Source: Cordylochernes scorpioides
Taxonomy: Eukaryota > Arthropoda > Arachnida > Pseudoscorpiones > Chernetidae
Length of the DNA: 64,000 nucleotides
Direction: 5' to 3'
NCBI GenBank assembly: GCA_030710605.1
Contig: CP092865.1
Span: 26,786,947-26,850,946, forward strand
Shown: positions 1 through 64,000 of the stretch, one piece after another
Position numbering within the stretch: the first letter of the stretch is position 1
Layout of the letters: every line of letters begins with the position of its first letter
Program-made: the position numbers and the translations under genes
Notes under the pieces: model-generated
What the model saw: the letters and a program-made list of their open reading frames with translations, nothing else
What the model was told of the DNA's origin: nothing
Databases searched by the model: none

Positions 1-1370
1 AAAACTTTATATATATAAAAACATGATATATATATATTGGACAAACTATTACAAAAGTATTTTGGCCATTATAGAAAGTAGTTTTATTGCTATATTTTTG
101 TTTCTATTGCGGTTATATTATAGCGTTGAGAGAGAGAGAAAAAAAATAGTTTGAGAAAACTTGACAAGTAAAAAAATAAAAATGAGAAAAGTTTCAATTT
201 CTTTGCTCCAATTTAAAGGTCCTTTTTTGATTGATTCGAAACACCTTTTTAAGAGAAAATTCGAGGTGTTTACTTTAAAGGTAGAATTCAAAATAAATTG
301 CTCTAAACGCTTGGATAATAAAATAGGGGGGTCTTTTATCTCACACAAAGTTTATTATTATTACCTTCTAATAGATTTTTAATTGATATCAGTAGATTTA
401 TGTATTTTTGATTTAAAACGTGTTCAGTGAGCTGTAAAACTTATCTATTTTGTGTGATGGTTGGATGATCAAACTATCGTTTGGTTCAATTGATTTTGGG
501 CGGGAAAAAAATATTTTGGAAACTTTGTTAAAGGGAATAAATTCGAGGTTAACTTGATTAGTTAAATCAAATTAAACCTTTTTATCTAGTTAAGTTTTTT
601 AACCTTTTAGAATAAAAATCAAATACATTATCTTGTTATATATAGGTATATCTATGCTTCACAAATCGATTTATCTGGCACAAGATTATACGCTAAATAG
701 ATTATAAGTAGTATTGGTGTGATACATGCACTACCTATATATATACACACCTATAATGTCAAATATATTTATTGCATATAATATATATTAATACATCTTT
801 ATTATATACCTCGATAATGTAGAATTCTTAATATCTCCCTTTTGCCTTTTTAAAGATTATATTATTAAAAATAAATCAAATTCTAAAATAACGATAACTT
901 ATCAGAATATTTTTTAATTTTAGTCGTATTTAATTTTTTAAACATTATATGATTTATATAAAATTTATCTTATTTTTATCTTATATAAATATATATATAT
1001 ATATAATATGAGATATATTTTCATTAAAGTTTTTAATATAGTAGTTATTTAAATTACTCATCAAAAAAATAAAATAAATATTTTATCTTTTTTTAACGGA
1101 TATTTTGGTGTTGCCTTGAGGTCGTTCTACTGTACTGATTGAACATACGTATATATACGCGTATATAAAACATATGTAAATATCATTCTCTTGTATATAA
1201 AATATGCTTTACTTATCGAATTATTCTAGCTACGAAAATGTGTTGGGGTATAAAAATGTTTAACCCAAATTCATCAAAGATCCTAGATGAATATCTACGG
1301 TTTGAGTGAACAATGCAACTTATAATGTCAATTTACTAAATATATGAAAATTCGAAACTATTATCGTTTG
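1..1370. other. AT-rich stretch without recognised gene
   Basis: Mostly A/T with short TA runs (for example around 985-1005). I see no coding signal, RNA gene or clear repeat family here. Two short overlapping ORFs near 118-382 lie in low-complexity sequence and are not credible. Confidence 0.6.
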
Positions 1371-1374
1371 GAAT

Positions 1375-1495
1375 ACTGCAATGAATTGCAGTAAGGACAG
1401 TAGAATTGGTTTTATTTTTAAAATAATCATGCGCGTTTAAAATAGTTTCGAATTTTCATAACAGATGGCACGCTAATGCATCATAATATAATTGT
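1375..1495 (-). repeat. Family A fragment (outer arm)
   Basis: Contains the family A terminal block AAGGACAGTAGAA, followed by the outer arm with TAGTTTCGAATTTT and a GATGGCACGC end that recurs near 20857-20960, 21240-21320 and 35680-35720. The central GGGAGGG hairpin is absent. Confidence 0.6.
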
Positions 1496-1607
1496 TACTA
1501 AATATATCTTGCCGAAAATTGACATAGACCCAGAGCAGCACCTTTACACACCCAAGATAGTGGACATTGCTGCTGATGCTGTGATAGAGATGCATGGAGA
1601 CATCTGA
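1488..1607 (+). pseudogene. Short coding-like remnant, possibly the end of a mobile-element ORF
   Basis: One frame reads open for about 39 codons and stops at TGA 1605-1607. The last 30 residues look protein-like, with DPEQHLYTPKIVD followed by AADAVIEMHGDI, unlike the lysine/isoleucine-rich translations of surrounding AT-rich DNA. The stop is followed closely by CACGACAACAACAAC, a simple tail such as some LINEs carry. I do not recognise the family. It could also be an isolated exon end or chance. Confidence 0.2.
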
Positions 1608-2044
1608 GGCTCTTCTTTGGACACGACAACAACAACAACTAAACATATATTTAGGTAAATTCTACCCCCTTTATAAAATAATAATATATTGATATATTAA
1701 ATCCCAAACAAATGATATCTATAGAACTATATTCAATTAGGTATTGAGAGCTAATAAGTATTGTTAAAGAACCTTCATTAGAAGCCCTTTCATTCTTCCA
1801 TCGTCTGCTAACCCAATATTTACCATTTGTTAATGAGAGCCTTTTGAATTATCACAGAGCGCCTTACTCTGTGAGATGACTGAGAAATCTGTGAGAATAT
1901 ATTTAACGCAGGCGTCAATTACGACCCGTATTTCTCAATTATATCTTAAATATATTTTAATATTTTATCATTTTTGTGTAATGTTTAGTTGAGAAAGTAT
2001 ATGAATATATATCTTTTGAAAATAGAGCAATCCATAAATAGATC

Positions 2045-2245
2045 TTTAATTAAAGAGGCATATATTGAGGATTAAACAATAATTTATTTATTTACCAATA
2101 TTCCAGATGGCTGAACGCCAACTTTCTTCAAGCTATAACAACATATTAATGTGTGTATCAACAACAAACTCCATGTTATACCTTAAAAATGTTTGGCGTT
2201 CAGCCAACTTAAATATTGGCAAATAAATAATAATATAAATAAATT
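2045..2245. repeat. Family C inverted-repeat copy
   Basis: Two family C arms face each other around a short centre. Each carries the GGCTGAACGCCAA / TTGGCGTTCAGCC hairpin and a flanking AATATTGG/CCAATATT block next to TTTATTTATTT. The centre holds ACATATTAATGTGTGT and CAACAACAAACTCC, as in other C copies. The hairpin followed by GAAA-like sequence is hammerhead-like but degenerate here. Confidence 0.65.
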
Positions 2246-2249
2246 AACG

Positions 2250-3385
2250 CATAATGAGGATATTTATTTGCTAGAGAAATATAGATTTAATTAAAAAGGA
2301 ATATATTGGGGATCAAAAATAATTTATTACTCTAGTAAATGGAAAATATATTCATTATACTTTAATTTTATACGATATATTATCACTATAAGTATGGATA
2401 AAGAAATAACAGAAATAGAAAATATGTTTTTTATATGTTGTTATCGTTTTATATAAAAGAGAGAATAATATTTTTAAATGATAGAACTATTTTTTCAAAA
2501 TAATGAGGAGATTTTCTTTGAGAAAATAATTTCGATATTGAAAGTTTTTACTGTATTTATTTAACATACTTTTTTAAATAAAAATATTTTGAAAATATTA
2601 ATAAAAATATTGAGAAATATTCTAACGTATAAATCTTAGACGAGATGTGTTTGTGTATCAAGAGAGATAGCAAAATTATCAGTATTGAAAATATATGCTC
2701 TTCAAAATTACCTATCAATTAATTACCAAATATTTTAATCACATTTTAAATTGATGCGAAAATTGTTCCCCTCTTTTTTAAAATTATAATCAAAGATATA
2801 AAAAGGCAAATGGAGAAGAACCCAAACGATTTAAGCCATTCGCTAAGAGAACAAGTAATTTAAAGTTAAAAATGGCGGCCATAAATTAAGCAGCAGACGA
2901 GATTCTATAAACCTAATACAATAAATGCAATTAACCGTCTGCATGGATATAAAAAAGAACTTCCCTGTACGTCTGCATTCCCTCTTCACTCTCAATTACG
3001 TCACTCATTAATCATTCTTCAAGCAATCTATCCAGGGCTGCCGTTCATTTTAGGAAGAATGGGAGGATTTTTATTGATACCCTTCCTGGCGTCCTATATG
3101 GTAGTGTTGCCGAATTATATGTATATAACTACCTGCTTATTCACTGATTTTTTTTATCCTTTATATATAAACACGCATAACTTTTTCAAATATTTATATT
3201 CGAGTATTTCATTATATTCAATATTGTAAAATAATATTTAAAAATGAATATAAATATCATTCGAACGTATTTTATATATATACTTATATTTTGAAAATAT
3301 AGTAATACATTTATTGAAATTTCTAAATGAAAAATCCGGAATTGAATCCGAAATTTGTTTATTTACCAATACACATTTTATTTTA
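2250..3385. other. AT-rich stretch without recognised gene
   Basis: No gene or clear repeat boundary seen. Sequence around 2810-3100 is less AT-biased but has no long open frame. Confidence 0.5.
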
Positions 3386-3387
3386 CA

Positions 3388-3498
3388 AATAAAACGACTT
3401 CAACTGTCTTTACTGCAATGGAAACATATTGAGAGGGCCTGGCTCATCTATCAGTGGTGAACCTTCTCAGTGGGTTCGCCAATTTTATCAACCATACC
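3388..3498 (+). repeat. Family A fragment
   Basis: Degenerate copy of the core: CTTTACTGCAATG, GGCTCATCTATCAGTGGTGAA and GGGTTCGCCAATTTTATC in the same order as in the 38 kb and 42.8 kb copies. Confidence 0.65.
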
Positions 3499-4103
3499 TC
3501 TATGCTACTGTATGTATGTATCTAATATTGTGTTCGACTGCTTATATATCCGGGACTTGAAAGGGAATCCATGATAAAGGTTAGATAAATCTATGGACAT
3601 AGGCTTAGAGGACAGTAGAAATATATATACTCAGGTTTAAACACCACCATTTGCATATATTCAAATTGCATGAACTTTCATTTACATAGATCTTAGTCCA
3701 ATTGCATGCGATATTCAAGTGTACTTGGGATTCTATCTACCTCTATTGACCTGATACATAGATAATAGACATATAGTAGATATTAATCCAAGGGTAAAAA
3801 GCAGCGCCATCTGTATTTAGAATGGGAAACTATTTAGCGCGCGTAATAAAAAAATAATGTTCTACTATGTCTCCTCACTGAGAGAAATTATAAAATATAA
3901 TATTCCTCATTACAGTAGGATCATGGATTTAATTAATATTAAAAAATAAACAATAGATAGAGAATAAGTAGTTTCCAATTTAGCTACCTTCATCCATCGA
4001 TACTAATTGGTGCTATTTTTAACGCTCCATTTTCTTAAATACGTATAATTAAACACTGTTTCTACAGAGAGAGATCTTATACTGAAATATATAATAACTT
4101 AAA

Positions 4104-4275
4104 ATTGGAGGGCATGGCTCATCATCCGTGAACCCTCCTAGCGGTTTAGCAAGTTTAATTATTTTTTTAATTTCTAATTCATTGCAGTAACAGGAGCTCA
4201 ATCTATAATTCCTTTCTTCATGTGGTGAATCTGTATAAGACTGGTGGTCTTAATAACGCTTTGTGTGTATGTAAT
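4104..4275 (+). repeat. Family A core fragment followed by family I fragment
   Basis: 4104-4190 carries GGCTCATCATCCGTGAACCC and ATTCATTGCAGTAAC of family A. 4193-4275 carries the family I block TGTGGTGAATCTGTATAAGAC, then TGGTGGTCTTAATAA, which recurs at 9580-9660 and 24345-24425. Confidence 0.6.
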
Positions 4276-4592
4276 TCATTGCAGTATATAAGGTCTGTAG
4301 AAGTATTTTTAACTATAGGACTTCACAAATTTTTCGTTAAAAACATCATATATATTTGAGAATATCATAACAAATACTTTTACCAATATTTCAATTTGAA
4401 GAACACCGATTTCTTCATATGTTTATTTAAAGCTTAAATAAGTATTCACACCTCTCAATATATTTATTTCAAATATTTCTGGGATTCCATCTATAAATTC
4501 TTTCTATATACATCCCAACTTATTCATTAAGTCGTTGCATGGAGTGAATACATGTTGGACAATACACGTTAGTGACAGTAGAATATTGGTAT

Positions 4593-4856
4593 TAGAAGAC
4601 ACTATAGAAAAATAAAACGGAGATTGAAATGGAGTATCTTGTGCGAATTTTATTAGCAAGCTTTCGGACGTCCTTCTACAGGCTTTCTACGGTAACTAAA
4701 CAAAAGACGAGATTTAGTTATCGTAAAAAGCCTGTAGAAGGACACATGCGTCCGGAAGCTTTCTAATAAAATTCGCACAAGATACTCCTCTTCAATCTCC
4801 GTTTTATTTTTCTATTTCAACTCGAATAGTTTATTTTAGTAGTAGAAGACACTATA
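4593..4856. mobile_element. Family D foldback element with exact 14-bp target duplication
   Basis: The element occupies 4607-4842. Its arms start with AAAATAAAACGGAGATTGA and end with TCAATCTCCGTTTTATTTTT, and they include GAATTTTATTAG, AAGCTTTCGGACG and CCTTCTACAGGC with their complements. An exact 14-bp direct repeat, TAGAAGACACTATA, lies at 4593-4606 and 4843-4856, marking a genuine insertion. On the minus strand the left arm reads CUGUAGA, a short palindromic hairpin and GAAAGCUU, a degenerate hammerhead-like core. No protein is encoded. Target duplications of this size are usual for retroelements (established); assignment to the Penelope-like group is inference. Confidence 0.75.
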
Positions 4857-4869
4857 CGAGTTCACACGG

Positions 4870-5070
4870 TTCCATGGAAATATTCTAGGCTAGAGAATGG
4901 CTTGGAGCGCCCTAGGACATCTGGCAGTTATTGACGGGATAACGATGTCCCTAATTGTCACAAGGAACCATTTCTCAGACTACAGTGTCTTCTTGAGTGT
5001 CCTAGGAATAAATGGATCCTTCATGGATTTTACAAGAGAGAAATTCTTCCATTTATTTTACTGCGGTAAC
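4870..5070 (+). pseudogene. Possible Tc1/mariner-type transposase remnant
   Basis: Two reading frames give fragments whose order resembles the middle of Tc1-like transposases. One frame reads MAWSALGHLAVIDGITMS, comparable to the VMVW...G.L..IDG.M block. Further on, a second frame reads NKWILHGFYKRE, comparable to the W.FQ.DN.P.H block. The catalytic aspartate pair cannot be confirmed and frameshifts would be required. No terminal inverted repeats were seen nearby. Confidence 0.25.
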
Positions 5071-5214
5071 TCTATTTACTAATCAATCCATTATATATCC
5101 CATTTAAGATACAATTATTCATCCAATTGTACATTTCGTGGTATATTACTTGATGCTATATAGAGGGTAATTATCTGGAATATATCTATATAAATTATAG
5201 ACTCTAACGTTTTT

Positions 5215-5412
5215 CCAATATTGTAACATAGAAAATTAGGAAATACAAATTTCAGGATGACACAGCAATTTATTTAAGGCACAAGCTAAAAAAAAAAGAT
5301 AAAACACAAGAGAAGCAATCAGGGAAGTTTACGCAGAGTAATAAGATAAATGAAAATCAAAATAAAAAATAATCTGTTAATGAAATAGTAAATACGTACT
5401 TCACTACAATAT
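5215..5412 (+). repeat. Family E copy, about 200 bp
   Basis: Runs from ATTGTAACATAGAAAATTAGG through CAGGATGACACAGCAATTTA to CTACAATATTT. It aligns end to end with 40318-40512, sharing the internal GAGAAGCAAT and TTTACGCAGAGTAATAA blocks. The ends are weakly inverted (ATTGTAAC against ATTGTAG read from the other end), so a small TIR element is possible. Confidence 0.65.
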
Positions 5413-5414
5413 TT

Positions 5415-6376
5415 ATTCTTATAGAAAGTTTTTTGACATAAGCAACGTTCAGTCCCGTGGTTAGTTAGAATAGGCTTTTAATTTACATACCCGATCTTCT
5501 GCCCCTTTTTTTCTATATTTACATATACCTATTTTAAAATTATAGGGAACAGTGTTGAAGATTGACTGTAAAAACGCTATAATTTATTATATTTTTTCGA
5601 TAATAATAAAACTCTAGGATGCTCATAGCGAATATTAATCCCAGTATATTTTATTCACTTTTTTATATCTTCAAAAGGATCTTTTATATGACTGAAATTT
5701 CTTAATAAAATCTTGTTGTTTGTACATTAAAAAATTGCGAAAATGTAGAAGGAATTAAGTCAAATATAGAAAACATATTGTGAAAATTGAAAGAGATATT
5801 TAAATCTTTTGGAAATACTTTCTTTTTTATCATCAATTTGATATAGGATGCTAGGAAATCATAAGAAAACATTATCAAAAGCATTGTCCATTATATCTTC
5901 AAAAATCTTAATATATGCAACAAATTTCTTCGTGATAGGAGCTTTAATTTGACAGAAAGAAAGATTGAAACGCTTAGCAGTCATATCCTGATCAACCAAC
6001 TCAACACTACTGTTAGGAAAAATTATATATATTCGTGTAGAAGAGAAAGAAGGCAGATAATTACGAAGATCTTTTATTACATGAATGTATTTATAAACAA
6101 TAAGGAAGGACAAGAGAGATTAAAGAAATTAAACTAGATAAAATTATATATACACCAGCAGCTCACGTCTATCAGCAGCCGTTCTATCCAAGAACGGCTA
6201 GTCCAACACACAACCAATCTCACAAAGCCGCGATATATAACAGAGTATTACATTTTGAAATATCCTCGAATTGCCACTTTCAACAACAATCACTGTTACT
6301 ATGATCTTCTACGTGGAAATTTTCAGTTGCGGGTCAGGATATGTAATCTTGTTTGAAAGAATTGCATAGAAACTTT
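5415..6376. other. Region downstream of the coiled-coil gene
   Basis: No gene recognised. A small hairpin with a perfect 9-bp stem (AGCCGTTCT, loop ATCCA, AGAACGGCT) sits at 6177-6199. Short opposing ORFs at 5859-6113 and 5949-6137 match nothing I know. Confidence 0.5.
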
Positions 6377-6382
6377 TAAATT

Positions 6383-6388
6383 TTTATT
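6383..6388 (-). terminator. Polyadenylation signal for the coiled-coil gene
   Basis: The + strand reads TTTATT, which is AATAAA on the minus strand, about 40 bases downstream of the TAG stop. This is the canonical eukaryotic signal, correctly placed and oriented for a short 3' UTR. Confidence 0.5.
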
Positions 6389-6428
6389 TTATACGAACTT
6401 CTAGAGGTAATTTGAAGGAAATGGAGAA

Positions 6429-7622
6429 CTAAAGGATGGAACAGGTATAACCTCGGTTACCATTGACGTCTGGAGATGGGATGTAAAGGTCGATTTTGGA
6501 TCGTTTGAAAGGTGCTTCTTCCTGGATACTCATTTCCTGTCCTTTTATAACGTTAACACCACTGGCTGACAATTCTTTGATAGTAATACTCTGTGATTTT
6601 TCTTCTTTTTTGGCTTGAAGTATTTCTAATTCAGTACAACTAATTGGTTCGAAGTATTTTGAAGAAAGCGTAGCTTTAATATTTTCAAGGCCATCACTTT
6701 TAGGCGATTCAAATAATTGATCATTTATATTAGTTTCCACGTTTTCTTTAATGTCTATATTTATTTCGGAAGCCTTCAGCTCATTTTGATCTTGGTTGCT
6801 TATTTCTTCATTTTTGCCTAAAAATATTTCGTTTTTGCAGAGTTCTTGTTTTTCCTCGGCTTCAGTTTTCGAATCTTGTTTACTCAAATCATCCTGACTA
6901 CTGGATTCTCCTTGCTGAAAGATTTTGGAATCTGACCTTTCATCAATTTGGGTTTTTTCGCCCTTATTTCCACCTTCAATATTATCCTCAAATTTTAAAG
7001 AAGGGTTTTGGATAGGTTTATCTCCTTTACAAATTTGATCACGGCACTCTTCCATGTTTTCATCTAACCTTAAAAGACCATGAGAAATCAGAATATATTG
7101 AAGATCCGTATTTTTTCTTTTTAAGACATCGACTTCGTTGTGCAGAGATTTAAGCATTTCGGCATGTTTTTCCTTTAGCAGATGTATATCTTTTTGAAGA
7201 AGTTTAATCTTCTGATCAGGATCTAGCAACTCTGAATTGGAAATGCTTGCTGTCACTTCTAGGGGAAAATCGTTCTCTACCTCTTTTTCTACGGATGGTT
7301 CTTCGATTTGAGGGGAGTTGATTGTAAAGTCTTCTTGCCCCTCCTCACTATTCAAAATTTCATTTGTTATAAGAATAGGTTCTTTCTTTTCATCTATGTT
7401 AATATTTTCTTTTGAATAATTGCTGATTAGATCTGTTTTAGAATTCAACTCTTCAGTTTCTATATTTTCTACAGATATAGCTTTTTCTTCGTCTTTGCAA
7501 TCTTTTTCATCAGTGACAATTTCCAAATCTTCATTTGATTTGATTTTGAAAGAAGGTTTTAGAAAGATATTATTAATGGGATTTTGGGAAAGCCCGGAAT
7601 CGGATTCCATACTGGACTCCAT
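6429..7622 (-). CDS. CCDC92/CCDC74-type coiled-coil protein, 397 aa, possibly prenylated
   Basis: The only long intact ORF in the window. Residues 136-180 form a strong heptad coiled coil; the stretch KHAEMLKSLHNEVDVLKRKN, then TDLQYIL, matches the N-terminal coiled-coil domain of metazoan CCDC92/CCDC74 proteins (family knowledge; not searched). That family associates with centrioles and cilia, so a microtubule role is inference. The rest is acidic, Glu/Asp/Ser/Lys-rich and probably disordered. The last four residues, C394-S-I-L, form a CaaX box of the geranylgeranyl type if the terminus is real. Start choice: an in-frame TAA lies 18 bases upstream of the ATG, and the context AAAATGG has A at -3 and G at +4. 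A second ATG is at codon 5. Alternative: CGAG/GTTATA near residue 389 could be a splice donor, which would remove the CaaX end. No introns are needed within the ORF. Neighbours are all repeats. Confidence 0.75.
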   Translation of the reverse strand: MESSMESDSGLSQNPINNIFLKPSFKIKSNEDLEIVTDEKDCKDEEKAISVENIETEELNSKTDLISNYSKENINIDEKKEPILITNEILNSEEGQEDFTINSPQIEEPSVEKEVENDFPLEVTASISNSELLDPDQKIKLLQKDIHLLKEKHAEMLKSLHNEVDVLKRKNTDLQYILISHGLLRLDENMEECRDQICKGDKPIQNPSLKFEDNIEGGNKGEKTQIDERSDSKIFQQGESSSQDDLSKQDSKTEAEEKQELCKNEIFLGKNEEISNQDQNELKASEINIDIKENVETNINDQLFESPKSDGLENIKATLSSKYFEPISCTELEILQAKKEEKSQSITIKELSASGVNVIKGQEMSIQEEAPFKRSKIDLYIPSPDVNGNRGYTCSIL

Positions 7623-7684
7623 TTTGAATTTTGTCCATTAAAAAGATTTAGAAATTACCCAGAAGGCATCATTTGGGAATCAGA

Positions 7685-7718
7685 CGACCACGATCTTCAA
7701 GGAAAGATCGGCTGGTCG
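7685..7718. promoter_or_regulatory. Hairpin just upstream of the coiled-coil gene
   Basis: CGACCA-CGATCTT (7685-7697) pairs with AAGATCG-GC-TGGTCG (7704-7718): 13 base pairs with a 2-base bulge and loop CAAGGA. It ends 62 bases before the ATG on the minus strand, in the likely 5' UTR or promoter. Function unknown; it may be only a decayed palindrome. Confidence 0.3.
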
Positions 7719-7729
7719 TATTTCCTTTC

Positions 7730-8560
7730 ATTCCAAGTAACTCTCCATATTGTTGAACATAGTTACTAGGGTTCGTATATAAGCCATTTTAATAAAACGT
7801 CATATAAGATACTTTACAATTTCAAAATGCAATACCATGACTTATTATTGATTTACATGAATTAACTATAGTTAAAATAATGTCCCAACTTTAAAGGTTC
7901 CATTGTGTGTGGTTTTCAGCTAACAGGGGAATTTAGAATAATCCTGTTTTCACAAGAAAAGGAACAAAGTGTGGAATGGTTAATTGAAATCAGATATATG
8001 AGTTAGAAATATATATGATGAAAGCTATTTCTACATAGCTAACATGCTGCAATAAATAAAAATTGTACCATTTTTTGATATTATAGATTGCCCATATACC
8101 TGTTATACGTTTTAAATCTATCTTTCCTCTTTATAACCTTAAACTTTATAAAACTATAATATTTATAACTCGAAATTCCTAGGAGATGCCATTTAATAGA
8201 CATAGATAGGTTGAAGGAAAATCATAATCCAGTTTGAACGAGACTTGAAGAGATTGGTTTCCCTATATTACACCCATATGTAAAATTGGAGAGAATGTGT
8301 AAAATTAGGAAGTTATTGATGTTGACGTAAAGCAAGCTGTTTACGCTCAACCTTGGCGGAGAAAAGGTCTGGTGAATGCCAACATGCGGTGTCTTGGACA
8401 CCTACCAACGGTCTCAACAAATTCTTAGTTTGGATTGTCAACACCACAGCCATTAGCTTGTCACCAACTCCACATTCGATATATATACACTTATCGACAA
8501 AACCTAAGGAAATTTCATATTTTGTTGTCGATGGTTGTCCTTTTTTTTTAGGATACAGAG
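7730..8560. other. Upstream flank of the coiled-coil gene
   Basis: No repeat family recognised until 8565. Overlapping ORFs on both strands at 8313-8610 match no known protein. A promoter cannot be placed from sequence alone. Confidence 0.4.
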
Positions 8561-8564
8561 GCAA

Positions 8565-8790
8565 TTTTAAGAAAAAGGCATCTTCTTATCTTGCAACTAA
8601 AAGTTGCTGATGGCTTGCACCATCTCTCTGTTGGAATGAATATCAACTATTCGTTGATTTTCAATTATTCCAGAATTGGCTAAACACCCATTCTCGATTA
8701 ATCAAGAAAAGCTAACCACGTACGCATTTAGGGTTATTGGCCTTCATCAGCGTGATGTGCAAGCTATACCTAAAAAAATATATCATTCAG
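8565..8790 (+). mobile_element. Family B element, hammerhead-like core degraded
   Basis: Starts at AAAAAGGCATCTTCTTATC, then ACTAAAAGTTGCTGATGGC, GTTGATTTTCAATTATTCC and GAATTGGCTAAACACCCATTC, and ends in the ribozyme-like segment. On the minus strand the core keeps CUGAUGA, and stem I (UCACG with CGUGG) can form, but GAAA has become UAAA. Confidence 0.65.
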
Positions 8791-8980
8791 GTATCCTGAA
8801 GTGTAAATTATATTCACACTACGTTATCTCGTATGACTTCAATATAAAGTTCGTTTTTATCAAATAACTTTCAGAGTTATTGTCTGAATCTCGATATACA
8901 TGCTAAAAGGTACAACTTCCTTGAGTTTTTTCTATGAATGTATTTATTGATTTGTCGTTTAATCCTTTTATATTTTAAGT

Positions 8981-9280
8981 AGGGGGTCGGTGGAAGGCTG
9001 GTTAAACCGTTTGGTTTTCGACCACTAGGACCCGGGTTCGATTCCCGCATTGGACACTTTTTTCTGTTTTAAAAAAATGCTCCAATGGCCCCCGATTCTT
9101 GCAAAAGTCCAACCCCACCAGCGAGTGCAAGTAACCAAACGGGCTCTGGCATTTGTAAGTGCAAAGTCGAACTGCTTTTCACATGTGTAGACATATGGTG
9201 CGCTTACAGTAAAAAAGCAGTCGCTAACTACCCACCATGATTATCATGGCCTGTACCACGTGTACTAGGGATAAGCAAAA
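8981..9280 (+). mobile_element. SINE of family G with tRNA-like head
   Basis: The head carries a perfect Pol III B box, GGTTCGATTCC (9035-9045), and a TGG-TTTTCGA-CCA anticodon-like arm (TTC, Glu-like). The 5' half is too diverged for a clear A box. The body includes GTCGAACTGC, CACATGTGTAGACAT and CATGATTATCATGGC, and ends GTACCACGTGTACTAGGGATAA with an A-rich tail. The body recurs at 9903, 37525, 50150 and 51735, without a head in the copies examined. Confidence 0.7.
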
Positions 9281-9579
9281 AAAATATATTTTAAGTTATA
9301 CAATTTTACCAATGTAGAAAATACACATCATTAATATATATATACTTGAATAAACCCGGTTTCTTATGGAGGTGACTCTACACTGTACATTACCATTCCA
9401 TAATTTTAAAAAATAAAGTTTACATCTAATATGTTAAATTTATTATTATTGTGTGCTAAATGTAGGTTTAATAGAGTCATGGGAATTGGCTTTCTATTAT
9501 ATTCAGTTTAATCAGGTTGTTTTTTAAATAAAAAATAACCATTGAATAATAAGGATGTTGTTGAGTTCTATGCTGCCTG

Positions 9580-9660
9580 GAATATAGGAGCTCCATCTAT
9601 GCATCCTTCCTGTGGTGAATATGTATAAGACAGGTGGTCTTAATAAAGCTGTATGTGTGT
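9580..9660 (+). repeat. Family I fragment
   Basis: Contains TCCTGTGGTGAATATGTATA, then AGACAGGTGGTCTTAATAA, matching 4193-4275 and 24345-24425. The centre is a near palindrome. Confidence 0.55.
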
Positions 9661-9902
9661 GTTTAGAGAATTTGGTTTAGTAATTAATATATTCGCACTA
9701 GCAAGTTTATGAACCTGTCCTAAAATGGAGTATACGTTTACCTTGATAAAGGCAGCAGTTTAAAATGGCTTATTGGTCCGAAAACTAGGCAAGCACAGAT
9801 ACATGTCGTTTTAAAGTGAAGTATTGAATTGGATTCACAAAGGGAAAGATATTTCCAAAAAAAAAATCAAAAAAGGTGGATCGTAAACATACAATGAAAA
9901 AA

Positions 9903-10030
9903 ATGTTTGTGCAAAGTCGAACTGCTTTTCACATGTGTAGACATGTGGTGCACTTGCAGTAAAAGCATTCGTCAACCTCTACCTACCATGATTATCATCG
10001 CTTGTACCAAGTGTACTAGGGAAAAGAGAA
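9903..10030 (+). mobile_element. SINE family G, 3' fragment
   Basis: Starts inside the body at GTGCAAAGTCGAACTGC and runs to the TGTACCAAGTGTACTAGGG end. The tRNA-like head is missing, consistent with 5' truncation. Confidence 0.7.
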
Positions 10031-10081
10031 AAAAACAATGGGAAAAAAACGAATCTGATTATTTATCATAATGACAATAAT

Positions 10082-10121
10082 GATGATATCATCATCACCC
10101 CATGTGGATGATCATCCACAT
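10082..10121. repeat. Two perfect short palindromes
   Basis: GATGATATCATC (10082-10093) and a 20-bp perfect palindrome at 10102-10121 (half-site ATGTGGATGA). They are 8 bases apart. Confidence 0.7.
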
Positions 10122-10925
10122 CAGAATAATTTTTATCTCTTCGAAATATTAAAGAATCCAAAGATATGGGCAATATCATATTCTGACCATAGTAATAGCG
10201 AATCTTATACCAGGATCAAGTCTCATAATAGTTAACAATGAGTCAATATATCAGAATTAGTTACCATAGTGAGATTTGACAAAGACATGAGAGGTGTGTG
10301 TACCTAACTGCTAGAGGACCCCTATCTTAACTCGTATTTGTAGTTTATTCCATGTTGTATCCATGGCAACGCGCAATCACTTGTATTAGATCGTTCAAAA
10401 CATCACATGTTTACATCAATTATGTATAGGGAGAGGTGATAAAAATATAAATAGAGATATGAGGAATATTTACATATTAAATGTGTCGTAAACATAAATA
10501 ATTAACGGATAACTAAAGGCAGATTGGAATTTATTGTCATAGCTAAGAACAAAACATAGAGAAGTAGAATGGATAGATTTGAGCAATAGTTATTTCTATT
10601 CCCATATAGAGAGCTGAGATGTATAATCAATAGAATGGATCGTCCCGACTCTGTAGTCGCTACAGTCGGTGGATGTTTTTATAGCCAGAGGTACACGCTA
10701 GGGGGGCTTTCAATAAGGAATGAAGTTTATATTACTTACTACCCTATGTCAACAAGGTTATATCTGAGATTGCTATAGCAGGGAAGCCCCCAGGAGATCC
10801 TTGGAACGGTGCCAGGACCAAATTAAAGTGCAGCTAAAATGGTCTGGAAGCTTTGATTGATGGATTCACCTGGGTAATTTAGCTGCTCTGATACGGTCTT
10901 CTCAACTTGTTACTTCCTTGTCACA
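10122..10925. other. Unassigned stretch
   Basis: No gene or repeat family recognised. Around 10660-10870 composition is nearer balanced, but frames are closed. Confidence 0.45.
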
Positions 10926-10929
10926 CTGT

Positions 10930-12260
10930 CTATTTGTAGGTCTCATTAGCTGTCTGTTTGTTTGTCTCGTTATCTGTTTGTGTGTTTACCTATCTCCCAG
11001 CTATGTGCTTATCTGTTAAAATGTCTACCTGTCTATATATTGATGTGTTTGTCTATTAAATTGTCTATCTGTATGTGTATTTACCTGTTCGGCTATTTAT
11101 TTGTCTGTTAAATTTTCTATCTGTATGTGTATTTATCTATTTGGGTATGTGTTTGTCTGTTAAAATGTCTAACTGTATGTATATTTACACCTATTGGGCT
11201 ATATATTGTGTTTGTCTGTTGTTTTGTCAATTTTCCTGTGTATTTATATAATATAATCGGGACTTTTGGGTGATGGTTTGATTTGGTTGTCGTAAGTAGT
11301 AGTAGTAGTAAGACCCTGTGGACTTACTTGGTGGTTGATGTGGGCGCAGTCGTTTTGGCGGAAATGGTAACGTTTTCTCACAGGGGAAAATAACGAGACA
11401 GGATACAGGATTGGATTGAGAAATAGGCTAGCGATCAAGGGAGAGAGGGGTTAGACTATTGACGTATTGGACTGATGGCTAGATTATTCACATTTTGAGA
11501 TTAGACTTATCTGGATGATGAAAAGGGCTTAAGCGTACTGCTTGCTGTGTTGTCCCGCTCTTGACTCCTTGCAATGGTGTCGAGCTCCTAACTGATTAAC
11601 TTGAGTCCGAGATTAAACTCGTTAACTCTTCAGTGCTCTCATTGGATGATTCTCGTCTCGTGGCGGTCTCTGATTGGATCTTAGCTAGTCCTGCTGGACT
11701 CTGATTGGATCTTAGCTAGTCCTTTGTCTTTGTCATGTTTTAACATGCTCCCGGAAGAAGAAGGTTTTTGAACTCAGTTTTATTAGTTCCTGGGTAATAA
11801 CTTTTGCTTCCTGGATAATGAAAACCTGTTAATGATTGTTTCTTCTCTGATGGCCTTTCTCCCAGATTCGCTAGGCCTAACCTTTATTAAAATCTTTAGA
11901 TCATACATTGCATATATATTGTGGTGGGGTTACATCTAGTTATATACAAATTATGACATTTATATATTTGGCTACGTGTTTGTCTGTTAAGATGTCTATT
12001 TGTCTGTATTTGTTTTCGTATATTTATATATTTTTAAATGTTTTTTATTAAATTATTTATCTATGTGCATTGTCTGTGTATTTATATATTTGTTTTGTGT
12101 TTTTTAGTTGAATTGCATATATATGTGCATTTGTCTGTGTATTCATCTATTTGGCTATAGGTTTGTCTGTCGAATTGTTCTATATATCTCTCTGTTATCG
12201 TATGTTTCTATTCACCTATTTATTCAACTATCCTTTTGTCAATTCGTCTATTTAGATTGT
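10930..12260. repeat. TTTGTCTGTTAAA minisatellite split by about 700 bp of other DNA
   Basis: 10930-11235 consists of diverged units of about 50 bp built on TTTGTCTGTTAAAATGTCT and ATCTGTATGTGTATTTA, often with TTTGGCTATGTG. The same units resume at 11940-12260. Between them, 11245-11935 is different: near-balanced composition, a (GTA)n run at about 11296 and a tandem CTGATTGGATCTTAGCTAGT pair near 11680-11720. On the minus strand it begins TGTAACCCCACCACAATATA and holds AATAAA, so it may be a decayed LTR or another insertion; no target duplication found. Confidence 0.5.
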
Positions 12261-12673
12261 CTATTTTTAAAAATATTTATGAGGGAGATAGAGAGATTAA
12301 AATATTTCAAGATGTGTCATTCATTACAAACTCCATTTATCACAATATTAGAGAACGACTCTTAATTCAATGCAATCAGTGATCTTGATAGCAACATGTG
12401 AGTACATCAAAGGATGTCGATAGCTGACCAATGGTACCACCAGTAACCACGTGACTAAATATTTCAGGTCATCTGATTGGCTGACGACGGCTGCTCTATG
12501 ATTGACACGGTCTACTCCATTATTCACACCACTTCCGGTTTTCTGGGTCACTACTCTTGATTCTTTGACAATTCCTCCAGGTGAGGGCATCACCCTCTAA
12601 ACTCTCCATTGATATATATTTTTGGTGGTTTCTCTTTATATACATAATTACACGAGATAACGTTTATAATATA

Positions 12674-13166
12674 CTAGCGGACGTACCCGGCTTCGCCCGG
12701 GTTTTACCCGAGTAAAGGTTTGTCTAACGAATCTCTCGATAAAGTGAACATTTTTTCCCGGTCCCTTGAAAAAGACTCGATAAGTTGAATAAAATCATTA
12801 TTAATTGGTTCCCTCGGTAATTGGAAGTTAAAGGAATAGTATCTTGCCTTGGAATTGTATCATTATTCTTGTCTCAAAGAAATTGCCGTGTCATTCTGAA
12901 TTTGTCTTTCCTAATTTTCTACATTACAAAATCATTGTATCATCATGATAATATTTAGAGCAGATTGTTGAATTATAACAGATAAATTAGAATATTTATC
13001 TTGATTATTTCTAGGCGAAAAGTTATTTCAAAAATTTTATTTGCTAGAAACCTTCCCAGTACTATACTAAATAACTTCCCAAAGTTTCATGGCGTTCCAA
13101 TGAGTGGTTTGGTCAGGCATAAAGGACAAACAGACACACACACATACATTCATTTTTATATATATA
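12674..13166 (-). mobile_element. Non-autonomous Helitron
   Basis: On the minus strand the 3' end is ACCCGGGCGAAGCCGGGT, a GC-rich hairpin, then ACGTCCG and CTAG (12677-12674), followed by T as required for A/T insertion. The 5' end is TATATATATAAAAATGAATG near 13150-13165, the initial TC being lost. The interior carries family E-like sequence (GAATTGTATCATTATTCTTG, AATTGCCGTGTCATTCTGAA). No Rep/helicase ORF. Confidence 0.75.
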
Positions 13167-14019
13167 CTAGCGGATGTGTACCCGGCTTCGCCCGGGTTTT
13201 ATCCGAGTGAAAGTTTGACTAACGAATATTATATATTATGAAGTATAATAAACAATGCTAAAGATTAGTTTTAATTATTAATCAAGATTGTGTGTGAATA
13301 TGTGAGAAAGATGTAATATCGTTGTTGTTTTCTTGGCCGACTGTTTTACATATGGTGTTATCTTAAAATTGCTTGTTTTGAATATTTTTTTAGATTGAGT
13401 TGAATGAATTGCTGATTTTTTTTTGTATTTATATATAAATAAAATTAACTCTTGAATTTTTTTTTGTATTTTATCGATAATAGCAAAGTTATGTATTTTA
13501 AAGTTAGGAAAAATATTTTGATGTTAAGCAAAACCTGCTCCATCTCGTTTTACATAAATGTTGAAAATTTGGTCGAAATTGATGCATTGTAACGAAAGTT
13601 TTTAGCGAACACCACTTATGAAATTTCCATTTATATAGAAGATTGCATTTTATTAATATAGATATAATATAAATGAGTTTTAAAAATTGTTTTAAAAAAA
13701 TGCATCAGCCGGAAATCGAACCCTGGCCGCCCGCGTGGCAGGCGAGCATTCTACCACTGAACCACCGATGCTTTAAAAAAATCAAATTCATTTATCGTCG
13801 CGACCAGTGCTGCGCCCTAGCGGTAAAAGACTGGAACTAACGCTTTTTGGTTTTTTATTTTTAAAAAAAAGCACATTAACTTTTTTAGTTTTTTGAATAG
13901 CCTATATGTTAAACGAAATCTTCAGCTACCTACATGCGAAATTCCATAATGATTGAGTCAGTAGATTTTGCGTGATGCGATAACAAACATCGATTTCGCA
14001 TTTCATTTTTATATATATA
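13167..14019 (-). mobile_element. Non-autonomous Helitron carrying a tRNA-Gly copy
   Basis: The 3' end on the minus strand is the CCCGGGCGAAGCCGGG hairpin plus CTAG (13170-13167), abutting the 5' end of the neighbouring Helitron. The 5' end is approximated by TATATATATAAAAATGAAAT near 14019. Internally it holds a 71-base tRNA-Gly(GCC) sequence. No protein. Confidence 0.6.
13701..13771 (-). tRNA. tRNA-Gly(GCC) copy, near-intact
   Basis: 71 bases, the normal length. The acceptor stem GCATCGG/CTGATGC pairs fully with one G-T. The D arm GTTCAGTGGTAGAAT is canonical, and the anticodon loop CTGCCAC with anticodon GCC sits on an intact 5-bp stem. The B box GGTTCGATTTC differs slightly from consensus, and the T stem (CAGGG/TCCGG) has one A-G mismatch. 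A T-run follows at the 3' end. Its position inside a Helitron and a diverged second copy at 22379-22449 suggest a mobile copy rather than the main cellular gene; function uncertain. Confidence 0.8.
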
Positions 14020-14269
14020 AGGAAGGATAAATAATATTTAGGTATGAGGAACCTTTCGTTAATGGCAGCTTCGCCAATTCAGAGCTAAATGTGAAGGCAA
14101 ACATTTTGCCAACTTCATATCTTATATGGAAAAGTACGAAAAGAATTACAAGCTTTTCTATACTATTATTTAAAAAACGATGCGCTTATTTTCAAGTGTG
14201 TCAATATTATTCTCTCTATTTCGATTATCGTTATTATTAATATATATAATCAATACACAGTTTCAGGGA

Positions 14270-14400
14270 TATACAATCTTCCAATATAACAGTAGAGCTC
14301 TGAAAAGTGGCATAGTAGATTAAATTGGCGAAACCTCTTGAAGGATTCGCTATTGATGAGCAAGAAGGCCTTCCTACAATATTTTCATAGCAGTAAGAAA
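14270..14400 (-). repeat. Family A fragment
   Basis: Has AGAGCTCTGAAAAGTGG, AGATTAAATTGGCGAAACC, GATTCGCTATTGATGAGCAA and CATAGCAGTAAG in family order; the central block is diverged. Confidence 0.65.
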
Positions 14401-14664
14401 AGCAAAAAGCTTGTTTTATTTGAAAAATAAAAAACAACTTGATAATTGTATTTCGTATATACAACTTTATATCTAACGCGATATACTTAAACAAATAATA
14501 GACAATCTGGAAGGGGGTTGTCACACCAAGTTACTTAGTTGAAAACCTCATTTACATAGAAAGAAAAAGTTGCATAAGGTTTTCTTCATAAGATGGGTGT
14601 CATCTTGTGTGTGTGGAAAGGAATATATTTGTAATTAAGAAAGACCAAATTGATTTCGTTTATT

Positions 14665-14900
14665 AAACAATATATAAAATCAACAAACAGTCCAGTGCCA
14701 GGTTCCTTCAGTTATTTTCATTTCTTTAGCTTTCGGCGGGGCAACATGCCCTTCATCAGAAGAACTAGAAGTATAACTTCCAGCTAACCATACACTTCCA
14801 AGTCATACTTCTCCTGTTGAAGGGCATATTGGCCCCCGAAAGCGAGAGAAATAAAAATAGTTAAAGAAACCTGACCCTGGATTGTTGATTTATTATATTG
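14665..14900. mobile_element. Family D inverted-repeat element with hammerhead-like core
   Basis: Arms run from AAATCAACAAACAGTCC and CCAGTGCCAGGTTCC to their diverged complements ending GGATTGTTGATTTATTATAT. The inner parts carry GAAAGCTAAAGAAAT and a 5-bp hairpin GGGCA/TGCCC. On the minus strand at 14759-14728 the order is CUGAUGA, hairpin, a 3-4 base insertion, GAAAGCU. The right arm has CTGTTGAAGGGCATATTGG in place of CTGATGA. Confidence 0.65.
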
Positions 14901-14954
14901 TAAGGGCATGAATAATTGTTGAGATAAGTTTTTATTTGCTTGTAAAGGACTACG

Positions 14955-15250
14955 AGTATATTTATGATATTGTTTTGCAGTCGTGGAATCTTAGAAAAGA
15001 TAATAAAGAAACTTCAAATCACAATTTGTTTTAATTGTGCTAATGAAAGAATTAAAGAACAAATACCTGATTTGAGGCGTAAGGAAGAAAATAAAAGATT
15101 AAATATTTACATATGTACAAAAAGATTTGAGCCGGCCAACGGGAAAGAGAATATGGTTTTACAGGGTGACGGGGAACAGGAAACAACAACAATGGGTTTA
15201 TAAAGGGACATCTGGTGGTCGACTTAACAGAGTAGTTTTTGTTCTAAAAA
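14955..15250 (+). repeat. Family H copy, uninterrupted
   Basis: Contains TTGCAGTCGTGGAATC, TTTGAGGCGTAAGGAAGAAA, GCCGGCCAACGGGAAA, AAACAACAACAATGGGTTTA and GACATCTGGTGGTCGACTTA. It is the uninterrupted counterpart of the Helitron-split copy at 60555-61450. A 79-codon ORF across it is not conserved in the 26 kb copy and is not credited. Confidence 0.65.
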
Positions 15251-15299
15251 TTATCATTTTAAAATAAAATAATTTTTATATATTATATATTTTTTTCCA

Positions 15300-15605
15300 A
15301 TGTTTTTTAGATGTGTCAAGCGTATTTACGCAAGTTTGGCCTTAAATACCCATTTCTTGGTTTCTCAAGAAGCCTCTGAGACCAAAAATCTTTTTGATCG
15401 CAGTGGTACAGCCTACTCTACCCTGACGAGCGCCAACAGCGCAAAACGCGTTCGTGGATGGCTTTTCTTGATTTATCAATAAATTGGGTTGGCCAAATGT
15501 CAGGGAACAGGCTAAATCAATGTTTAGTTGATTTCTGGTCCACCAGATGGAGCTCTGCCTACTGAAAAGCACATGTGCTCCTGGTCAGAATATGCCTTTT
15601 TTATT
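15300..15605 (+). mobile_element. Family B2 element
   Basis: Near 15408-15440 it reads CUGACGA, stem GCGC/GCGC with loop CAACA, then AAAA where a hammerhead needs GAAA, then CGCGUUCGUGG. This is followed by CTTTTCTTGATTTATCAATA, AATTGGGTTGGCCAAAT, TGGTCCACCAGATGGAGC and the CTCCTGGTCAGAATATGCC terminus. Overlapping ORFs on both strands are by-products. Confidence 0.65.
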
Positions 15606-16179
15606 TTTAATATACATATATATATGTACCATTTTGGGGTATATGTTTATATATAGACGGTTAGAGATAATAAATCCTTCCATAGCGATCAATTCTCAGT
15701 GTTTCCATGTCATTATTAGATAATTGGAGGAACCAACCATCTAATTATTTATTATCTAGGATAAGATAGAGAGAATTAAACTAACCAGGTTTTTACTATC
15801 ACAACAAGGAGTTAATAGATTGGGGTGGTAAACACGCGAGGCTGAAATTTACTGGAATTTTGCTCCATTTTTTCAGAAGATGACTCAGCTAACATTGGAG
15901 GAGAGAGGATTGAATGGATGACGTAGTGTCACCCACGTATACACCAGAGAAAGGAAAAACTCATGAATATTTAAAAGGAGAGTTTAAAATTATTATATTA
16001 ATAGCAATACAGAAAACCTAACAGCAATAATATTAAAAAATGGAATTTATTCACCTTAAAATTAAATGTTATCCTTTTATATATGTACCAAAATTGAGAG
16101 AGATATCTCTGCCTTTAAATATACATTAAAACATTGCATCTTTTCTTCACCCGAGTAAAAAACGTATTTTTATATTTTA

Positions 16180-16592
16180 ATTTTGACGGGAGAGGCGACC
16201 CTTATCTCTTTAGATCAATATCCTCCCGGCAAAATTTCCATAGATATCTATATATATAAAATTGAATGTCTGTCTGTTTGTTTGTTTGTTTGTACTCTTT
16301 AGATTCAAAAACCATACATCCAATCGCCGTGAAATTTTGGGAAATTATTAGGTATATCACCGGGAAGGTTTTTCAAAAATAATTTCATGAATATCTTGAA
16401 TATCCTTAGAGTTACTTGCAGATTTGTAGATTTAACTCGCAAGCAGCGCCCCCATTGTGACGATGATAACAAGTTTTCTTATCACTAAGTTTGTTATCTT
16501 AAACATTATTTATCAAAAGTAAGATTATCTCAGGATGACACGGCAATGTGACACGGGAAAAAATGTTCACTAGATAAAACTATGATTTTCTA
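16180..16592 (+). mobile_element. Family F tail next to a truncated Helitron 5' end
   Basis: 16180-16245 matches the family F end (TTGACGGGAGAGGCGACCC, then CCTCCCGGCAAAAT). At 16247 a Helitron 5' end begins, TCTATATATATAAAATTGAA after an A, with TGTCTGTCTGTTTG. It matches 17643-17960 almost base for base, then jumps by internal deletion to GGGAAAAAATGTTCACTAGA and enters the minisatellite. No hairpin/CTAG 3' end of its own is seen. Confidence 0.7.
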
Positions 16593-17642
16593 TATGATAT
16601 AAAAAGCCAACAATGAAGAGTGAATGTAATATAAAAAGCCAACAATGAAGAATGAATGTAAGATAAAAAGCCAACAATGAAGAGTGAATGTAATATAAAA
16701 AGCCAACAATGAAGAATGAATGTAAGATAAAAAGCCAACAATGAAGAGTGAATGTAAGATAAAAAGCCAACAATGAATAGTAAATGTAATATAAAAAGCC
16801 AACAATGAAGAATGAATGTAAGATAAAAAGCCAACAATGAAGATAAATATAATATAAAAAGCCAACAATGAAAAATGAATGTAAGATAAAAAGCCAACAA
16901 TGAAGAGTAAATATAATATAAAAAGCCAACAATGAAGAGTGAATGTAAGATAAAAAGCCAACAATGAAGAGTAAATGTAATATAAAAAGCCAACAGAGTG
17001 AATGTAAGATAAAAAGCCAACAATGAAGAGTGAATGTAATATAAAAAGCCAACAATGAAGAATGAATGTAAGATAAAAAGCCAACAATGAAGAGTGAATG
17101 TAATATAAAAAGCCAACAATGAAGAATGAATGTAAGATAAAAAGCCAACAATGAAGAGTAAATGTAATATAAAAAGCCAACAATGAAGAATGAATGTAAG
17201 ATAAAAAGCCAACAAAGAAGAGTAAATATAATATAAAAAGCCAACAATGAAGAGTGAATGTAAGATAAAAAGCCAACAATGAAGAGTAAATGTAAGATAA
17301 AAAGCCAACAATGAAGAGTGAATGTAATATAAAAAGACAACAATGAAGAATGAATGTAAGATAAAAAGCCAACAATGAAGAATGAATGTAAGATAAAAAG
17401 CCAACAATGAAGAGTGAATGTAATATAAAAAGCCAACAATGAAGAATGAATGTAAGATAAAAAGCCAACAATGAAGAGTGAATGTAAGATAAAAAGCCAA
17501 CAATGAAGAGTAAATGTAATATAAAAAGCCAACAATGAAGAATGAATGTAAGATAAAAAGCCAACAATGAAGAGTAAATATAATATATAAAGCCAACAAT
17601 GAAGAGTGAATGTAAGATAAAAAGCCAACAATGAAGAGTAAA
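16593..17642. repeat. 32-bp minisatellite, about 32 copies
   Basis: The unit ATAAAAAGCCAACAATGAAG plus AGTGAATGTAAT is 32 bp. Units alternate between GAGTGAATG/GAATGAATG/GAGTAAATG variants, and AATAT/AAGAT. One unit near 16995 is shortened by deletion. The minus strand lacks stop codons in all three frames because the unit lacks them and 32 is not a multiple of 3, giving long hydrophobic ORFs that are artefacts. Confidence 0.95.
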
Positions 17643-18328
17643 TCTATATATATAAAATTGAATGTCTGTCTGTCTGTTTGTTTGTTTGTTTGTACTCTAT
17701 AGATTCAAAAACCATACATCCAATCGCCGTGAAATTTTGGGATATTATTAGGTATATCACCGGGAAGGTTTTTGAAAAATAATTTCATGAATATCTTGAA
17801 TAACCTTAGAGTTACTTGCAGATTTGTAGATTTAACTCGCAAGCAGCGCCCCCATTGTGACGATGATAACAAGTTTTCTTATCACTAAGTTTGTTATCTT
17901 AAATATTATTTATCAAAAGTAAGATTATCTCAGGATGACACGGCAATTTATTTGCGACAAGAATAATGATACAATTCCAAGGCGAAGATACTATTCCTTT
18001 AACTTCCAATTACCGAGGGAACCAATTAATATTGATTTTATTCAACTTATCGAGTATTTCTCAAGGGACCGGGAAAAAATGTTCACTAGATAAAACTATG
18101 ATTTTCTAATGAAGAAAATTAGGAAAGACAAAATTCAGGATGACAAGGCACACAGGGACCGGGAAAAAATGTTCACTTTATCGAGAGATTCAAATTTACG
18201 AGTTTCAAATTATCAAAATATATATTTTTTATTTTTTTAATAAGTTTTTAGAGAATTGTTTTAACAAATGTTCGTTAGACAAATATTCACTCGGGTAAAA
18301 CCCGGGCGAAGCCGGGCGGGTCCGCTAG
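17643..18328 (+). mobile_element. Complete non-autonomous Helitron, 686 bp
   Basis: 5' end TCTATATATATAAAATTGAA after A at 17642. The 3' end is ACCCGGGCGAAGCCGGGC (hairpin), then GGGTCCGCTAG ending at 18328, followed by T. These are the Helitron hallmarks: 5'-TC, 3' hairpin near CTRR, A/T target. Interior matches the 12674 element in inverse orientation. No coding capacity. Confidence 0.85.
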
Positions 18329-18400
18329 TATTTATATATTTTATATTTTCAAAAACGTAAAACTATTTTTTAAACAGATTTAAAACAGTTGCAATAGTTT

Positions 18401-18560
18401 GTTGATATTAACCAAAAGTCCGAGAGGCCATATATATTGTGATAAAGCAATAATTTATTACATTCTTTTTGATTTATTTAATTGATAATTAAAATATAAA
18501 GGAATAAATTATTTCTTTGTCACAATATATATGACCTCTTGGACTTGTGTTTAATATCAA
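18401..18560. repeat. Inverted repeat with about 58-bp arms
   Basis: Left arm TTGATATTAACCAAAAGTCC followed by GAGAGGCCATATATATTGTG pairs with right arm CACAATATATATGACCTCTT then GGACTTGTGTTTAATATCAA, with a 43-base spacer. A related right arm lies near 47755-47800. Foldback element of unknown family. Confidence 0.7.
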
Positions 18561-18564
18561 GTTG

Positions 18565-20360
18565 CTAGTGAAATGATCAACACAATCCAACAAAAGAGAA
18601 GGTATAAAACTAATGCAACAACACCACTCAAAATTCCAAGCAGACTAACAGCACCACGTTGTGTGTTCGCTCTATTTTCCCAAAGTCCTACCTCAAAACT
18701 TAAATTGACAACATTCCTTACTAACCGCCGTCACCCTTTTTTTTAGCCTCGGAAACATTTTTTTTTTACCAGGGCCTTTTTTTCCTATTTATTTTTATAA
18801 GAAAAAAGGCTTTTACATTTCATTTCAACGTCTTTAACCTTTTTAAAAGTTCCAAATGAATATTCAGAATACAGAAAAAAAAAAGTAAGAAAGTGTTTTA
18901 AAATTAAATTCAGTATGTAAGAAAATATTTGCACACAAATACAGCTGGAGTTTTATAAAAGTTTAGTTAAGCACACACAATGTTTTAGTAGTTGTGCCAA
19001 ACATTAATTTTAACTACTATTTTATTGTTAGGATTGTTTTTTAACTATTACAAAAAGTAAAAAACTCGTAATATATAGAGAGAATGTAATGATTTATATT
19101 AGTTATATATTATAATATAAATATATTTTTTTGTGTTATCTCTCATATAAAATCAAATTTTTATAAGGAATTTAATGTTTGTCTTTTCTCTTTTCTTTAT
19201 ATATTTAACAATGATAATACAAGTGCTTGTAAATAGAAGATAATATTTTATAATTGAATAATAATTTAGGCATTTCTGTGTGTTTATTCATAAAATATTA
19301 CTTTAAATATTAATTTATATCTGAAGTATTATCATAAAATATTCAAATTATTAATATCAATTGATACTGAAAATAATTTATAATTTACACTTTATTATAT
19401 TTCTCAGAGAAACATATATTCCTATTTTGAAACATATTTGACCAAATAGATGGCCATCAAAAAAAAATTTAATATAAGATAACCAACTATATATATATAT
19501 TTTCTATACAACATGTTAAAAGAAAACACAAAAATGACAAGCCTTAAAATCTAATATTCATTTTTTTAAACACAACATCATCATCAATTTTCATAATTAA
19601 AATCTACAGTCTGCAATGATTTAAAAATTGAAAGAGAGCATGTCTCATCAGAAGTGAATCCTCCCAGAAATTTGGCCAGTTTAATTTATTATTTAAAGTA
19701 AAGTTTGCGAAAGGAATTGAAAATATATTTTTCACAATTAGTATATTTTAAATTTAAGTGCATGTTTTCTAAAACGAAAGGACTATTGAAAAGCGATGTT
19801 CGCTTGAAAGCTCGCATTTCAAATAAAAAATATATACTTATTGTAACAAGCTATTTATATTTTTAGTTTGCCACAAATTTGACAATATAAAACCGATCTG
19901 TATACCCTTGTTTGGGCAATGGCGCTCATCATTACAAGTCAACTTTAATGGATTTACTGAAATAGAGAGACTTCTTTTATTTTCCAATGAATACCATTCT
20001 CCTGAACTTTTACCATATATGTTGGTTATATCAAATATCCTCCAAGTAAAATATCTTCAAAGAAATAAATTGTCTGAAGATTCCTTTTGAAATGTACTTC
20101 TACTGGTTTTGTGCATCAAACAAAAGTCTTGAAGACAACAACTTCGGTATTTGGGGAAGAATCGGTAAAAGATCTGAGAATACGTATTAATCAAATAGCA
20201 ATAAATATTCGTTTTTGTTAATATTTCTAGATATAAGTGGCAGTTGAATCCTCACTTAGATAAAGGAAGATAGCTTCCCACATTATATAAAGAAGAATTA
20301 TATTGTAGCAAAGTATTTATTATATTTTATATACAAATTGTTAATTTCGATAATTTTATT
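18565..20360. other. AT-rich stretch with a family A fragment and a family F-like fragment
   Basis: Family A core traces at 19625-19690 (CATGTCTCATCAGAAGTGAA). Near 19885-19935, CTGTATACCC, TTTGGGC and GCGCTCATCAT follow the order of the family F ribozyme-like segment, but heavily diverged. The rest has no recognised feature. Confidence 0.4.
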
Positions 20361-20364
20361 ATTT

Positions 20365-20690
20365 ATATTTTGCTACTCTCTAGAAACTTCCCCTATTGGT
20401 TATCATCAATCTTATAAATGTTGATTTTGTTTTTGCCTTAAATAAACTGCCGTTTCATTCTGAAGTTCCTGATTTTCTACGTTACAATATGATAGAGACA
20501 CCAAGGCGACAGACAAAGTGGTGAACAAAGCCAATTGGGAATATTGGGAGAACCAGGTAGATGCCAGGCAGCAACAACTGCCCAATATATTGACTACTGC
20601 TATTATCTGTTTAGGCCCATCGTGGAGACCCTAATTGGGCCTTTTCTGTCCAACACTCTGTAAATAATCCTCGTGGAATAATGTGACTTA
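20365..20690 (+). repeat. Family E fragment and possible LINE-tail remnant
   Basis: 20365-20490 carries reverse-oriented family E sequence (TTTTGCTACTCTCTAG, AACTGCCGTTTCATTCTGAA, TTTTCTACGTTACAATATG). At 20495-20665 one frame reads DTKATDKVVNKANWEYW and then QQLPNILTTAIICLGPSWRP before a stop. This resembles a LINE 3' tail, but I cannot name the family. Confidence 0.35.
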
Positions 20691-20856
20691 TAAATAGAGC
20701 ACAGTACTTATCTCCTATTTCTTTTTTATCCTCTATACAGTAGTTATGTTCTGTTTACTGCCTACATTCTATATATAGTATGGCAGATTAAAGAATATTA
20801 TTCAATAAATGTTTTTAAGAGATTATATATAAATATATATATTCTCTAAATGCATT

Positions 20857-21320
20857 CGTTTAGTAAGGGCAGTAGAAATTGTTTATTTTCAAAAAAATCT
20901 TACGCCTTTAAAATAGTTTCGAATTTTGATAACAGATGGCGCGCTAGTGCATCATATTATAAATGTTTTAATAAATGAAACAATTTGATATTTGCGGAAG
21001 AGCGATTGCTCGAAGCATGTTATATATTTATAAATGTATGTAATTCTACTGTCCTAAAAGCCTATGGCCATAGTTCTTCTAAAATACCCATTTCAAGAGT
21101 CTATCAACAGTATCACTATAAAAGGAAGTTCCAAAAATGCAATATAACAGCGGTATGGTAGATTTAACTGGCGAAACCGCTGGGAGGGTTCACCACTGAT
21201 GACCCAAGCCCTCCCATTAATTTTTCCATTGCAGTAAGGGCAGTAGAAATTGTTTATTTTCAAAAAGAATCTTACGCCTTTAAAATAGTTTCGAATTTTG
21301 ATAACAGATAGCGCGCATTC
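20857..21320. repeat. Two family A copies, one with TIR-to-TIR core
   Basis: 20857-20960 is an outer arm (AAGGGCAGTAGAAATTG then TTTCGAATTTTGATAACAG). 21045-21320 runs from TTCTACTGTCCTAAAAGCC through GCGAAACCGCTGGGAGGG and CACCACTGATGACCCAAGCC to GCAGTAAGGGCAGTAGAAA, then a second outer arm nearly identical to the first. Confidence 0.7.
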
Positions 21321-21639
21321 GTATATATGTTTATAACAATATATATGATCTCTTATATATATAGTCTTTCACTATACTTAATCTGTCACACAATGAGAAG
21401 AAAGAGGAATATTTTCCGATAGCTTCTCACTTTACAAAAGGTAAAAATAAAATAATAAGCATATAACATATCCTTTAATGGTATAGTTTAATAATAACAT
21501 ATCCTTTAATGGTATAGTTTAATTACACACACAGCTTTATTTACGCAAAGTTGCGGGAGAAAAGTATTCATAGGCATTTCTCCTTTTTAAACAGGCTTTT
21601 TTAAAAATACATTTCGTTTATCACCCCAGTAAAACACTT

Positions 21640-21790
21640 TAATGATGAAGAATAAGCCACAACTCCAGTTTTGACAGATTCAGACAAACCTGTATACCAT
21701 GGTTTCGGGTAATAGCCCCCATCAGTACAGGGCGGCTTAGATTTCATAGCATCCAATAAGAGGAGTTATAAAATAGGTCAATTTACCAAA
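21640..21790 (-). mobile_element. Family F element with hammerhead-like motif
   Basis: Contains CCAGTTTTGACAGATTCAGA, the ribozyme-like block 21690-21730, GGGCGGCTTAGATTTCATAG, and GTCAATTTACCAAAAAGGTG. The same order recurs at 48345-48500. Confidence 0.6.
21690..21730 (-). ncRNA. Hammerhead-ribozyme-like motif with one core change
   Basis: Minus strand: stem I strand CUGUA, CUGAUGG (consensus CUGANGA, A9 changed to G), stem II GGG..CCC with loop CUAUUA, GAAA, stem III ACC-AU-GGU, cleavage triplet GUA, then UACAG, which pairs perfectly with CUGUA. All three helices form around the right core; the A9 change probably inactivates it. Confidence 0.55.
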
Positions 21791-21984
21791 AAGGTGTTTC
21801 AGCAGGTATAGTGACTGGGCCAATATACTGTCCAGAGAGAATATAACGCAACAGGTATAAGAAAACATATGCAATATATTTAAACGTAATAACTTTGTAT
21901 ATGAAATTCGTGTGCTGTTCAATTTTTTTTAAATCTATAAATTCTCATTGGAGATAGGTATATAGGTATAGAAATATTGTTAAA

Positions 21985-22232
21985 ATAAATGATATTTTGA
22001 TCCAATATATGCCATTTTATTTAAATATTTATTATTGTAACAGAATATTTGGTATATTGTAGCTAGAGAATATTAATTTTGATATTTGTATTACCCAGAA
22101 TAATTGCTTCCTTGCTTCTATTTCATTCAATGTAAATATGGTTGAATTGTTCCAAATAAATTGCTTTGTCACCCTTACATTTGTCTTCCCTCATTTTACT
22201 TCTAAGTTAAATTATTAATATTTGTATTAACA
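21985..22232. repeat. Family C fragment and family E fragment
   Basis: 21985-22030 has AATGATATTTTGATCCAATA and TATGCCATTTTATTTAAAT as at family C ends. 22050-22200 has AATTGCTTTGTCACCC and TTTGTCTTCCCTCATTTT, as in family E. Confidence 0.45.
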
Positions 22233-22450
22233 CTAGCCGAATGACCCGGGCAACGCCCGGGTTTTACCCGATTAAATGCTTTTATTCAAATACTATTCGT
22301 TACAATTATAAATTGGCGCCGTGGATGTCATTCTTGTATAATATATAAATGAGTTTTAAAAATTGTAAAAAAAAAAAATGCATTGGCCAGGAATCGAACC
22401 CGGGCCGCCCGCGTGGCAGGCGAGCATTCTACCACTGAACCACCGATGGT
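22233..22450 (-). mobile_element. Helitron 3' end with second tRNA-Gly copy
   Basis: The minus-strand 3' end is CCCGGGCGTTGCCCGGG hairpin, TCATTCGG, CTAG (22236-22233), then T. The tRNA-Gly copy starts 143 bases inside. Both tRNA copies share the same flank, AAATGAGTTTTAAAAATTGT. The 5' end of this element was not found. Confidence 0.55.
22379..22449 (-). tRNA. tRNA-Gly(GCC) copy, acceptor stem damaged
   Basis: 71 bases with canonical D arm, anticodon arm (loop CTGCCAC, GCC) and B box GGTTCGATTCC. The T stem pairs, but the acceptor stem CCATCGG/CCAATGC has mismatches at pairs 1 and 5. A run of 12 T follows on the transcribed strand. Probably a pseudogene or mobile copy. Confidence 0.7.
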
Positions 22451-22644
22451 TATGAGAAATGGCCATATTTGGGTATTTATTCCATTCACAAAAGCAAACT
22501 GTGACAGAATTGATTAAGAACGAATTGATTATGAGAGAGAGACGCTGATAACTGTATATATTAATTTTAGTTTCCCGTGTGTGTAATATAAAATAACGCA
22601 TATAAAACTCAACTTTGACATAATATAACAGTATTATATGACAA

Positions 22645-22960
22645 ATCGTTAATCAAGAAAAAGACATCTCCTGATCATGCAACTAAAAGTTGCTGATGGC
22701 TTGCACCATCTGTCAAAATAAATATCAAATAATCGTTGATTTTAAATTATTACAGAATTGGCCAAATACCATTTCTTTATTAATCAAGAAAAGTTAACCA
22801 AATAAGAAAGGGTATTTAGCCAATTCTTGAAATTTTTCAAAATTAACCATTAGTTATTTATTCCGACTTTTAGTTGCAGGATCATGAGATGCCTTTTTTC
22901 TTAATTTATTCACCTGATCTCCAGTACAATTTCATTTTTATACTATTTTTCAATTCGTTA
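22645..22960. mobile_element. Family B, inverted-repeat form
   Basis: Left half AAAAAGACATCTCCTGATCA then ACTAAAAGTTGCTGATGGC; right half CTTTTAGTTGCAGGATCATG then AGATGCCTTTTTCTTAATTT. The centre has both orientations of the GGCCAAATACC block. The outer sequence CACCTGATCTCCAGTACAA continues as in 27225. Confidence 0.7.
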
Positions 22961-22969
22961 ATCGTTATG

Positions 22970-25425
22970 AATATTCAAGTTTGTTATATTAAAGAAGAAT
23001 GCTAAGCCATCGCTGATAACGAGAGGCCTTACATTGTACAAATACTGAAATACTATTTAATAAAAGTAAAAGATATCAATAAAAACGATATTTAAAAGGC
23101 AGAAGAACCCGTTATGATTTAAAATATGCATGGGTAGATGAAATAATTCCCTAGGGTAGCCCATTGTATCATTATTGTTGAAAAAAAGGATTAGCCTTGA
23201 AGAATTCTTTACCAAACGATAATGGAGATATCTTTTGAATTAAATACAGGTATCGTCTGTAAATATTTGAAGGTTGGCAGCCGACTCCAGAGAATTGTAT
23301 TTGCCCTAACCAATTATTTGGGGCTTAAAGCGAGTAAATGATTTGATTGGTTTCACGACCGCCATACGATTCTAATGACTTTAGAGTCTGCATTTTAAAA
23401 ATTATTTTTTTACCTATTTTAATTTGGCACAGATTCCTTAAATATATAAATAGTTTATTAATAATATGAATATATATATATATATATAATATTTCAAATA
23501 TTCATAGTTTATGTCATTTTTATTATAGCAATTCTTAAGCGATTTTCATGTTTTACTATTTAAAAAGAAATTGAATTTATTCTTTTTGATTTGATAAAAC
23601 AAAAATTGAGGCATTTTTATAAGCAAATTTATACTTAGAAATCTAAAGTTCTAGAAAGAGGATGTTAGAATAAATAAAATAGTTCGTTTATATATTGGAA
23701 AATGTTAATGGTGGACTGGTCAAATATTTTTAAACTGTTCATATAATGATTTATATCTTCATTTTATATTTTACACTATATTTTATAATCAAAATTTAAT
23801 AATATAAATAATATTGAATAAATGCTTTAGAATATAAAGATGGATTTTTATATATATTGCTATACTGTATATTATTTAATAAATTGTGAATTTCACGTAA
23901 TGAAATAATTATATCAAACTCTCCAATAAGTCGATACTCGAGAAACCTCCTTCCATTGGCAGTTAACAAGGTGGCAAGCAGCCAATCAGGACGTAGTTAA
24001 TGTTTTCAGACGAACTTATGAGACGCCATTAAACGTTTAAAAAAATGAAAATTTTAACTTTTTTATTGAAATAAATAACTATTGCTCTCTTATTATAGTA
24101 ATAAAATTGTATTGGGATTTCTATCTTTTATTTAATTTAGGGAAATTTTAAATTGAAAATGTAAAATATCCGTTTTTAATTGTAGAATTGTTTTTTTTTT
24201 AATCATTGATAGCGTGTCAAGGCAAGAATGATATAAATCTTTTACAATTATTTTGACTATTTTTATTTACCGTCATTATACACATTAAATAAACTAAATA
24301 TTTATGTATTACTTTTATGGGGAACGTGTGGCCACTGGACATGACTGGAGTAGAGTAACTCCATGTTTCCTTTCTTCCTGTGGTGAATCTGTATAAGACC
24401 AGTGGTCTTAATATGCAAGTCCTATATATATGTCTATGATTAATATGCAAGTCCTATATAGATGTCTATGAGTAGCAGCTCTCTATGAATATTTTATATT
24501 ATTTTTGACTATGGACTCAAGGTAAGACGAAGCACACATGTAGAACGAGGGAATCGACAACGCCATATTGATGGTTTCAACTAACGAGCTGGCAACAATG
24601 GATGTAGAAACGCCATTGTCACATTGACACTTTGCTGAGAGACCTTGAGCTTTTTTTTTTTCATTTTAAAACATTAATTTTGTCGCGCCATCTTTACCGG
24701 ATTCACACATTATTAAATAATTATTTTTATATGTCAATGGCTATATAAAGGGATATATCAACACTCCAACATTTAGGAGAATACAAATCAAGATTATAAA
24801 TAAAAGACAATTCACTGAGGTAAGAGTTTCTTTTATATTATTTAAAAATGCTTATTTTGGATCGTAAAGTTTTATTTTCCAATATTTCGTATGGCAACTC
24901 GCCAAACTTCTTCGGGGAACAAGATTGTTTTTGAGATGCTCGTGTATCAATTCACGAGTATTTCTTTTATATATAACGGCAATACAAGGGCTCAACAGCC
25001 CTTTGACAGGCATAACTACGTTACAGAGGTTTTTAGAATCTAATCCATATATACATACAATGAAGTAGGACATATAAGATAGATATGCAAAAATACTGAT
25101 TTACATAATACAGTTTTAAAAAAATCGCTTCGGTAGGGTAATGCAGTATTTGTGGAGGTCTTAAAATAAGAAGATTCCCTCCACAATTTACACATATAGG
25201 ACATCAGATTAAAGAATAGAAAAGTATAAATAGCTATAGAATCTCATCTTTCTATCTTATTTATTCATATTTATGTATTTAACCCCTTATATAATCTTAT
25301 ATGGACATTGGTATAAAGTAGTTTCAATCTCTCGGTGGGCACCACCAATGAATACCTTGTATATACGTACGTATATACATATACGTACGTGTACCTCGTA
25401 TATGTTACAAGAGAATGAATCGCCA
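22970..25425. other. AT-rich stretch with small repeats
   Basis: A (TA)n run at about 23470-23490; a family I copy at 24345-24425; a short tandem duplication at 24404-24470 (TATGCAAGTCCTATATA twice). ORFs at 24217-24450 and 24852-25073 have no recognisable content. Confidence 0.5.
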
Positions 25426-25429
25426 GACA

Positions 25430-25625
25430 TCATCTTGAAGAAGGAATCAAAGTTTACAGTGACGTGTTTCTTTTATTTGTGATGTAAATTCGGCAAGCTT
25501 TCGGACTATGATGCCCATCAACTAGCAACTATTGCCTGTTGAAGGACGTCAAAGTTCGAAAACTTGCCGATTATACAGCACAAATAAAAGAAACACGTCA
25601 CCGTAAAATTTGATTCCTTCTTCAA
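25430..25625. mobile_element. Family D inverted-repeat element
   Basis: Arms TTGAAGAAGGAATCAAAGTT then GTGACGTGTTTCTTTTATTT, and their complements ending TGATTCCTTCTTCAA. Inside are GGCAAGCTTTCGGAC and CCTGTTGAAGGACGTC followed by TCGAAAACTTGCC. The hammerhead-like core is degenerate (CUGUUGA). No target duplication found. Confidence 0.65.
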
Positions 25626-25834
25626 TATATATACGTATATAGGTATATTTATCAATTTTATTTATTTACATCTATTTTTGTTCATATATTTATATATATA
25701 TTTTTTATTTTATATTGAACCCCTTATATGGACTTATATGGACATTGTAATAAATCTCTCTCTTAAAGCTTATGTCCAGTAAACACCAGGGGTACCTATA
25801 GAGTGACATAAATGTGAACACAACAGACCAATAC

Positions 25835-25985
25835 AGAGCTTGAGCGGAATGGTGGGTTGAATATAGCTAGGAGACTTCAACACTGACGAGCCATACAAAC
25901 TCCCAATATTTTTTCATCGCAGTATAAGGATTGTAAGACATTTTTTTTTTTTAATTTGCGCGCCAAATTTATATAAATGTAGTCC
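25835..25985. repeat. Family A, diverged copy
   Basis: Has AACACAACAGACCAATACAG, GGAGACTTCAACACTGACGA, CCAATATTTTTTCATCGCAG and a trailing GCGCGCCAAATTTATATA. Confidence 0.5.
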
Positions 25986-26059
25986 TATAAATATGTAGTT
26001 TTATTTTCTCTTCTATTCACGGCCTAAAATTATTGTATATATATGTTATAAATAAAAAA

Positions 26060-26310
26060 AAAGAGTTTCTGCTGTCGTGGTAATAATGCTAAAAATAGTT
26101 TTGATCAGTAATTGCTTTAATTGAGCTTATGGGATATATAAAAACATAATTTGATAAGAGTACTGCCTGGCTTAAAGCGTAAGAATAAAAAAATGAAAGG
26201 CTTATTTACATAATGTACAAAAGATTTAAGCCGGCCATCGGAAAACAACAACAATGAGTTTTAATAGGGGAAGCGTGACCTCTGGCGGTCGATTTAGCAG
26301 AGTATTTGAA
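26060..26310 (+). repeat. Family H copy
   Basis: Diverged but uninterrupted: GCTGTCGTGGTAATAATG, GCTTAAAGCGTAAGAATAAA, AAGCCGGCCATCGGAAAACA, ACAACAATGAG and CCTCTGGCGGTCGATTTAG. A second uninterrupted relative of the Helitron-split copy at 60 kb. Confidence 0.6.
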
Positions 26311-26389
26311 TCTATGAAATATAATTTTGAATAAAATAACATTTTAATATAACATATATATGTATAGGCAAATGTAAAGGCATACATGT

Positions 26390-26440
26390 ATGACAGCGCA
26401 AGTGTCCCTAGGGGGACATAACACTTTAAATTGAAATAAA
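26390..26440 (+). repeat. Short dispersed repeat around CCCTAGGGG
   Basis: GCGCAAGTGTCCCTAGGGGG then ACATAACACTTTAAATTGAA matches 38896-38945 (TGCAAGTGTCCCTAGGGGAA). Core CCCTAGGG is palindromic. Identity unknown. Confidence 0.5.
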
Positions 26441-26569
26441 TGAAAAGTAGTTCTATTTTTCTTGTTTTATTACATTAATGTATATATTTAAATGAATTTT
26501 TACTGTCTTCAAAGCGTATTCTCCAATATACACAATGACTTTATTTATAATTTATAAAAATAAAAGTCG

Positions 26570-26815
26570 TCTCTATCGTCAAAATAGACGCCATTTATTG
26601 AACGTTTCCCAAAGTAGCGGATACGCGCTGGTGGCAAAGCCAGCTTTAGCAACTTGGCAGTTTTCCAAAGCTGGTATTGTGGCTTTGTCATCGACCTGAG
26701 TCTGCAGGTATATGTAGACGGTCAATAGATGGCGCCTAGTTTTGGAGTCGATTTTGACGGGAGAGGTGATCTTTATTTTAATATATCGTTATCCTGCCGG
26801 CAAAATATTTCCTTC
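26570..26815. mobile_element. Family F, inverted-repeat form
   Basis: CTATCGTCAAAATAGACGCC near the left end and GATTTTGACGGGAGAGGTGA near the right, with GGTCAATAGATGGCGCCTAG, CAAAGCCAGCTTTAG and CCAAAGCTGGTATTGTGGC in both senses inside. Ends CCTGCCGGCAAAAT. Confidence 0.6.
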
Positions 26816-27224
26816 TTTTTAAAGATAGCTTCTCCACACAAGGGAAAATTACGGAGAGTACAAACACATATTCTCAGAATAAATGGGTCCAACAATTAGA
26901 TTGTGATGTTGAACAAATGAATATTTAACCATTTGTAACTATTAACAGTACATGTTGTTCAAATGTCTGCAACTCAAGTTTCCTTACTTCGCTAATTGCA
27001 AACTGGCTTTCCACTCTTGCTAATTAGTAAACTTGTGTCGCGCGCTGGTGGAGAGGAGAAATTTTCCTCTATTTACATATCTTAACTAGCATTTTATACT
27101 CACCGGCAGGGATTGCTAATTCTCTAACACACGTCGAGATTCTCATATTAAATATTTTATTTAATTATTCTTATTAATATAAACAAATATATAATACACA
27201 ATATATATTATTCTAAATAAACTA

Positions 27225-27625
27225 TTCAGTTGTTTTGAAAAATAGTATAAAAGTGAAATTATACTGGGATCAGGTGAATAAATTAAGTAAAAAGACATCT
27301 CCTGATCTTGCAACTAAAAGTTGCTGATGGCTTGCGCCATCTATCGGAATAAATATCAACTAATCGTCGATTTTTAATTATTCGAGAAATGGCCAAATAC
27401 CATTTCTTGTTTAATCTCGGAAGGCTAACCAGGTTTTGGTCGTTGAGGTACAGCTTGCACCACGCTGACGAGGGCCAACAAGAATGGGTATTTGGCCAAT
27501 TCTGGAATAATTAAAAAATCAACGATTAGTTGATATTTATTCCGATAGATGGCGCAGACAATCATCAACTTTTAGTTATACGATTAGGAGATGTTTTTTT
27601 TTCTTATTTTGTTTAAGTTTTATTC
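27225..27625. mobile_element. Family B, long inverted-repeat form
   Basis: Left outer part TATACTGGGATCAGGTGAAT, then AAAAAGACATCTCCTGATC, TGCGCCATCTATCGGAATAA and AATTATTCGAGAAATGGCC. The centre has ACCACGCTGACGAGGGCC, half of the hammerhead-like segment (CUGACGA) with its GAAA half lost. The right half is the complement, ending ATTAGGAGATG and TTATTCACGG. Confidence 0.7.
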
Positions 27626-28089
27626 ACGGCGCATCACAAAAGTGTTCTAAAATTAATATTTATAAAAGAGTACTTCATACCTATGCTAAGTAACCATCTG
27701 GTATAACATGGCTAAAGGTCTATGAACACACCAACAAATATATAATATGTAAGGAGAAACAGATTTTTTTCTAACAACTGAGAAACTCTTATGTAAAATT
27801 TATCATTTATAAATTTTGAGATATCGCGCGTTGTGTAGAGATATATATGCGCGCTCCAGAAAAAAAAAGAATTAATTTAATATTGAATTTAATATTAATG
27901 ATGAACAACGGTGTCACCAACTTAATCTACCCTACCTCTCTATTATTGTATTGGACTGTTTTGTTTGGATGCATTTTTAAAAGGGACAGGGGCGTTCAAT
28001 ATCACAAATTACAATATATAATAATATATTACAAGGCCTAACTGGCCTTGTTCTTATTGTTTGTGGAAGAGTATTGCTCGATGCAACTA

Positions 28090-28340
28090 TTTTAATGCAA
28101 TTCTACTGTCCTAAAAGCTTTTTCCATAGTTTGCTTAAATACCATTTCTGAGATTCCACCTTTCATTGTAGAATATAAAAGCAGAATGGTACAATACAGT
28201 ATTAGAGCTCTAAAGAAGCGGTATGCTAGATTAAATTGGCGAAACCGCGTTTTAATATTTTCATTTGTATTATATAATAATATTGTAACGTAGAAATTAG
28301 GAAAGACAAACTTCAGAATGACACGGCAATTTATTTAGGG
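28090..28340. repeat. Family A left part and family E fragment
   Basis: 28090-28255: TTCTACTGTCCTAAAAGC, ATTTCTGAGATTCCACC, TATTAGAGCTCTAAAG, GCGGTATGCTAGATTAAATT, GGCGAAACCGCG, then truncated. 28283-28340: GTAACGTAGAAATTAGGAA, family E start. Confidence 0.65.
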
Positions 28341-29450
28341 CAAAAAAACAACATAAAATTTATATAATGCTTAGAGAGGCAAGTTTGTAGGATAGGAACA
28401 TATAAATATAAAAGTTTATATTTTGTTTATAAAATAATAATAATTTCGCTATAATATAAAGAATGGAAAATGGAGATGTTCTAAAAAATAGGTCTCATAA
28501 TTCTCTTATAGAATCAAAAGAAAAATATCAATCGGAAAAAAACCCAAAAGGATTCCTGTATTCACCTTTGTGGCTTAATTTCTAGATAGACGCCATTATT
28601 GAAGCCTGGATTATATACTACTCCACGTTGGGAATACAAATGAAGAGAGAAATGGCTGCATCTCAGGTCACAGAATAATTCCCTGAAATTTCCTATCTAC
28701 CGCGAATATAGCAATATTATTTGAACTATTTGGGTATATCATACACTTTATATTTAGCAACTTTATTTAATATTGATAGGAATAAAAATTAACTTTTTGT
28801 ATCTCATAGTAAATATAATAAATTCTAATAGGCGCATCTTGGATCTATATGAAATTATTTATACGAAATTATAAGACTTCATCCTGGTTCTTTCCGAATG
28901 AATGTTTCCTCACCTTAAATTATATTAACAAAAATGTTATAATTATTATGATTATAAGATTAATTATTATTAATACTAGTAGTAGAAGTAGTAGTAGCAA
29001 TAGTTATGCTGGTTAATAACTAATTATATCATTATCATATAATTTTATCACTCCAATATAGGCAAATTATTGGACAAATTTGTATAGGCTTTGAATATAG
29101 CTCATCTATATATCTTCAGATACATAGTGTAACTTCTTAATGATTTATTCGGTAGTTTTTTTTATGGCGGAGAATATAGAAAAACATCTCTTTATCAATT
29201 CATTTAAATATTTAAAGCTATATATAGATATTCTTTTTTTCTATTTTGTGTTGTTGTTGCTTATTCCTCAGGTCGTTTAAACGATCTCCATTAGGTTCCC
29301 TTGTCTCAGCTTTTCTATTATAGTCCTGAGGTTTTCTCAGAGGTATTTTTTTGGAGGATTTGATACAAAATAATAGATGTTCAGGACTGGCTGGTTGTGA
29401 ATCGCATTTTTTTATTTTTTATTTCATGTTGATTATAGTATTAAATATAT
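28341..29450. other. AT-rich stretch without recognised gene
   Basis: Only an AGT-rich microsatellite (about 28976-29000) stands out. Confidence 0.55.
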
Positions 29451-29454
29451 TTTT

Positions 29455-29660
29455 AAAATAGAGCAATCCATATATAAATATTTAATTAAAAAGACATATA
29501 TTGAATCAAAATATCATTTATTTTACCAATATTTCAGTTGGTTGAACGCCAACCTTTATCAAGGTATTATAACACACATTAAACTGATATATTGGTAAAA
29601 TAAATGATATTTTAATCCAAAATAGGTCTTTTTATTTAAAGATTTAAATCTATATATAGA
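29455..29660. mobile_element. Family C, inverted-repeat form
   Basis: Left AATATCATTTATTTTACCAA, TATTTCAGTTGGTTGAACGCC, AACCTTTATCAAGG, then TATATTGGTAAAATAAATGA and the complementary end. One hammerhead-like half (minus: CUUGAUAAAGGUUGGCG then AACCAACUGAAAUA) is preserved. Confidence 0.65.
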
Positions 29661-30160
29661 TATTATTTTTTATATTTTTTATTTCTTTTTTGATTATAGT
29701 ATTAAATATTATTTTTGAGACATCATTATTTTTCTCATAAAAAAAAGAGTATATAAAAGTAAAAATCTGAGCTAAGCTATTCATGAAAAGCTATCAATTA
29801 ATGGTTAGGATAATGTTGAAACATTTGCGGTGGAAGAGAAAGTTTGGGATAAATTGAAGCCTTAAATATGTGGGGGGGAAGGAGGTTTTATTTAATCCCG
29901 TCAGAAGATAGACAGCAGAGCAATTTCCAGAGTCGTCTGCAGAATTTATTGAATGGGACTGAAGTTTTGAACTTTTGGAGACAACCTTCACATTTCTTAG
30001 ATATATATCTAGTTTGTTTTGTTGGCACAGTACCTTTAGAAATCTTCTACTGTTGTGTGAATAGCTGCCATTACAATATATTTACACAAATATTATCTAG
30101 ATTTTTAAATTAAATCATTGAAAAATATATTTAAAATTTAAAATTTCTATGATTATAAAA
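29661..30160. other. AT-rich stretch without recognised gene
   Basis: Opposing short ORFs at 29794-30113 show no known motif. Confidence 0.5.
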
Positions 30161-30162
30161 AT

Positions 30163-30405
30163 ATATTATAAAATAAATAAAGCTTCCAAGGCTAAGTTTC
30201 TTGTTCAAATCTTTTATTTTCAAACTTTCGGACTTGTCAGTCCTTCAACAGGAGTATCACGTTAATAAATTGATGATATATTTTTATATACAAATTATTA
30301 TTTATATATATATTTGAAGGACTGACAAGTCCGAAAGCTTGAAAATAAAAATTTGAACAAGAAACTTAACCCTGGAAGCTTTATTTATTTTATAATATTA
30401 TAAAT
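30163..30405. mobile_element. Family D inverted-repeat element, well preserved
   Basis: Arms TATTATAAAATAAATAAAGC, TTCCAAGGCTAAGTTTCTTG, TTCAAATC and CTTTCGGACTTGTCAGTCC, with near-exact complements on the right. Minus strand of the left arm: CUGUUGA, stem GGACU/AGUCC with loop GACA, GAAAG. That is a hammerhead-like order with A6 replaced by U. The centre is AT-rich. Confidence 0.7.
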
Positions 30406-30980
30406 CAGGGCAGAACGTTTATTTATAATAAAAATATATATTAAATTTGACCATTTGCCCATATTATCATCATCTTGCTTATTTTCATTCATTCTTGTAT
30501 CACTAAATATATATATTAATTGTAAGCTACAATTTTTTAATATATTACATTTTATAAAAACCTTAAATTAATTCAAATAAACAACACAGTATAGATTTTA
30601 CTGATATTAAAATAATATTGTTCTCATAATTTGATATAGAAATTGCGAAATATTTTATTTGTTTTTCTCGGAAAGAAAAAAAAGAGTTCATATGTATATA
30701 GGAATTTATAAAATAATTGATATGAAATTAAATTCACTTATTAATTTATATTTAATGAAATATTTGTTCTCATTAAAATATCTATATTACATTAAAATTG
30801 AAAATATTTTCCTTTTTTTTTCGTAAGATTATTTCTTTTACTGAAAAATGTATAATTATAATATCTCTCATATTGAAAAGTTTGTATTGGATCCGTGCTC
30901 TAATTTATATATATTCATTAAGATAGCCAATAATATATACAAACTAGTGATTTTATTCTTAATTGTTTATTGTATTGAAT

Positions 30981-31225
30981 TTCACCAACAGTCTTTGATT
31001 TCCAGACTTAAGTCTGGTCATCTACGGACAATGACTTTCCAGAATGGTTGCAAGGTTTTCCCACTATGTACTAAGTGTCAACCTGCAACCCCAAAACACA
31101 TTATTGACTGTATTTACTCATCCATTGATGAGCTCTACTCTTCCCTGGCAGACCCCATCAAAAGTCTCAAGCTTTACAAGCTTGATACCTGAATATGATT
31201 GAGTGGAGTTAGAAAGTAGAAGATA
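30981..31225 (+). pseudogene. C-terminal end of a Jockey/CR1-type LINE ORF with 3' UTR
   Basis: The translation reads SLISRLKSGHLRTMTFQNG, CKVFPLCTKCQPATPKHIIDC and ends KSLKLYKLDT at TGA 31190-31192. The RLKSGH...FP.C..C...P.HI.C pattern, with a C-x2-C-x6-H-x3-C knuckle, is what I know from the C-terminal tails of arthropod non-LTR elements. The 3' part, CTCAAGCTTTACAAGCTTGA then TATGATTGAGTGGAG, is shared with 33767-34105 and 59447-59815. Everything upstream is missing: a 5'-truncated dead copy. Confidence 0.65.
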
Positions 31226-31685
31226 AATTTCACTTTCCAAAGGTATTGTATATTTTTTCCTACGATTATGTCTAAACACCACGTGATTTTCTGAACATAT
31301 TTATCTATAAATACTTGTAAGGTAAATAAATATAAATCTTATTTCTTAAATAATGCAAATTTTCTGGAGATGAGTTTCTTTTCATTTTCATTAATTCATT
31401 CTCAAGCTTCCGAGTATTTCTTTCCTTCTAAAGGAATACAAAATGAACCATATTGAAACGCCTTTAAATACCTATTTGATAGAAACAAGTTTATATTTAG
31501 AAAGCGCAATAGGGTTCAAGTTAAATACAGCCAATAAAATAAATTAACAAAAGCGATATGAGGACCTATAGACGTAGTTAAAGTGTGCCCCATCATATAA
31601 TATAACAGATTATAAAATAACAAGTTCAGTGATAAATCAATCAAATGTTAGGATATAAGTAGAGTCTTCAGCTCGAATAGGGAAG

Positions 31686-31936
31686 TTATATAGTGTAGGT
31701 ATCCTAGTTATATTAACTAGTGTAGTTACATAGTGTAGGTACCCTAGTTACATAATTTCAGTACCCTAGTTTCATTAACTAGTGCAGTTACATAGTGTCA
31801 GTACCCTAGTTACATCAAATAGTGCAGTTGCATAGTGTAGGAATCCTAGTTACATTAACTAGTGTAGTTACATAATTTCAGTACCCTAGTTTCATTAACT
31901 AGTGCAGTTACATAGTGTCAGTACCCTAGTTACATA
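31686..31936. repeat. Minisatellite on GTTACATAGTGTAGGTACCC
   Basis: Diverged units combining AGTTACATAGTGTAGGTACC or CATAATTTCAGTACCCTAG with TAGTTACATTAACTAGTGTA, in alternating 42-bp and shorter versions. Two longer blocks (CATAATTTCAGTACCCTAGT through the following unit) are repeated almost exactly, indicating higher-order duplication. Confidence 0.85.
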
Positions 31937-31939
31937 TTA

Positions 31940-33515
31940 GCGTTCTCTTGTCAGTTGGACTTGGTAAAAATCTAGTGGCCATTAAAAAAGCGGTATTAGG
32001 TCTTGAATAACAAATCTGCGAGTTTCCGGTCTGAAACTTCTCTACAACCGGAGTTTTCTCAAAATAATATCACCTTTTAATAAGCTATTTAAAGTAGTTA
32101 CTGTTGAAGATCAATTTTTACAACGAAATCTTGTCAATTTGTCATTTAAGAAACAGATTTACGTATTTATCGTATTTATTAGGAATATATCTAAGAGTAA
32201 AATTGTGTAGTTATCCAAGCAGTAAAATATCGATTGCTATTTATATGCGGATCCATGAGGAGAGGGAGAAACAAACCAGGCAAGTGAGATGGCTCTCCAG
32301 TCCATCAAATACTTGGCAAAGAAAGGAAGAAAAATTGAATAAATATCTGGTGAGGAAATTTTCTGGCCTCAATCCAGATTACACGAAACAAACTTTTGGA
32401 GATTGAACAAATACTAAAAATATATTTAGCCGATTTGATCCTCTTTTCATTCAAAATAATATATATAGATAGCTCTGGGGAATAGTCAAATATATTCTTC
32501 ATTTCTAAAAAAAAAAAACACTGAATACCACACCCACAATAATGGCATTATAAAACTTCGATTATCTTGATATCATTGAAGGAGATAATTCGGATAATCA
32601 GATTGAATTAACTATTTTATTTTGTCTAACACAATATTTGTGAAATATAAATATAGCTAAAATAAAAAAGGTCGAAAATTATAATGATAACCTAATCAAA
32701 GAGCAGCTCTTGATCATGCTATTGTTCATGGGAGATCACCATCTCTCGGAATAACGTAGCTTTCTCTAGTTTTTTTTTTTTTTAGGAGACTAAATTTAAC
32801 TATAAATTCCTGTTTCAAGTTCATTTGATGTTTTTTCTGCTGAATGGCAATCAACGCCGTTTACTTGCATGTTTAGGTATTTTATTCCTTGAATATGTTT
32901 ACACACACCGTATTTGGCTAAATCTCTAAATGAATACTTAATAAAATAAAGTTTGCATTTAACAAATAGCTATGTATATTTTAAAATAAATCTTACAGTT
33001 TAACTACTTTACAACAATTAACATTTTTTTGCTTTTTAGTTAAAAGTGAAATTTAATTTAATAAAGAAAGAGGACTATGTGTTTAATTCTATAAAATTAG
33101 TGTTTTCTCTCTTAACATATTTAAAAAGAAAATGGCATATTATTTAAATTATAAGGTAAAGGTAGTTTAGTCAAATTTTAACTAAATATAAAGATCAGAA
33201 AGTTTCTTTGAAAAGATAAGTATTTCAGAAAAAAACAGAGAAATATCACTTATAAATTGATGAAATATTCAATTCCAAAGTAAATGATGAGTTTAATGTT
33301 GAAATAAATATTGGTTGTCTCTCTATTTACCTTGTTTTACTTTGATAAATTCTTTTTAAGTAAACACCTTTTGTTCGTGTTTTAATTTGAAATTGATTGG
33401 TTTTCTGAATAAACAAATACATTTCTTTAAGTGTTAAAGAGAAATATTTAAAATAGTTTAAAGCTGTTGTTTGTTTTTTTAAATAAGAAAAGACGTCTCT
33501 CTCCTGAAATATTCT
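31940..33515. other. AT-rich stretch with a family B fragment
   Basis: 32690-32790 has a diverged family B start (AGAGCAGCTCTTGATCATGC, ACCATCTCTCGGAATAA). ORFs at 32104-32406 and 33327-33687 show no known domain. Confidence 0.45.
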
Positions 33516-33516
33516 G

Positions 33517-33565
33517 AATACTTGCGCCATCTGTCGGAATAAATAACAGCTTACCGTTGATTTGA
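33517..33565 (+). repeat. Family B fragment
   Basis: TTGCGCCATCTGTCGGAATA then CAGCTTACCGTTGATTT matches the family B interior. Confidence 0.5.
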
Positions 33566-33766
33566 TTCCAAATTAATATGAAGAGATAAAGATACATTAA
33601 GGTTCGTGAGTTGCTTTTTTGATATTTTAATTCAGATCTGTAGGTTTCTGGCATGAAAGTCTTTCTACAGGAGAAAACACAGGACACAATGAATTAACAA
33701 TAGAAAATGAGTTATAATCAGGTATTAAATTTACCTAATTTAACATTAATACTGGAAGAGAGAACT

Positions 33767-34105
33767 CCACCTTTACCGGTCCCAAGCCCGGATGAAAAAG
33801 GAGGAGGGGGAGCAGTAACAAGCTCGCTAAAAAACCTGGGCTCAGCTGGCCCGGCTGATAGTACCTTGTAAGGACTCCTAATCCAGGGATACAGGATGAG
33901 CAGCATCTGTTAGGAGCGGCTGCACATGGTGTCTGTTCCTCATGTCAGAGGCGGCCATTTCTTTTGGAGCTAAGTCGGCCTGCCACTGAGTAGTGCTTCC
34001 AGTCTTAATAACAAAGGCAGAGGCATTCTACTTCACCCAGTCATGATCTCAAGCTTTACAAGCTTGATACCCTAATATAATTGAGTAGAGATAAGAAAGA
34101 AGAAA
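33767..34105 (+). mobile_element. LINE 3' end, copy 1
   Basis: Runs from CTCCACCTTTACCGGTCCCA through GCCCGGATGAAAAAGGAGG, CAGCTGGCCCGGCTGATAG, ATCCAGGGATACAGGATGAG and GTCGGCCTGCCACTGAGTAG to CAAGCTTTACAAGCTTGATA and a GATAAGAAAGAAGAAA tail. It is collinear with 59447-59815 and joins the same terminal block as the LINE ORF end at 31160. Noncoding 3' region of a LINE, 5'-truncated. Confidence 0.7.
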
Positions 34106-34109
34106 AAGA

Positions 34110-35005
34110 CGTGTAAGAGAATAAATTTTCATATTCAATTTATATATACAAATAGCAGCAACACACACAATATTTTGTAAGCCATATTAAATAAAACATA
34201 GAGACAACTAGGATATGAAGGAATGATTACTGAATAAACTGTAGTAGTTGTCGTTAATGTGCTTTTTGGATTTTACTGTAGATCTTCATAAGGGATTTTT
34301 ATATTTGGAGGCTTTGAGGTGGGTTCAGGGAAAGGTTTATTGTAAATATACGAAAGGTCCACTGTTGAAGCTATTGTATTTTCTTAACACGATTGATTCT
34401 ATAAAGGGGACCTTATAAGCCTTTGTTGTGATTGTTTGTGATTGCAAATATGCCACTAATCATTTTTTAGAATTGTAACATACCTTGTAATATAAAAGAA
34501 GAAAGAAAGAAGAGAAAGCGAGAGATTGTTTGCCTGTCACGCGGAGCTGAGTGACTTCACGAGACACGTGCGCATTGAACGAGTTTGTTGTTACTTTTGT
34601 ATTTCGAATAATAAATTTAAATTAATACTTTTATATCTTATTCTTTATTTTGATTATAAAATAAAGAGGAAGATAACAAAAATAAGTGTGTAAACTCATT
34701 TTTCTGTATTTCTACATATTTATTTGACAAATAGTATAAATGAAGTACTTTTCATTGTGTAAAAAAATTGAGATAAATTTAAAAAACAGGCGTTATTTGC
34801 CGAGTGCTCGTGACCAACTATAATACAATTCAGACAATATACACGGTAGACCAATGTATAAACACTAGACTGAACTCCTATTAAAAGTAAAAGCTTGGGT
34901 GTTTATAAAATGGATTGAAATTGTCCAAAGATAACAAGAATAAGTGGATTTTGATGAAAGAGTTAAAGTGAAAAATTAATAAATGAAAGAAAACTTTATC
35001 AAAAG
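34110..35005. other. AT-rich stretch without recognised gene
   Basis: Nothing credible seen. A purine-rich block lies at 34495-34530. Confidence 0.5.
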
Positions 35006-35009
35006 AGTA

Positions 35010-35115
35010 GAAAACGGGAACAAAGGCGATGAAATTTGGCCTGCATCCCTTTAACGAGGGTCAACAAACCGAAACCCGTACATCTCTTTGTTTAATATTT
35101 ATTCCGATAGATGAC
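35010..35115 (+). repeat. Family B fragment with hammerhead-like half
   Basis: AACGAGGGTCAACAAACCGAAACCCGTACAT retains the (A)ACGA, hairpin, GAAA order, followed by TTTATTCCGATAGATGAC. Core start CUG is lost. Confidence 0.5.
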
Positions 35116-35564
35116 CTCAACTATTTTTCAACATCTATTTCAGGATATTATTAGCTGTACACTCTACATTACATGGTTAAAATGTTTTTTTTTTTACCCA
35201 AAAATCTGTACAATAAATCAGTGTAGAGGACAATATTGGGGTATTGATTGGCCAACGATGAAAATAATGGGGAGAATTAATCATTTGATAGCTTAGCCTC
35301 TATTTAATAAACCCAGTTCATTTTAGAGGCAAACTTGTCTGGAGTTTAAAAGTGAGAGATCAGACGTTTGGGTGGGAGCCATTAATCTTCATCTCAGGAC
35401 TATTAAATCGATGTCAGGCTGTTTTCTGATTGGTCCACACGGTGATCCTCTCCCTGTTTGGATTCTCAGTTCTTCCTTCACTTCTTTGCTTCTGGTCATT
35501 TCTATCATTCTATATAAAGGTTTGGATATATATATTTCGACATGTATGATTCTTTTAAAATTCA

Positions 35565-35735
35565 AACAATTTTCTACTGCCCTTACTGCAATGAAAAATT
35601 AATGGGAGGGCCTTGCTCATCAGTGGTGAACCCTCCCAGCGGTTTCGCCAGTTTCATCTACCATAAAAGAATCGTACGCGTCTATAATAGTTTCGAATTC
35701 TCCTAACAGATGGCACGCTAATATATCATATTATA
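35565..35735 (+). repeat. Family A fragment with outer arm
   Basis: TTTTCTACTGCCCTTACTGC, GGGCCTTGCTCATCAGTGG, GAACCCTCCCAGCGGTTTCG, then AATAGTTTCGAATTCTCCTA and GATGGCACGC. Confidence 0.7.
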
Positions 35736-36089
35736 ATGTATATATATGTATGTATGTATGCTGGAACCAACGTCTAATTGGTCGAACAATTTTATTTAAA
35801 ATTTCTCTTATCATAACCAGATAAAAGGTAAGAAAAGTTCAATAATTCATTCAAAATTTGAAAGTTGGTTGTGTAACGTTATAAATGCAAATGTAAATTA
35901 TAGAGTTCCATTCAACATGCCTGATACAAATATCGGATTTGAGGAACCAAACTGTAGTATTATACAAAATATATATAAGATTGCTGGAGAATGTGTGCAG
36001 TATTCACGTACCATATGAGACACCTCTCACTTTAAATATACATCAAACAATGTATTTTTTATTGGGTGATTTAAAAAAATGTATTTTTT

Positions 36090-36350
36090 TCAATGCACTT
36101 TTAAAGGGAGAGGTGTCTCCTTTTGGTACATGAATACAATTCTCCCGCAACTTTGTTGTATTCTAGCCTGAAAATCAGCTCCTGCTAATAAGACATCTTT
36201 TTGGATAATTCGACCGATTTCATAACTCATCTCGTATGATGGTATCATAAAATCGAAGCCATATCTATTGTGAAGGTGAGAGTGGATGACCATGTACAAA
36301 GAAAAGGAACCTCTATCTTTTAATAAATGCATTTAAACAACTAATTTATG
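36090..36350 (-). repeat. Diverged family F-related fragment
   Basis: Has GGGAGAGGTGTCTCCTTTTG, AATTCGACCGATTTCATAACTC and AAATCGAAGCC, comparable with the GATTTCATAACATCC and AAATCGGTCAAATTTACC blocks at 21.7 and 48.4 kb. 36490-36525 has a second AAATCGGTCGAATTGGTAAC trace. Confidence 0.35.
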
Positions 36351-36539
36351 TGTAGAAAAGACACAGTTTTAGATCATTGAAAAGGTCACAACACCATTGC
36401 CTTGTTTAATTCGAAGTAAACTGTGTTGAACGCTATAAACTTCCTCAATACACGAAGAGCAACTTTTCGTTTATTCCTACGGGAGGAATTACAAAATCGG
36501 TCGAATTGGTAACAAAAAAAGTTTGAGTTAAGTGGGACT

Positions 36540-36905
36540 TATTTTAGCCTTCAATTAAAAAGGCATATTTTGGATCAAAATATCATTTATTTTACCAAAA
36601 TTTCAGTTGACTGAACGCCAACCTTTATCAAGGTATTATAACATATTAATGTGTAAAAAAATAGTACAAATGCGACATTGTATTGGGATAAGGTTCATAA
36701 ATTAGGGAAAAAGCCTCTCCTTATAGTGCAACTGAAAGTTGATGATGGCTTGTGCCATCTATCGGAATAAATATCAACTATTCACTGATTTTTTAATTAT
36801 TTCCGAATTGGCCAAATACCTATTCTTGATTAATCAAGTCAAAGAGATTCCTTTTTCTTAATATTAATGTATGTCAACAACAAACTCAGCGTCACATAAC
36901 GTCAA
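36540..36905. mobile_element. Family C copy interrupted by a family B insertion
   Basis: Family C runs from AAAAGGCATATTTTGGATC and TTTCAGTTGACTGAACGCC to ACATATTAATGT, and resumes after the insertion as ATATTAATGTATGTCAACAACA. Removing 36653-36870 restores the family C order seen at 2145-2175. Confidence 0.7.
36653..36860 (+). mobile_element. Family B insertion with exact 10-bp target duplication
   Basis: Bounded by ATATTAATGT at 36643-36652 and 36861-36870. The element holds GGGATAAGGTTCATAAATTA, AAAAGCCTCTCCTTATAGTG, TTGTGCCATCTATCGGAATA, AATTGGCCAAATACCTATTC, then TTGATTAATCAAGTC and an end TCCTTTTTCTTA. The hammerhead-like segment is deleted in this copy. Confidence 0.7.
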
Positions 36906-37179
36906 TAGAATAAAATTTTTAAAAATACTTTTTTTTTATATTCAATGGGGAGAAAAAATTTGATATATATATATATTATGGACAAAATAAATTTTGTGAA
37001 ATATGGGTGTGAATATTTAGAATATTAACAATAACGCCTATACAATATTTTAGCCTATATAATATTGAAAGTGGATGATGTCCATATGCCACAATAAATA
37101 AGTTATTTCTAATAAAAGGGATAGTTTCCTTTTTGAACATATTGTAGCTATGTTTATTATTTTATGAATAGATTATTAA

Positions 37180-37310
37180 TTTTGATATATTTTGCTACTC
37201 TGTAACTTTGTCTCTTTGGTATTTTATAAGTTGGTTCTTGACATAAATAAATTGCCGTGTCATCTTGAAGCTTGTCTTTCTTAATTATGTACTTTACAAT
37301 ATTGCTAATA
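37180..37310 (-). repeat. Family E fragment
   Basis: TTTTGCTACTCTGTAACTTT, AAATTGCCGTGTCATCTTGA, TTGTCTTTCTTAATTATGTA and ACAATATT, in reverse order of the 5215 copy. Confidence 0.6.
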
Positions 37311-37524
37311 AATCGTAGCCGCCCCTATACTGATTAAGGCCATTATCCGAAACCATAGTTGGCTTTTGAACCAATAAGGAATATGATGTTTCAGCTTAAT
37401 CCTTGATTAAAGTCAGAGCGTTCTGCACATCGACAATTGACCGATGCATTGGTTTAATGAAATTGATAATTGAATTTTAGGTATTTATTAAAAAGAAGAG
37501 GCGCCTTTTTTTGTACATAAAAAT

Positions 37525-37660
37525 ATATATTTTTTGTTTATCCCTAGTACACGTGGTACAAGCCATGATAATCATGGTAGGTAGAAGTAGGCGACTGCTT
37601 TTACTCTAAGTACACCACATGTCTACACATGTGAAAAACAGTTCGACTTTACAATTACAA
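37525..37660 (-). mobile_element. SINE family G, 3' part, reversed
   Basis: TATCCCTAGTACACGTGGTA, AGCCATGATAATCATGGTAG, CATGTCTACACATGTGAAAA, ACAGTTCGACTTT, i.e. the complement of the 9150-9270 body. Confidence 0.75.
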
Positions 37661-38065
37661 ATGTTTCAGAACCCATTTTTGTTACTACATACAATCTATA
37701 TTGGTATATTCAAAAATAAAAATACTTGCACTACAATAATTCTCTATAAAATTATCATTTAATTTGATAAACGTGTTTCACGATATATTTAACATATATT
37801 ACGCTCAATTTAATACAATTTATTATTATTAAATCTAAAAAACACTTTGTGCAAAACATGTTTTGATTCAATGATGTTAAATATATTGAGAAGCTATATA
37901 AAAAGTGTGGAGGTGTATAGAAATTGAATTGTTTTTATGATGAATTGATCATTAATATGACATTACTACTTAAAATAGCTCTCTGGGTTTTCCTCAATCC
38001 AAACCTTTCTTCCTCTTAGATAACGCTATCCTTTATATATGACATTGATAGAGGTTTATCGTTGT

Positions 38066-38145
38066 TTAAGATTGGTGCAGTGGTTAAATACATCGCTTCA
38101 ACACATAATGACGGGGGTTCGAATCCACTTGAGAGTACTTTTTAT
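38066..38145 (+). repeat. tRNA-like Pol III promoter sequence
   Basis: An A box TGGTGCAGTGG (38073-38083) and a B box GGTTCGAATCC (38116-38126) fit the Pol III consensus at tRNA-like spacing, followed by TACTTTTT. I cannot fold a convincing tRNA with a clear anticodon; probably the head of a tRNA-derived SINE. Confidence 0.5.
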
Positions 38146-38276
38146 AAATCATTAAAAACCTATTGCCTCACAAGAGTATAGAATAAACAATGGACTAAAT
38201 GTATCAAACCAGTTTGATCTAATTTCAACAAAAGACAAATATATAAAATTCACAAAAAGCAATAACGCGCCATCTA

Positions 38277-38556
38277 TATATATAAAATAAAAGGATTTAA
38301 AAGCGCGAATGTTTCTTTTATACATAAAACGAACTTCTACTGTCCTTACTGCGATGAAAAAATATATTGGGAGGGCTTGGCTCATCAGTGGTGAACCCTC
38401 CCAGCGGTGGATTAAATTGGCGAAACCGCTGGGAGGGTTCACCACTGATGAGCCAAGCCCTCCCAATATATTTTTTCATCGCAGTAAGGACAGTAGAAGT
38501 TCGTTTTATGTATAAAAGAAACATTCGCGCTTTTAAATCCTTTTATTTTATATATA
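38277..38556. mobile_element. Near-perfect palindromic family A element, 132-bp arms
   Basis: Arms 38277-38408 and 38425-38556 are complementary with no difference I could find; the spacer is 16 bases (38409-38424). Each arm holds TCTACTGTCCTTACTGCGAT, TTGGGAGGGCTTGGCTCATC and GTGGTGAACCCTCCCAGCGG. Transcription would give a long hairpin. The identical ORFs on the two strands here are a by-product of the symmetry. Confidence 0.9.
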
Positions 38557-38564
38557 AAATTCAA

Positions 38565-39220
38565 CTCATTTTGCAGATTTATTTTGAATTTTATAAATTC
38601 CTTCGGAACGCTTGTATTTTAATATTAACTCTTTTTAGTATAGTTTTAATTGAATAATTCTCTAATATCTAGCATATTTTCATTATAAAATATTCCTTAA
38701 AACTTTATTCAGTCTGTAAATTGTTTTCCTCGAATACACACAATATAATTTGATTTAACTAAATTTGCATACCAACCCTTTGTACATATTTCAATTGTGT
38801 TGATATTTTCTCTCTTTTCATTTTACTAACTTGCATACTAATTCTGTACATATTTCAAATATTTCTTTTATTTCAATGTTTAGTTTAACTTTTAAGTGCA
38901 AGTGTCCCTAGGGGAACATAGCGCTCTAAGTCAAAATAAAATATTGCCTTCACACACAAGATAACAAGACAAAAAAACATTCAAAACATTTGAAACGTAC
39001 CGGATTTAAAACAGAATACATTTAGGACCAACATTTTTCAAGTCCCAAATACAATTTTTCTATGGTAATTAAGCGGAACTAAAGGTCTATCGGATTTAAG
39101 ACCGAAATTTCATTCAACTTAGTTCATCCATATTGTGGAATTCGATAAGAATCAAATAATACATTTACATTTCAATTTTATCCATATACACATATAAATG
39201 TTGAATAAACGATTGTAACA
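38565..39220. other. AT-rich stretch with the CCCTAGGGG repeat
   Basis: 38896-38945 matches 26390-26440. Otherwise nothing recognised. Confidence 0.5.
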
Positions 39221-39224
39221 CGCC

Positions 39225-39305
39225 ATCTATAAGCAAAAAATGTAATAATTTAGCGTAGACTGCTGAGAGGGTTCACCAATGATGAGCCAGGCCCTCCAAT
39301 ATTTT
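39225..39305 (-). repeat. Family A fragment
   Basis: ACGCCATCTATAAGCAAAAA, GCTGAGAGGGTTCACCAATG and ATGAGCCAGGCCCTCCAATA. Confidence 0.6.
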
Positions 39306-40315
39306 ACTTGTTGTGATGGTGCCAAAATTATATCCGTAGAACGACATTTGAAAATTATCCCGCATGTGTTTCTTTTAAACGAAAAATCGAAATTTATTTT
39401 ATGGAGAAATAACGATTATTTCTAACCTTAGGGATAAAGTATGAAAAGATGAATTGTGAAGAGTAATGGAAAATTATATTTAAAGGATAAATCCTTTCGC
39501 AATAAAATTCTCTTATATTCTCTAACTCTCCGCGAGCTTTCGAGCTCAGTCTCTTCAACAAATAAAAGGCAATATTAAGGATGAACGTGAGATTTATGGC
39601 ATTCTCACGTTATTGTTGTACAAGAAGATCTATACGATGGTTCCGGTATTTATTGCAATTGCAGAAAGAAAATGTTTTATTTGAGGTAGAAAAAATCTAC
39701 AGTAAATATATACGGTTCAATACTCGGGGAACAAACAGTTATTTAAAATATAAAAACATATGTAAATATTTACTACTTGAAGAAGAGAGTAATAATCCGA
39801 AAGTACACAGTTTACCATGATACACAACGAGGAATAGATATAGGTTACACAGAACAAATTCAATATACATGTAAAGAAGAAATGTTTACATAAGTGATGT
39901 TGACATCAGATTCCTCCTACGCTGTTGATAATAAAATCCAAGGAAGCAAATATGTTTTCTTCTTCTTTCTAAGAAATTGAGAATATTTGCAAAAAAAAAA
40001 AAACTCTGTTTCTATTACAAAATATTTTCGAATAGATGGAGAAACATCGCGTGTTTTTTTCTCTCTTGTTATCTTTTTACGGTTTTTTTTTTCTGTGAAG
40101 ATATACAAGAGAATAAAATGGGTGAAGTTATTATTTCGCACCTTTTCACATCGTAAAGTTTTGATATGTCGTTATTTTGTTCCCTCAATTCTTATTTTTT
40201 TTCTAATATATATATTTGTTACATATATTTTATTCCATATATATTTACATATTGGACTCTGAGATTTAAACAAGAAATTTGAAAAATTTTTATTTGTTTT
40301 AGATAGGTATTTATG
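39306..40315. other. AT-rich stretch without recognised gene
   Basis: Short ORFs at 39581-39820 and 39917-40262 have no known motif. Confidence 0.5.
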
Positions 40316-40317
40316 TG

Positions 40318-40512
40318 ATTGTAACGTAGAAAATTAGGAAAGACAAACTTCAGGATGACACAGCAATTTATTTAAGGAACAAGCACACCTTAAAATTGAT
40401 AAAATAAAAGAGAAGCAATGAGGGAATTTTACGCAGAGTAATAAAATATATAAACATCAAAATTATAATAATCTGTTAATAAAATAATAAATACTTTGCT
40501 ACAATATTTCTA
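40318..40512 (+). repeat. Family E copy, about 195 bp
   Basis: Collinear with 5215-5412 over its whole length: ATTGTAACGTAGAAAATTAG, CAGGATGACACAGCAATTTA, GAGAAGCAATGAGGGAATTT, ACGCAGAGTAATAAAAT and TTTGCTACAATATTTC. Confidence 0.7.
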
Positions 40513-40609
40513 TTTATAACTATAGAAAACAGGGCCTAAACACACCTGGATTTGTGAAATAAAGGCGATTTTTCTCCCGAAAATATTTCAAGGAATTTGC
40601 TCCCTCGTT

Positions 40610-40775
40610 ATCAATTCATTGCATATAAGATGGACGCTTTTCAGTTTGCCAAAGCTGGTGTTTTGGCTTTGTCACCGACCCGAGGCCGCTAGTTGCGGCG
40701 ACGGTCAATAGATGGCGTCTGGTGTTAGACGTCTATTTTGACGGGAGAGGCGACCCTTGTCTCTTTAGATAAATA
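40610..40775 (+). mobile_element. Family F fragment
   Basis: GACGCTTTTCAGTTTGCCAA, AGCTGGTGTTTTGGCTTTGT, GGTCAATAGATGGCGTCTGG, TTGACGGGAGAGGCGACCC. Confidence 0.65.
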
Positions 40776-40779
40776 CACT

Positions 40780-41535
40780 TTTATTATATAATTGTAAAAC
40801 TATATTCTACGAACCACCTTAAGTCAGATTATAAAATTATCTCCGGGAACTAAATTATGTGATATTTTCCCGATAGATGGCAGTGGCCTATCAAAAACGT
40901 CTGCTTTCATGATGTAACCATATTTATATATTTTCTTCATTATCATTTGTGTCTTTTTAAATCATGTTTCAGCATATTTAGACACACTTGGTCTGTGTTT
41001 CTCATGTTTTATATTTATTAGGATTGGTGTGTTCGAAAATTTTATTATTCGTATTTTTAAAAATATCGGAACTTTCCTGGAAACTATTGGACAGACCTTG
41101 TATATTAGATTTGAAATTTTTCTTCTTTTTTTTGTGTATCAAAACGAAAACTTCTCTATGAAAGTGAAAGAAAAGAATTAATTTGTAAAAAAATTGAATT
41201 GTTGTAATTTGATCAAGAGCGACATTCTGTATAATTTCATATAAAAATAGGAAAATTCATTCACAACCATATATTCCTGTATATAATTTATACAAATGAA
41301 TATTTTGGACAGTTTTTACTTGGACACAGATTTCACCTTTCCCGCATACGTCCGAAGTAATTATATCTATTTCAAAATCTACTAACGATGTAAAAATGTA
41401 GAAACCCACATTGACACCTCGAGCTTGATTATACTAATTGCGATGTAATTAAAAAGCTATGTGAAGCAATATGTGGAAAATTGCAGTGTGGACAGTTTTG
41501 CTGCATGGTGGAGAATGAAACTCTTCATACAAACA
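40780..41535. other. AT-rich stretch without recognised gene
   Basis: No gene or family recognised. Confidence 0.5.
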
Positions 41536-41539
41536 ATGA

Positions 41540-42350
41540 CATCTGGGGATACACATGTCTACAGTAGATAAGGTAGACTGACATAATCACCAGTAGGGAA
41601 ATTTGGATGATAGCTGGAACTCGAAACTCTCTTTTAAGAATAACAGCAGAAATAAAATTGAAATATGCTGGCCATGTTGTAACAGGCTCTTCTTGAGATG
41701 ACTTGTTCCTTGGAGGGACACATAAGAAATACAGGAAAGAGGAAGACAAAGAAGAATGTGGACTAATGATTTCAAGGACCGGGGTAGAGTAAGAAAGGTA
41801 CTGCTAAAGAGGAAGAAGACAAAGAAGAATGTGAAAATATGACTTCAAGGACTGGAGTGGAGTAAGCTACGTGCTGCTAAAGAGGAAGAAGACAAAGAAG
41901 AATTAGATAATAAAAGGCATATATTGGATTTAATAAAATATTTACTTTTTCAAAACAAAGAAGAATGTGAACAAATGACTACAAGGACTAGAGTAGGCTA
42001 CATGCGGCTAAAGAGGAAACCAAAGAAGAATGTGAACAAATGACTACAAGGACTGAAGTGGACTAAGCTACATGCTGCTAAAGAGTAAGTCAAAGAAGAA
42101 AGGACCATTGACCTCGAGGACTGGAGTGCTGTAAGCTACATGCAGCTAAAGAGGAAACCAAAGAAGAATATTTGCTATTGACCACAAGGAATATATAGGA
42201 GTAAGCTACATGCGGATAAAAAGGAAGACACAGGATTGAAGAGGACGAAATTTCCAATCTTTAGATCAGAGACGACACATGACGATAGAACAATATCTAG
42301 AAATGCTATCATCATGTGAACATATGTGGCAGAGAAATGGACCGTTTTAA
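41540..42350 (+). pseudogene. Decayed LINE C-terminal coding end with internal tandem duplication
   Basis: One frame reads RNSLLRITAEIKLKYAGHVV, then a shifted frame reads ERGRQRRMWTNDFKD. The order LL.RI.AE..LK..GH followed by RGRQR..W.D..KD is familiar from LINE C-terminal ends (knowledge; not searched). Frameshifts and stops kill it. From about 41740 to 42220 a block of about 70-85 bp (ACAAAGAAGAATGTGAACAA, ATGACTACAAGGACTGGAGT, AGCTACATGCTGCTAAAGAG) is repeated about six times with divergence. A family C scrap (AAAAGGCATATATTGGATTT) sits inside at 41915. Confidence 0.55.
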
Positions 42351-42811
42351 AGAGGTAATGTGCAGTCCAATAGTTTTATTCCATTCCAAAATACAATATC
42401 TTACACACGACTGGGCACACTCACCCTATTTATTAAATTCCCCATAAAATGGTGGTTTCCTGCCTCTTGCTTTTATTACCATTTTTATTGTTTTATATTC
42501 CAGAGGGAAAAACAAAACGCCAAATATTCTGATTTATACTTTTGAAAAGTCCCGCTTATATTATATATATAGAGAAAAACTTTTAAACATTTAAATCTCT
42601 CGTTTTTTACGTGAAAATGAAGCGTTTCTTAAGTATGAAATGTAATGAGCATTTCTTTATTAAGCGAAAACGTATACTAGAACTATAGAACATGCTGTAC
42701 CTATACGACGAAACAAATATTGGATGTATTCACAGATATAACTAAACTTAAGAAATGGAAGCATTATAAAGGCATGTGTGTGTGAAAGCGTTTTTTTAAC
42801 ACAAAACAAAC

Positions 42812-43024
42812 GTCTACTGTCCTTACTGCGATGAAATAAATATATTAGGAGGGCTCTTGGCTCATCAGTGGTGAACCCTCCCAGCGGTTTTGCCAATTCA
42901 ATCTACCAGACCGCTTCTTAGAGCTCTAATACTTTATTGGACGATTCTGCTTATATACGCTGCAAAGTGGAATCTTAGAATAGTATTCAAGCAAACTATG
43001 AACAAGAGCTTTTAGGACAGCAGA
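42812..43024 (-). mobile_element. Family A full-length TIR form, about 213 bp
   Basis: Begins TCTACTGTCCTTACTGCG and ends GCTTTTAGGACAGCAGA, 11-bp imperfect inverted ends. Internal GGCTCTTGGCTCATCAGTGG, GAACCCTCCCAGCGGTTTTG, GACCGCTTCTTAGAGCTCTA, TTGGACGATTCTGCTTATAT. Fits a small non-autonomous DNA element (MITE) or hairpin retroelement. No transposase. Confidence 0.65.
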
Positions 43025-43339
43025 CTTACATATACTTATATATGTTAGAAGTTAGTTATTAGATGTCTCCAGTTGGCTTTCCCAAAATAAAGAAAAACAA
43101 ATCCTGCAGAAATTTTATCTGAGGTTTAGAAAGTTCTGGTAGAGTAAAGGGATGCCGCATTTATCCAAGAGAACTTTCTCATGGTGAAGGAGCCTCCCTT
43201 CCAGAGAAAAAATGTAAATATTTTATCACCAAAATTTGTGAATAATATCATTTATCTTTGTTTAATTTCTCATTAATATTTGTAAAAATTAACTAAGTGC
43301 CAATAAATATATTTTGAATTGTCAAATTGTCTATCCAAT

Positions 43340-43400
43340 TTATTTCTTTTATTTTTGCGCTAAACGTTTCGATCACGCACTGTGACCTTTATCAAGGGAA
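43340..43400 (-). mobile_element. Hammerhead-like element half, related to family D
   Basis: Minus strand 43395-43363: UUGAUAA, stem GGUCAC/GUGAUC (loop AGUGC), GAAA, then ACGU and U, followed by TTAGCGCAAAAATAAAAGAA. The arrangement is that of a hammerhead with C3 and G8 changed. Confidence 0.5.
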
Positions 43401-43568
43401 ATGTAGTTCTGACCTCTATTTACCATATATATTTAATATACTTGTATATTTAATTAGCTAAAATATATGGCAAATATTAGTTTGTATATGCACAATATAT
43501 ATACTCTATTAAAGCATTAAGATGTGTATTCCAAGATAATATAGACTCTATCAAATAATCCCTTGCAT

Positions 43569-43692
43569 CAATATTGAGTAAAAGTAGGCATTCCTCCAGG
43601 GAAAAGTGTATTTTCAAAACATTTTTATTATTCTCTAAAATGTTATGAAAAACACTTTTCCCTGGAGGATTGATTAATTTTACTCAATAATA
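43569..43692. repeat. Inverted repeat with about 55-bp arms
   Basis: ATATTGAGTAAAA and TCCTCCAGGGAAAAGTGT pair with ACACTTTTCCCTGGAGGA and TTTTACTCAATA. Short bulges; spacer about 25 bases. Not matched to another family here. Confidence 0.75.
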
Positions 43693-43784
43693 TAAACTAT
43701 CTTTATACATAATACGTTTATATTTTAGCAACATATGTAAATAAATAGAGGCTAGAATCTCAAACTACAATTCCCTTAATAAAA

Positions 43785-44290
43785 ATGGCAGAGCGTGACT
43801 GACATGTTAGAAGAGAAATAAAACAATAGAATATCTATGGAAGGGGCTGATGTATGTAGTTTATTATTTCTACAGAAAGGATCGAATTTGGTTAATGTGC
43901 AACAGCATCTCTATTTTATATAAGCTGTTAGAAAAATATTGAATAAACTGGGATGCAGATGGTACAAGTTCGTGGAAAAATACCGAATTTGGTTGATGTA
44001 ACGACAGTTGTTGACACACATTAAAATGTTATAACACCTTGATAAAGGATGGCGTTGAGATAACTGAAATATTGGTGAAATTAATGATATTTCGATCTAA
44101 TATATGCCTTTATATTTAAATATATCTATATATATTCTCAATAAGCTGTTAGGAAAATTGATGAATAAACTGGGAAGCAGTGGTACAAGTTCGTGAAAAA
44201 GTACCGAATTTGGTTTATGTAAGAGCATCTCTATTCTCTATTAGCTGTTAGGGAAAGTCTTGAATAAAGTGGCAACAGCTGAAGAAGGAA
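43785..44290. repeat. Family K units with a family C insertion
   Basis: Units of about 100 bp (CGAATTTGGTTAATGTGCAA, AGCATCTCTATTTTATATAA, GCTGTTAGAAAAATATTGAA, TAAACTGGGA, GGTACAAGTTCGTGGAAAA) recur two to three times. Family C sequence at about 44005-44130 (TAACACCTTGATAAAGGATG through ATATTTCGATCTAATATATG) interrupts the series. 63300-63475 has one more K unit. Confidence 0.6.
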
Positions 44291-44294
44291 TTAG

Positions 44295-44880
44295 GGCGTC
44301 TCATAGGAGACAGGGATAAGCCATAAAGTCAACACCATATTAAACTACTAAAGCATATATCATAGGAATATACCAAAGTAATATATTGATTACAATCCTA
44401 TGATCAGCATGATAGTCAGAGAGTTACGACTACTATTGCAAAAATGTTCAACATATAATAAAATTAATTCGAACGCAAGCTTATAAGTTACCATACTACA
44501 GTATCTGGTCTCTCTAATGATGTCTTATGACCATTCTATTTTTTTGTTGAATTTTGATAGATAAAAAGGTTTTCATGCTTTTATGTGTGTGTAATTTGGG
44601 CTCTGGGGTTTTAATATTAATAAAAAAAAGTAATAGACCATTCCGACTTTTCCATTACTAAATTGAATGGTTTATCACTATGAGGGACATAAAATGTTAG
44701 GAAACTGGTTGGGTATGAATGTTTTAAAAGCAGAGTTCTGTATGGCCTGAGGTTGACTATTGGAGATATTCATGCACTTGTGAGAATATCTTTTCTACAT
44801 TCTTCTATCAGAGGATCATTGGCTTGATCTTCCACATTTTGGGGAATATAGAAACTTCCAAACAGCATCTTTTATTTGAG
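44295..44880. other. AT-rich stretch without recognised gene
   Basis: Nothing recognised. Confidence 0.5.
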
Positions 44881-44884
44881 TTAG

Positions 44885-45100
44885 GAAAACTGCAGCAACT
44901 GCTGATCGTGTAAATTAGCGTCACTGATAGCTCGCGGCATCTATTAGAGAGAGAGAGATAAGAGTAACTATAAACAGATATTTACTCTTTTTTATTATTC
45001 CAGAATGCTAGCACAAAACCATTTTTTGATGAATCAAGAAAAGTCAACCACGTACAAGTTTCAGGATGTTGGCCCTCGTTGGCGTTTGCAGGATAAAAAA
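44885..45100 (+). mobile_element. Family B copy, diverged
   Basis: GCAACTGCTGATCGTG, ATAGCTCGCGGCATCTATTA, TTATTATTCCAGAATGCTAG, AAGTCAACCACGTACAAGTT and GTTGGCCCTCGTTGGCG. Hammerhead-like half retains GAAAC and the hairpin but not CUGAUGA. Confidence 0.55.
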
Positions 45101-45104
45101 TCTG

Positions 45105-46430
45105 GTCCTAAAGGCTTTCTGAAAAATACCTGATAGAAAGGAATCATTGTGAATTATAAATCAACTCGCCATTGTTGTTTCTTAGTAACGTTTGACTCAG
45201 TGTTGATATTGTCTGAAGGACAGTCTCCGTCAATAGACTTGGAAACTTTGATCTAGCAGGTACAGTGAATCGGAGTGTACCAATTCATTTTTAAGCCGGC
45301 GGCAATAAAAGAAATAATGAATCCCTTATAAATCCCCAAAATGTCCACCAAATGTAAGTCCTAAAGGTGAAATTAAATACGAGAACAAGCTCATATTCTT
45401 TCTATTAAGAGATTTAATGAAAACAAGTAAAAGAGCGATGACTAATTATAAACGTGAATTTAAACGATCGAACAACGAAAAATCAAAAATATTGGAATAT
45501 CATCTAATGAGTTAGCGCAATTTATCTAAAGTTCAATTGAATTTCTTATATACTCAAAATGATTCAAATATGCTTTAGCTTGATTTATCGAGAATAATCC
45601 TTTCCTTGAAGTCTCTAAGTCCGGCTACATCTTGGTGAGTCGTTGACAAAGGCCAACAGTCTGAAAAGTGGTACGTGATTAGCTTGTCTATATTAATAAA
45701 GAAAATGTATATTAAAAATATCCTGAAATAGAAGACTCAAGATTCAGTTGACTCAGATAGAAGCCAATGTAGAATTACATGTCTGTAGATGTTCTTTCAT
45801 CTCATACTATCACCCTGATATATCTATATTATATGTAATTTTATATCGGTTTTATTTCCGCGAGAAAAACATCACAAGGGTATCAAATACAATCTTCCAA
45901 TTTTCCCAGTTAGGAAATTGATTTCAAATTCCCAGCTCGAAGGTGACGTGTCTTAGGGAAAATGACAATCCACATGATATACACAATTCTTCTTTACTTT
46001 TAGAAAAATGGAAGAAAAGTGAAATTATACTGGGATCAGTGGTCATAAGCATTTCCAGTTACAAAATCAAGAGATATATTTTTCTTAATCCTTCACCTAG
46101 TTTAAGATATTATTGTGGATCTTGTGATGAAACCCCAGGTATACTTTAGGATAACATGGCGATTCTTTGGACCCTTCCAACATGATACATAGAGAGACCA
46201 TTTGGTTATATTTTATATAACCTTACGTTAGAGTTAAAAATGTTGTTATAATATATCTTTCAGTGTCTTCATTTTTGCTGAGTTTATTGGTTTGAATCCT
46301 TTTTTTCAGCATTTATTTTCGCATTCCTTAACATATAGTATTGAGGTCGGTTTGTAGACTCTCTTACAAATATCTTTGAGTTGAGTTTCTTCAACCATAT
46401 TAATCGTGAATATATCTTTATGCACAGAAA
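45105..46430. other. Unassigned stretch with repeat scraps
   Basis: 45640-45700 carries a family B ribozyme-like trace (GGCCAACAGTCTGAAAAGTG then GTACGTGATTAGC). 46015-46055 matches the outer end of family B (GAAATTATACTGGGATCAG). No gene. Confidence 0.4.
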
Positions 46431-46431
46431 A

Positions 46432-46830
46432 TGAAAGGATTTAAGCACAAATGTTTCTTTTATTCACAATACAAATTTACACTGTCCCCACTGCGATGAA
46501 AAATATATTGGGAGGTCCCGGCTCATCAGTGGTGAACCCTTCAAGCGGCACCGCCAATTTAATCCACCAGACCGCTTCTTTTAGAGCTTTAATACTGTAT
46601 TGGACGATTCTGCTTATATACTCAGAACTGAAGGGTGGAATCTCAGAAATGGTTTTCAAGAAAACTATGGACATAAGCTTATAGGACAGTAAATTTACAC
46701 ATAAATATTTGCATCGAGCAATGCTTTTCCGCAAACAGTGAGGACATTGGAAATTTGCATTGTGTATAAAATAAACATTCGTGCTTAAATCCTTTATTTT
46801 TATATGTAGAGATGGCGCGTTATTGCTTAG
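46432..46830. mobile_element. Family A with outer inverted arms
   Basis: Outer arms AAAGGATTTAAGCACAAATG / CATTCGTGCTTAAATCCTTT flank a core with ACTGTCCCCACTGCGATGAA, GTCCCGGCTCATCAGTGGTG and GACCGCTTCTTTTAGAGCTT and ending AAGCTTATAGGACAGTAAA. The 128-codon minus-strand ORF is a by-product. Confidence 0.7.
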
Positions 46831-46834
46831 TGTT

Positions 46835-48340
46835 AATATCCTTATATCTACTTTTTCAACCATTTAATTGTACCTTTATATTGTAACACACACGAGCACT
46901 AAACTATTACCTTTTAAAATGAAATTAGAAGGGCCCTATCGATCACTTAGGTAAACGCTACAATTAATTTAGGAGAAATACACTAAACTGGAAGGACAAC
47001 ATTTAATAAATGAACACAAAGCATTTTAATAGATAAGGTTTGTAAAATAGGAATAATAGTAGATAATTTCATTACAGAGGTTCTCTGTTTATTAATGGGA
47101 AGTTAGTAAGCGGGTATTTATTAAATTAGATACTATAAATGTGATAAGCCTTGACAAATTTAATTTTCTATTGCGCCCCATCTCTCTCTATAATTGATTA
47201 GGCCTAGTTCTCTGTTGTATAAACAAAATGTAGATTTGGAGGCAGGTGGAGAGAACAACAAACATTAGAACTTTGTTGTTCAAATGTTATAAATATTAAT
47301 TTCATTACGTGTATTATATTGTAGCGTAGATATCAGTCTTGGAATATCTTAAGATATGAGAGTATTTATTGATGACGTCAGTACGACTAGTCGACAATTA
47401 TCAAACAAGAACAACTATCTACAGCTAGAGCATATTGAACAAGCAAACTAAGGACCATGTATGATGATTTCCCTAATTCATAGTAATAATCTGTGTTGAA
47501 TGTTTTCATTTAAAATTACAAAATGTTTTCTCACAATGAGTTTATTTTTATTTTGAAACGGTATCTTTCAAGCGATAATCGGTCTCCAACGGACTTAATA
47601 AAAACATCGAATATATCTTACAAGAAATATTTACAAATACAAACGTGCGTAGCGTGGATATTTACAACTGTAATTTTAAAATTGATATGTAATTTAACAA
47701 TGTTTAATTTTAAATGTTTTTCACAATTTTATCATGAATATTTTCATTAAATAATTAAATAATAAAATATAAATTATTTCTTCGCCACAATATAGACACA
47801 GAGTAAAAGACTTAGTTATTTATAGATTATATATATGGACAGTGAATATTCGTTATGTACATATTATATAGACAGAGATATTTTAGCGTTATGCTTATTA
47901 TAGTTACTGTTAAACTCTTTGTTAAGTTTATATTATGTTAATATATATATAGAAAACTCAATCTATAATAACTTTAAATTTAGTTTGGGATAAATAATCA
48001 AGTTTTATTTTTCCCTAATATTTCGATGCAATATTCTTCTGTCCAACTTGCTAATGTATTCCAAAATCAGTCCTCTTTCTTAATTACGCATAAGAACGAT
48101 CCACTTGTTCATCATATATTGAAAGTTAGAGGGAAAAAAACGTTTTCAATATGCAAGAGGAAAAAGAAGTTATTTTTCTAATTTGTCACTATGCACCCTG
48201 ATGACTGTTTGCCAACAGAATGCCACATACCCATCCACCATTGTATTTTTCTACCTAGACAGTGAAGTGTGCATTAAAGGTTTATTGCCTTCACTTGTTC
48301 ATCATTCTAGTAAAAACCTTTACAAGTGATGATAAAGAAA
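46835..48340. other. AT-rich stretch without recognised gene
   Basis: 47755-47800 shares TAAATTATTTCTTCGCCACAAT with the right arm of the 18401-18560 repeat. ORF 47523-47750 unrecognised. Confidence 0.45.
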
Positions 48341-48344
48341 GGCA

Positions 48345-48500
48345 ACACCAGTTTTGACTAATTCAGACAAACTCCAACTTGTATACCATGGTTTCAGTTC
48401 TAAGGCTATCATGGGCGGCTTCGATTTCATTAACATCCAACGAAAGAGATTATGAAATCGGTCAAATTTACCAAAAAGGTGTTAAAGCTGGTGGTGTATG
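48345..48500 (-). mobile_element. Family F element, diverged
   Basis: CACCAGTTTTGACTAATTCA, TTGTATACCATGGTTTCAG, GGGCGGCTTCGATTTCATTA, AAATCGGTCAAATTTACCAA, collinear with 21640-21790. The hammerhead-like core is degraded. Confidence 0.6.
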
Positions 48501-48644
48501 ATGACTGGTCAGGCTTTTTACTATAGTGAAAAACACAACGCATCTTTCTGATGCATAAGTAAAGGAATAAGTGCCTCTTTTAGGAACATGAATATCATCC
48601 TCTTTATCATTTCATCCAATATCATTTTTATATTATATTACATA

Positions 48645-48787
48645 TATATGTACACACACGTTAAATATGTTATAACACCTTGATAAAGTTTGGCGTTCAG
48701 CCAACTGAATTTTTGGTAAAATAAATGATTTTTTGATCCTATATATGCCTTTTTAATTAAAGATTTATTTATGGATTGCTCTATTTT

Positions 48788-48822
<35 letters not shown>
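48645..48822 (+). repeat. Family C half and (AT)n microsatellite
   Basis: 48645-48785: ATAACACCTTGATAAAGTTT, GGCGTTCAGCCAACTGAATT, TTTGGTAAAATAAATGA, TATATGCCTTTTTAATTAAA. 48787-48822 is an uninterrupted AT run of about 17 units. Confidence 0.75.
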
Positions 48823-48826
<4 letters not shown>

Positions 48827-48854
48827 AAAATAAAAAATAAAATAAATAAAAAAG

Positions 48855-48985
48855 GTCAGGTGTTGGTATTAAAATCAAAAAAGACATATCCTGACCACGA
48901 GGAAATTTGCTTTCTATATGGTGCTCTGCCATCTAAAAAGCATATGTGCTCGTGGTCAGGATATGTCTTTAATATATATAATATT
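48855..48985. mobile_element. Family B2, short palindromic form
   Basis: AAAGACATATCCTGACCACG then AGGAAATTTGC; right CATATGTGCTCGTGGTCAGG then ATATGTCTTT. The centre has TGCTCTGCCATCTAAAAAGC. Confidence 0.7.
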
Positions 48986-48999
48986 ATATAGAGTAAGAC

Positions 49000-50145
49000 T
49001 TGGTTATAACGCTCCTCTGGTGACTCAAGGACACTATAAGCGAGAAATCAATGTTCGGCGTATCACGTTTTATAGCCTGAAGAAAGAGATTTTTATCCTG
49101 AAAGTTCTCTCCGTTTCAAATAAAGAAAACTATTGGGAGTTTTCAGAGTTGATTTTTTTATTTGTTTTTAATATCGCCGTCTTTCCCAACTCCAATCATT
49201 GAAATTTCGGAAGGAAATATAATCACAAATATATAAATTCAATAAAGATACTCGAAAAAAAGGAAAGATATATAATTGCAATAACTGATACTGTATTTTA
49301 ATATAATATAATATGTATTAATTAACAAAAAATAGGGAATAATTTAAACTATGTTGTGGATGCAGGTAAACCGAGAGAGTTAACATTTTTATTTTGGTCG
49401 CATTTCCGTAAATTTCTGCTATTATCTGTAAAGAATAAAGGAATACATTTTTCAAAATTTGATATGCTGTTATTCTGGAATTTCAAATGTGTTTACTTTT
49501 ATTTTAGCTAATAGTAATCAGATGAGATCTATCCGTTTATCACGGAGATGTCGAAAGCAAAATCTGGGAAGGTCGAGAAAATCTTTTCCTGAATGTTCGA
49601 GAAGAATAAATGGATGTGCGCAAAGTCTCTTGGTGGGGAACCAACCAGTCACAGAGAACGGACGTTCAAAGCGCGTACATTTTTATAGAATCGCATAGGT
49701 ATTTCCCATCTTATCTGCCCATGTAATATACATACTGCCTAACATATAAAGAGCGTTATAAACAGGATTGTGGCGCATTATAGAACAAGTTTCTTTAATT
49801 CAAACAAACAATCAAGCTCGAAGCAAAGTCGATTTTCTAATAACTAATATTAAACAGGAGTGAAAAATGAACTGTTTACATTTTTTAATATTTGTGTGTG
49901 GATGTACGAGCATGCATAATGACTATTTAAAAGCAAAAAATTGAAATATGTTTTAAATATACAATATTATGGATATTTACTATAAATAGGAAGATTAATA
50001 TTTTAAAATATGGTTAAATTAGAAATGAGAGAAGTATGGATCCGTTCAAATATATAACAGTAGGAGATGAACGTTTCACCATTGGGTAGCTAGAGAAGAA
50101 TGTGGAATTTTACTGGGACGGCTGTGGTTATTAGAACTGTTTCCA
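49000..50145. other. Stretch with one unrecognised ORF
   Basis: A 79-codon ORF at 49459-49698 (+) is basic and Ser/Arg-rich near its middle (RLSRRCRKQNLGRSRKS) but matches nothing I know; no start context or splice evidence decides it. The rest is AT-rich. Confidence 0.3.
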
Positions 50146-50149
50146 TGTG

Positions 50150-50515
50150 AGTGATTGCTGCAAGCCACTATACTTGTTACAAAAGTCCAACCCCAACAGT
50201 GAGTAATATCAAATAAATGAGTTGACAACATCGTGTAAGTATAAAGACAAACTAATGTTTACATGTTTAGACATATAAAAAGGGAAGATCACCTCTCCCT
50301 TTAAACTAGACGCTAAAAATAAGCGACAATTATTGATCGTCTCCGTAAACTAACGGACTCGGGTCAGTTACAAGTCAGAAAACGGGTGACGGGTGAGTTA
50401 ACCTTTTAATTGATCATTGCCAGTTCCAACTATGTTTAGACATGTCGTGCAGTAAAAAGCAGAGTTACAAACTTACCACGATTATAATGGCGTGTACCTA
50501 TGTTTACTTTTGAAT
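50150..50515 (+). mobile_element. SINE family G interrupted by a family F insertion
   Basis: SINE body before the insertion: AAAAGTCCAACCCCAACAGT and GTAAGTATAAAGACAAACTA, to ATGTTTAGACAT at 50274. It resumes at 50432-50443 with the same 12 bases and continues GTCGTGCAGTAAAAAGCAG, ACCACGATTATAATGGCGTG. Confidence 0.75.
50275..50431. mobile_element. Family F insertion with exact 12-bp target duplication
   Basis: Flanked by ATGTTTAGACAT on both sides (50263-50274, 50432-50443). Contains AAGATCACCTCTCCCTTTAA, ATTGATCGTCTCCGTAAACT and AACGGACTCGGGTCAGTTAC, typical of family F. 157 bp, no coding capacity. Confidence 0.75.
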
Positions 50516-50519
50516 ATAT

Positions 50520-51400
50520 TTTTTTAAAACACACATACACACTTTAACTTTTTAATCTCCATATTTCAAACAAAGTATAGTGGGCTATGAAGTAAATAGA
50601 GTGATGTGGTATATATATAGGAAGAGAGGAAGCTATATATAAATAAATATAAAAGTCTCCATTTTAAAAGCGAGTGTAAATGGGGAGGCAATAAATTGTG
50701 GAGTTTATTGGCGGGCAGGCAGATTTGAATGGGACATGATGGATTGACGGATTAGGTTGACAAATAGGGCGACACTCGATTTGCTAGGGGGTGTATTAAC
50801 CCGATTATAGTGGCAGGGATTAGAGCACTTGGCTTTACTACGATGATTTGTGTTGTTTACATAGGATTGAGAAGGTTTTTAAGCTTCCAATCGTATTTTA
50901 TTGTTAGAGATATTCAGTAAATAAATATCGGATTTGTCTACAATGTTCACAATATTAATTTACCGATTTATGAGGGGGTTGTCTTCCCAATGTCAGACAA
51001 TCACGGGGTCGAAACATGGCTTGAAACAGATTTTTAAGAAATGTTATCATCAGACATTTCGACACAAGGCAAATCTGACTGATAGATGAAATGAACGAGA
51101 CTATGTAACGTAAGTGAAAATGCTGAACTTGATTTCTCTATTTTTGAAGGTTATTTGTTGGTTGAAAGTTGATTTGGAAAAAGACGTCAACTAATACTTT
51201 ATTTGATTCTCGATGTTTCAGGGATTCCCTGTCACTCTCCTTAGGTGAATATGTAGATTACATGTGGTATATACACACCATGAATATCATTGTCTGTACT
51301 CTGTGAACTTGGAATCAATAACAAAATAACATGTTTCCTTTTAAAATGTATTCAATGATTAAAATGTATTCAATGTATTCAATGAAGGTCAACTATCAGG
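50520..51400. other. Stretch without recognised gene
   Basis: 50690-50880 is G-rich relative to surroundings but closed in all frames. Nothing recognised. Confidence 0.5.
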
Positions 51401-51404
51401 TTAA

Positions 51405-51660
51405 AATAAACGCTAATCTATTGACCGTCTCCGCAAACTAGTGGACTCGAGTCGGTGACAACAACAACAGCTTTGGTAAATTCATAGCGCCGACCTAGAG
51501 ACAAAGGTTTCGAGCTAAGGCTTTCGTCAATCCATTCAGTACGGAATTCCTTAAATCGTCGGAATCTGCGGTGTTTAGCTGATAAGGTGGCTAGAGCAAT
51601 TGATTCTATCGACAAAATAGAGGTGGAAATTTTGCCGGGAGGATATAGATAAGATCACCA
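51405..51660. mobile_element. Family F element with hammerhead-like trace
   Basis: TTGACCGTCTCCGCAAACTA, GTGGACTCGAGTCGGTGACA, then at 51505-51540 (minus) UUGACGA, stem AGC/GCU, GAAA, CCUUUGUC and UCUA pairing with UGGA. C3 is changed to U. Ends AATTTTGCCGGGAGGATA. Confidence 0.6.
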
Positions 51661-51734
51661 TCATTTCTAAATAAATGGCCACACAGAGTAGATGAAGGTA
51701 TTGCTGGAGGGATGTGGGAAGAGAACGGGAATAC

Positions 51735-51920
51735 TACCAGCCACCAGTAGCAACTTTGTAAATACAAATGCATGTATAGACACAGTAGTAAGTCACTAAC
51801 CCTTGGCAACTATGAGTATATCATTGTTTATACCACTTGTACCTGGAAGGTATAATATATTGGTCGTGTTTTTATAATGGACTGTGTGTACCACATGTAC
51901 TAGGGATAACGATTTTTAAA
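51735..51920 (+). mobile_element. SINE family G, diverged
   Basis: GCAACTTTGTAAATACAAAT, CATGTATAGACACAGTAGTA, TTGTTTATACCACTTGTACC, and a second end at 51890 TGTACCACATGTACTAGGGA. Possibly two overlapping copies. Confidence 0.5.
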
Positions 51921-51929
51921 ATTTAATAC

Positions 51930-52910
51930 AACTGTGTATAAGCTAGCTTTGAAGGTTTCTACAAGGCCTATACTCAATAAAGATTTGACATTTAAAAAAG
52001 ATATATATGTAAAAATATATAGTAAATTTCACAAAACTTCATAAAAATAAAATATATATTTTTAAGTTCCTTTTTAAAATTACTTTTATCTATTTTATTG
52101 AAGAATATCTGGTTCGTTACCCCAGTTGGTTTTTGAACAATCTCATGACGTGTAAAAGCCGATTTAAATGCTTGGTTCTGTTGTTAAATCTTGCCGTTAA
52201 ACAATTTAAATATTTATTGATACTCTAATAATATTCACCTCAAAAATATTAATATAAACTTACTTACTCATTATATTTCTATTCTTTCATTATTAATTTT
52301 TAGTTATATATATACGTGAAAACAATAAATAGAAAAAACATTTATTAGTTAAAAATTGAAGTCTCTTATAAAGAGAAACAAAAAGAGATTATTATCAGTT
52401 TTACATAATCTAATAAATATCAAATTTACTTTGTAGCAGTAAGAGAAATGGTAAAATTTCCAAACCAGGAAAGATTCAATAGAATCTTCCACCTTAATGG
52501 CTGGCAGGGATTGAGACAAAGGTAGGCACAATACTCTTTTCTTCTTTGAGGAAGAAAGGATTTCGAGAAGAAGAAAAAAAAAGTTTTAAAAGAAGAATTA
52601 TTCTACTCAGTTAAATAAATAGTTTCTTTTCTAAAAATTTCTCTTTTTCTTTCTCTCTGGGTCAGCTTCGTTAGAGGGTAGTTCTCTATTTCCCCATTGG
52701 AGAATGGTAATAACCTCAGTTATATATATCGAATATCACATAAACCTTTTGTTGAGACTCATACATGGATTATCCTAGAAGTCTGTCGAGGAAAAAGAAA
52801 GAGAGCTTTAAAATAACAATACACTCATGGACAAAACTAAAGGAAGTTGTACCTTTTAGCATGTATACCGGGATTCAGACAATAACTCTGAAAGATATTA
52901 CAACGACCTT
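51930..52910. other. AT-rich stretch without recognised gene
   Basis: Nothing credible. 52840-52900 (GTTGTACCTTTTAGCATGTA, GACAATAACTCTGAAAGATA) resembles 8870-8920 in reverse, a short dispersed repeat. Confidence 0.45.
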
Positions 52911-52914
52911 TAGA

Positions 52915-53045
52915 TATTAAAAAAAAGCACATATTGAATAAATATATTTATTTACCAATATATCGGTTGGATGAACGTCAACCTTTGTCAAGGCATTATA
53001 TTTTTGTATAAACAAACTCAACAGTGTCCTTTATTAAAGACCCAC
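52915..53045 (-). repeat. Family C fragment
   Basis: AAAAAAGCACATATTGAATA, ATTTACCAATATATCGGTTG, GATGAACGTCAACCTTTGTC, AAGGCATTAT. Confidence 0.6.
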
Positions 53046-53619
53046 GAGATAACCATGTGTGAACAAAATTGTCTCGGTCTCCTTAAAAAAAAAGAAACTG
53101 GTAACATCAAACACTTTCACTTTCTCAAGTTTTGTCCATGAGTGTATATTATAGCTTAGGTTCCTGGAGCACAAAACGCCAACTACCCGGATAAAAAAAA
53201 ACGCTATTTACGTTTAATAATAATAATACAAATGGTATATACACGGAAACTTAATTAAGACAATTAGTTTCATACACGGAGCTTTATAAGTTGAAAAAAA
53301 AAGTAAGTGAATAAATAAATTAAAGCTCGGGTATAATACATGCATACATTGGCCTTTATTAAGACCTTACGTCCTATGCTAACATTGTTTGACCGAAGAA
53401 TGGGGCTTTAAAAAATTCGAAAAGGGACTTGTATACAGTATTTGCATCCTTCTGAAGCGAACGAAAAAAAATAAACAAAAGAAACTTAGGCAATGGAAGG
53501 AACAATATTAAAGTAATGTTGGGTCTCGTTACTTTCTTGTATATAAAATATATTTTCATAAAGTCCCCCCCAAACTAAGATCAATTTATTAATATTATTT
53601 ATTTATATCAAAATATAAA

Positions 53620-54000
53620 GGTCGCCTTTCCAGTTAAAATAGACACTGAAACTAGGCGCCATCTAGTGGCCGTCTCTGCAAACTAACGGATTAGGTCGGT
53701 GACAAAGCCACCAACACTAACTTGGTCAAACTGTGAGTAGTCAGCCCAACTGGAGACTATGGTTTCGGGCTAACAGCCATCGTCAGTCCAGGGCGGTCTT
53801 AAATTCGTGAGATCCACAAGAGCGATGACGAGGGGCATTAGCCCTAAACCATAGTTTTCAGGTGGACGCTTCTCAGTTTGCTAAAGCTGGTGTTGTGGCT
53901 TTGTCAGCGACCAGAGGCCGCTAGTTTGCGGCGATTATCAACGGGAGAGAGGCGACCTTTATTTCTGTAGATCATCATCCCGGGGTTAAAATATCCATCC
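53620..54000. mobile_element. Family F, inverted-repeat form with two ribozyme-like segments
   Basis: Left half: GTCGCCTTTCCAGTTAAAAT, GGCGCCATCTAGTGGCCGTC, AGCCCAACTGGAGACTATGG. Right half: GATGACGAGGGGCATTAGCC, CTAAACCATAGTTTTCAGG, AAGCTGGTGTTGTGGCTTTG, GGGAGAGAGGCGACCTTTA. The left ribozyme-like segment (minus strand) is near intact; the right one (plus strand) has UAAA in place of GAAA. Confidence 0.7.
53750..53791 (-). ncRNA. Hammerhead ribozyme motif with complete core
   Basis: Minus strand order: CUGGA (stem I), CUGACGA, stem II UGGCU-GUU-AGCCC (4 pairs; the pair next to the core is a U-C mismatch), GAAA, stem III AC-CAUA-GU, C17, then UCCAG, which pairs with CUGGA over five bases. 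Cleavage is predicted after C at 53755 (triplet GUC). Every conserved core base is present. Type I arrangement with a 2-bp stem III, as known for Penelope-like elements. Activity is untested. Confidence 0.65.
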
Positions 54001-54009
54001 ATATTTCTC

Positions 54010-55540
54010 AGCTCTACAGTAAAACATTCAATGTTAAAGAACGACCTCCAAAATCCATTCTTTAATTAATAAATAAATGCTGTAACCCTTCATTTTTTAG
54101 AAGTTCAGGTTTTCATACATTAAAAAACGTATAATATATATTACAATAGTACGATGATCTCTGTCTATATTGAAATTTTGTTCTAAATTATATATATTCA
54201 AATTATATATTTGTAAAAGGAAATATGTAAATATTTCTAAATATAGATACACTCCGAATATCTGAAACAGGGGATTCGGATAAAAGTGAAATTCGATTAA
54301 ATAGATTTTTATAACCAGAGAGCAATAAGTCTTATATTCTAACTAATAAATCAACTGAAAATTACAAAAAAAAAAGAGAGAAAGATTCCGAAACCAAAAG
54401 TATCTAATTCGAAAGTTAAAAGTTTTGCTTGATTGTAAAAATATTTATGTATAGAAACTTATCCGGATATATATAATTGGATGCTCAGAAAAAATGAAGA
54501 CTTATTTTGCATTTGTTTCATCTAATATTTATATACTTTTTTTCTAATAATTTATTTTCTTCAGAGACATTGTTTCACTTCTCGTGGTCATAGTAACAAT
54601 GAAACTATAAAAAAGTTACCTGTGGATAAATATATATATATATTTTTAATTAAATATAAATTAATTGTGTGAATGTGAAATTAATATATTTATATAATAT
54701 ATAAAGTATATATACTATAAAATTAAATACATATTTCATAGAGAAAGCATTTTTGTGTAATATTGGTAAAATCTGATCACAGAATATCCGTGTGACTAGA
54801 TTGTATCCAGTTACCACAATAGGTATTCTGCAATAAATTTGCAGAGCTGACAAATTTGAATGTCCATTGAATCCTTATTTCCAAACAAATACACCCTACA
54901 TATTTACATATAATAGAGCATCTGTAGAGTTCTATTCATATTATAATATAGGCTTGGTCACACGGGTATTCTCTATGACCACTCCGATATTACTAACCGC
55001 TTCTAGGAGACAAATATATTTCCTATTTGAAATATGTTAACTCAATTTTTTTTTTTATTTTATGAAAATAGCATTATTTTATAATGAGTGATCATATATA
55101 TAATATAGCTATTAAGGTGTTTTTTAGATTTTGAGTATAATCATTATTTCAAGTTAAAAATCGAAATATTCAAATATACAGAGCTAATCTACAAATATAT
55201 TAATAAATACATAACACCTATTCAAATTTTAGGGAAATTTAAAAAGTCGAGAAAACCCCTAAAGCATTTCTTATGTTTGAAAATAATTAATTCAATTTTA
55301 AACAAATATTTTAAATTAAATTATAATAATAGACTATATCTCAATCAGAGGTAATATTGTCAATGATTCAATATATACGGTTTCCTTTTTTAAAAAAAGA
55401 AAGAGAAATAAAAATAAAATATTTTTAGTCATTTTCTTAATTTTTTTTTTAAGTCTACATTTTTGGGGTGAAACGGTTGACTATAGTCAATCATAGAAAA
55501 ATATAAGTACATTACATGCTATCATTAAATCCTGGAAATT
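54010..55540. other. AT-rich stretch without recognised gene
   Basis: No credible gene; ORF 54650-54853 is low-complexity. Confidence 0.5.
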
Positions 55541-55544
55541 TGTC

Positions 55545-55640
55545 TTCTATAAACATCTTCTTGCCCGTAGTGCGATATATTGGGAGGACTTGGCGAAACT
55601 TCTCATTGGTTTGGCGGCTTATTTAATCCACCAGACAGCT
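55545..55640. repeat. Family A, strongly diverged
   Basis: TCTTGCCCGTAGTGCGATAT, TTGGGAGGACTTGGCGAAAC, AATCCACCAGACAGCTG keep the order of A blocks. Confidence 0.4.
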
Positions 55641-55699
55641 GTCACATTGTGCATGTATGCATCGAAGATGAATAGACGTAATTGAATATGAAAAAATGA

Positions 55700-55895
55700 A
55701 AAAAAAAATAGTCAGGAGTTGATATTAAAAACAAAAAAAGGCATATCCTGACCGCTCACAAGCATTGTAGATAGAAGAGCGCCATCTAGTGGAACAAAAT
55801 AAACTAAACGTTGATTTAACTTTTGTCTCGTGGCATTTGGCCAACCCAATTTCTTGATAAATCAAGAAAAGTCAACCACGTATGCTTTTTGGTTT
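55700..55895 (+). mobile_element. Family B2 element
   Basis: AAAAGGCATATCCTGACCGC, AGAGCGCCATCTAGTGGAAC, GTTGATTTAACTTTTGTCTC, CATTTGGCCAACCCAATTTC, TTGATAAATCAAGAAAAGTC, AACCACGTATGC, then truncated before the ribozyme-like core. Confidence 0.7.
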
Positions 55896-55943
55896 TTAAT
55901 AATTGAAAATAAAGCAGCGCGCCATTCGAATTTATAATGTATT

Positions 55944-56121
55944 TACAGTAAAACCTCCATGAGAGGACATTCCGGCTAGAGGACACCTCTCTACAAAGGA
56001 CAATTTTCATTGTCAAAATTACCATTTTTGCTATATAACAACTCTCCGGTAAGAAGACACCTCTCCATAAAGGACCTTTTGTTCTGCAACTAGGTATCCT
56101 TTACAGAGAGGTTTTACTGTA
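55944..56121. mobile_element. pogo/Tigger-like MITE, 174 bp, with TA duplication
   Basis: 55946 begins CAGTAAAACCTCCATGAG, 56119 ends GAGAGGTTTTACTG; inverted ends match over 12 bases. TA dinucleotides flank both sides (55944-55945, 56120-56121). Tc1/mariner-superfamily pogo elements use CAGT-type ends and TA targets (established). Interior is noncoding. Confidence 0.75.
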
Positions 56122-56640
56122 TTAAATATTATATATAATATCTCAGTATAATGACAGTAGGAATTTTCTCTATTCTTAAATAGTTATAAGTGTTAGAGAA
56201 ATAAATATTGTTACAAGAGGATTTGTGTGATTAGCTAAAAATATATTATTAGCCAATATATATATTTATTTAAAAACTTGAATTTCATTTGTAAATATTT
56301 GTAGTGAAATGTTCCAGTAAATAAAGTGGATCCACAAGAAGAGATGTTAAGGAAGAAACAGTTAAGGGAAGGATGGCTCACGCTCTATTGGAGTTTCCAT
56401 TTTCCGAGTAAACAAGGAGAGGGTTTAAAAGAGCGTGAAGTGTTTTGATAACTTGTGTGTTTACATAACTTATTTGGTAAATATCTATAACCTCTCTTCA
56501 GTAAAAAGAGCAGTTTTTATAAATATAAACTACAAACTCTATACAGAAATTGTTGATATTTTGTTGTTGTTACTTTCAGTTATGGAAAGATTTATTATAA
56601 AGAATTTTCTCTTTAAAAATAATATCTCACAATAATGTGT

Positions 56641-57310
56641 TCGCTTCAGAGACTATTCCGTTATAGAGTTCCGGGATAAAGAGTTTTCCGTTATAGGATT
56701 TCGGTAAAGAGAATTTTTCGTTATATAGTTTTTCTAAAAAGAGTTTTCCATTATAGAATTTCCCGTTATGAAGTGTTTTCCGTTATAGGATTTCGCTATA
56801 GAGACTTTTCCGTTATAGAGTTCCGGTAAAAAGAGGTTTCCGTTATAGGATTTCGCTATAGAGACTTTTCCGTTATAGAGTTCCGGTAAAAAGAGGTTTC
56901 CGTTATAGGATTTCGCTATAGAGACTTTTCCGTTATAGAGTTCCGGTAAAAAGAGGTTTCCGTTATAGGATTTCGCTATAGAGACTTTTCCGTTATAGAG
57001 TTCCGGTAAAAAGAGGTTTCCGTTATAGGATTTCGCTATAGAGACTTTTCCTTTATAGAGTTCCGGTAAAAAGAGGTTTCCGTTATAGGATTTCGCTATA
57101 GAGACTTTTCCTTTATAGAGTTCCGGTAAAAAGAGGTTTCCGTTATAGGATTTCGCTATAGAGACTTTTCCTTTATAGAGTTCCGGTAAAAAGAGGTTTC
57201 CGTTATAGGATTTCGCTATAGAGACTTTTCCTTTATACAGTTTTGCTAAAAAGAGTTTTCCGTTATTGAGTTTTGCTATACAGAGTTTTCAGTTATATGG
57301 TGTTTTCCGT
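56641..57310. repeat. 60-bp satellite built from 30-bp half-units
   Basis: From 56821 to 57240 seven 60-bp units follow in exact register: TTCCGGTAAAAAGAGGTTTC, CGTTATAGGATTTCGCTATA, GAGACTTTTCCGTTATAGAG. Unit-to-unit identity is nearly complete. A CGTTATAGAG to CTTTATAGAG change is fixed in the downstream units from 57001. The edges (56641-56820, 57241-57310) hold diverged half-units. Confidence 0.95.
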
Positions 57311-57319
57311 ATAAATAAT

Positions 57320-58040
57320 GTAGTTATATAATTTTACCCTGCTTTCTATGACCTTGTATAGGGATATATATGTTTACATTTGTAAGAATTGAAATAAATT
57401 TGCTAAATATCTCTTCAGATATAAAATAATTTCTCACTGTCCTCTGGGGAATGTATTAAATTATGGTAGGTCCTGAACCATCAGTGTCACACCAGGGGTT
57501 TTCCTAGTTTAAGGCGTTCGCCTCGAGAAATATTAGTTCTAGAATTAACCATTTCTTGAATTCTCTGAATTTGATTTCAATTTGACTTCGGTAAAATAGT
57601 ATTTAAAAAAGGCCTACATTACATTATTGAGTTTTGGTGAAGTTTGAAATCATCTGATATACTTGTATAGAGTGATAAATAACAAAGTAATCAATGCGAT
57701 AGCTAGAAGTATAATGATTTTGCGCCATTATTATATAATTGATTATCTCTGGTATATATTTAACACTTTCTACTTGAATCTGTCCAATATCTATCCAAGT
57801 GCTGTACAAACCTACCGAGCTATAAATAAAGCCATATAAACAGACACTAAACCTACCAAAAATAAACGCAGATGTTCCTGTACACCACAAGGTTAGAGAG
57901 CTTTTACAGAGATTGTAAAATCAGATTTTCTTATTTTTTAAATCATATTTTAAATATTATTTTATCGTATTAAGGTTTTTAATTGAGTTTCATGATTTAA
58001 AATAAGATTTTATAAATTTTAAACTGTATTTTCATAATGT
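57320..58040. other. AT-rich stretch without recognised gene
   Basis: ORF 57624-57890 (minus) has no known motif. Confidence 0.5.
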
Positions 58041-58044
58041 GAAG

Positions 58045-58175
58045 AATGATGGGTATTCGGCCAATCCTGGAATAATTAATAATCAACGAATATTTGATAT
58101 TTATTCCGATAGATGGCGCAAGCCATCAGCAACTTTCAGTTTCCCGATAAGGAGATGCTCCTTTTTTTCTTAATG
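58045..58175 (-). mobile_element. Family B fragment, reversed
   Basis: GATGGGTATTCGGCCAATCC, TGATATTTATTCCGATAGAT, GGCGCAAGCCATCAGCAACT, CCCGATAAGGAGATGC. Confidence 0.65.
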
Positions 58176-58179
58176 TATT

Positions 58180-58685
58180 TTTATAGTTTTCCAAATTGGA
58201 TTTTCAAATCGAATTACCTTATTTTTATTAGATTTCGGTTCGAGCTAATAAACAAAATTCAAACATTTTATTGGCATCTAGTCATTTAACAAACCAAATT
58301 AAAGATAAATATTATCTAAACAAACGATACATCTCTACAAGTACAATGTATCTATGCATAGAGAGAAAGGGAGTCTTTAGCGACTCCGCGTATTTGCCGG
58401 TCGAGTAAGAGGTAAAGTGAGCGTTTGTTGACGAGGTGATGTCTTCTAGTCGACAGAGAGATAAAATAGGAGAAGAGATGTCATCTAAGTTATGTCGTCT
58501 GTAGTCCTCAAGACATGACAACTCTCGACCATCCTGGCTGTATCCTTCTTGTAAGAACTTACCTTACACAGCTTATTCCACTCAGTAAATCACCAAATGA
58601 TAACAAAGACGTCTCCAGGAGATAGAATGTTAGATCCATCAATAGAAAATTTATATTAGAAACAGAAATGGTATATATCCATCTC
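58180..58685. other. Stretch without recognised gene
   Basis: ORF 58312-58521 (minus) unrecognised; nothing else seen. Confidence 0.45.
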
Positions 58686-58689
58686 ACAT

Positions 58690-58910
58690 GAACATTTTTA
58701 GATAGCAGAGCGCCATCTAGTGGAACAGAAATCAACTAGACGTTGATTTAACTCTTGTTCCATGATATTTGGCCAACCAAATTTATTGATAAATCAAGAA
58801 ATTCAATCACATACGCGGTTCGTGCTGTTGGCTCTTGTCAGTGTGGTGCAGACTGTACTTCTACGATTAAAATTTGGTCCTAGAAGCTTCCTTTTTCAAA
58901 GTTATTTGCA
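58690..58910 (+). mobile_element. Family B2 element with degenerate hammerhead-like core
   Basis: AGAGCGCCATCTAGTGGAAC, GTTGATTTAACTCTTGTTCC, ATTTGGCCAACCAAATTTAT, TTGATAAATCAAGAAATTC. Minus strand at about 58810-58845: CUGACAA, hairpin with CAACAGC, GAAC in place of GAAA, CGCGUA. Confidence 0.65.
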
Positions 58911-58914
58911 ACTT

Positions 58915-59440
58915 GAAACATCAATACTATATAAAATCATTAATGCCTGTTATGATGCAAAAAACTCGATTTATATTTATTAATCTGTTCCAAATATCAT
59001 CATATGTATAAATTTTCTTTATCTTTCTTTCCTTTAAAATAAAATTGAATGGTAATTTGATAATATCAATCAATATTTATAGAAAGTGAATATATTTCAC
59101 CACAATGAGAGCGTAAATAATCATATAAATATTGTGTTTTAAAATAAGAATTAATCCATAAAGGAAATAAATCTTTAGATAGAAAACAGAGCTCAAAAAT
59201 TTGTTTTTCTTAAACCAATTCTTCATTCTATTCCCCATTCTTTGCTATATATATAGAACAAAAAATACTTTCAAACCCATCAATTAAATGTATTGTCTGT
59301 GCGGAACACGTAGATGTAGATCAGGTTTAAGCCACAAAATCAACAAATGCGAACAAAGCCCAACAACCTGTATGTTGTTATCTTCAACTTAGAGATCTCT
59401 ATCGATGAAAATTACTAATTTATTTTAGCGCTATTTTTTA
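58915..59440. other. AT-rich stretch without recognised gene
   Basis: Nothing recognised. Confidence 0.5.
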
Positions 59441-59446
59441 ACTCCG

Positions 59447-59815
59447 CCTTTGCCGGTCCCAAGCCCGGATGAAAAAGAAGGAGGGGTGCAGCAACAAGCT
59501 CACTAAAAAACTTGGGCTCAGCTGGCCCGGCTGATAGTACCCTGTAAGGGCTCCTAATCCAGGGATACAGGATGAGCAGTGTTTGTACTCCATGTTAGGG
59601 GCGGCTGCACACGGCATCTGTTCCTCATGTCAGAGGCAGCCATTTCTTTTGGAGCTAAGTCGGCCTGCCACTGAGTAGTATTCCCAGTCTTAATGACGAG
59701 GGCAGACGCATTCTACTTCACCCAGTCATGATGGTTGTCAAACAGACCTCATCAAGGGTCACAACTTGATACCCTAATATGATTGAGTGGAGATAAGGAA
59801 GAAAAAAAAAGAAGA
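59447..59815 (+). mobile_element. LINE 3' end, copy 2
   Basis: Collinear with 33767-34105: ACTCCGCCTTTGCCGGTCCC, GCCCGGATGAAAAAGAAGG, CAGCTGGCCCGGCTGATAG, ATCCAGGGATACAGGATGAG, GTCGGCCTGCCACTGAGTAG, TATGATTGAGTGGAGATAAG then a GAAGAAAAAAA tail. It has about 25 extra bases (near 59725-59760) that copy 1 lacks. Confidence 0.7.
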
Positions 59816-59819
59816 AAAA

Positions 59820-60550
59820 GAAGCGCTATTTTTATTATATATATATAACCTATTTTTTACAGTATTTAAACTCCTTTTCAACTTTATAATTATTTCAGTA
59901 TAAAAAGGCTGTATATATGAATAGGTTTTATATAAATATTTAAAAAATAGCGCTATATATATATTTCTAATTTTAAACCTATAAATACCCTGGTGTTTTC
60001 TGCTAGTAGTCATTTATTAAAATACGTAAGTGCCTTTTTTTGCAATTGAATACCCTTTTACTGCACTTTATTAAAATAGCAGTTATGTTAGACAAATATA
60101 TAAACATTTTTTATAATATGATACTTGCAATTAGGTGGGCTATGTATGGATAAATTAATCGCTCTTATGTTTTCTTCATATGGTGATACTATTTTTGTCG
60201 AGTTAGGCTTATGAGACTGAGGAAAACTTTGGAAACAAGATGTTCACCAATGATGAGCCATGCACATTCAATATTTTAGTTGATATTTTCAGTGGCGTAA
60301 AATATAGCTGATTTTTTTTTCTATTTAAACGTGATAAGGTATAATTTGGATTGAATATTAGAAATAAAAGAGGCAATAAGACCAAATCCAAATAAATAGT
60401 ATCTGATGATGGTAGCAATGCTTTTACCTAAACATTCGACACTATTTATTTATATAGATTTGGCCTTATTACCTATTATTTCTAATCAAACTTGAAATTT
60501 TCAAAATTATATATATATATGTTATATAAAATTAATTCTAATATAAAATT
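59820..60550. other. AT-rich stretch with a family A trace
   Basis: 60237-60275 (TTCACCAATGATGAGCCATG) is a family A scrap. No gene. Confidence 0.45.
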
Positions 60551-60619
60551 ATATTGTCTAGAACAAACTACTCTGTTAAGTCGACCGCCAGATGTCGCGG
60601 CTTTCCATTTATAAACCCA

Positions 60620-61281
60620 CTAGACGAATGGCCCGGGCAACGCCCGGGTTTTACCCGAGTGCGAATATATTTTAAAAACGTTGTCTTGGGTGGTCGCTAT
60701 AGACAGGGTGGTCTGTATAGACAGGTGTATGTATCACACTGCTGATAACAGGGTTGCCTAAAGTGCCCGCTATAGACAGGGTGGTCTGTATAGACAGGTG
60801 AATGTAACACACTGATGATAACAGGGTTGCCTAAGGTGACCGCTATAGACAGGGTGGACTGTATAGACAGGTGGATGTATCACACAGCTGATAACAGGGT
60901 TGTCTAGAGTGGCCGCTATAGACAGGTGTATGTATCACACAGCTGATAACAGGGTTATCTAGAATGGCCGCTATATACAGGGTGGTCTGTAAAGACAGGT
61001 GGATGTATCACACAGCTGATAACAGGGTTGTCTAGAGTGGTCGCTATAGGCAGGGTGGTCAGTGGTCGCTATAGACAGGGTGGTCTGTATAGACAGGTGG
61101 ATGTAACACACTGCTGATAACAGGGTTGTCTAGAATGGCCGCTATAGACAGGTGTATGTATCACACAGCTGATAACAGGGTTGTCTAGAGGGGGGCAGGG
61201 AGGACACGTGTTCGCCGGCAGCCAATGGGCGCGCATTCTATCCGTGAGCTTCAGACAGAATAAGGCAATTATATATATAGA
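60620..61281 (-). mobile_element. Non-autonomous Helitron, 662 bp, carrying a tandem array
   Basis: The minus-strand 5' end is TCTATATATATAATTGCC (from 61281); the 3' end is ACCCGGGCGTTGCCCGGG hairpin, CCATTCGT, CTAG (60623-60620). It sits exactly between A and T of family H, and the uninterrupted sequence exists at 15183-15203. No Rep/helicase. Confidence 0.85.
60690..61190. repeat. 73-bp tandem array inside the Helitron
   Basis: Units of about 73 bp: GTGGTCGCTATAGACAGGGT, GGTCTGTATAGACAGGTG, ATGTATCACACTGCTGATAA, CAGGGTTGCCTAA. About six to seven units, some shortened where GGGTGGTCTGTATAGACA is deleted (for example near 60920 and 61145). Confidence 0.9.
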
Positions 61282-61569
61282 TTGTTGTTGTTTCCCGTTG
61301 GCTGGCTCAAATCTCATGTACATATGTAAATACCTAATCTTTATTTTCTTCCTTACGCCTCAAATCCGGTATAATCTCTTTAATTGTGTTCATGAGACCA
61401 ATTAAAGTAAATTGTGATTCCATATTATAATTCATTATTTTACCACGACTGTAATTTAAATACTCATGTATACCAACCTCAAGCAAATGGTCAATTCTCT
61501 ATATCAATCAGCAAGTAATAGTTTTATAACTCTAATTCTAAAATCAACAGAAATCATTTTTATATAATA

Positions 61570-61815
61570 TATATATATTAAGAAAAAGGCATCTCCTTAT
61601 CGTGCAACTGAAAGTTGCTGATGGCTTGCGCCTACTATCGTAATAAATATCAACTATTCTCGTTGATTTTTAATTATTCCAGAATTGGCCAAATACCCAT
61701 TCTTGATTAATCAAGAAAAGCTAACCCACGGACGCGTTTCGGGCTGTTGGCCCTCATCAGCGTATCATTGCACGATAAGGAGATGCCTTTTTCTTAATTT
61801 ATGCACTTTATCCCA
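61570..61815 (+). mobile_element. Family B element with intact hammerhead-like segment
   Basis: AAAAAGGCATCTCCTTATCG, ACTGAAAGTTGCTGATGGC, GAATTGGCCAAATACCCATT, TTGATTAATCAAGAAAAGC, the ribozyme-like block (61727-61764), then GCACGATAAGGAGATGCC, complementary to the start. The best-preserved family B copy here. Confidence 0.75.
61727..61764 (-). ncRNA. Hammerhead ribozyme motif with complete core
   Basis: Minus strand: UACG (stem I), CUGAUGA, stem II GGGC-CAACA-GCCC (4 perfect pairs), GAAA, stem III AC-GC-GU, C17, then CGUG, which pairs with UACG (one G-U). Cleavage predicted after C at 61731 (triplet GUC). The stem III hexamer ACGCGU is self-complementary, so two copies could pair with each other. 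All core bases are present; activity untested. Confidence 0.65.
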
Positions 61816-61893
61816 GTACAATATCACATTTGTACTATTTTTTCATAATATATATAATCAAATTTGATTGAAGTTTTGATTTCGTAATTAGAT

Positions 61894-62247
61894 TTGAAAG
61901 GCCGAAGTTTAAATATCAAAACGGTCTCTATAAAAGAATTCTTAAGGATAAAACGTTTTAAAAATTGCCTGGAACGACCACAAAATAAATTGTTATGGGT
62001 AAACGCAAATGATGGCCTAGGAGTTCTTTTTGTGATCGATGATTTCCGGGAAACAAATGATGGGTGGTTTTCTAAGACTGGGTTGAGAATAAAACCTTTT
62101 TTTAGTTGGTTTTTTAGTTTTGGAGAATATCAACCAATAGGGACTCACTCTGTGATAACTGATGGACGTCGTTATTGGTGGATTGGATGTTTACCACCGC
62201 TCAATCATCTGATTGGCTCGTTGCGGGGTTATACTGAATTGGTTTAG
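61894..62247 (+). CDS. Unrecognised 117-codon ORF, doubtful
   Basis: Open from ATG to TAG. The second half has a less biased composition, with GTHSVITDGRRYWWIGCLPP. I recognise no domain, signal peptide or repeat, and several chance ORFs of this length exist in the window. Could be a piece of a decayed element. Confidence 0.15.
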   Translation: MKGRSLNIKTVSIKEFLRIKRFKNCLERPQNKLLWVNANDGLGVLFVIDDFRETNDGWFSKTGLRIKPFFSWFFSFGEYQPIGTHSVITDGRRYWWIGCLPPLNHLIGSLRGYTELV

Positions 62248-62249
62248 CC

Positions 62250-63175
62250 AATAAGAAACGACTACACTTACAAGAGTTATCAATTGACGATGGGAATGTT
62301 ATCGTTATTTATTTTATGAATCTCTTTGTGTATGTTATTGAAAATATATCAATTTATGACATATATATGTTATATAAAAATTATATTCTATTCTAAAATT
62401 ATAATTCCCAGATCACTTCATATGTAGGTAGACATATAGTATGTTTGTTGAAGGAAACAGAGATTATGAATAATTTTGTATATTTACTCTCTATACAACT
62501 TTTGTCTAAAACCTCTGGCGAGAGCTGAAAATTGTTTATAAAAAGAAATGTATTGCAGAGTTTGTATATATATTGTAGTTTAATCTTTCAAATTTACTTT
62601 TAAAAGTATTAAAATGATACTCATGTGATGGGCGTTCATGTTTTTAGCAGAAAAGGTTCTTGCCCGAAAGCTGCTTTCTCTTTTAATAAGCAATAAAAAT
62701 GTAAGCAACACCCACTCCTTTCTAAAAAATGTTCTCATAAAAGGTAACTAATAATACCCTTATTATAAAAACAAGTATGATGCTGTAAACCAAGTATTTA
62801 AAAGTATTGGGGTGTTTGCTCAGTGAACTTCCGCTTAACGACAAGTTCTTATTAACGACGGGCTCATTTAACTAACGCGAACAATATTCAAGTAGAATAT
62901 TGAGACATTTTAAAAATAACGCGAAGAGTTCGATAAAATAATTCAATCAAAATTTTTACTCTAATCTAATTTCATACAATAATGTCTTTTAATTCAATAT
63001 AAAATGATCAAATTTTCCAAATAAATTCTATCTCTCTCTTTCTCGATATACCCTGAAATATATCCTAATTAGATAATATATATCCTTAAAAGGAATGTAT
63101 CATCATAGCCGTTACAAAATATGAAATTTGTGTTGCGGTAATAAAAAGATAGAGGTTGCCTGGCCGGCATTCATA
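62250..63175. other. AT-rich stretch without recognised gene
   Basis: 62825-62885 (CTTCCGCTTAACGACAAG, TATTAACGACGGGCTC) looks like a transposon-end scrap; otherwise nothing. Confidence 0.45.
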
Positions 63176-63179
63176 GTTC

Positions 63180-63540
63180 TTCAAATTAAAGATATTTTGG
63201 TCAGTAAATATTTTTTTATTATCTCGACGTTTCGACAAAAATCTTTTGTCCTCGTCAGGCGCGCAAACAAAAATTGACACATTCTATCTTTACAATCCCC
63301 ATGATAAAAATGACAGAGCGTCACGTTAGAAGAGAAATACAACAATAGAATATATGTGTGAGGGCTGATGTATGTAGTTTATTATTTCTACAGAAAGGAC
63401 CGAAGTTGGTTAATGTGCAACAACATCTATTTTATATAAGCTGTTAGAAAAAGTATTGAATAAACTGGGAAGGCGTTAAAAATTATTTTTTGTCGAAACG
63501 TCGAAGTAATAAAAGGATTTACTGTCCGAAGTATCTTTAA
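63180..63540. mobile_element. Inverted pair of hammerhead-like arms around a family K unit
   Basis: Left arm (minus): CTGACGAGGACAAAAGATTT, TTGTCGAAACGTCGAGATAA, ATTTACTGACC, AAATATCTTTAATTTG. Right arm (plus): TTTTTTGTCGAAACGTCGAA, GTAATAAAAGGATTTACTGT, CCGAAGTATCTTTAATTTTA. Between them 63300-63475 is one family K unit (CAACAATAGAATATATGTGT, ATGTATGTAGTTTATTATTT, AAGCTGTTAGAAAAAGTATT). Confidence 0.65.
63226..63258 (-). ncRNA. Hammerhead-like motif without stem I
   Basis: CUGACGA, stem GACAAAA/UUUUGUC (7 pairs after one unpaired G), GAAA, palindromic ACGU, then C. Core bases are all present, but flanks do not form stem I beyond one pair. Confidence 0.45.
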
Positions 63541-63544
63541 TTTT

Positions 63545-63770
63545 AAGAACTAGTAATAGAAAAGAGGATTCTGGGGAGGGAGTGTATATATAAAACCAAC
63601 ATCTCCCCATTGGCTACATACTGGAAATGGCGGCCGTCAGAAGAAAGCTAAAAGATCATAGAGATACTTCCCAAATAGCCATCGTAGTTTAATTTTCATA
63701 GAATTTAAACGCTTTTGTTAATTTTCACCATCGTTCATGCCACATATTGCTACATAAAACGGTATATATT
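63545..63770. other. Short unassigned stretch
   Basis: Nothing recognised. Confidence 0.5.
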
Positions 63771-63774
63771 GCAT

Positions 63775-64000
63775 TGAAAAAAAGATTTTATTTGCCAATA
63801 TTTGGACTGAACATCAACATTCGTTAAGGTAATACAACATATTTATTGTGTGTAAACAAACTCAGCGCCACGTAGCTATGTATATTAAAATTTTAAAAAG
63901 GCAAATCCTGACTGCTCTCGCATGATCGTTTTAGATGGAAGAGCGCCATCTAATGGAACAAAATTTAAAAAAAAAAGTTTGATTTAACTTGTTCCGTTAT
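63775..64000. repeat. Family C fragment then family B2 start
   Basis: 63775-63880: GATTTTATTTGCCAATATTT, GGACTGAACATCAACATTCG, TAAACAAACTCAGCGCCACG. 63895-64000: AAAAAGGCAAATCCTGACTG, AGAGCGCCATCTAATGGAAC, TTGATTTAACTTG; cut by the window edge. Confidence 0.6.

What the first reader, a model, noticed from the sequence alone, without database searches (positions are those of the whole stretch)
4593..63540. Four or more unrelated short repeat families share one architecture: hammerhead-like core plus palindromic stem III
Families B/B2, C, D, F and the 43.4/63.2 kb elements carry (C/U)UGANNA, a hairpin of different sequence in each, GAAA, and then a palindrome or near palindrome: ACGCGU, AGCU, ACGU, ACCAUGGU. 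The hairpin sequences differ but the order and the palindromes do not. This suggests a swarm of non-coding, ribozyme-bearing retroelements mobilised by one machinery, like PLEs or retrozymes.
Basis: partly seen in the sequence, partly recalled or inferred. Interest (0 to 1): 0.75.

Follow-up and report, generated by a model that had tools for sequence, protein, structure and literature searches.

The report
Animal retroelement swarm with rearranged hammerhead ribozyme
This stretch of animal-like DNA is full of short non-coding jumping elements that insert like Penelope retrotransposons and carry self-cutting hammerhead RNA motifs, and the largest family appears to carry a hammerhead whose three parts are in a scrambled order previously reported from environmental RNA.

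Summary
Hammerhead cores are real in the ACGCGU and ACCAUGGU families: four descriptor hits score 31.8 or more, against 0.002 per shuffled window. A third family (palindrome AUAU, core UUGAUAA) is a weaker candidate. The AGCU and ACGU families do not fit a hammerhead core. Five probed families give 15 outward head-to-head pairs and 1 inward; 10 of 19 loci have significant target-site duplications of 9-20 bp, and in 7 of those 10 only one end carries a 24-48 nt tail. This is the published signature of Penelope-like pLTR inserts. The best copy scores 20.2; 0 of 4000 shuffled windows give an SGC hit that high. Against it: no copy here is intact, covariation of stems I-III is not above shuffles, no RT gene was seen in 30 of 82 frames scanned, and the host genome could not be searched.

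The parts
42847..42914 (-). Type-SGC (non-circularly permuted) hammerhead candidate, best copy: GCGGU-C|UGGUA .. UUGGC-AAAA-CCGC .. GGGAGGG-UU-CACCA-CUGAUGA-GCCAA-GAG-CCCUCC; one core change (G12 to A), fifth pair of stem I open
   Evidence: Score 20.2; 0 of 4000 shuffled windows reach it for order SGC, one hit of any order does; flanking helix 6 WC + 1 GU of 7
21150..21215 (+). Type-SGC hammerhead candidate, second copy: GAAA and CUGAUGA intact, flanking helix 7 of 7, stem II broken at its first and fifth pairs
42791..43043 (-). Permuted-ribozyme family (FAM1), long copy with a TATA box upstream of the ribozyme
   Evidence: Self-BLAST and alignment
46390..46863 (.). FAM1 head-to-head insert: long copy 46428-46746 (sense minus) and short copy 46736-46840 (sense plus), 9-bp TSD TTCAACCAT, extensions at both ends
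38239..38563 (.). FAM1 head-to-head insert with 132-nt arms 100% complementary, 16-nt centre, 14-bp TSD ATATATAAAATTCA, 24-nt tail at the left end only
35544..35748 (.). FAM1 head-to-head pair without significant TSD; by eye, the minus-sense copy starts within 1 nt of the predicted SGC cleavage site (A|UGGUAG)
1333..1507 (.). FAM1 head-to-head insert with 13-bp TSD TTACTAAATATAT, 34-nt tail at the right end only
20991..21347 (+). FAM1 long copy
3376..3627 (-). FAM1 long copy; pair 2 of the flanking helix changed on both sides (GAGAAGG/CCCUCUC)
28049..28248 (+). FAM1 copy cut off after the GAAA block
14275..14432 (+). FAM1 copy with the second pair of stem I changed on both sides (UAGU/GCUA)
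61726..61767 (-). Type I minimal hammerhead, palindrome ACGCGU, H17 = C, stem II GGGC/GCCC
   Evidence: Score 35.2; Rfam HH9 16.9 bits, below cut-off
61564..61856 (.). ACGCGU-family (FAM2) head-to-head insert, 12-bp low-complexity TSD, 42-nt tail at the right end only
15417..15458 (+). Type I minimal hammerhead of subfamily 2b, stem II GCGC/GCGC (compensatory to GGGC/GCCC); G12 changed to A, first pair of stem I open
   Evidence: Score 31.8
58806..58848 (-). Decayed type I hammerhead of subfamily 2b with stem I CACA/UGUG (CACG/CGUG in the 8753 copy)
   Evidence: Score 23.2
22646..22963 (.). FAM2 head-to-head insert, 9-bp TSD TCGTTAATC, 48-nt tail at the right end only
27233..27613 (.). FAM2 head-to-head insert, no significant TSD
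53750..53791 (-). Type I minimal hammerhead, imperfect palindrome ACCAUAGU, stem I CUGGA/UCCAG
   Evidence: Score 33.4
53600..53965 (.). ACCAUGGU-family (FAM5) head-to-head pair, no significant TSD
21690..21731 (-). Type I minimal hammerhead, palindrome ACCAUGGU, stem I CCUGUA/UACAGG, A9 changed to G
   Evidence: Score 36.0
29429..29709 (.). FAM3 (AUAU palindrome, UUGAUAA core, weaker hammerhead candidate) head-to-head insert with 20-bp TSD, extensions at both ends
4593..4856 (.). AGCU-family head-to-head insert, 14-bp TSD TAGAAGACACTATA, 27-nt tail at the right end only; core not accepted as a hammerhead
30155..30439 (.). AGCU-family head-to-head insert, 12-bp AT-rich TSD, 29-nt tail at the right end only
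63169..63557 (.). ACGU-family inverted pair around a 180-bp repeat that recurs at 43766-44001; no significant TSD; hammerhead not established

Best explanation
The window holds several families of short (about 200-350 bp), apparently non-coding, Penelope-type retroelements: solo pLTRs or non-autonomous derivatives. An RNA with a self-cleaving motif is reverse-transcribed from its 3' region into both strands of a staggered target cut. This leaves a TSD, two copies joined head to head and truncated independently at their 5' ends, and a tail at whichever end started from the outer RT start. At least two families carry a minimal type I (CGS) hammerhead whose palindromic stem III can close only between two RNAs or tandem units. 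[quoted passage not shown] it needs no dimer. Shown here by sequence: motifs, helices, inverted pairs, TSDs, tails. Inferred: cleavage, the role of the ribozyme, and supply of RT by a Penelope element elsewhere in the genome.
For: Type I cores against 1000 shuffles. Paired changes between related copies: FAM2 stem II (61760 versus 15423) and stem I (8753 versus 58841), the 53786 versus 21725 copies in stem I. SGC: the only hit at 15 or more among the six block orders in the window (that scan needs separate arms and so cannot see the palindromic type I cores); 0 of 4000 shuffled windows have an SGC hit as good; the majority consensus scores 22.2 with no core mismatch; the flanking helix, not used in the search, has 4-7 of 7 Watson-Crick pairs in 9 of 9 copies that hold the block, at the best of a few offsets. 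The same program called 57 of 76 motif instances in viral contigs as order GSC (type II, as recalled for phages), 0 as SGC, and 19 not at all. Insertion: 15 outward versus 1 inward pair; TSDs in 10 of 19 loci at mismatched-flank p below 0.05; one-sided tail in 7 of these 10. Literature signature of PLEs: PMC3846280 (passages) and PMC11167929 (parts 1 and 2 of 4).
Against: None of the 10 FAM1 copies aligned has an intact SGC ribozyme; in the majority consensus stem I has 4 pairs, the fifth being A-C (5 of 8 rows unpaired there). The covariation test on SGC stems I-III was not above shuffles (1 pair with a change on both sides, reached by 344 of 500; paired cells 82.2% against 82.0%). Rfam reports nothing up to E 5 at the best SGC copy. 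No RT or GIY-YIG frame in 30 of 82 scanned. 9 of 19 loci lack a significant TSD; 29472 and 46428 have extensions at both ends, and 36657 shows 4 and 0 nt (its probe already holds the tail). Several probes come from the loci they pair. The host genome could not be searched.
Confidence: 0.8

Rival explanations
1. The inverted pairs are MITEs or foldback DNA transposons moved by a transposase, and the hammerhead-like cores are passengers or chance.
For: Several loci are nearly perfect palindromes; other palindromes in the window without a recognised core (18402-18560, 36000-36137, 43572-43689) look like ordinary MITEs by eye. 9 of 19 loci have no significant TSD.
Against: Arm lengths differ between copies of one family (FAM1: 20, 66 and 132 nt), TSDs vary from 9 to 20 bp, one end carries a tail that the other lacks in 7 of 10 TSD loci, and type I cores exceed shuffles.
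Confidence: 0.08
2. They are metazoan non-LTR retrozymes (small circRNA retroelements with type I hammerheads).
For: Size, low GC, no evident ORF, type I hammerheads, as described in PMC7229834 (parts 1-3 of 6).
Against: That paper describes retrozymes in tandem repeats; here copies are dispersed and head to head, only two same-strand neighbour pairs were seen (one FAM1, one FAM3), and 0 of 17 core positions checked lie in a tandem array.
Confidence: 0.1
3. FAM1 is not a permuted hammerhead but another structured RNA whose hairpin loop happens to contain CUGAUGAGCC.
For: The strongest element is a simple hairpin GGGAGGG..CCCUCCC; covariation in stems I-III is not significant here; no intact copy; the S-to-G linker is longer than the typical three nucleotides.
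Against: All three hammerhead blocks are present in the majority consensus, with stems of 5, 5 and 4 pairs at the required positions and the fourth helix where the published SGC fold puts it.
Confidence: 0.13

Closest known systems
Type-SGC hammerhead ribozyme / HRIMA-1 (Eckert et al. 2023, PMC10085705; outline, part 2 of 8 of the text, sections 13 and 15, part 1 of 2 of the discussion, and passages seen)
   Same: Block order S-G-C, stems I-III, conserved CUGAnGA and GAAA, short S-to-G linker, helix joining the far sides of stems I and II, short distance (1 nt here, 0-44 there) from stem III to that helix
   Different: That paper reports no such RNA in genomes of known organisms (its one genomic candidate is a bacterial GCS); here it is a dispersed genomic repeat in animal-like DNA. 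S-to-G linker about 7 nt instead of typically 3; stem I UGGU/ACCA
Minimal type I hammerheads of Penelope-like elements (Cervera & de la Pena 2014; Lunse et al. 2017; neither held, seen only as cited in PMC7761336 section 8 and PMC7229834)
   Same: Type I order, tiny stem III, dispersed copies, expected to act as dimers
   Different: Here in short elements in which no ORF was found
Penelope pLTR inserts of Adineta vaga (PMC3846280; passages seen)
   Same: Head-to-head inverted pLTRs, optional 31-bp tail on one of them, 8-10 bp TSDs, TATA box in the pLTR
   Different: No RT-GIY-YIG ORF found in this window; TSDs 9-20 bp; the word hammerhead does not occur in that paper's main text
Poseidon of Anolis (PAc; PMC11167929, parts 1-2 of 4 read)
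   Same: Hammerhead near the RT start sites; two adjacent RT starts explain the tail; both target strands cut and extended
   Different: PAc hammerhead overlaps the start of an ORF; none seen here
Metazoan non-LTR retrozymes (PMC7229834, parts 1-3 of 6 read)
   Same: Short, AT-rich, non-coding, type I hammerhead
   Different: Tandem arrays there; dispersed head-to-head copies here

Membership tests
Penelope-like element (pLTR insert) | Head-to-head inverted copies with 3' ends outward | tested here: met
   15 outward pairs, 1 inward, among 52 family 3' ends; the 4 AGCU pairs restate local palindromes
Penelope-like element (pLTR insert) | Short, variable TSD | tested here: met
   10 of 19 loci, 9-20 bp; 9 of 19 not significant
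Penelope-like element (pLTR insert) | Optional 30-40 bp tail at one of the inverted ends | tested here: met
   7 of 10 TSD loci: 24-48 nt at one end and 0 at the other; 29472 and 46428 have both; 36657 shows 4 and 0 nt by coordinates
Penelope-like element (pLTR insert) | RT with GIY-YIG endonuclease ORF | tested here: inconclusive
   No such domain in 30 of 82 open frames of 70 aa or more; not expected in non-autonomous copies; genome not searchable
Type I minimal hammerhead | CUGANGA, stem II, GAAA, palindromic stem III, NUH, stem I | tested here: met
   FAM2 and the ACCAUGGU copies; weaker for FAM3; not met for AGCU and ACGU elements (by eye)
Type I minimal hammerhead | Self-cleavage | not testable with these tools
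   Needs in vitro transcription
Type-SGC hammerhead | Blocks in the order S, G, C with stems I-III | tested here: met
   Best copy 20.2, 0 of 4000 shuffled windows for SGC; consensus 22.2 with all core letters; stem I 4 pairs in the consensus
Type-SGC hammerhead | Helix joining the far sides of stems I and II | tested here: met
   4-7 of 7 Watson-Crick pairs in 9 of 9 copies with the block, best of a few offsets
Type-SGC hammerhead | Significant covariation | tested here: inconclusive
   Not above shuffles for stems I-III on 10 copies; single double changes in stem I (14275) and in the flanking helix (3376, 14275)
Type-SGC hammerhead | Self-cleavage | not testable with these tools
   Needs in vitro transcription
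Type II (GSC) hammerhead | Cleavage block between GAAA and CUGANGA | tested here: not met
   16 nt between GGCGAAACC and ACTGATGAGCC in FAM1; 76 instances in viral contigs have 22-34, the search having allowed 8-34; the six-order scan gives no GSC hit here
Metazoan retrozyme | Tandem repeats of the element | tested here: not met
   0 of 17 family core positions lie in or within 40 bp of a TRF array
TIR DNA transposon / MITE | Fixed TIRs and fixed TSD length | tested here: not met
   Arm lengths and TSD lengths vary

The most novel reading that the evidence does not exclude
FAM1 is a non-circularly permuted (type-SGC) hammerhead fixed in an animal genome as a mobile Penelope-type element: a genomic, DNA-encoded home for a fold so far reported from metatranscriptomes, in a genome that uses two hammerhead permutations side by side. 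Because its stem III is not palindromic, it would cut as a monomer, unlike the type I families beside it. The head-to-head and tandem rearrangements of Penelope-type insertion would be a natural way to reorder the three blocks.
Probability: 0.65. Interest if true: 0.85.

Novelty: new variant of a known kind. Interest (0 to 1): 0.72.

Why it matters
Dispersed minimal hammerheads in Penelope-like elements are known. I found no report of a non-circular hammerhead in a genomic retroelement: 'type-SGC' with 'hammerhead' returned one paper; a wider search from 2023 matched 29 papers, of which I saw 20 titles and abstract starts; a search with arthropod and spider terms matched 57, of which I saw 20. 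The one paper says none of its RNAs were found in genomes of known organisms apart from a bacterial GCS candidate (passages). The library holds only open-licence papers. If true, the permuted fold becomes a multi-copy genomic lineage whose cleavage, covariation and origin can be tested, and it would separate two modes of ribozyme use in Penelope-type elements: cutting as dimers and cutting as monomers.

Tried and rejected
Rfam at gathering thresholds finds two tRNAs only; the permissive scan gives several microRNA-model matches at palindromes. FAM1 was first judged to have no hammerhead; a type II reading failed because 16 nt cannot hold both the stem III and the stem I hairpins. The AGCU and ACGU families were tried as hammerheads by eye and not accepted. 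Self-priming of one cDNA as the sole source of the head-to-head pairs was considered: it should give equal ends, which one-sided tails contradict, although the 38.3-kb insert has identical arms. Enrichment of 5' ends at the cleavage site is suggestive only and was not tested: by eye, 2 of about 16 FAM1 copy starts lie near it (the 35544 copy, and the right copy at 38277 within 1-3 nt). In one search my coordinates put the 8753 and 45079 rows out of register; both were read again. Exact patterns from FAM1 and FAM2 gave nothing in viral contigs or prokaryote contigs; a looser pattern gave 69 viral contigs, used only as a control. Papers not held. The listings led to the papers cited; passages of PMC8490949 were seen but carry no claim here.

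Full report
What the window is. It is AT-rich DNA (26-37% GC in 2-kb bins) with two tRNA-Gly genes, a CCDC92-domain open frame at 6432-7637 minus and many repeats (95 repeated segments, tandem arrays included). I take it to be metazoan from these features; the species is not known to me and the host genome could not be searched.

The reported cores. A descriptor for a type I hammerhead with palindromic stem III (CUGANGA, stem II, GAAA, palindrome from the last A, NUH, stem I) finds four hits at 31.8 or above: 21725 minus (36.0), 61760 minus (35.2), 53786 minus (33.4), 15423 plus (31.8). In 1000 dinucleotide shuffles in 4-kb blocks, 2 shuffles had one such hit and the highest shuffled score was 32.8. 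The four fall in two families: ACGCGU (FAM2/2b), and ACCAUGGU (FAM5 and the 21.7/37.3-kb copies, which by eye share the 5' flank GCCGCCCTG, or close to it, and the core). Lower in the list the window also exceeds the shuffles (7 against a mean of 0.43 at 24; 21 against 8.8, maximum 19, at 18). Some of these are decayed copies of the same families (58841, 53825, 2131); others, such as 29119 minus at 28.0, 30270 plus and 12946 minus, were not examined. Rfam's HH9 model matches 61710-61775 at 16.9 bits, E 0.12 in a 261-base scan, far below its cut-off.

Paired changes. Related copies differ on both sides of a pair: FAM2 stem II GGGC/GCCC (61760) and GCGC/GCGC (15423); FAM2 stem I CACG/CGUG (8753) and CACA/UGUG (58841); stem I CUGGA/UCCAG (53786) and CUGUA/UACAG (21725). 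In FAM3, stem I is UACC/GGUA in 29562 and 36631 and CACC/GGUG in 44039, but broken in 48680 and 2131, and stem II pairs only with a bulge or not at all. FAM3's core UUGAUAA has both C3 and G8 changed in a way that keeps them complementary, but its best scan score is 20.8, which is not above chance on its own. I therefore call FAM3 a weaker candidate. The AGCU elements read CUGUUGA-A-GGAC..GUCC-GAAAGCUU and the ACGU elements have an extra base before stem II and no stem I; I do not count these as hammerheads.

How the elements insert. Self-comparison within 700 bp finds 36 inverted pairs, against 2-7 in five shuffles. Probes taken from the window's own 3' ends of five families give 52 ends: 15 pairs with 3' ends outward, 1 inward pair between two separate elements, and 2 same-strand neighbours. 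Several probes come from the loci they then pair, and the 4 AGCU pairs simply restate palindromes. Direct repeats at the outer borders of 19 loci were compared with 342 mismatched flank pairs: 10 pass p 0.05: 1333/1495 (13 bp), 4593/4843 (14), 22646/22955 (9), 25379/25629 (9, weakest), 29429/29690 (20, 15 in the narrower window), 30155/30428 (12), 36643/36861 (10), 38239/38550 (14), 46390/46855 (9), 61564/61845 (12, low complexity). About one would be expected by chance. In 7 of these 10 the arm lies next to the TSD at one end (0 nt) and 24-48 nt away at the other; 29472 (23 and 40 nt) and 46428 (29 and 54 nt) have extensions at both ends; 36657 has 4 and 0 nt, its probe already including the tail. 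This matches the typical Penelope structure in Adineta (adjacent inverted pLTR, 9-bp TSD, 31-bp tail at one of the inverted pLTRs, most often head-to-head; PMC3846280, passages) and the biochemistry of the Anolis element (both target strands cut and extended; two adjacent internal RT starts that bound the tail; PMC11167929). Variable arms and TSDs argue against TIR transposons; the lack of cores in tandem arrays (0 of 17 positions) argues against retrozymes.

The permuted hammerhead. The largest family (FAM1; 10 copies aligned) has the majority consensus AGCGGTATGGTAGATTAAATTGGCGAAACCGCTGGGAGGGTTCACCACTGATGAGCCAGGCCCTCCCA. Read as hammerhead blocks it is S (GCGGU-A|UGGUA), G (UUGGC-GAAA-CCGC), C (CACCA-CUGAUGA-GCCAG): stem III GCGGU/ACCGC (5 pairs), stem II UUGGC/GCCAG or GCCAA (5 pairs, the last U-G or U-A), stem I UGGU/ACCA (4 pairs; a fifth, G-C, in 3 of 8 rows). 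The order S-G-C is not a circular permutation of the classical one. Eckert et al. 2023 describe this order as type SGC, with an S-to-G linker of typically three nucleotides and an extra helix joining the far sides of stems I and II (section 13). In FAM1 that helix is GGGAGGG/CCCUCCC, flanking block C and 1 nt after stem III; it was not part of my search.

How strong this is. A scan of all six block orders, which needs three separate pairs of arms and so cannot see palindromic type I cores, gives one hit at 15 or more in the window: order SGC, 42868-42909 minus, score 20.2, one core mismatch. In 4000 shuffled windows no SGC hit reached 20.2 (maximum 19.6), one hit of any order did (maximum 21.4), and 1 of 57 shuffled SGC hits of 15 or more had a flanking helix scoring 9 or more, against 13.6 for the real hit. 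The majority consensus scores 22.2 with no core mismatch. As a positive control, 76 motif instances in 69 viral contigs (GGCGAAACC..ACTGANGAGCC) were called GSC in 57 and unassigned in 19, never SGC. The flanking helix has 7, 7, 7, 6 (+1 GU), 6, 6, 5, 5 and 4 (+1 GU) of 7 Watson-Crick pairs in the nine copies that have the block, at the best of a few offsets. Individual double changes occur in stem I (14275: UAGU/GCUA) and in the flanking helix (3376 pair 2, 14275 pair 3), and the fifth pair of stem II is U-A, U-G or C-G in different copies. Against it: the formal covariation test on stems I-III over 10 copies is at the shuffled level (1 pair with a double change, reached by 344 of 500 shuffles), Rfam reports nothing at the best copy, and none of the 10 copies is intact. 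The S-to-G linker is about 7 nt. Conservation along FAM1 in 12-nt steps is high in TTCACCACTGAT (0.88) but higher in a 5' segment TGTCCTAAAAGC (0.92), so it does not single out the ribozyme.

How it most likely works. Inferred: the element is transcribed from a TATA promoter (a TATA motif lies 33-48 nt upstream of the S block in 4 of 4 long copies checked); the ribozyme frees a 3' portion; a Penelope-type RT supplied in trans starts near the 3' end at both strands of a staggered cut, giving head-to-head copies. FAM1 can form its stem III within one molecule, so it would not need dimers; the type I families would. By eye, the minus-sense copy at 35544 starts within 1 nt of the predicted FAM1 cut and the right copy at 38277 within about 3 nt; with some 16 copies this is only suggestive.

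Novelty. Minimal type I hammerheads dispersed in animals and in Penelope pLTRs are known (PMC7761336 section 8; PMC7229834, parts 1-3 of 6; the original 2014 and 2017 papers were not held). Type SGC is known from metatranscriptomes; [quoted passage not shown] I found no later report (1 paper; 20 of 29 listed; 20 of 57 listed), of which I saw titles and abstract starts. The library holds only open-licence papers, so absence there is not proof.

Noticed in passing
59435-59489 (+) and 33763-33808 (+): Two matches to Rfam type-P1 twister ribozyme (43.0 and 36.3 bits, below the 67.2 cut-off; E 3.9e-06 and 3.2e-04), each at the start of a repeat of about 370 bp that is 84% identical between the two places. 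PMC7761336 mentions truncated twisters at the 5' end of RTE retrotransposons as work in preparation (passage); no ORF was checked here.
   Followed up: partly
3' regions and tails of FAM1, FAM2, FAM2b and FAM5 (e.g. 38253-38276, 58690-58749, 40690-40775): A box AGATGGCGC (or close to it) recurs near the 3' end of otherwise different families (alignments, by eye); it could be a common recognition site of the mobilising protein.
   Followed up: no
46428-46746 and 20991-21347: In 2 of 4 FAM1 long copies checked ACTGTCC in the conserved 5' part can pair with GGACAGT or a near variant in the 3' part, around the ribozyme; 42791 and 3376 lack one side of the exact match.
   Followed up: partly
18402-18560, 36000-36137, 43572-43689: Palindromic elements without a recognised ribozyme core; they look like ordinary MITEs and make a useful contrast.
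   Followed up: no
16599-17643 and 56656-57297: Large tandem arrays of 32-bp and 60-bp units.
   Followed up: no
29562, 36631, 44039 and 48680: Cores UUGAUAA in which C3 and G8 of the hammerhead are both replaced (U3/A8); stem II is imperfect in all four as aligned.
   Followed up: partly
29119 (-), 30270 (+), 12946 (-): Type I descriptor hits of 28.0, 25.0 and 24.1 outside the families described; not examined.
   Followed up: no
6432-7637 (-): 402-aa open frame with a CCDC92 domain (Pfam 40.5 bits), the only match above a Pfam cut-off among 30 frames scanned.
   Followed up: no
63169-63557 and 43766-44001: A 180-bp repeat sits between two inverted ACGU-type copies at 63 kb and recurs near the ACGU-type core at 43.4 kb, as if captured between two ends.
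   Followed up: no
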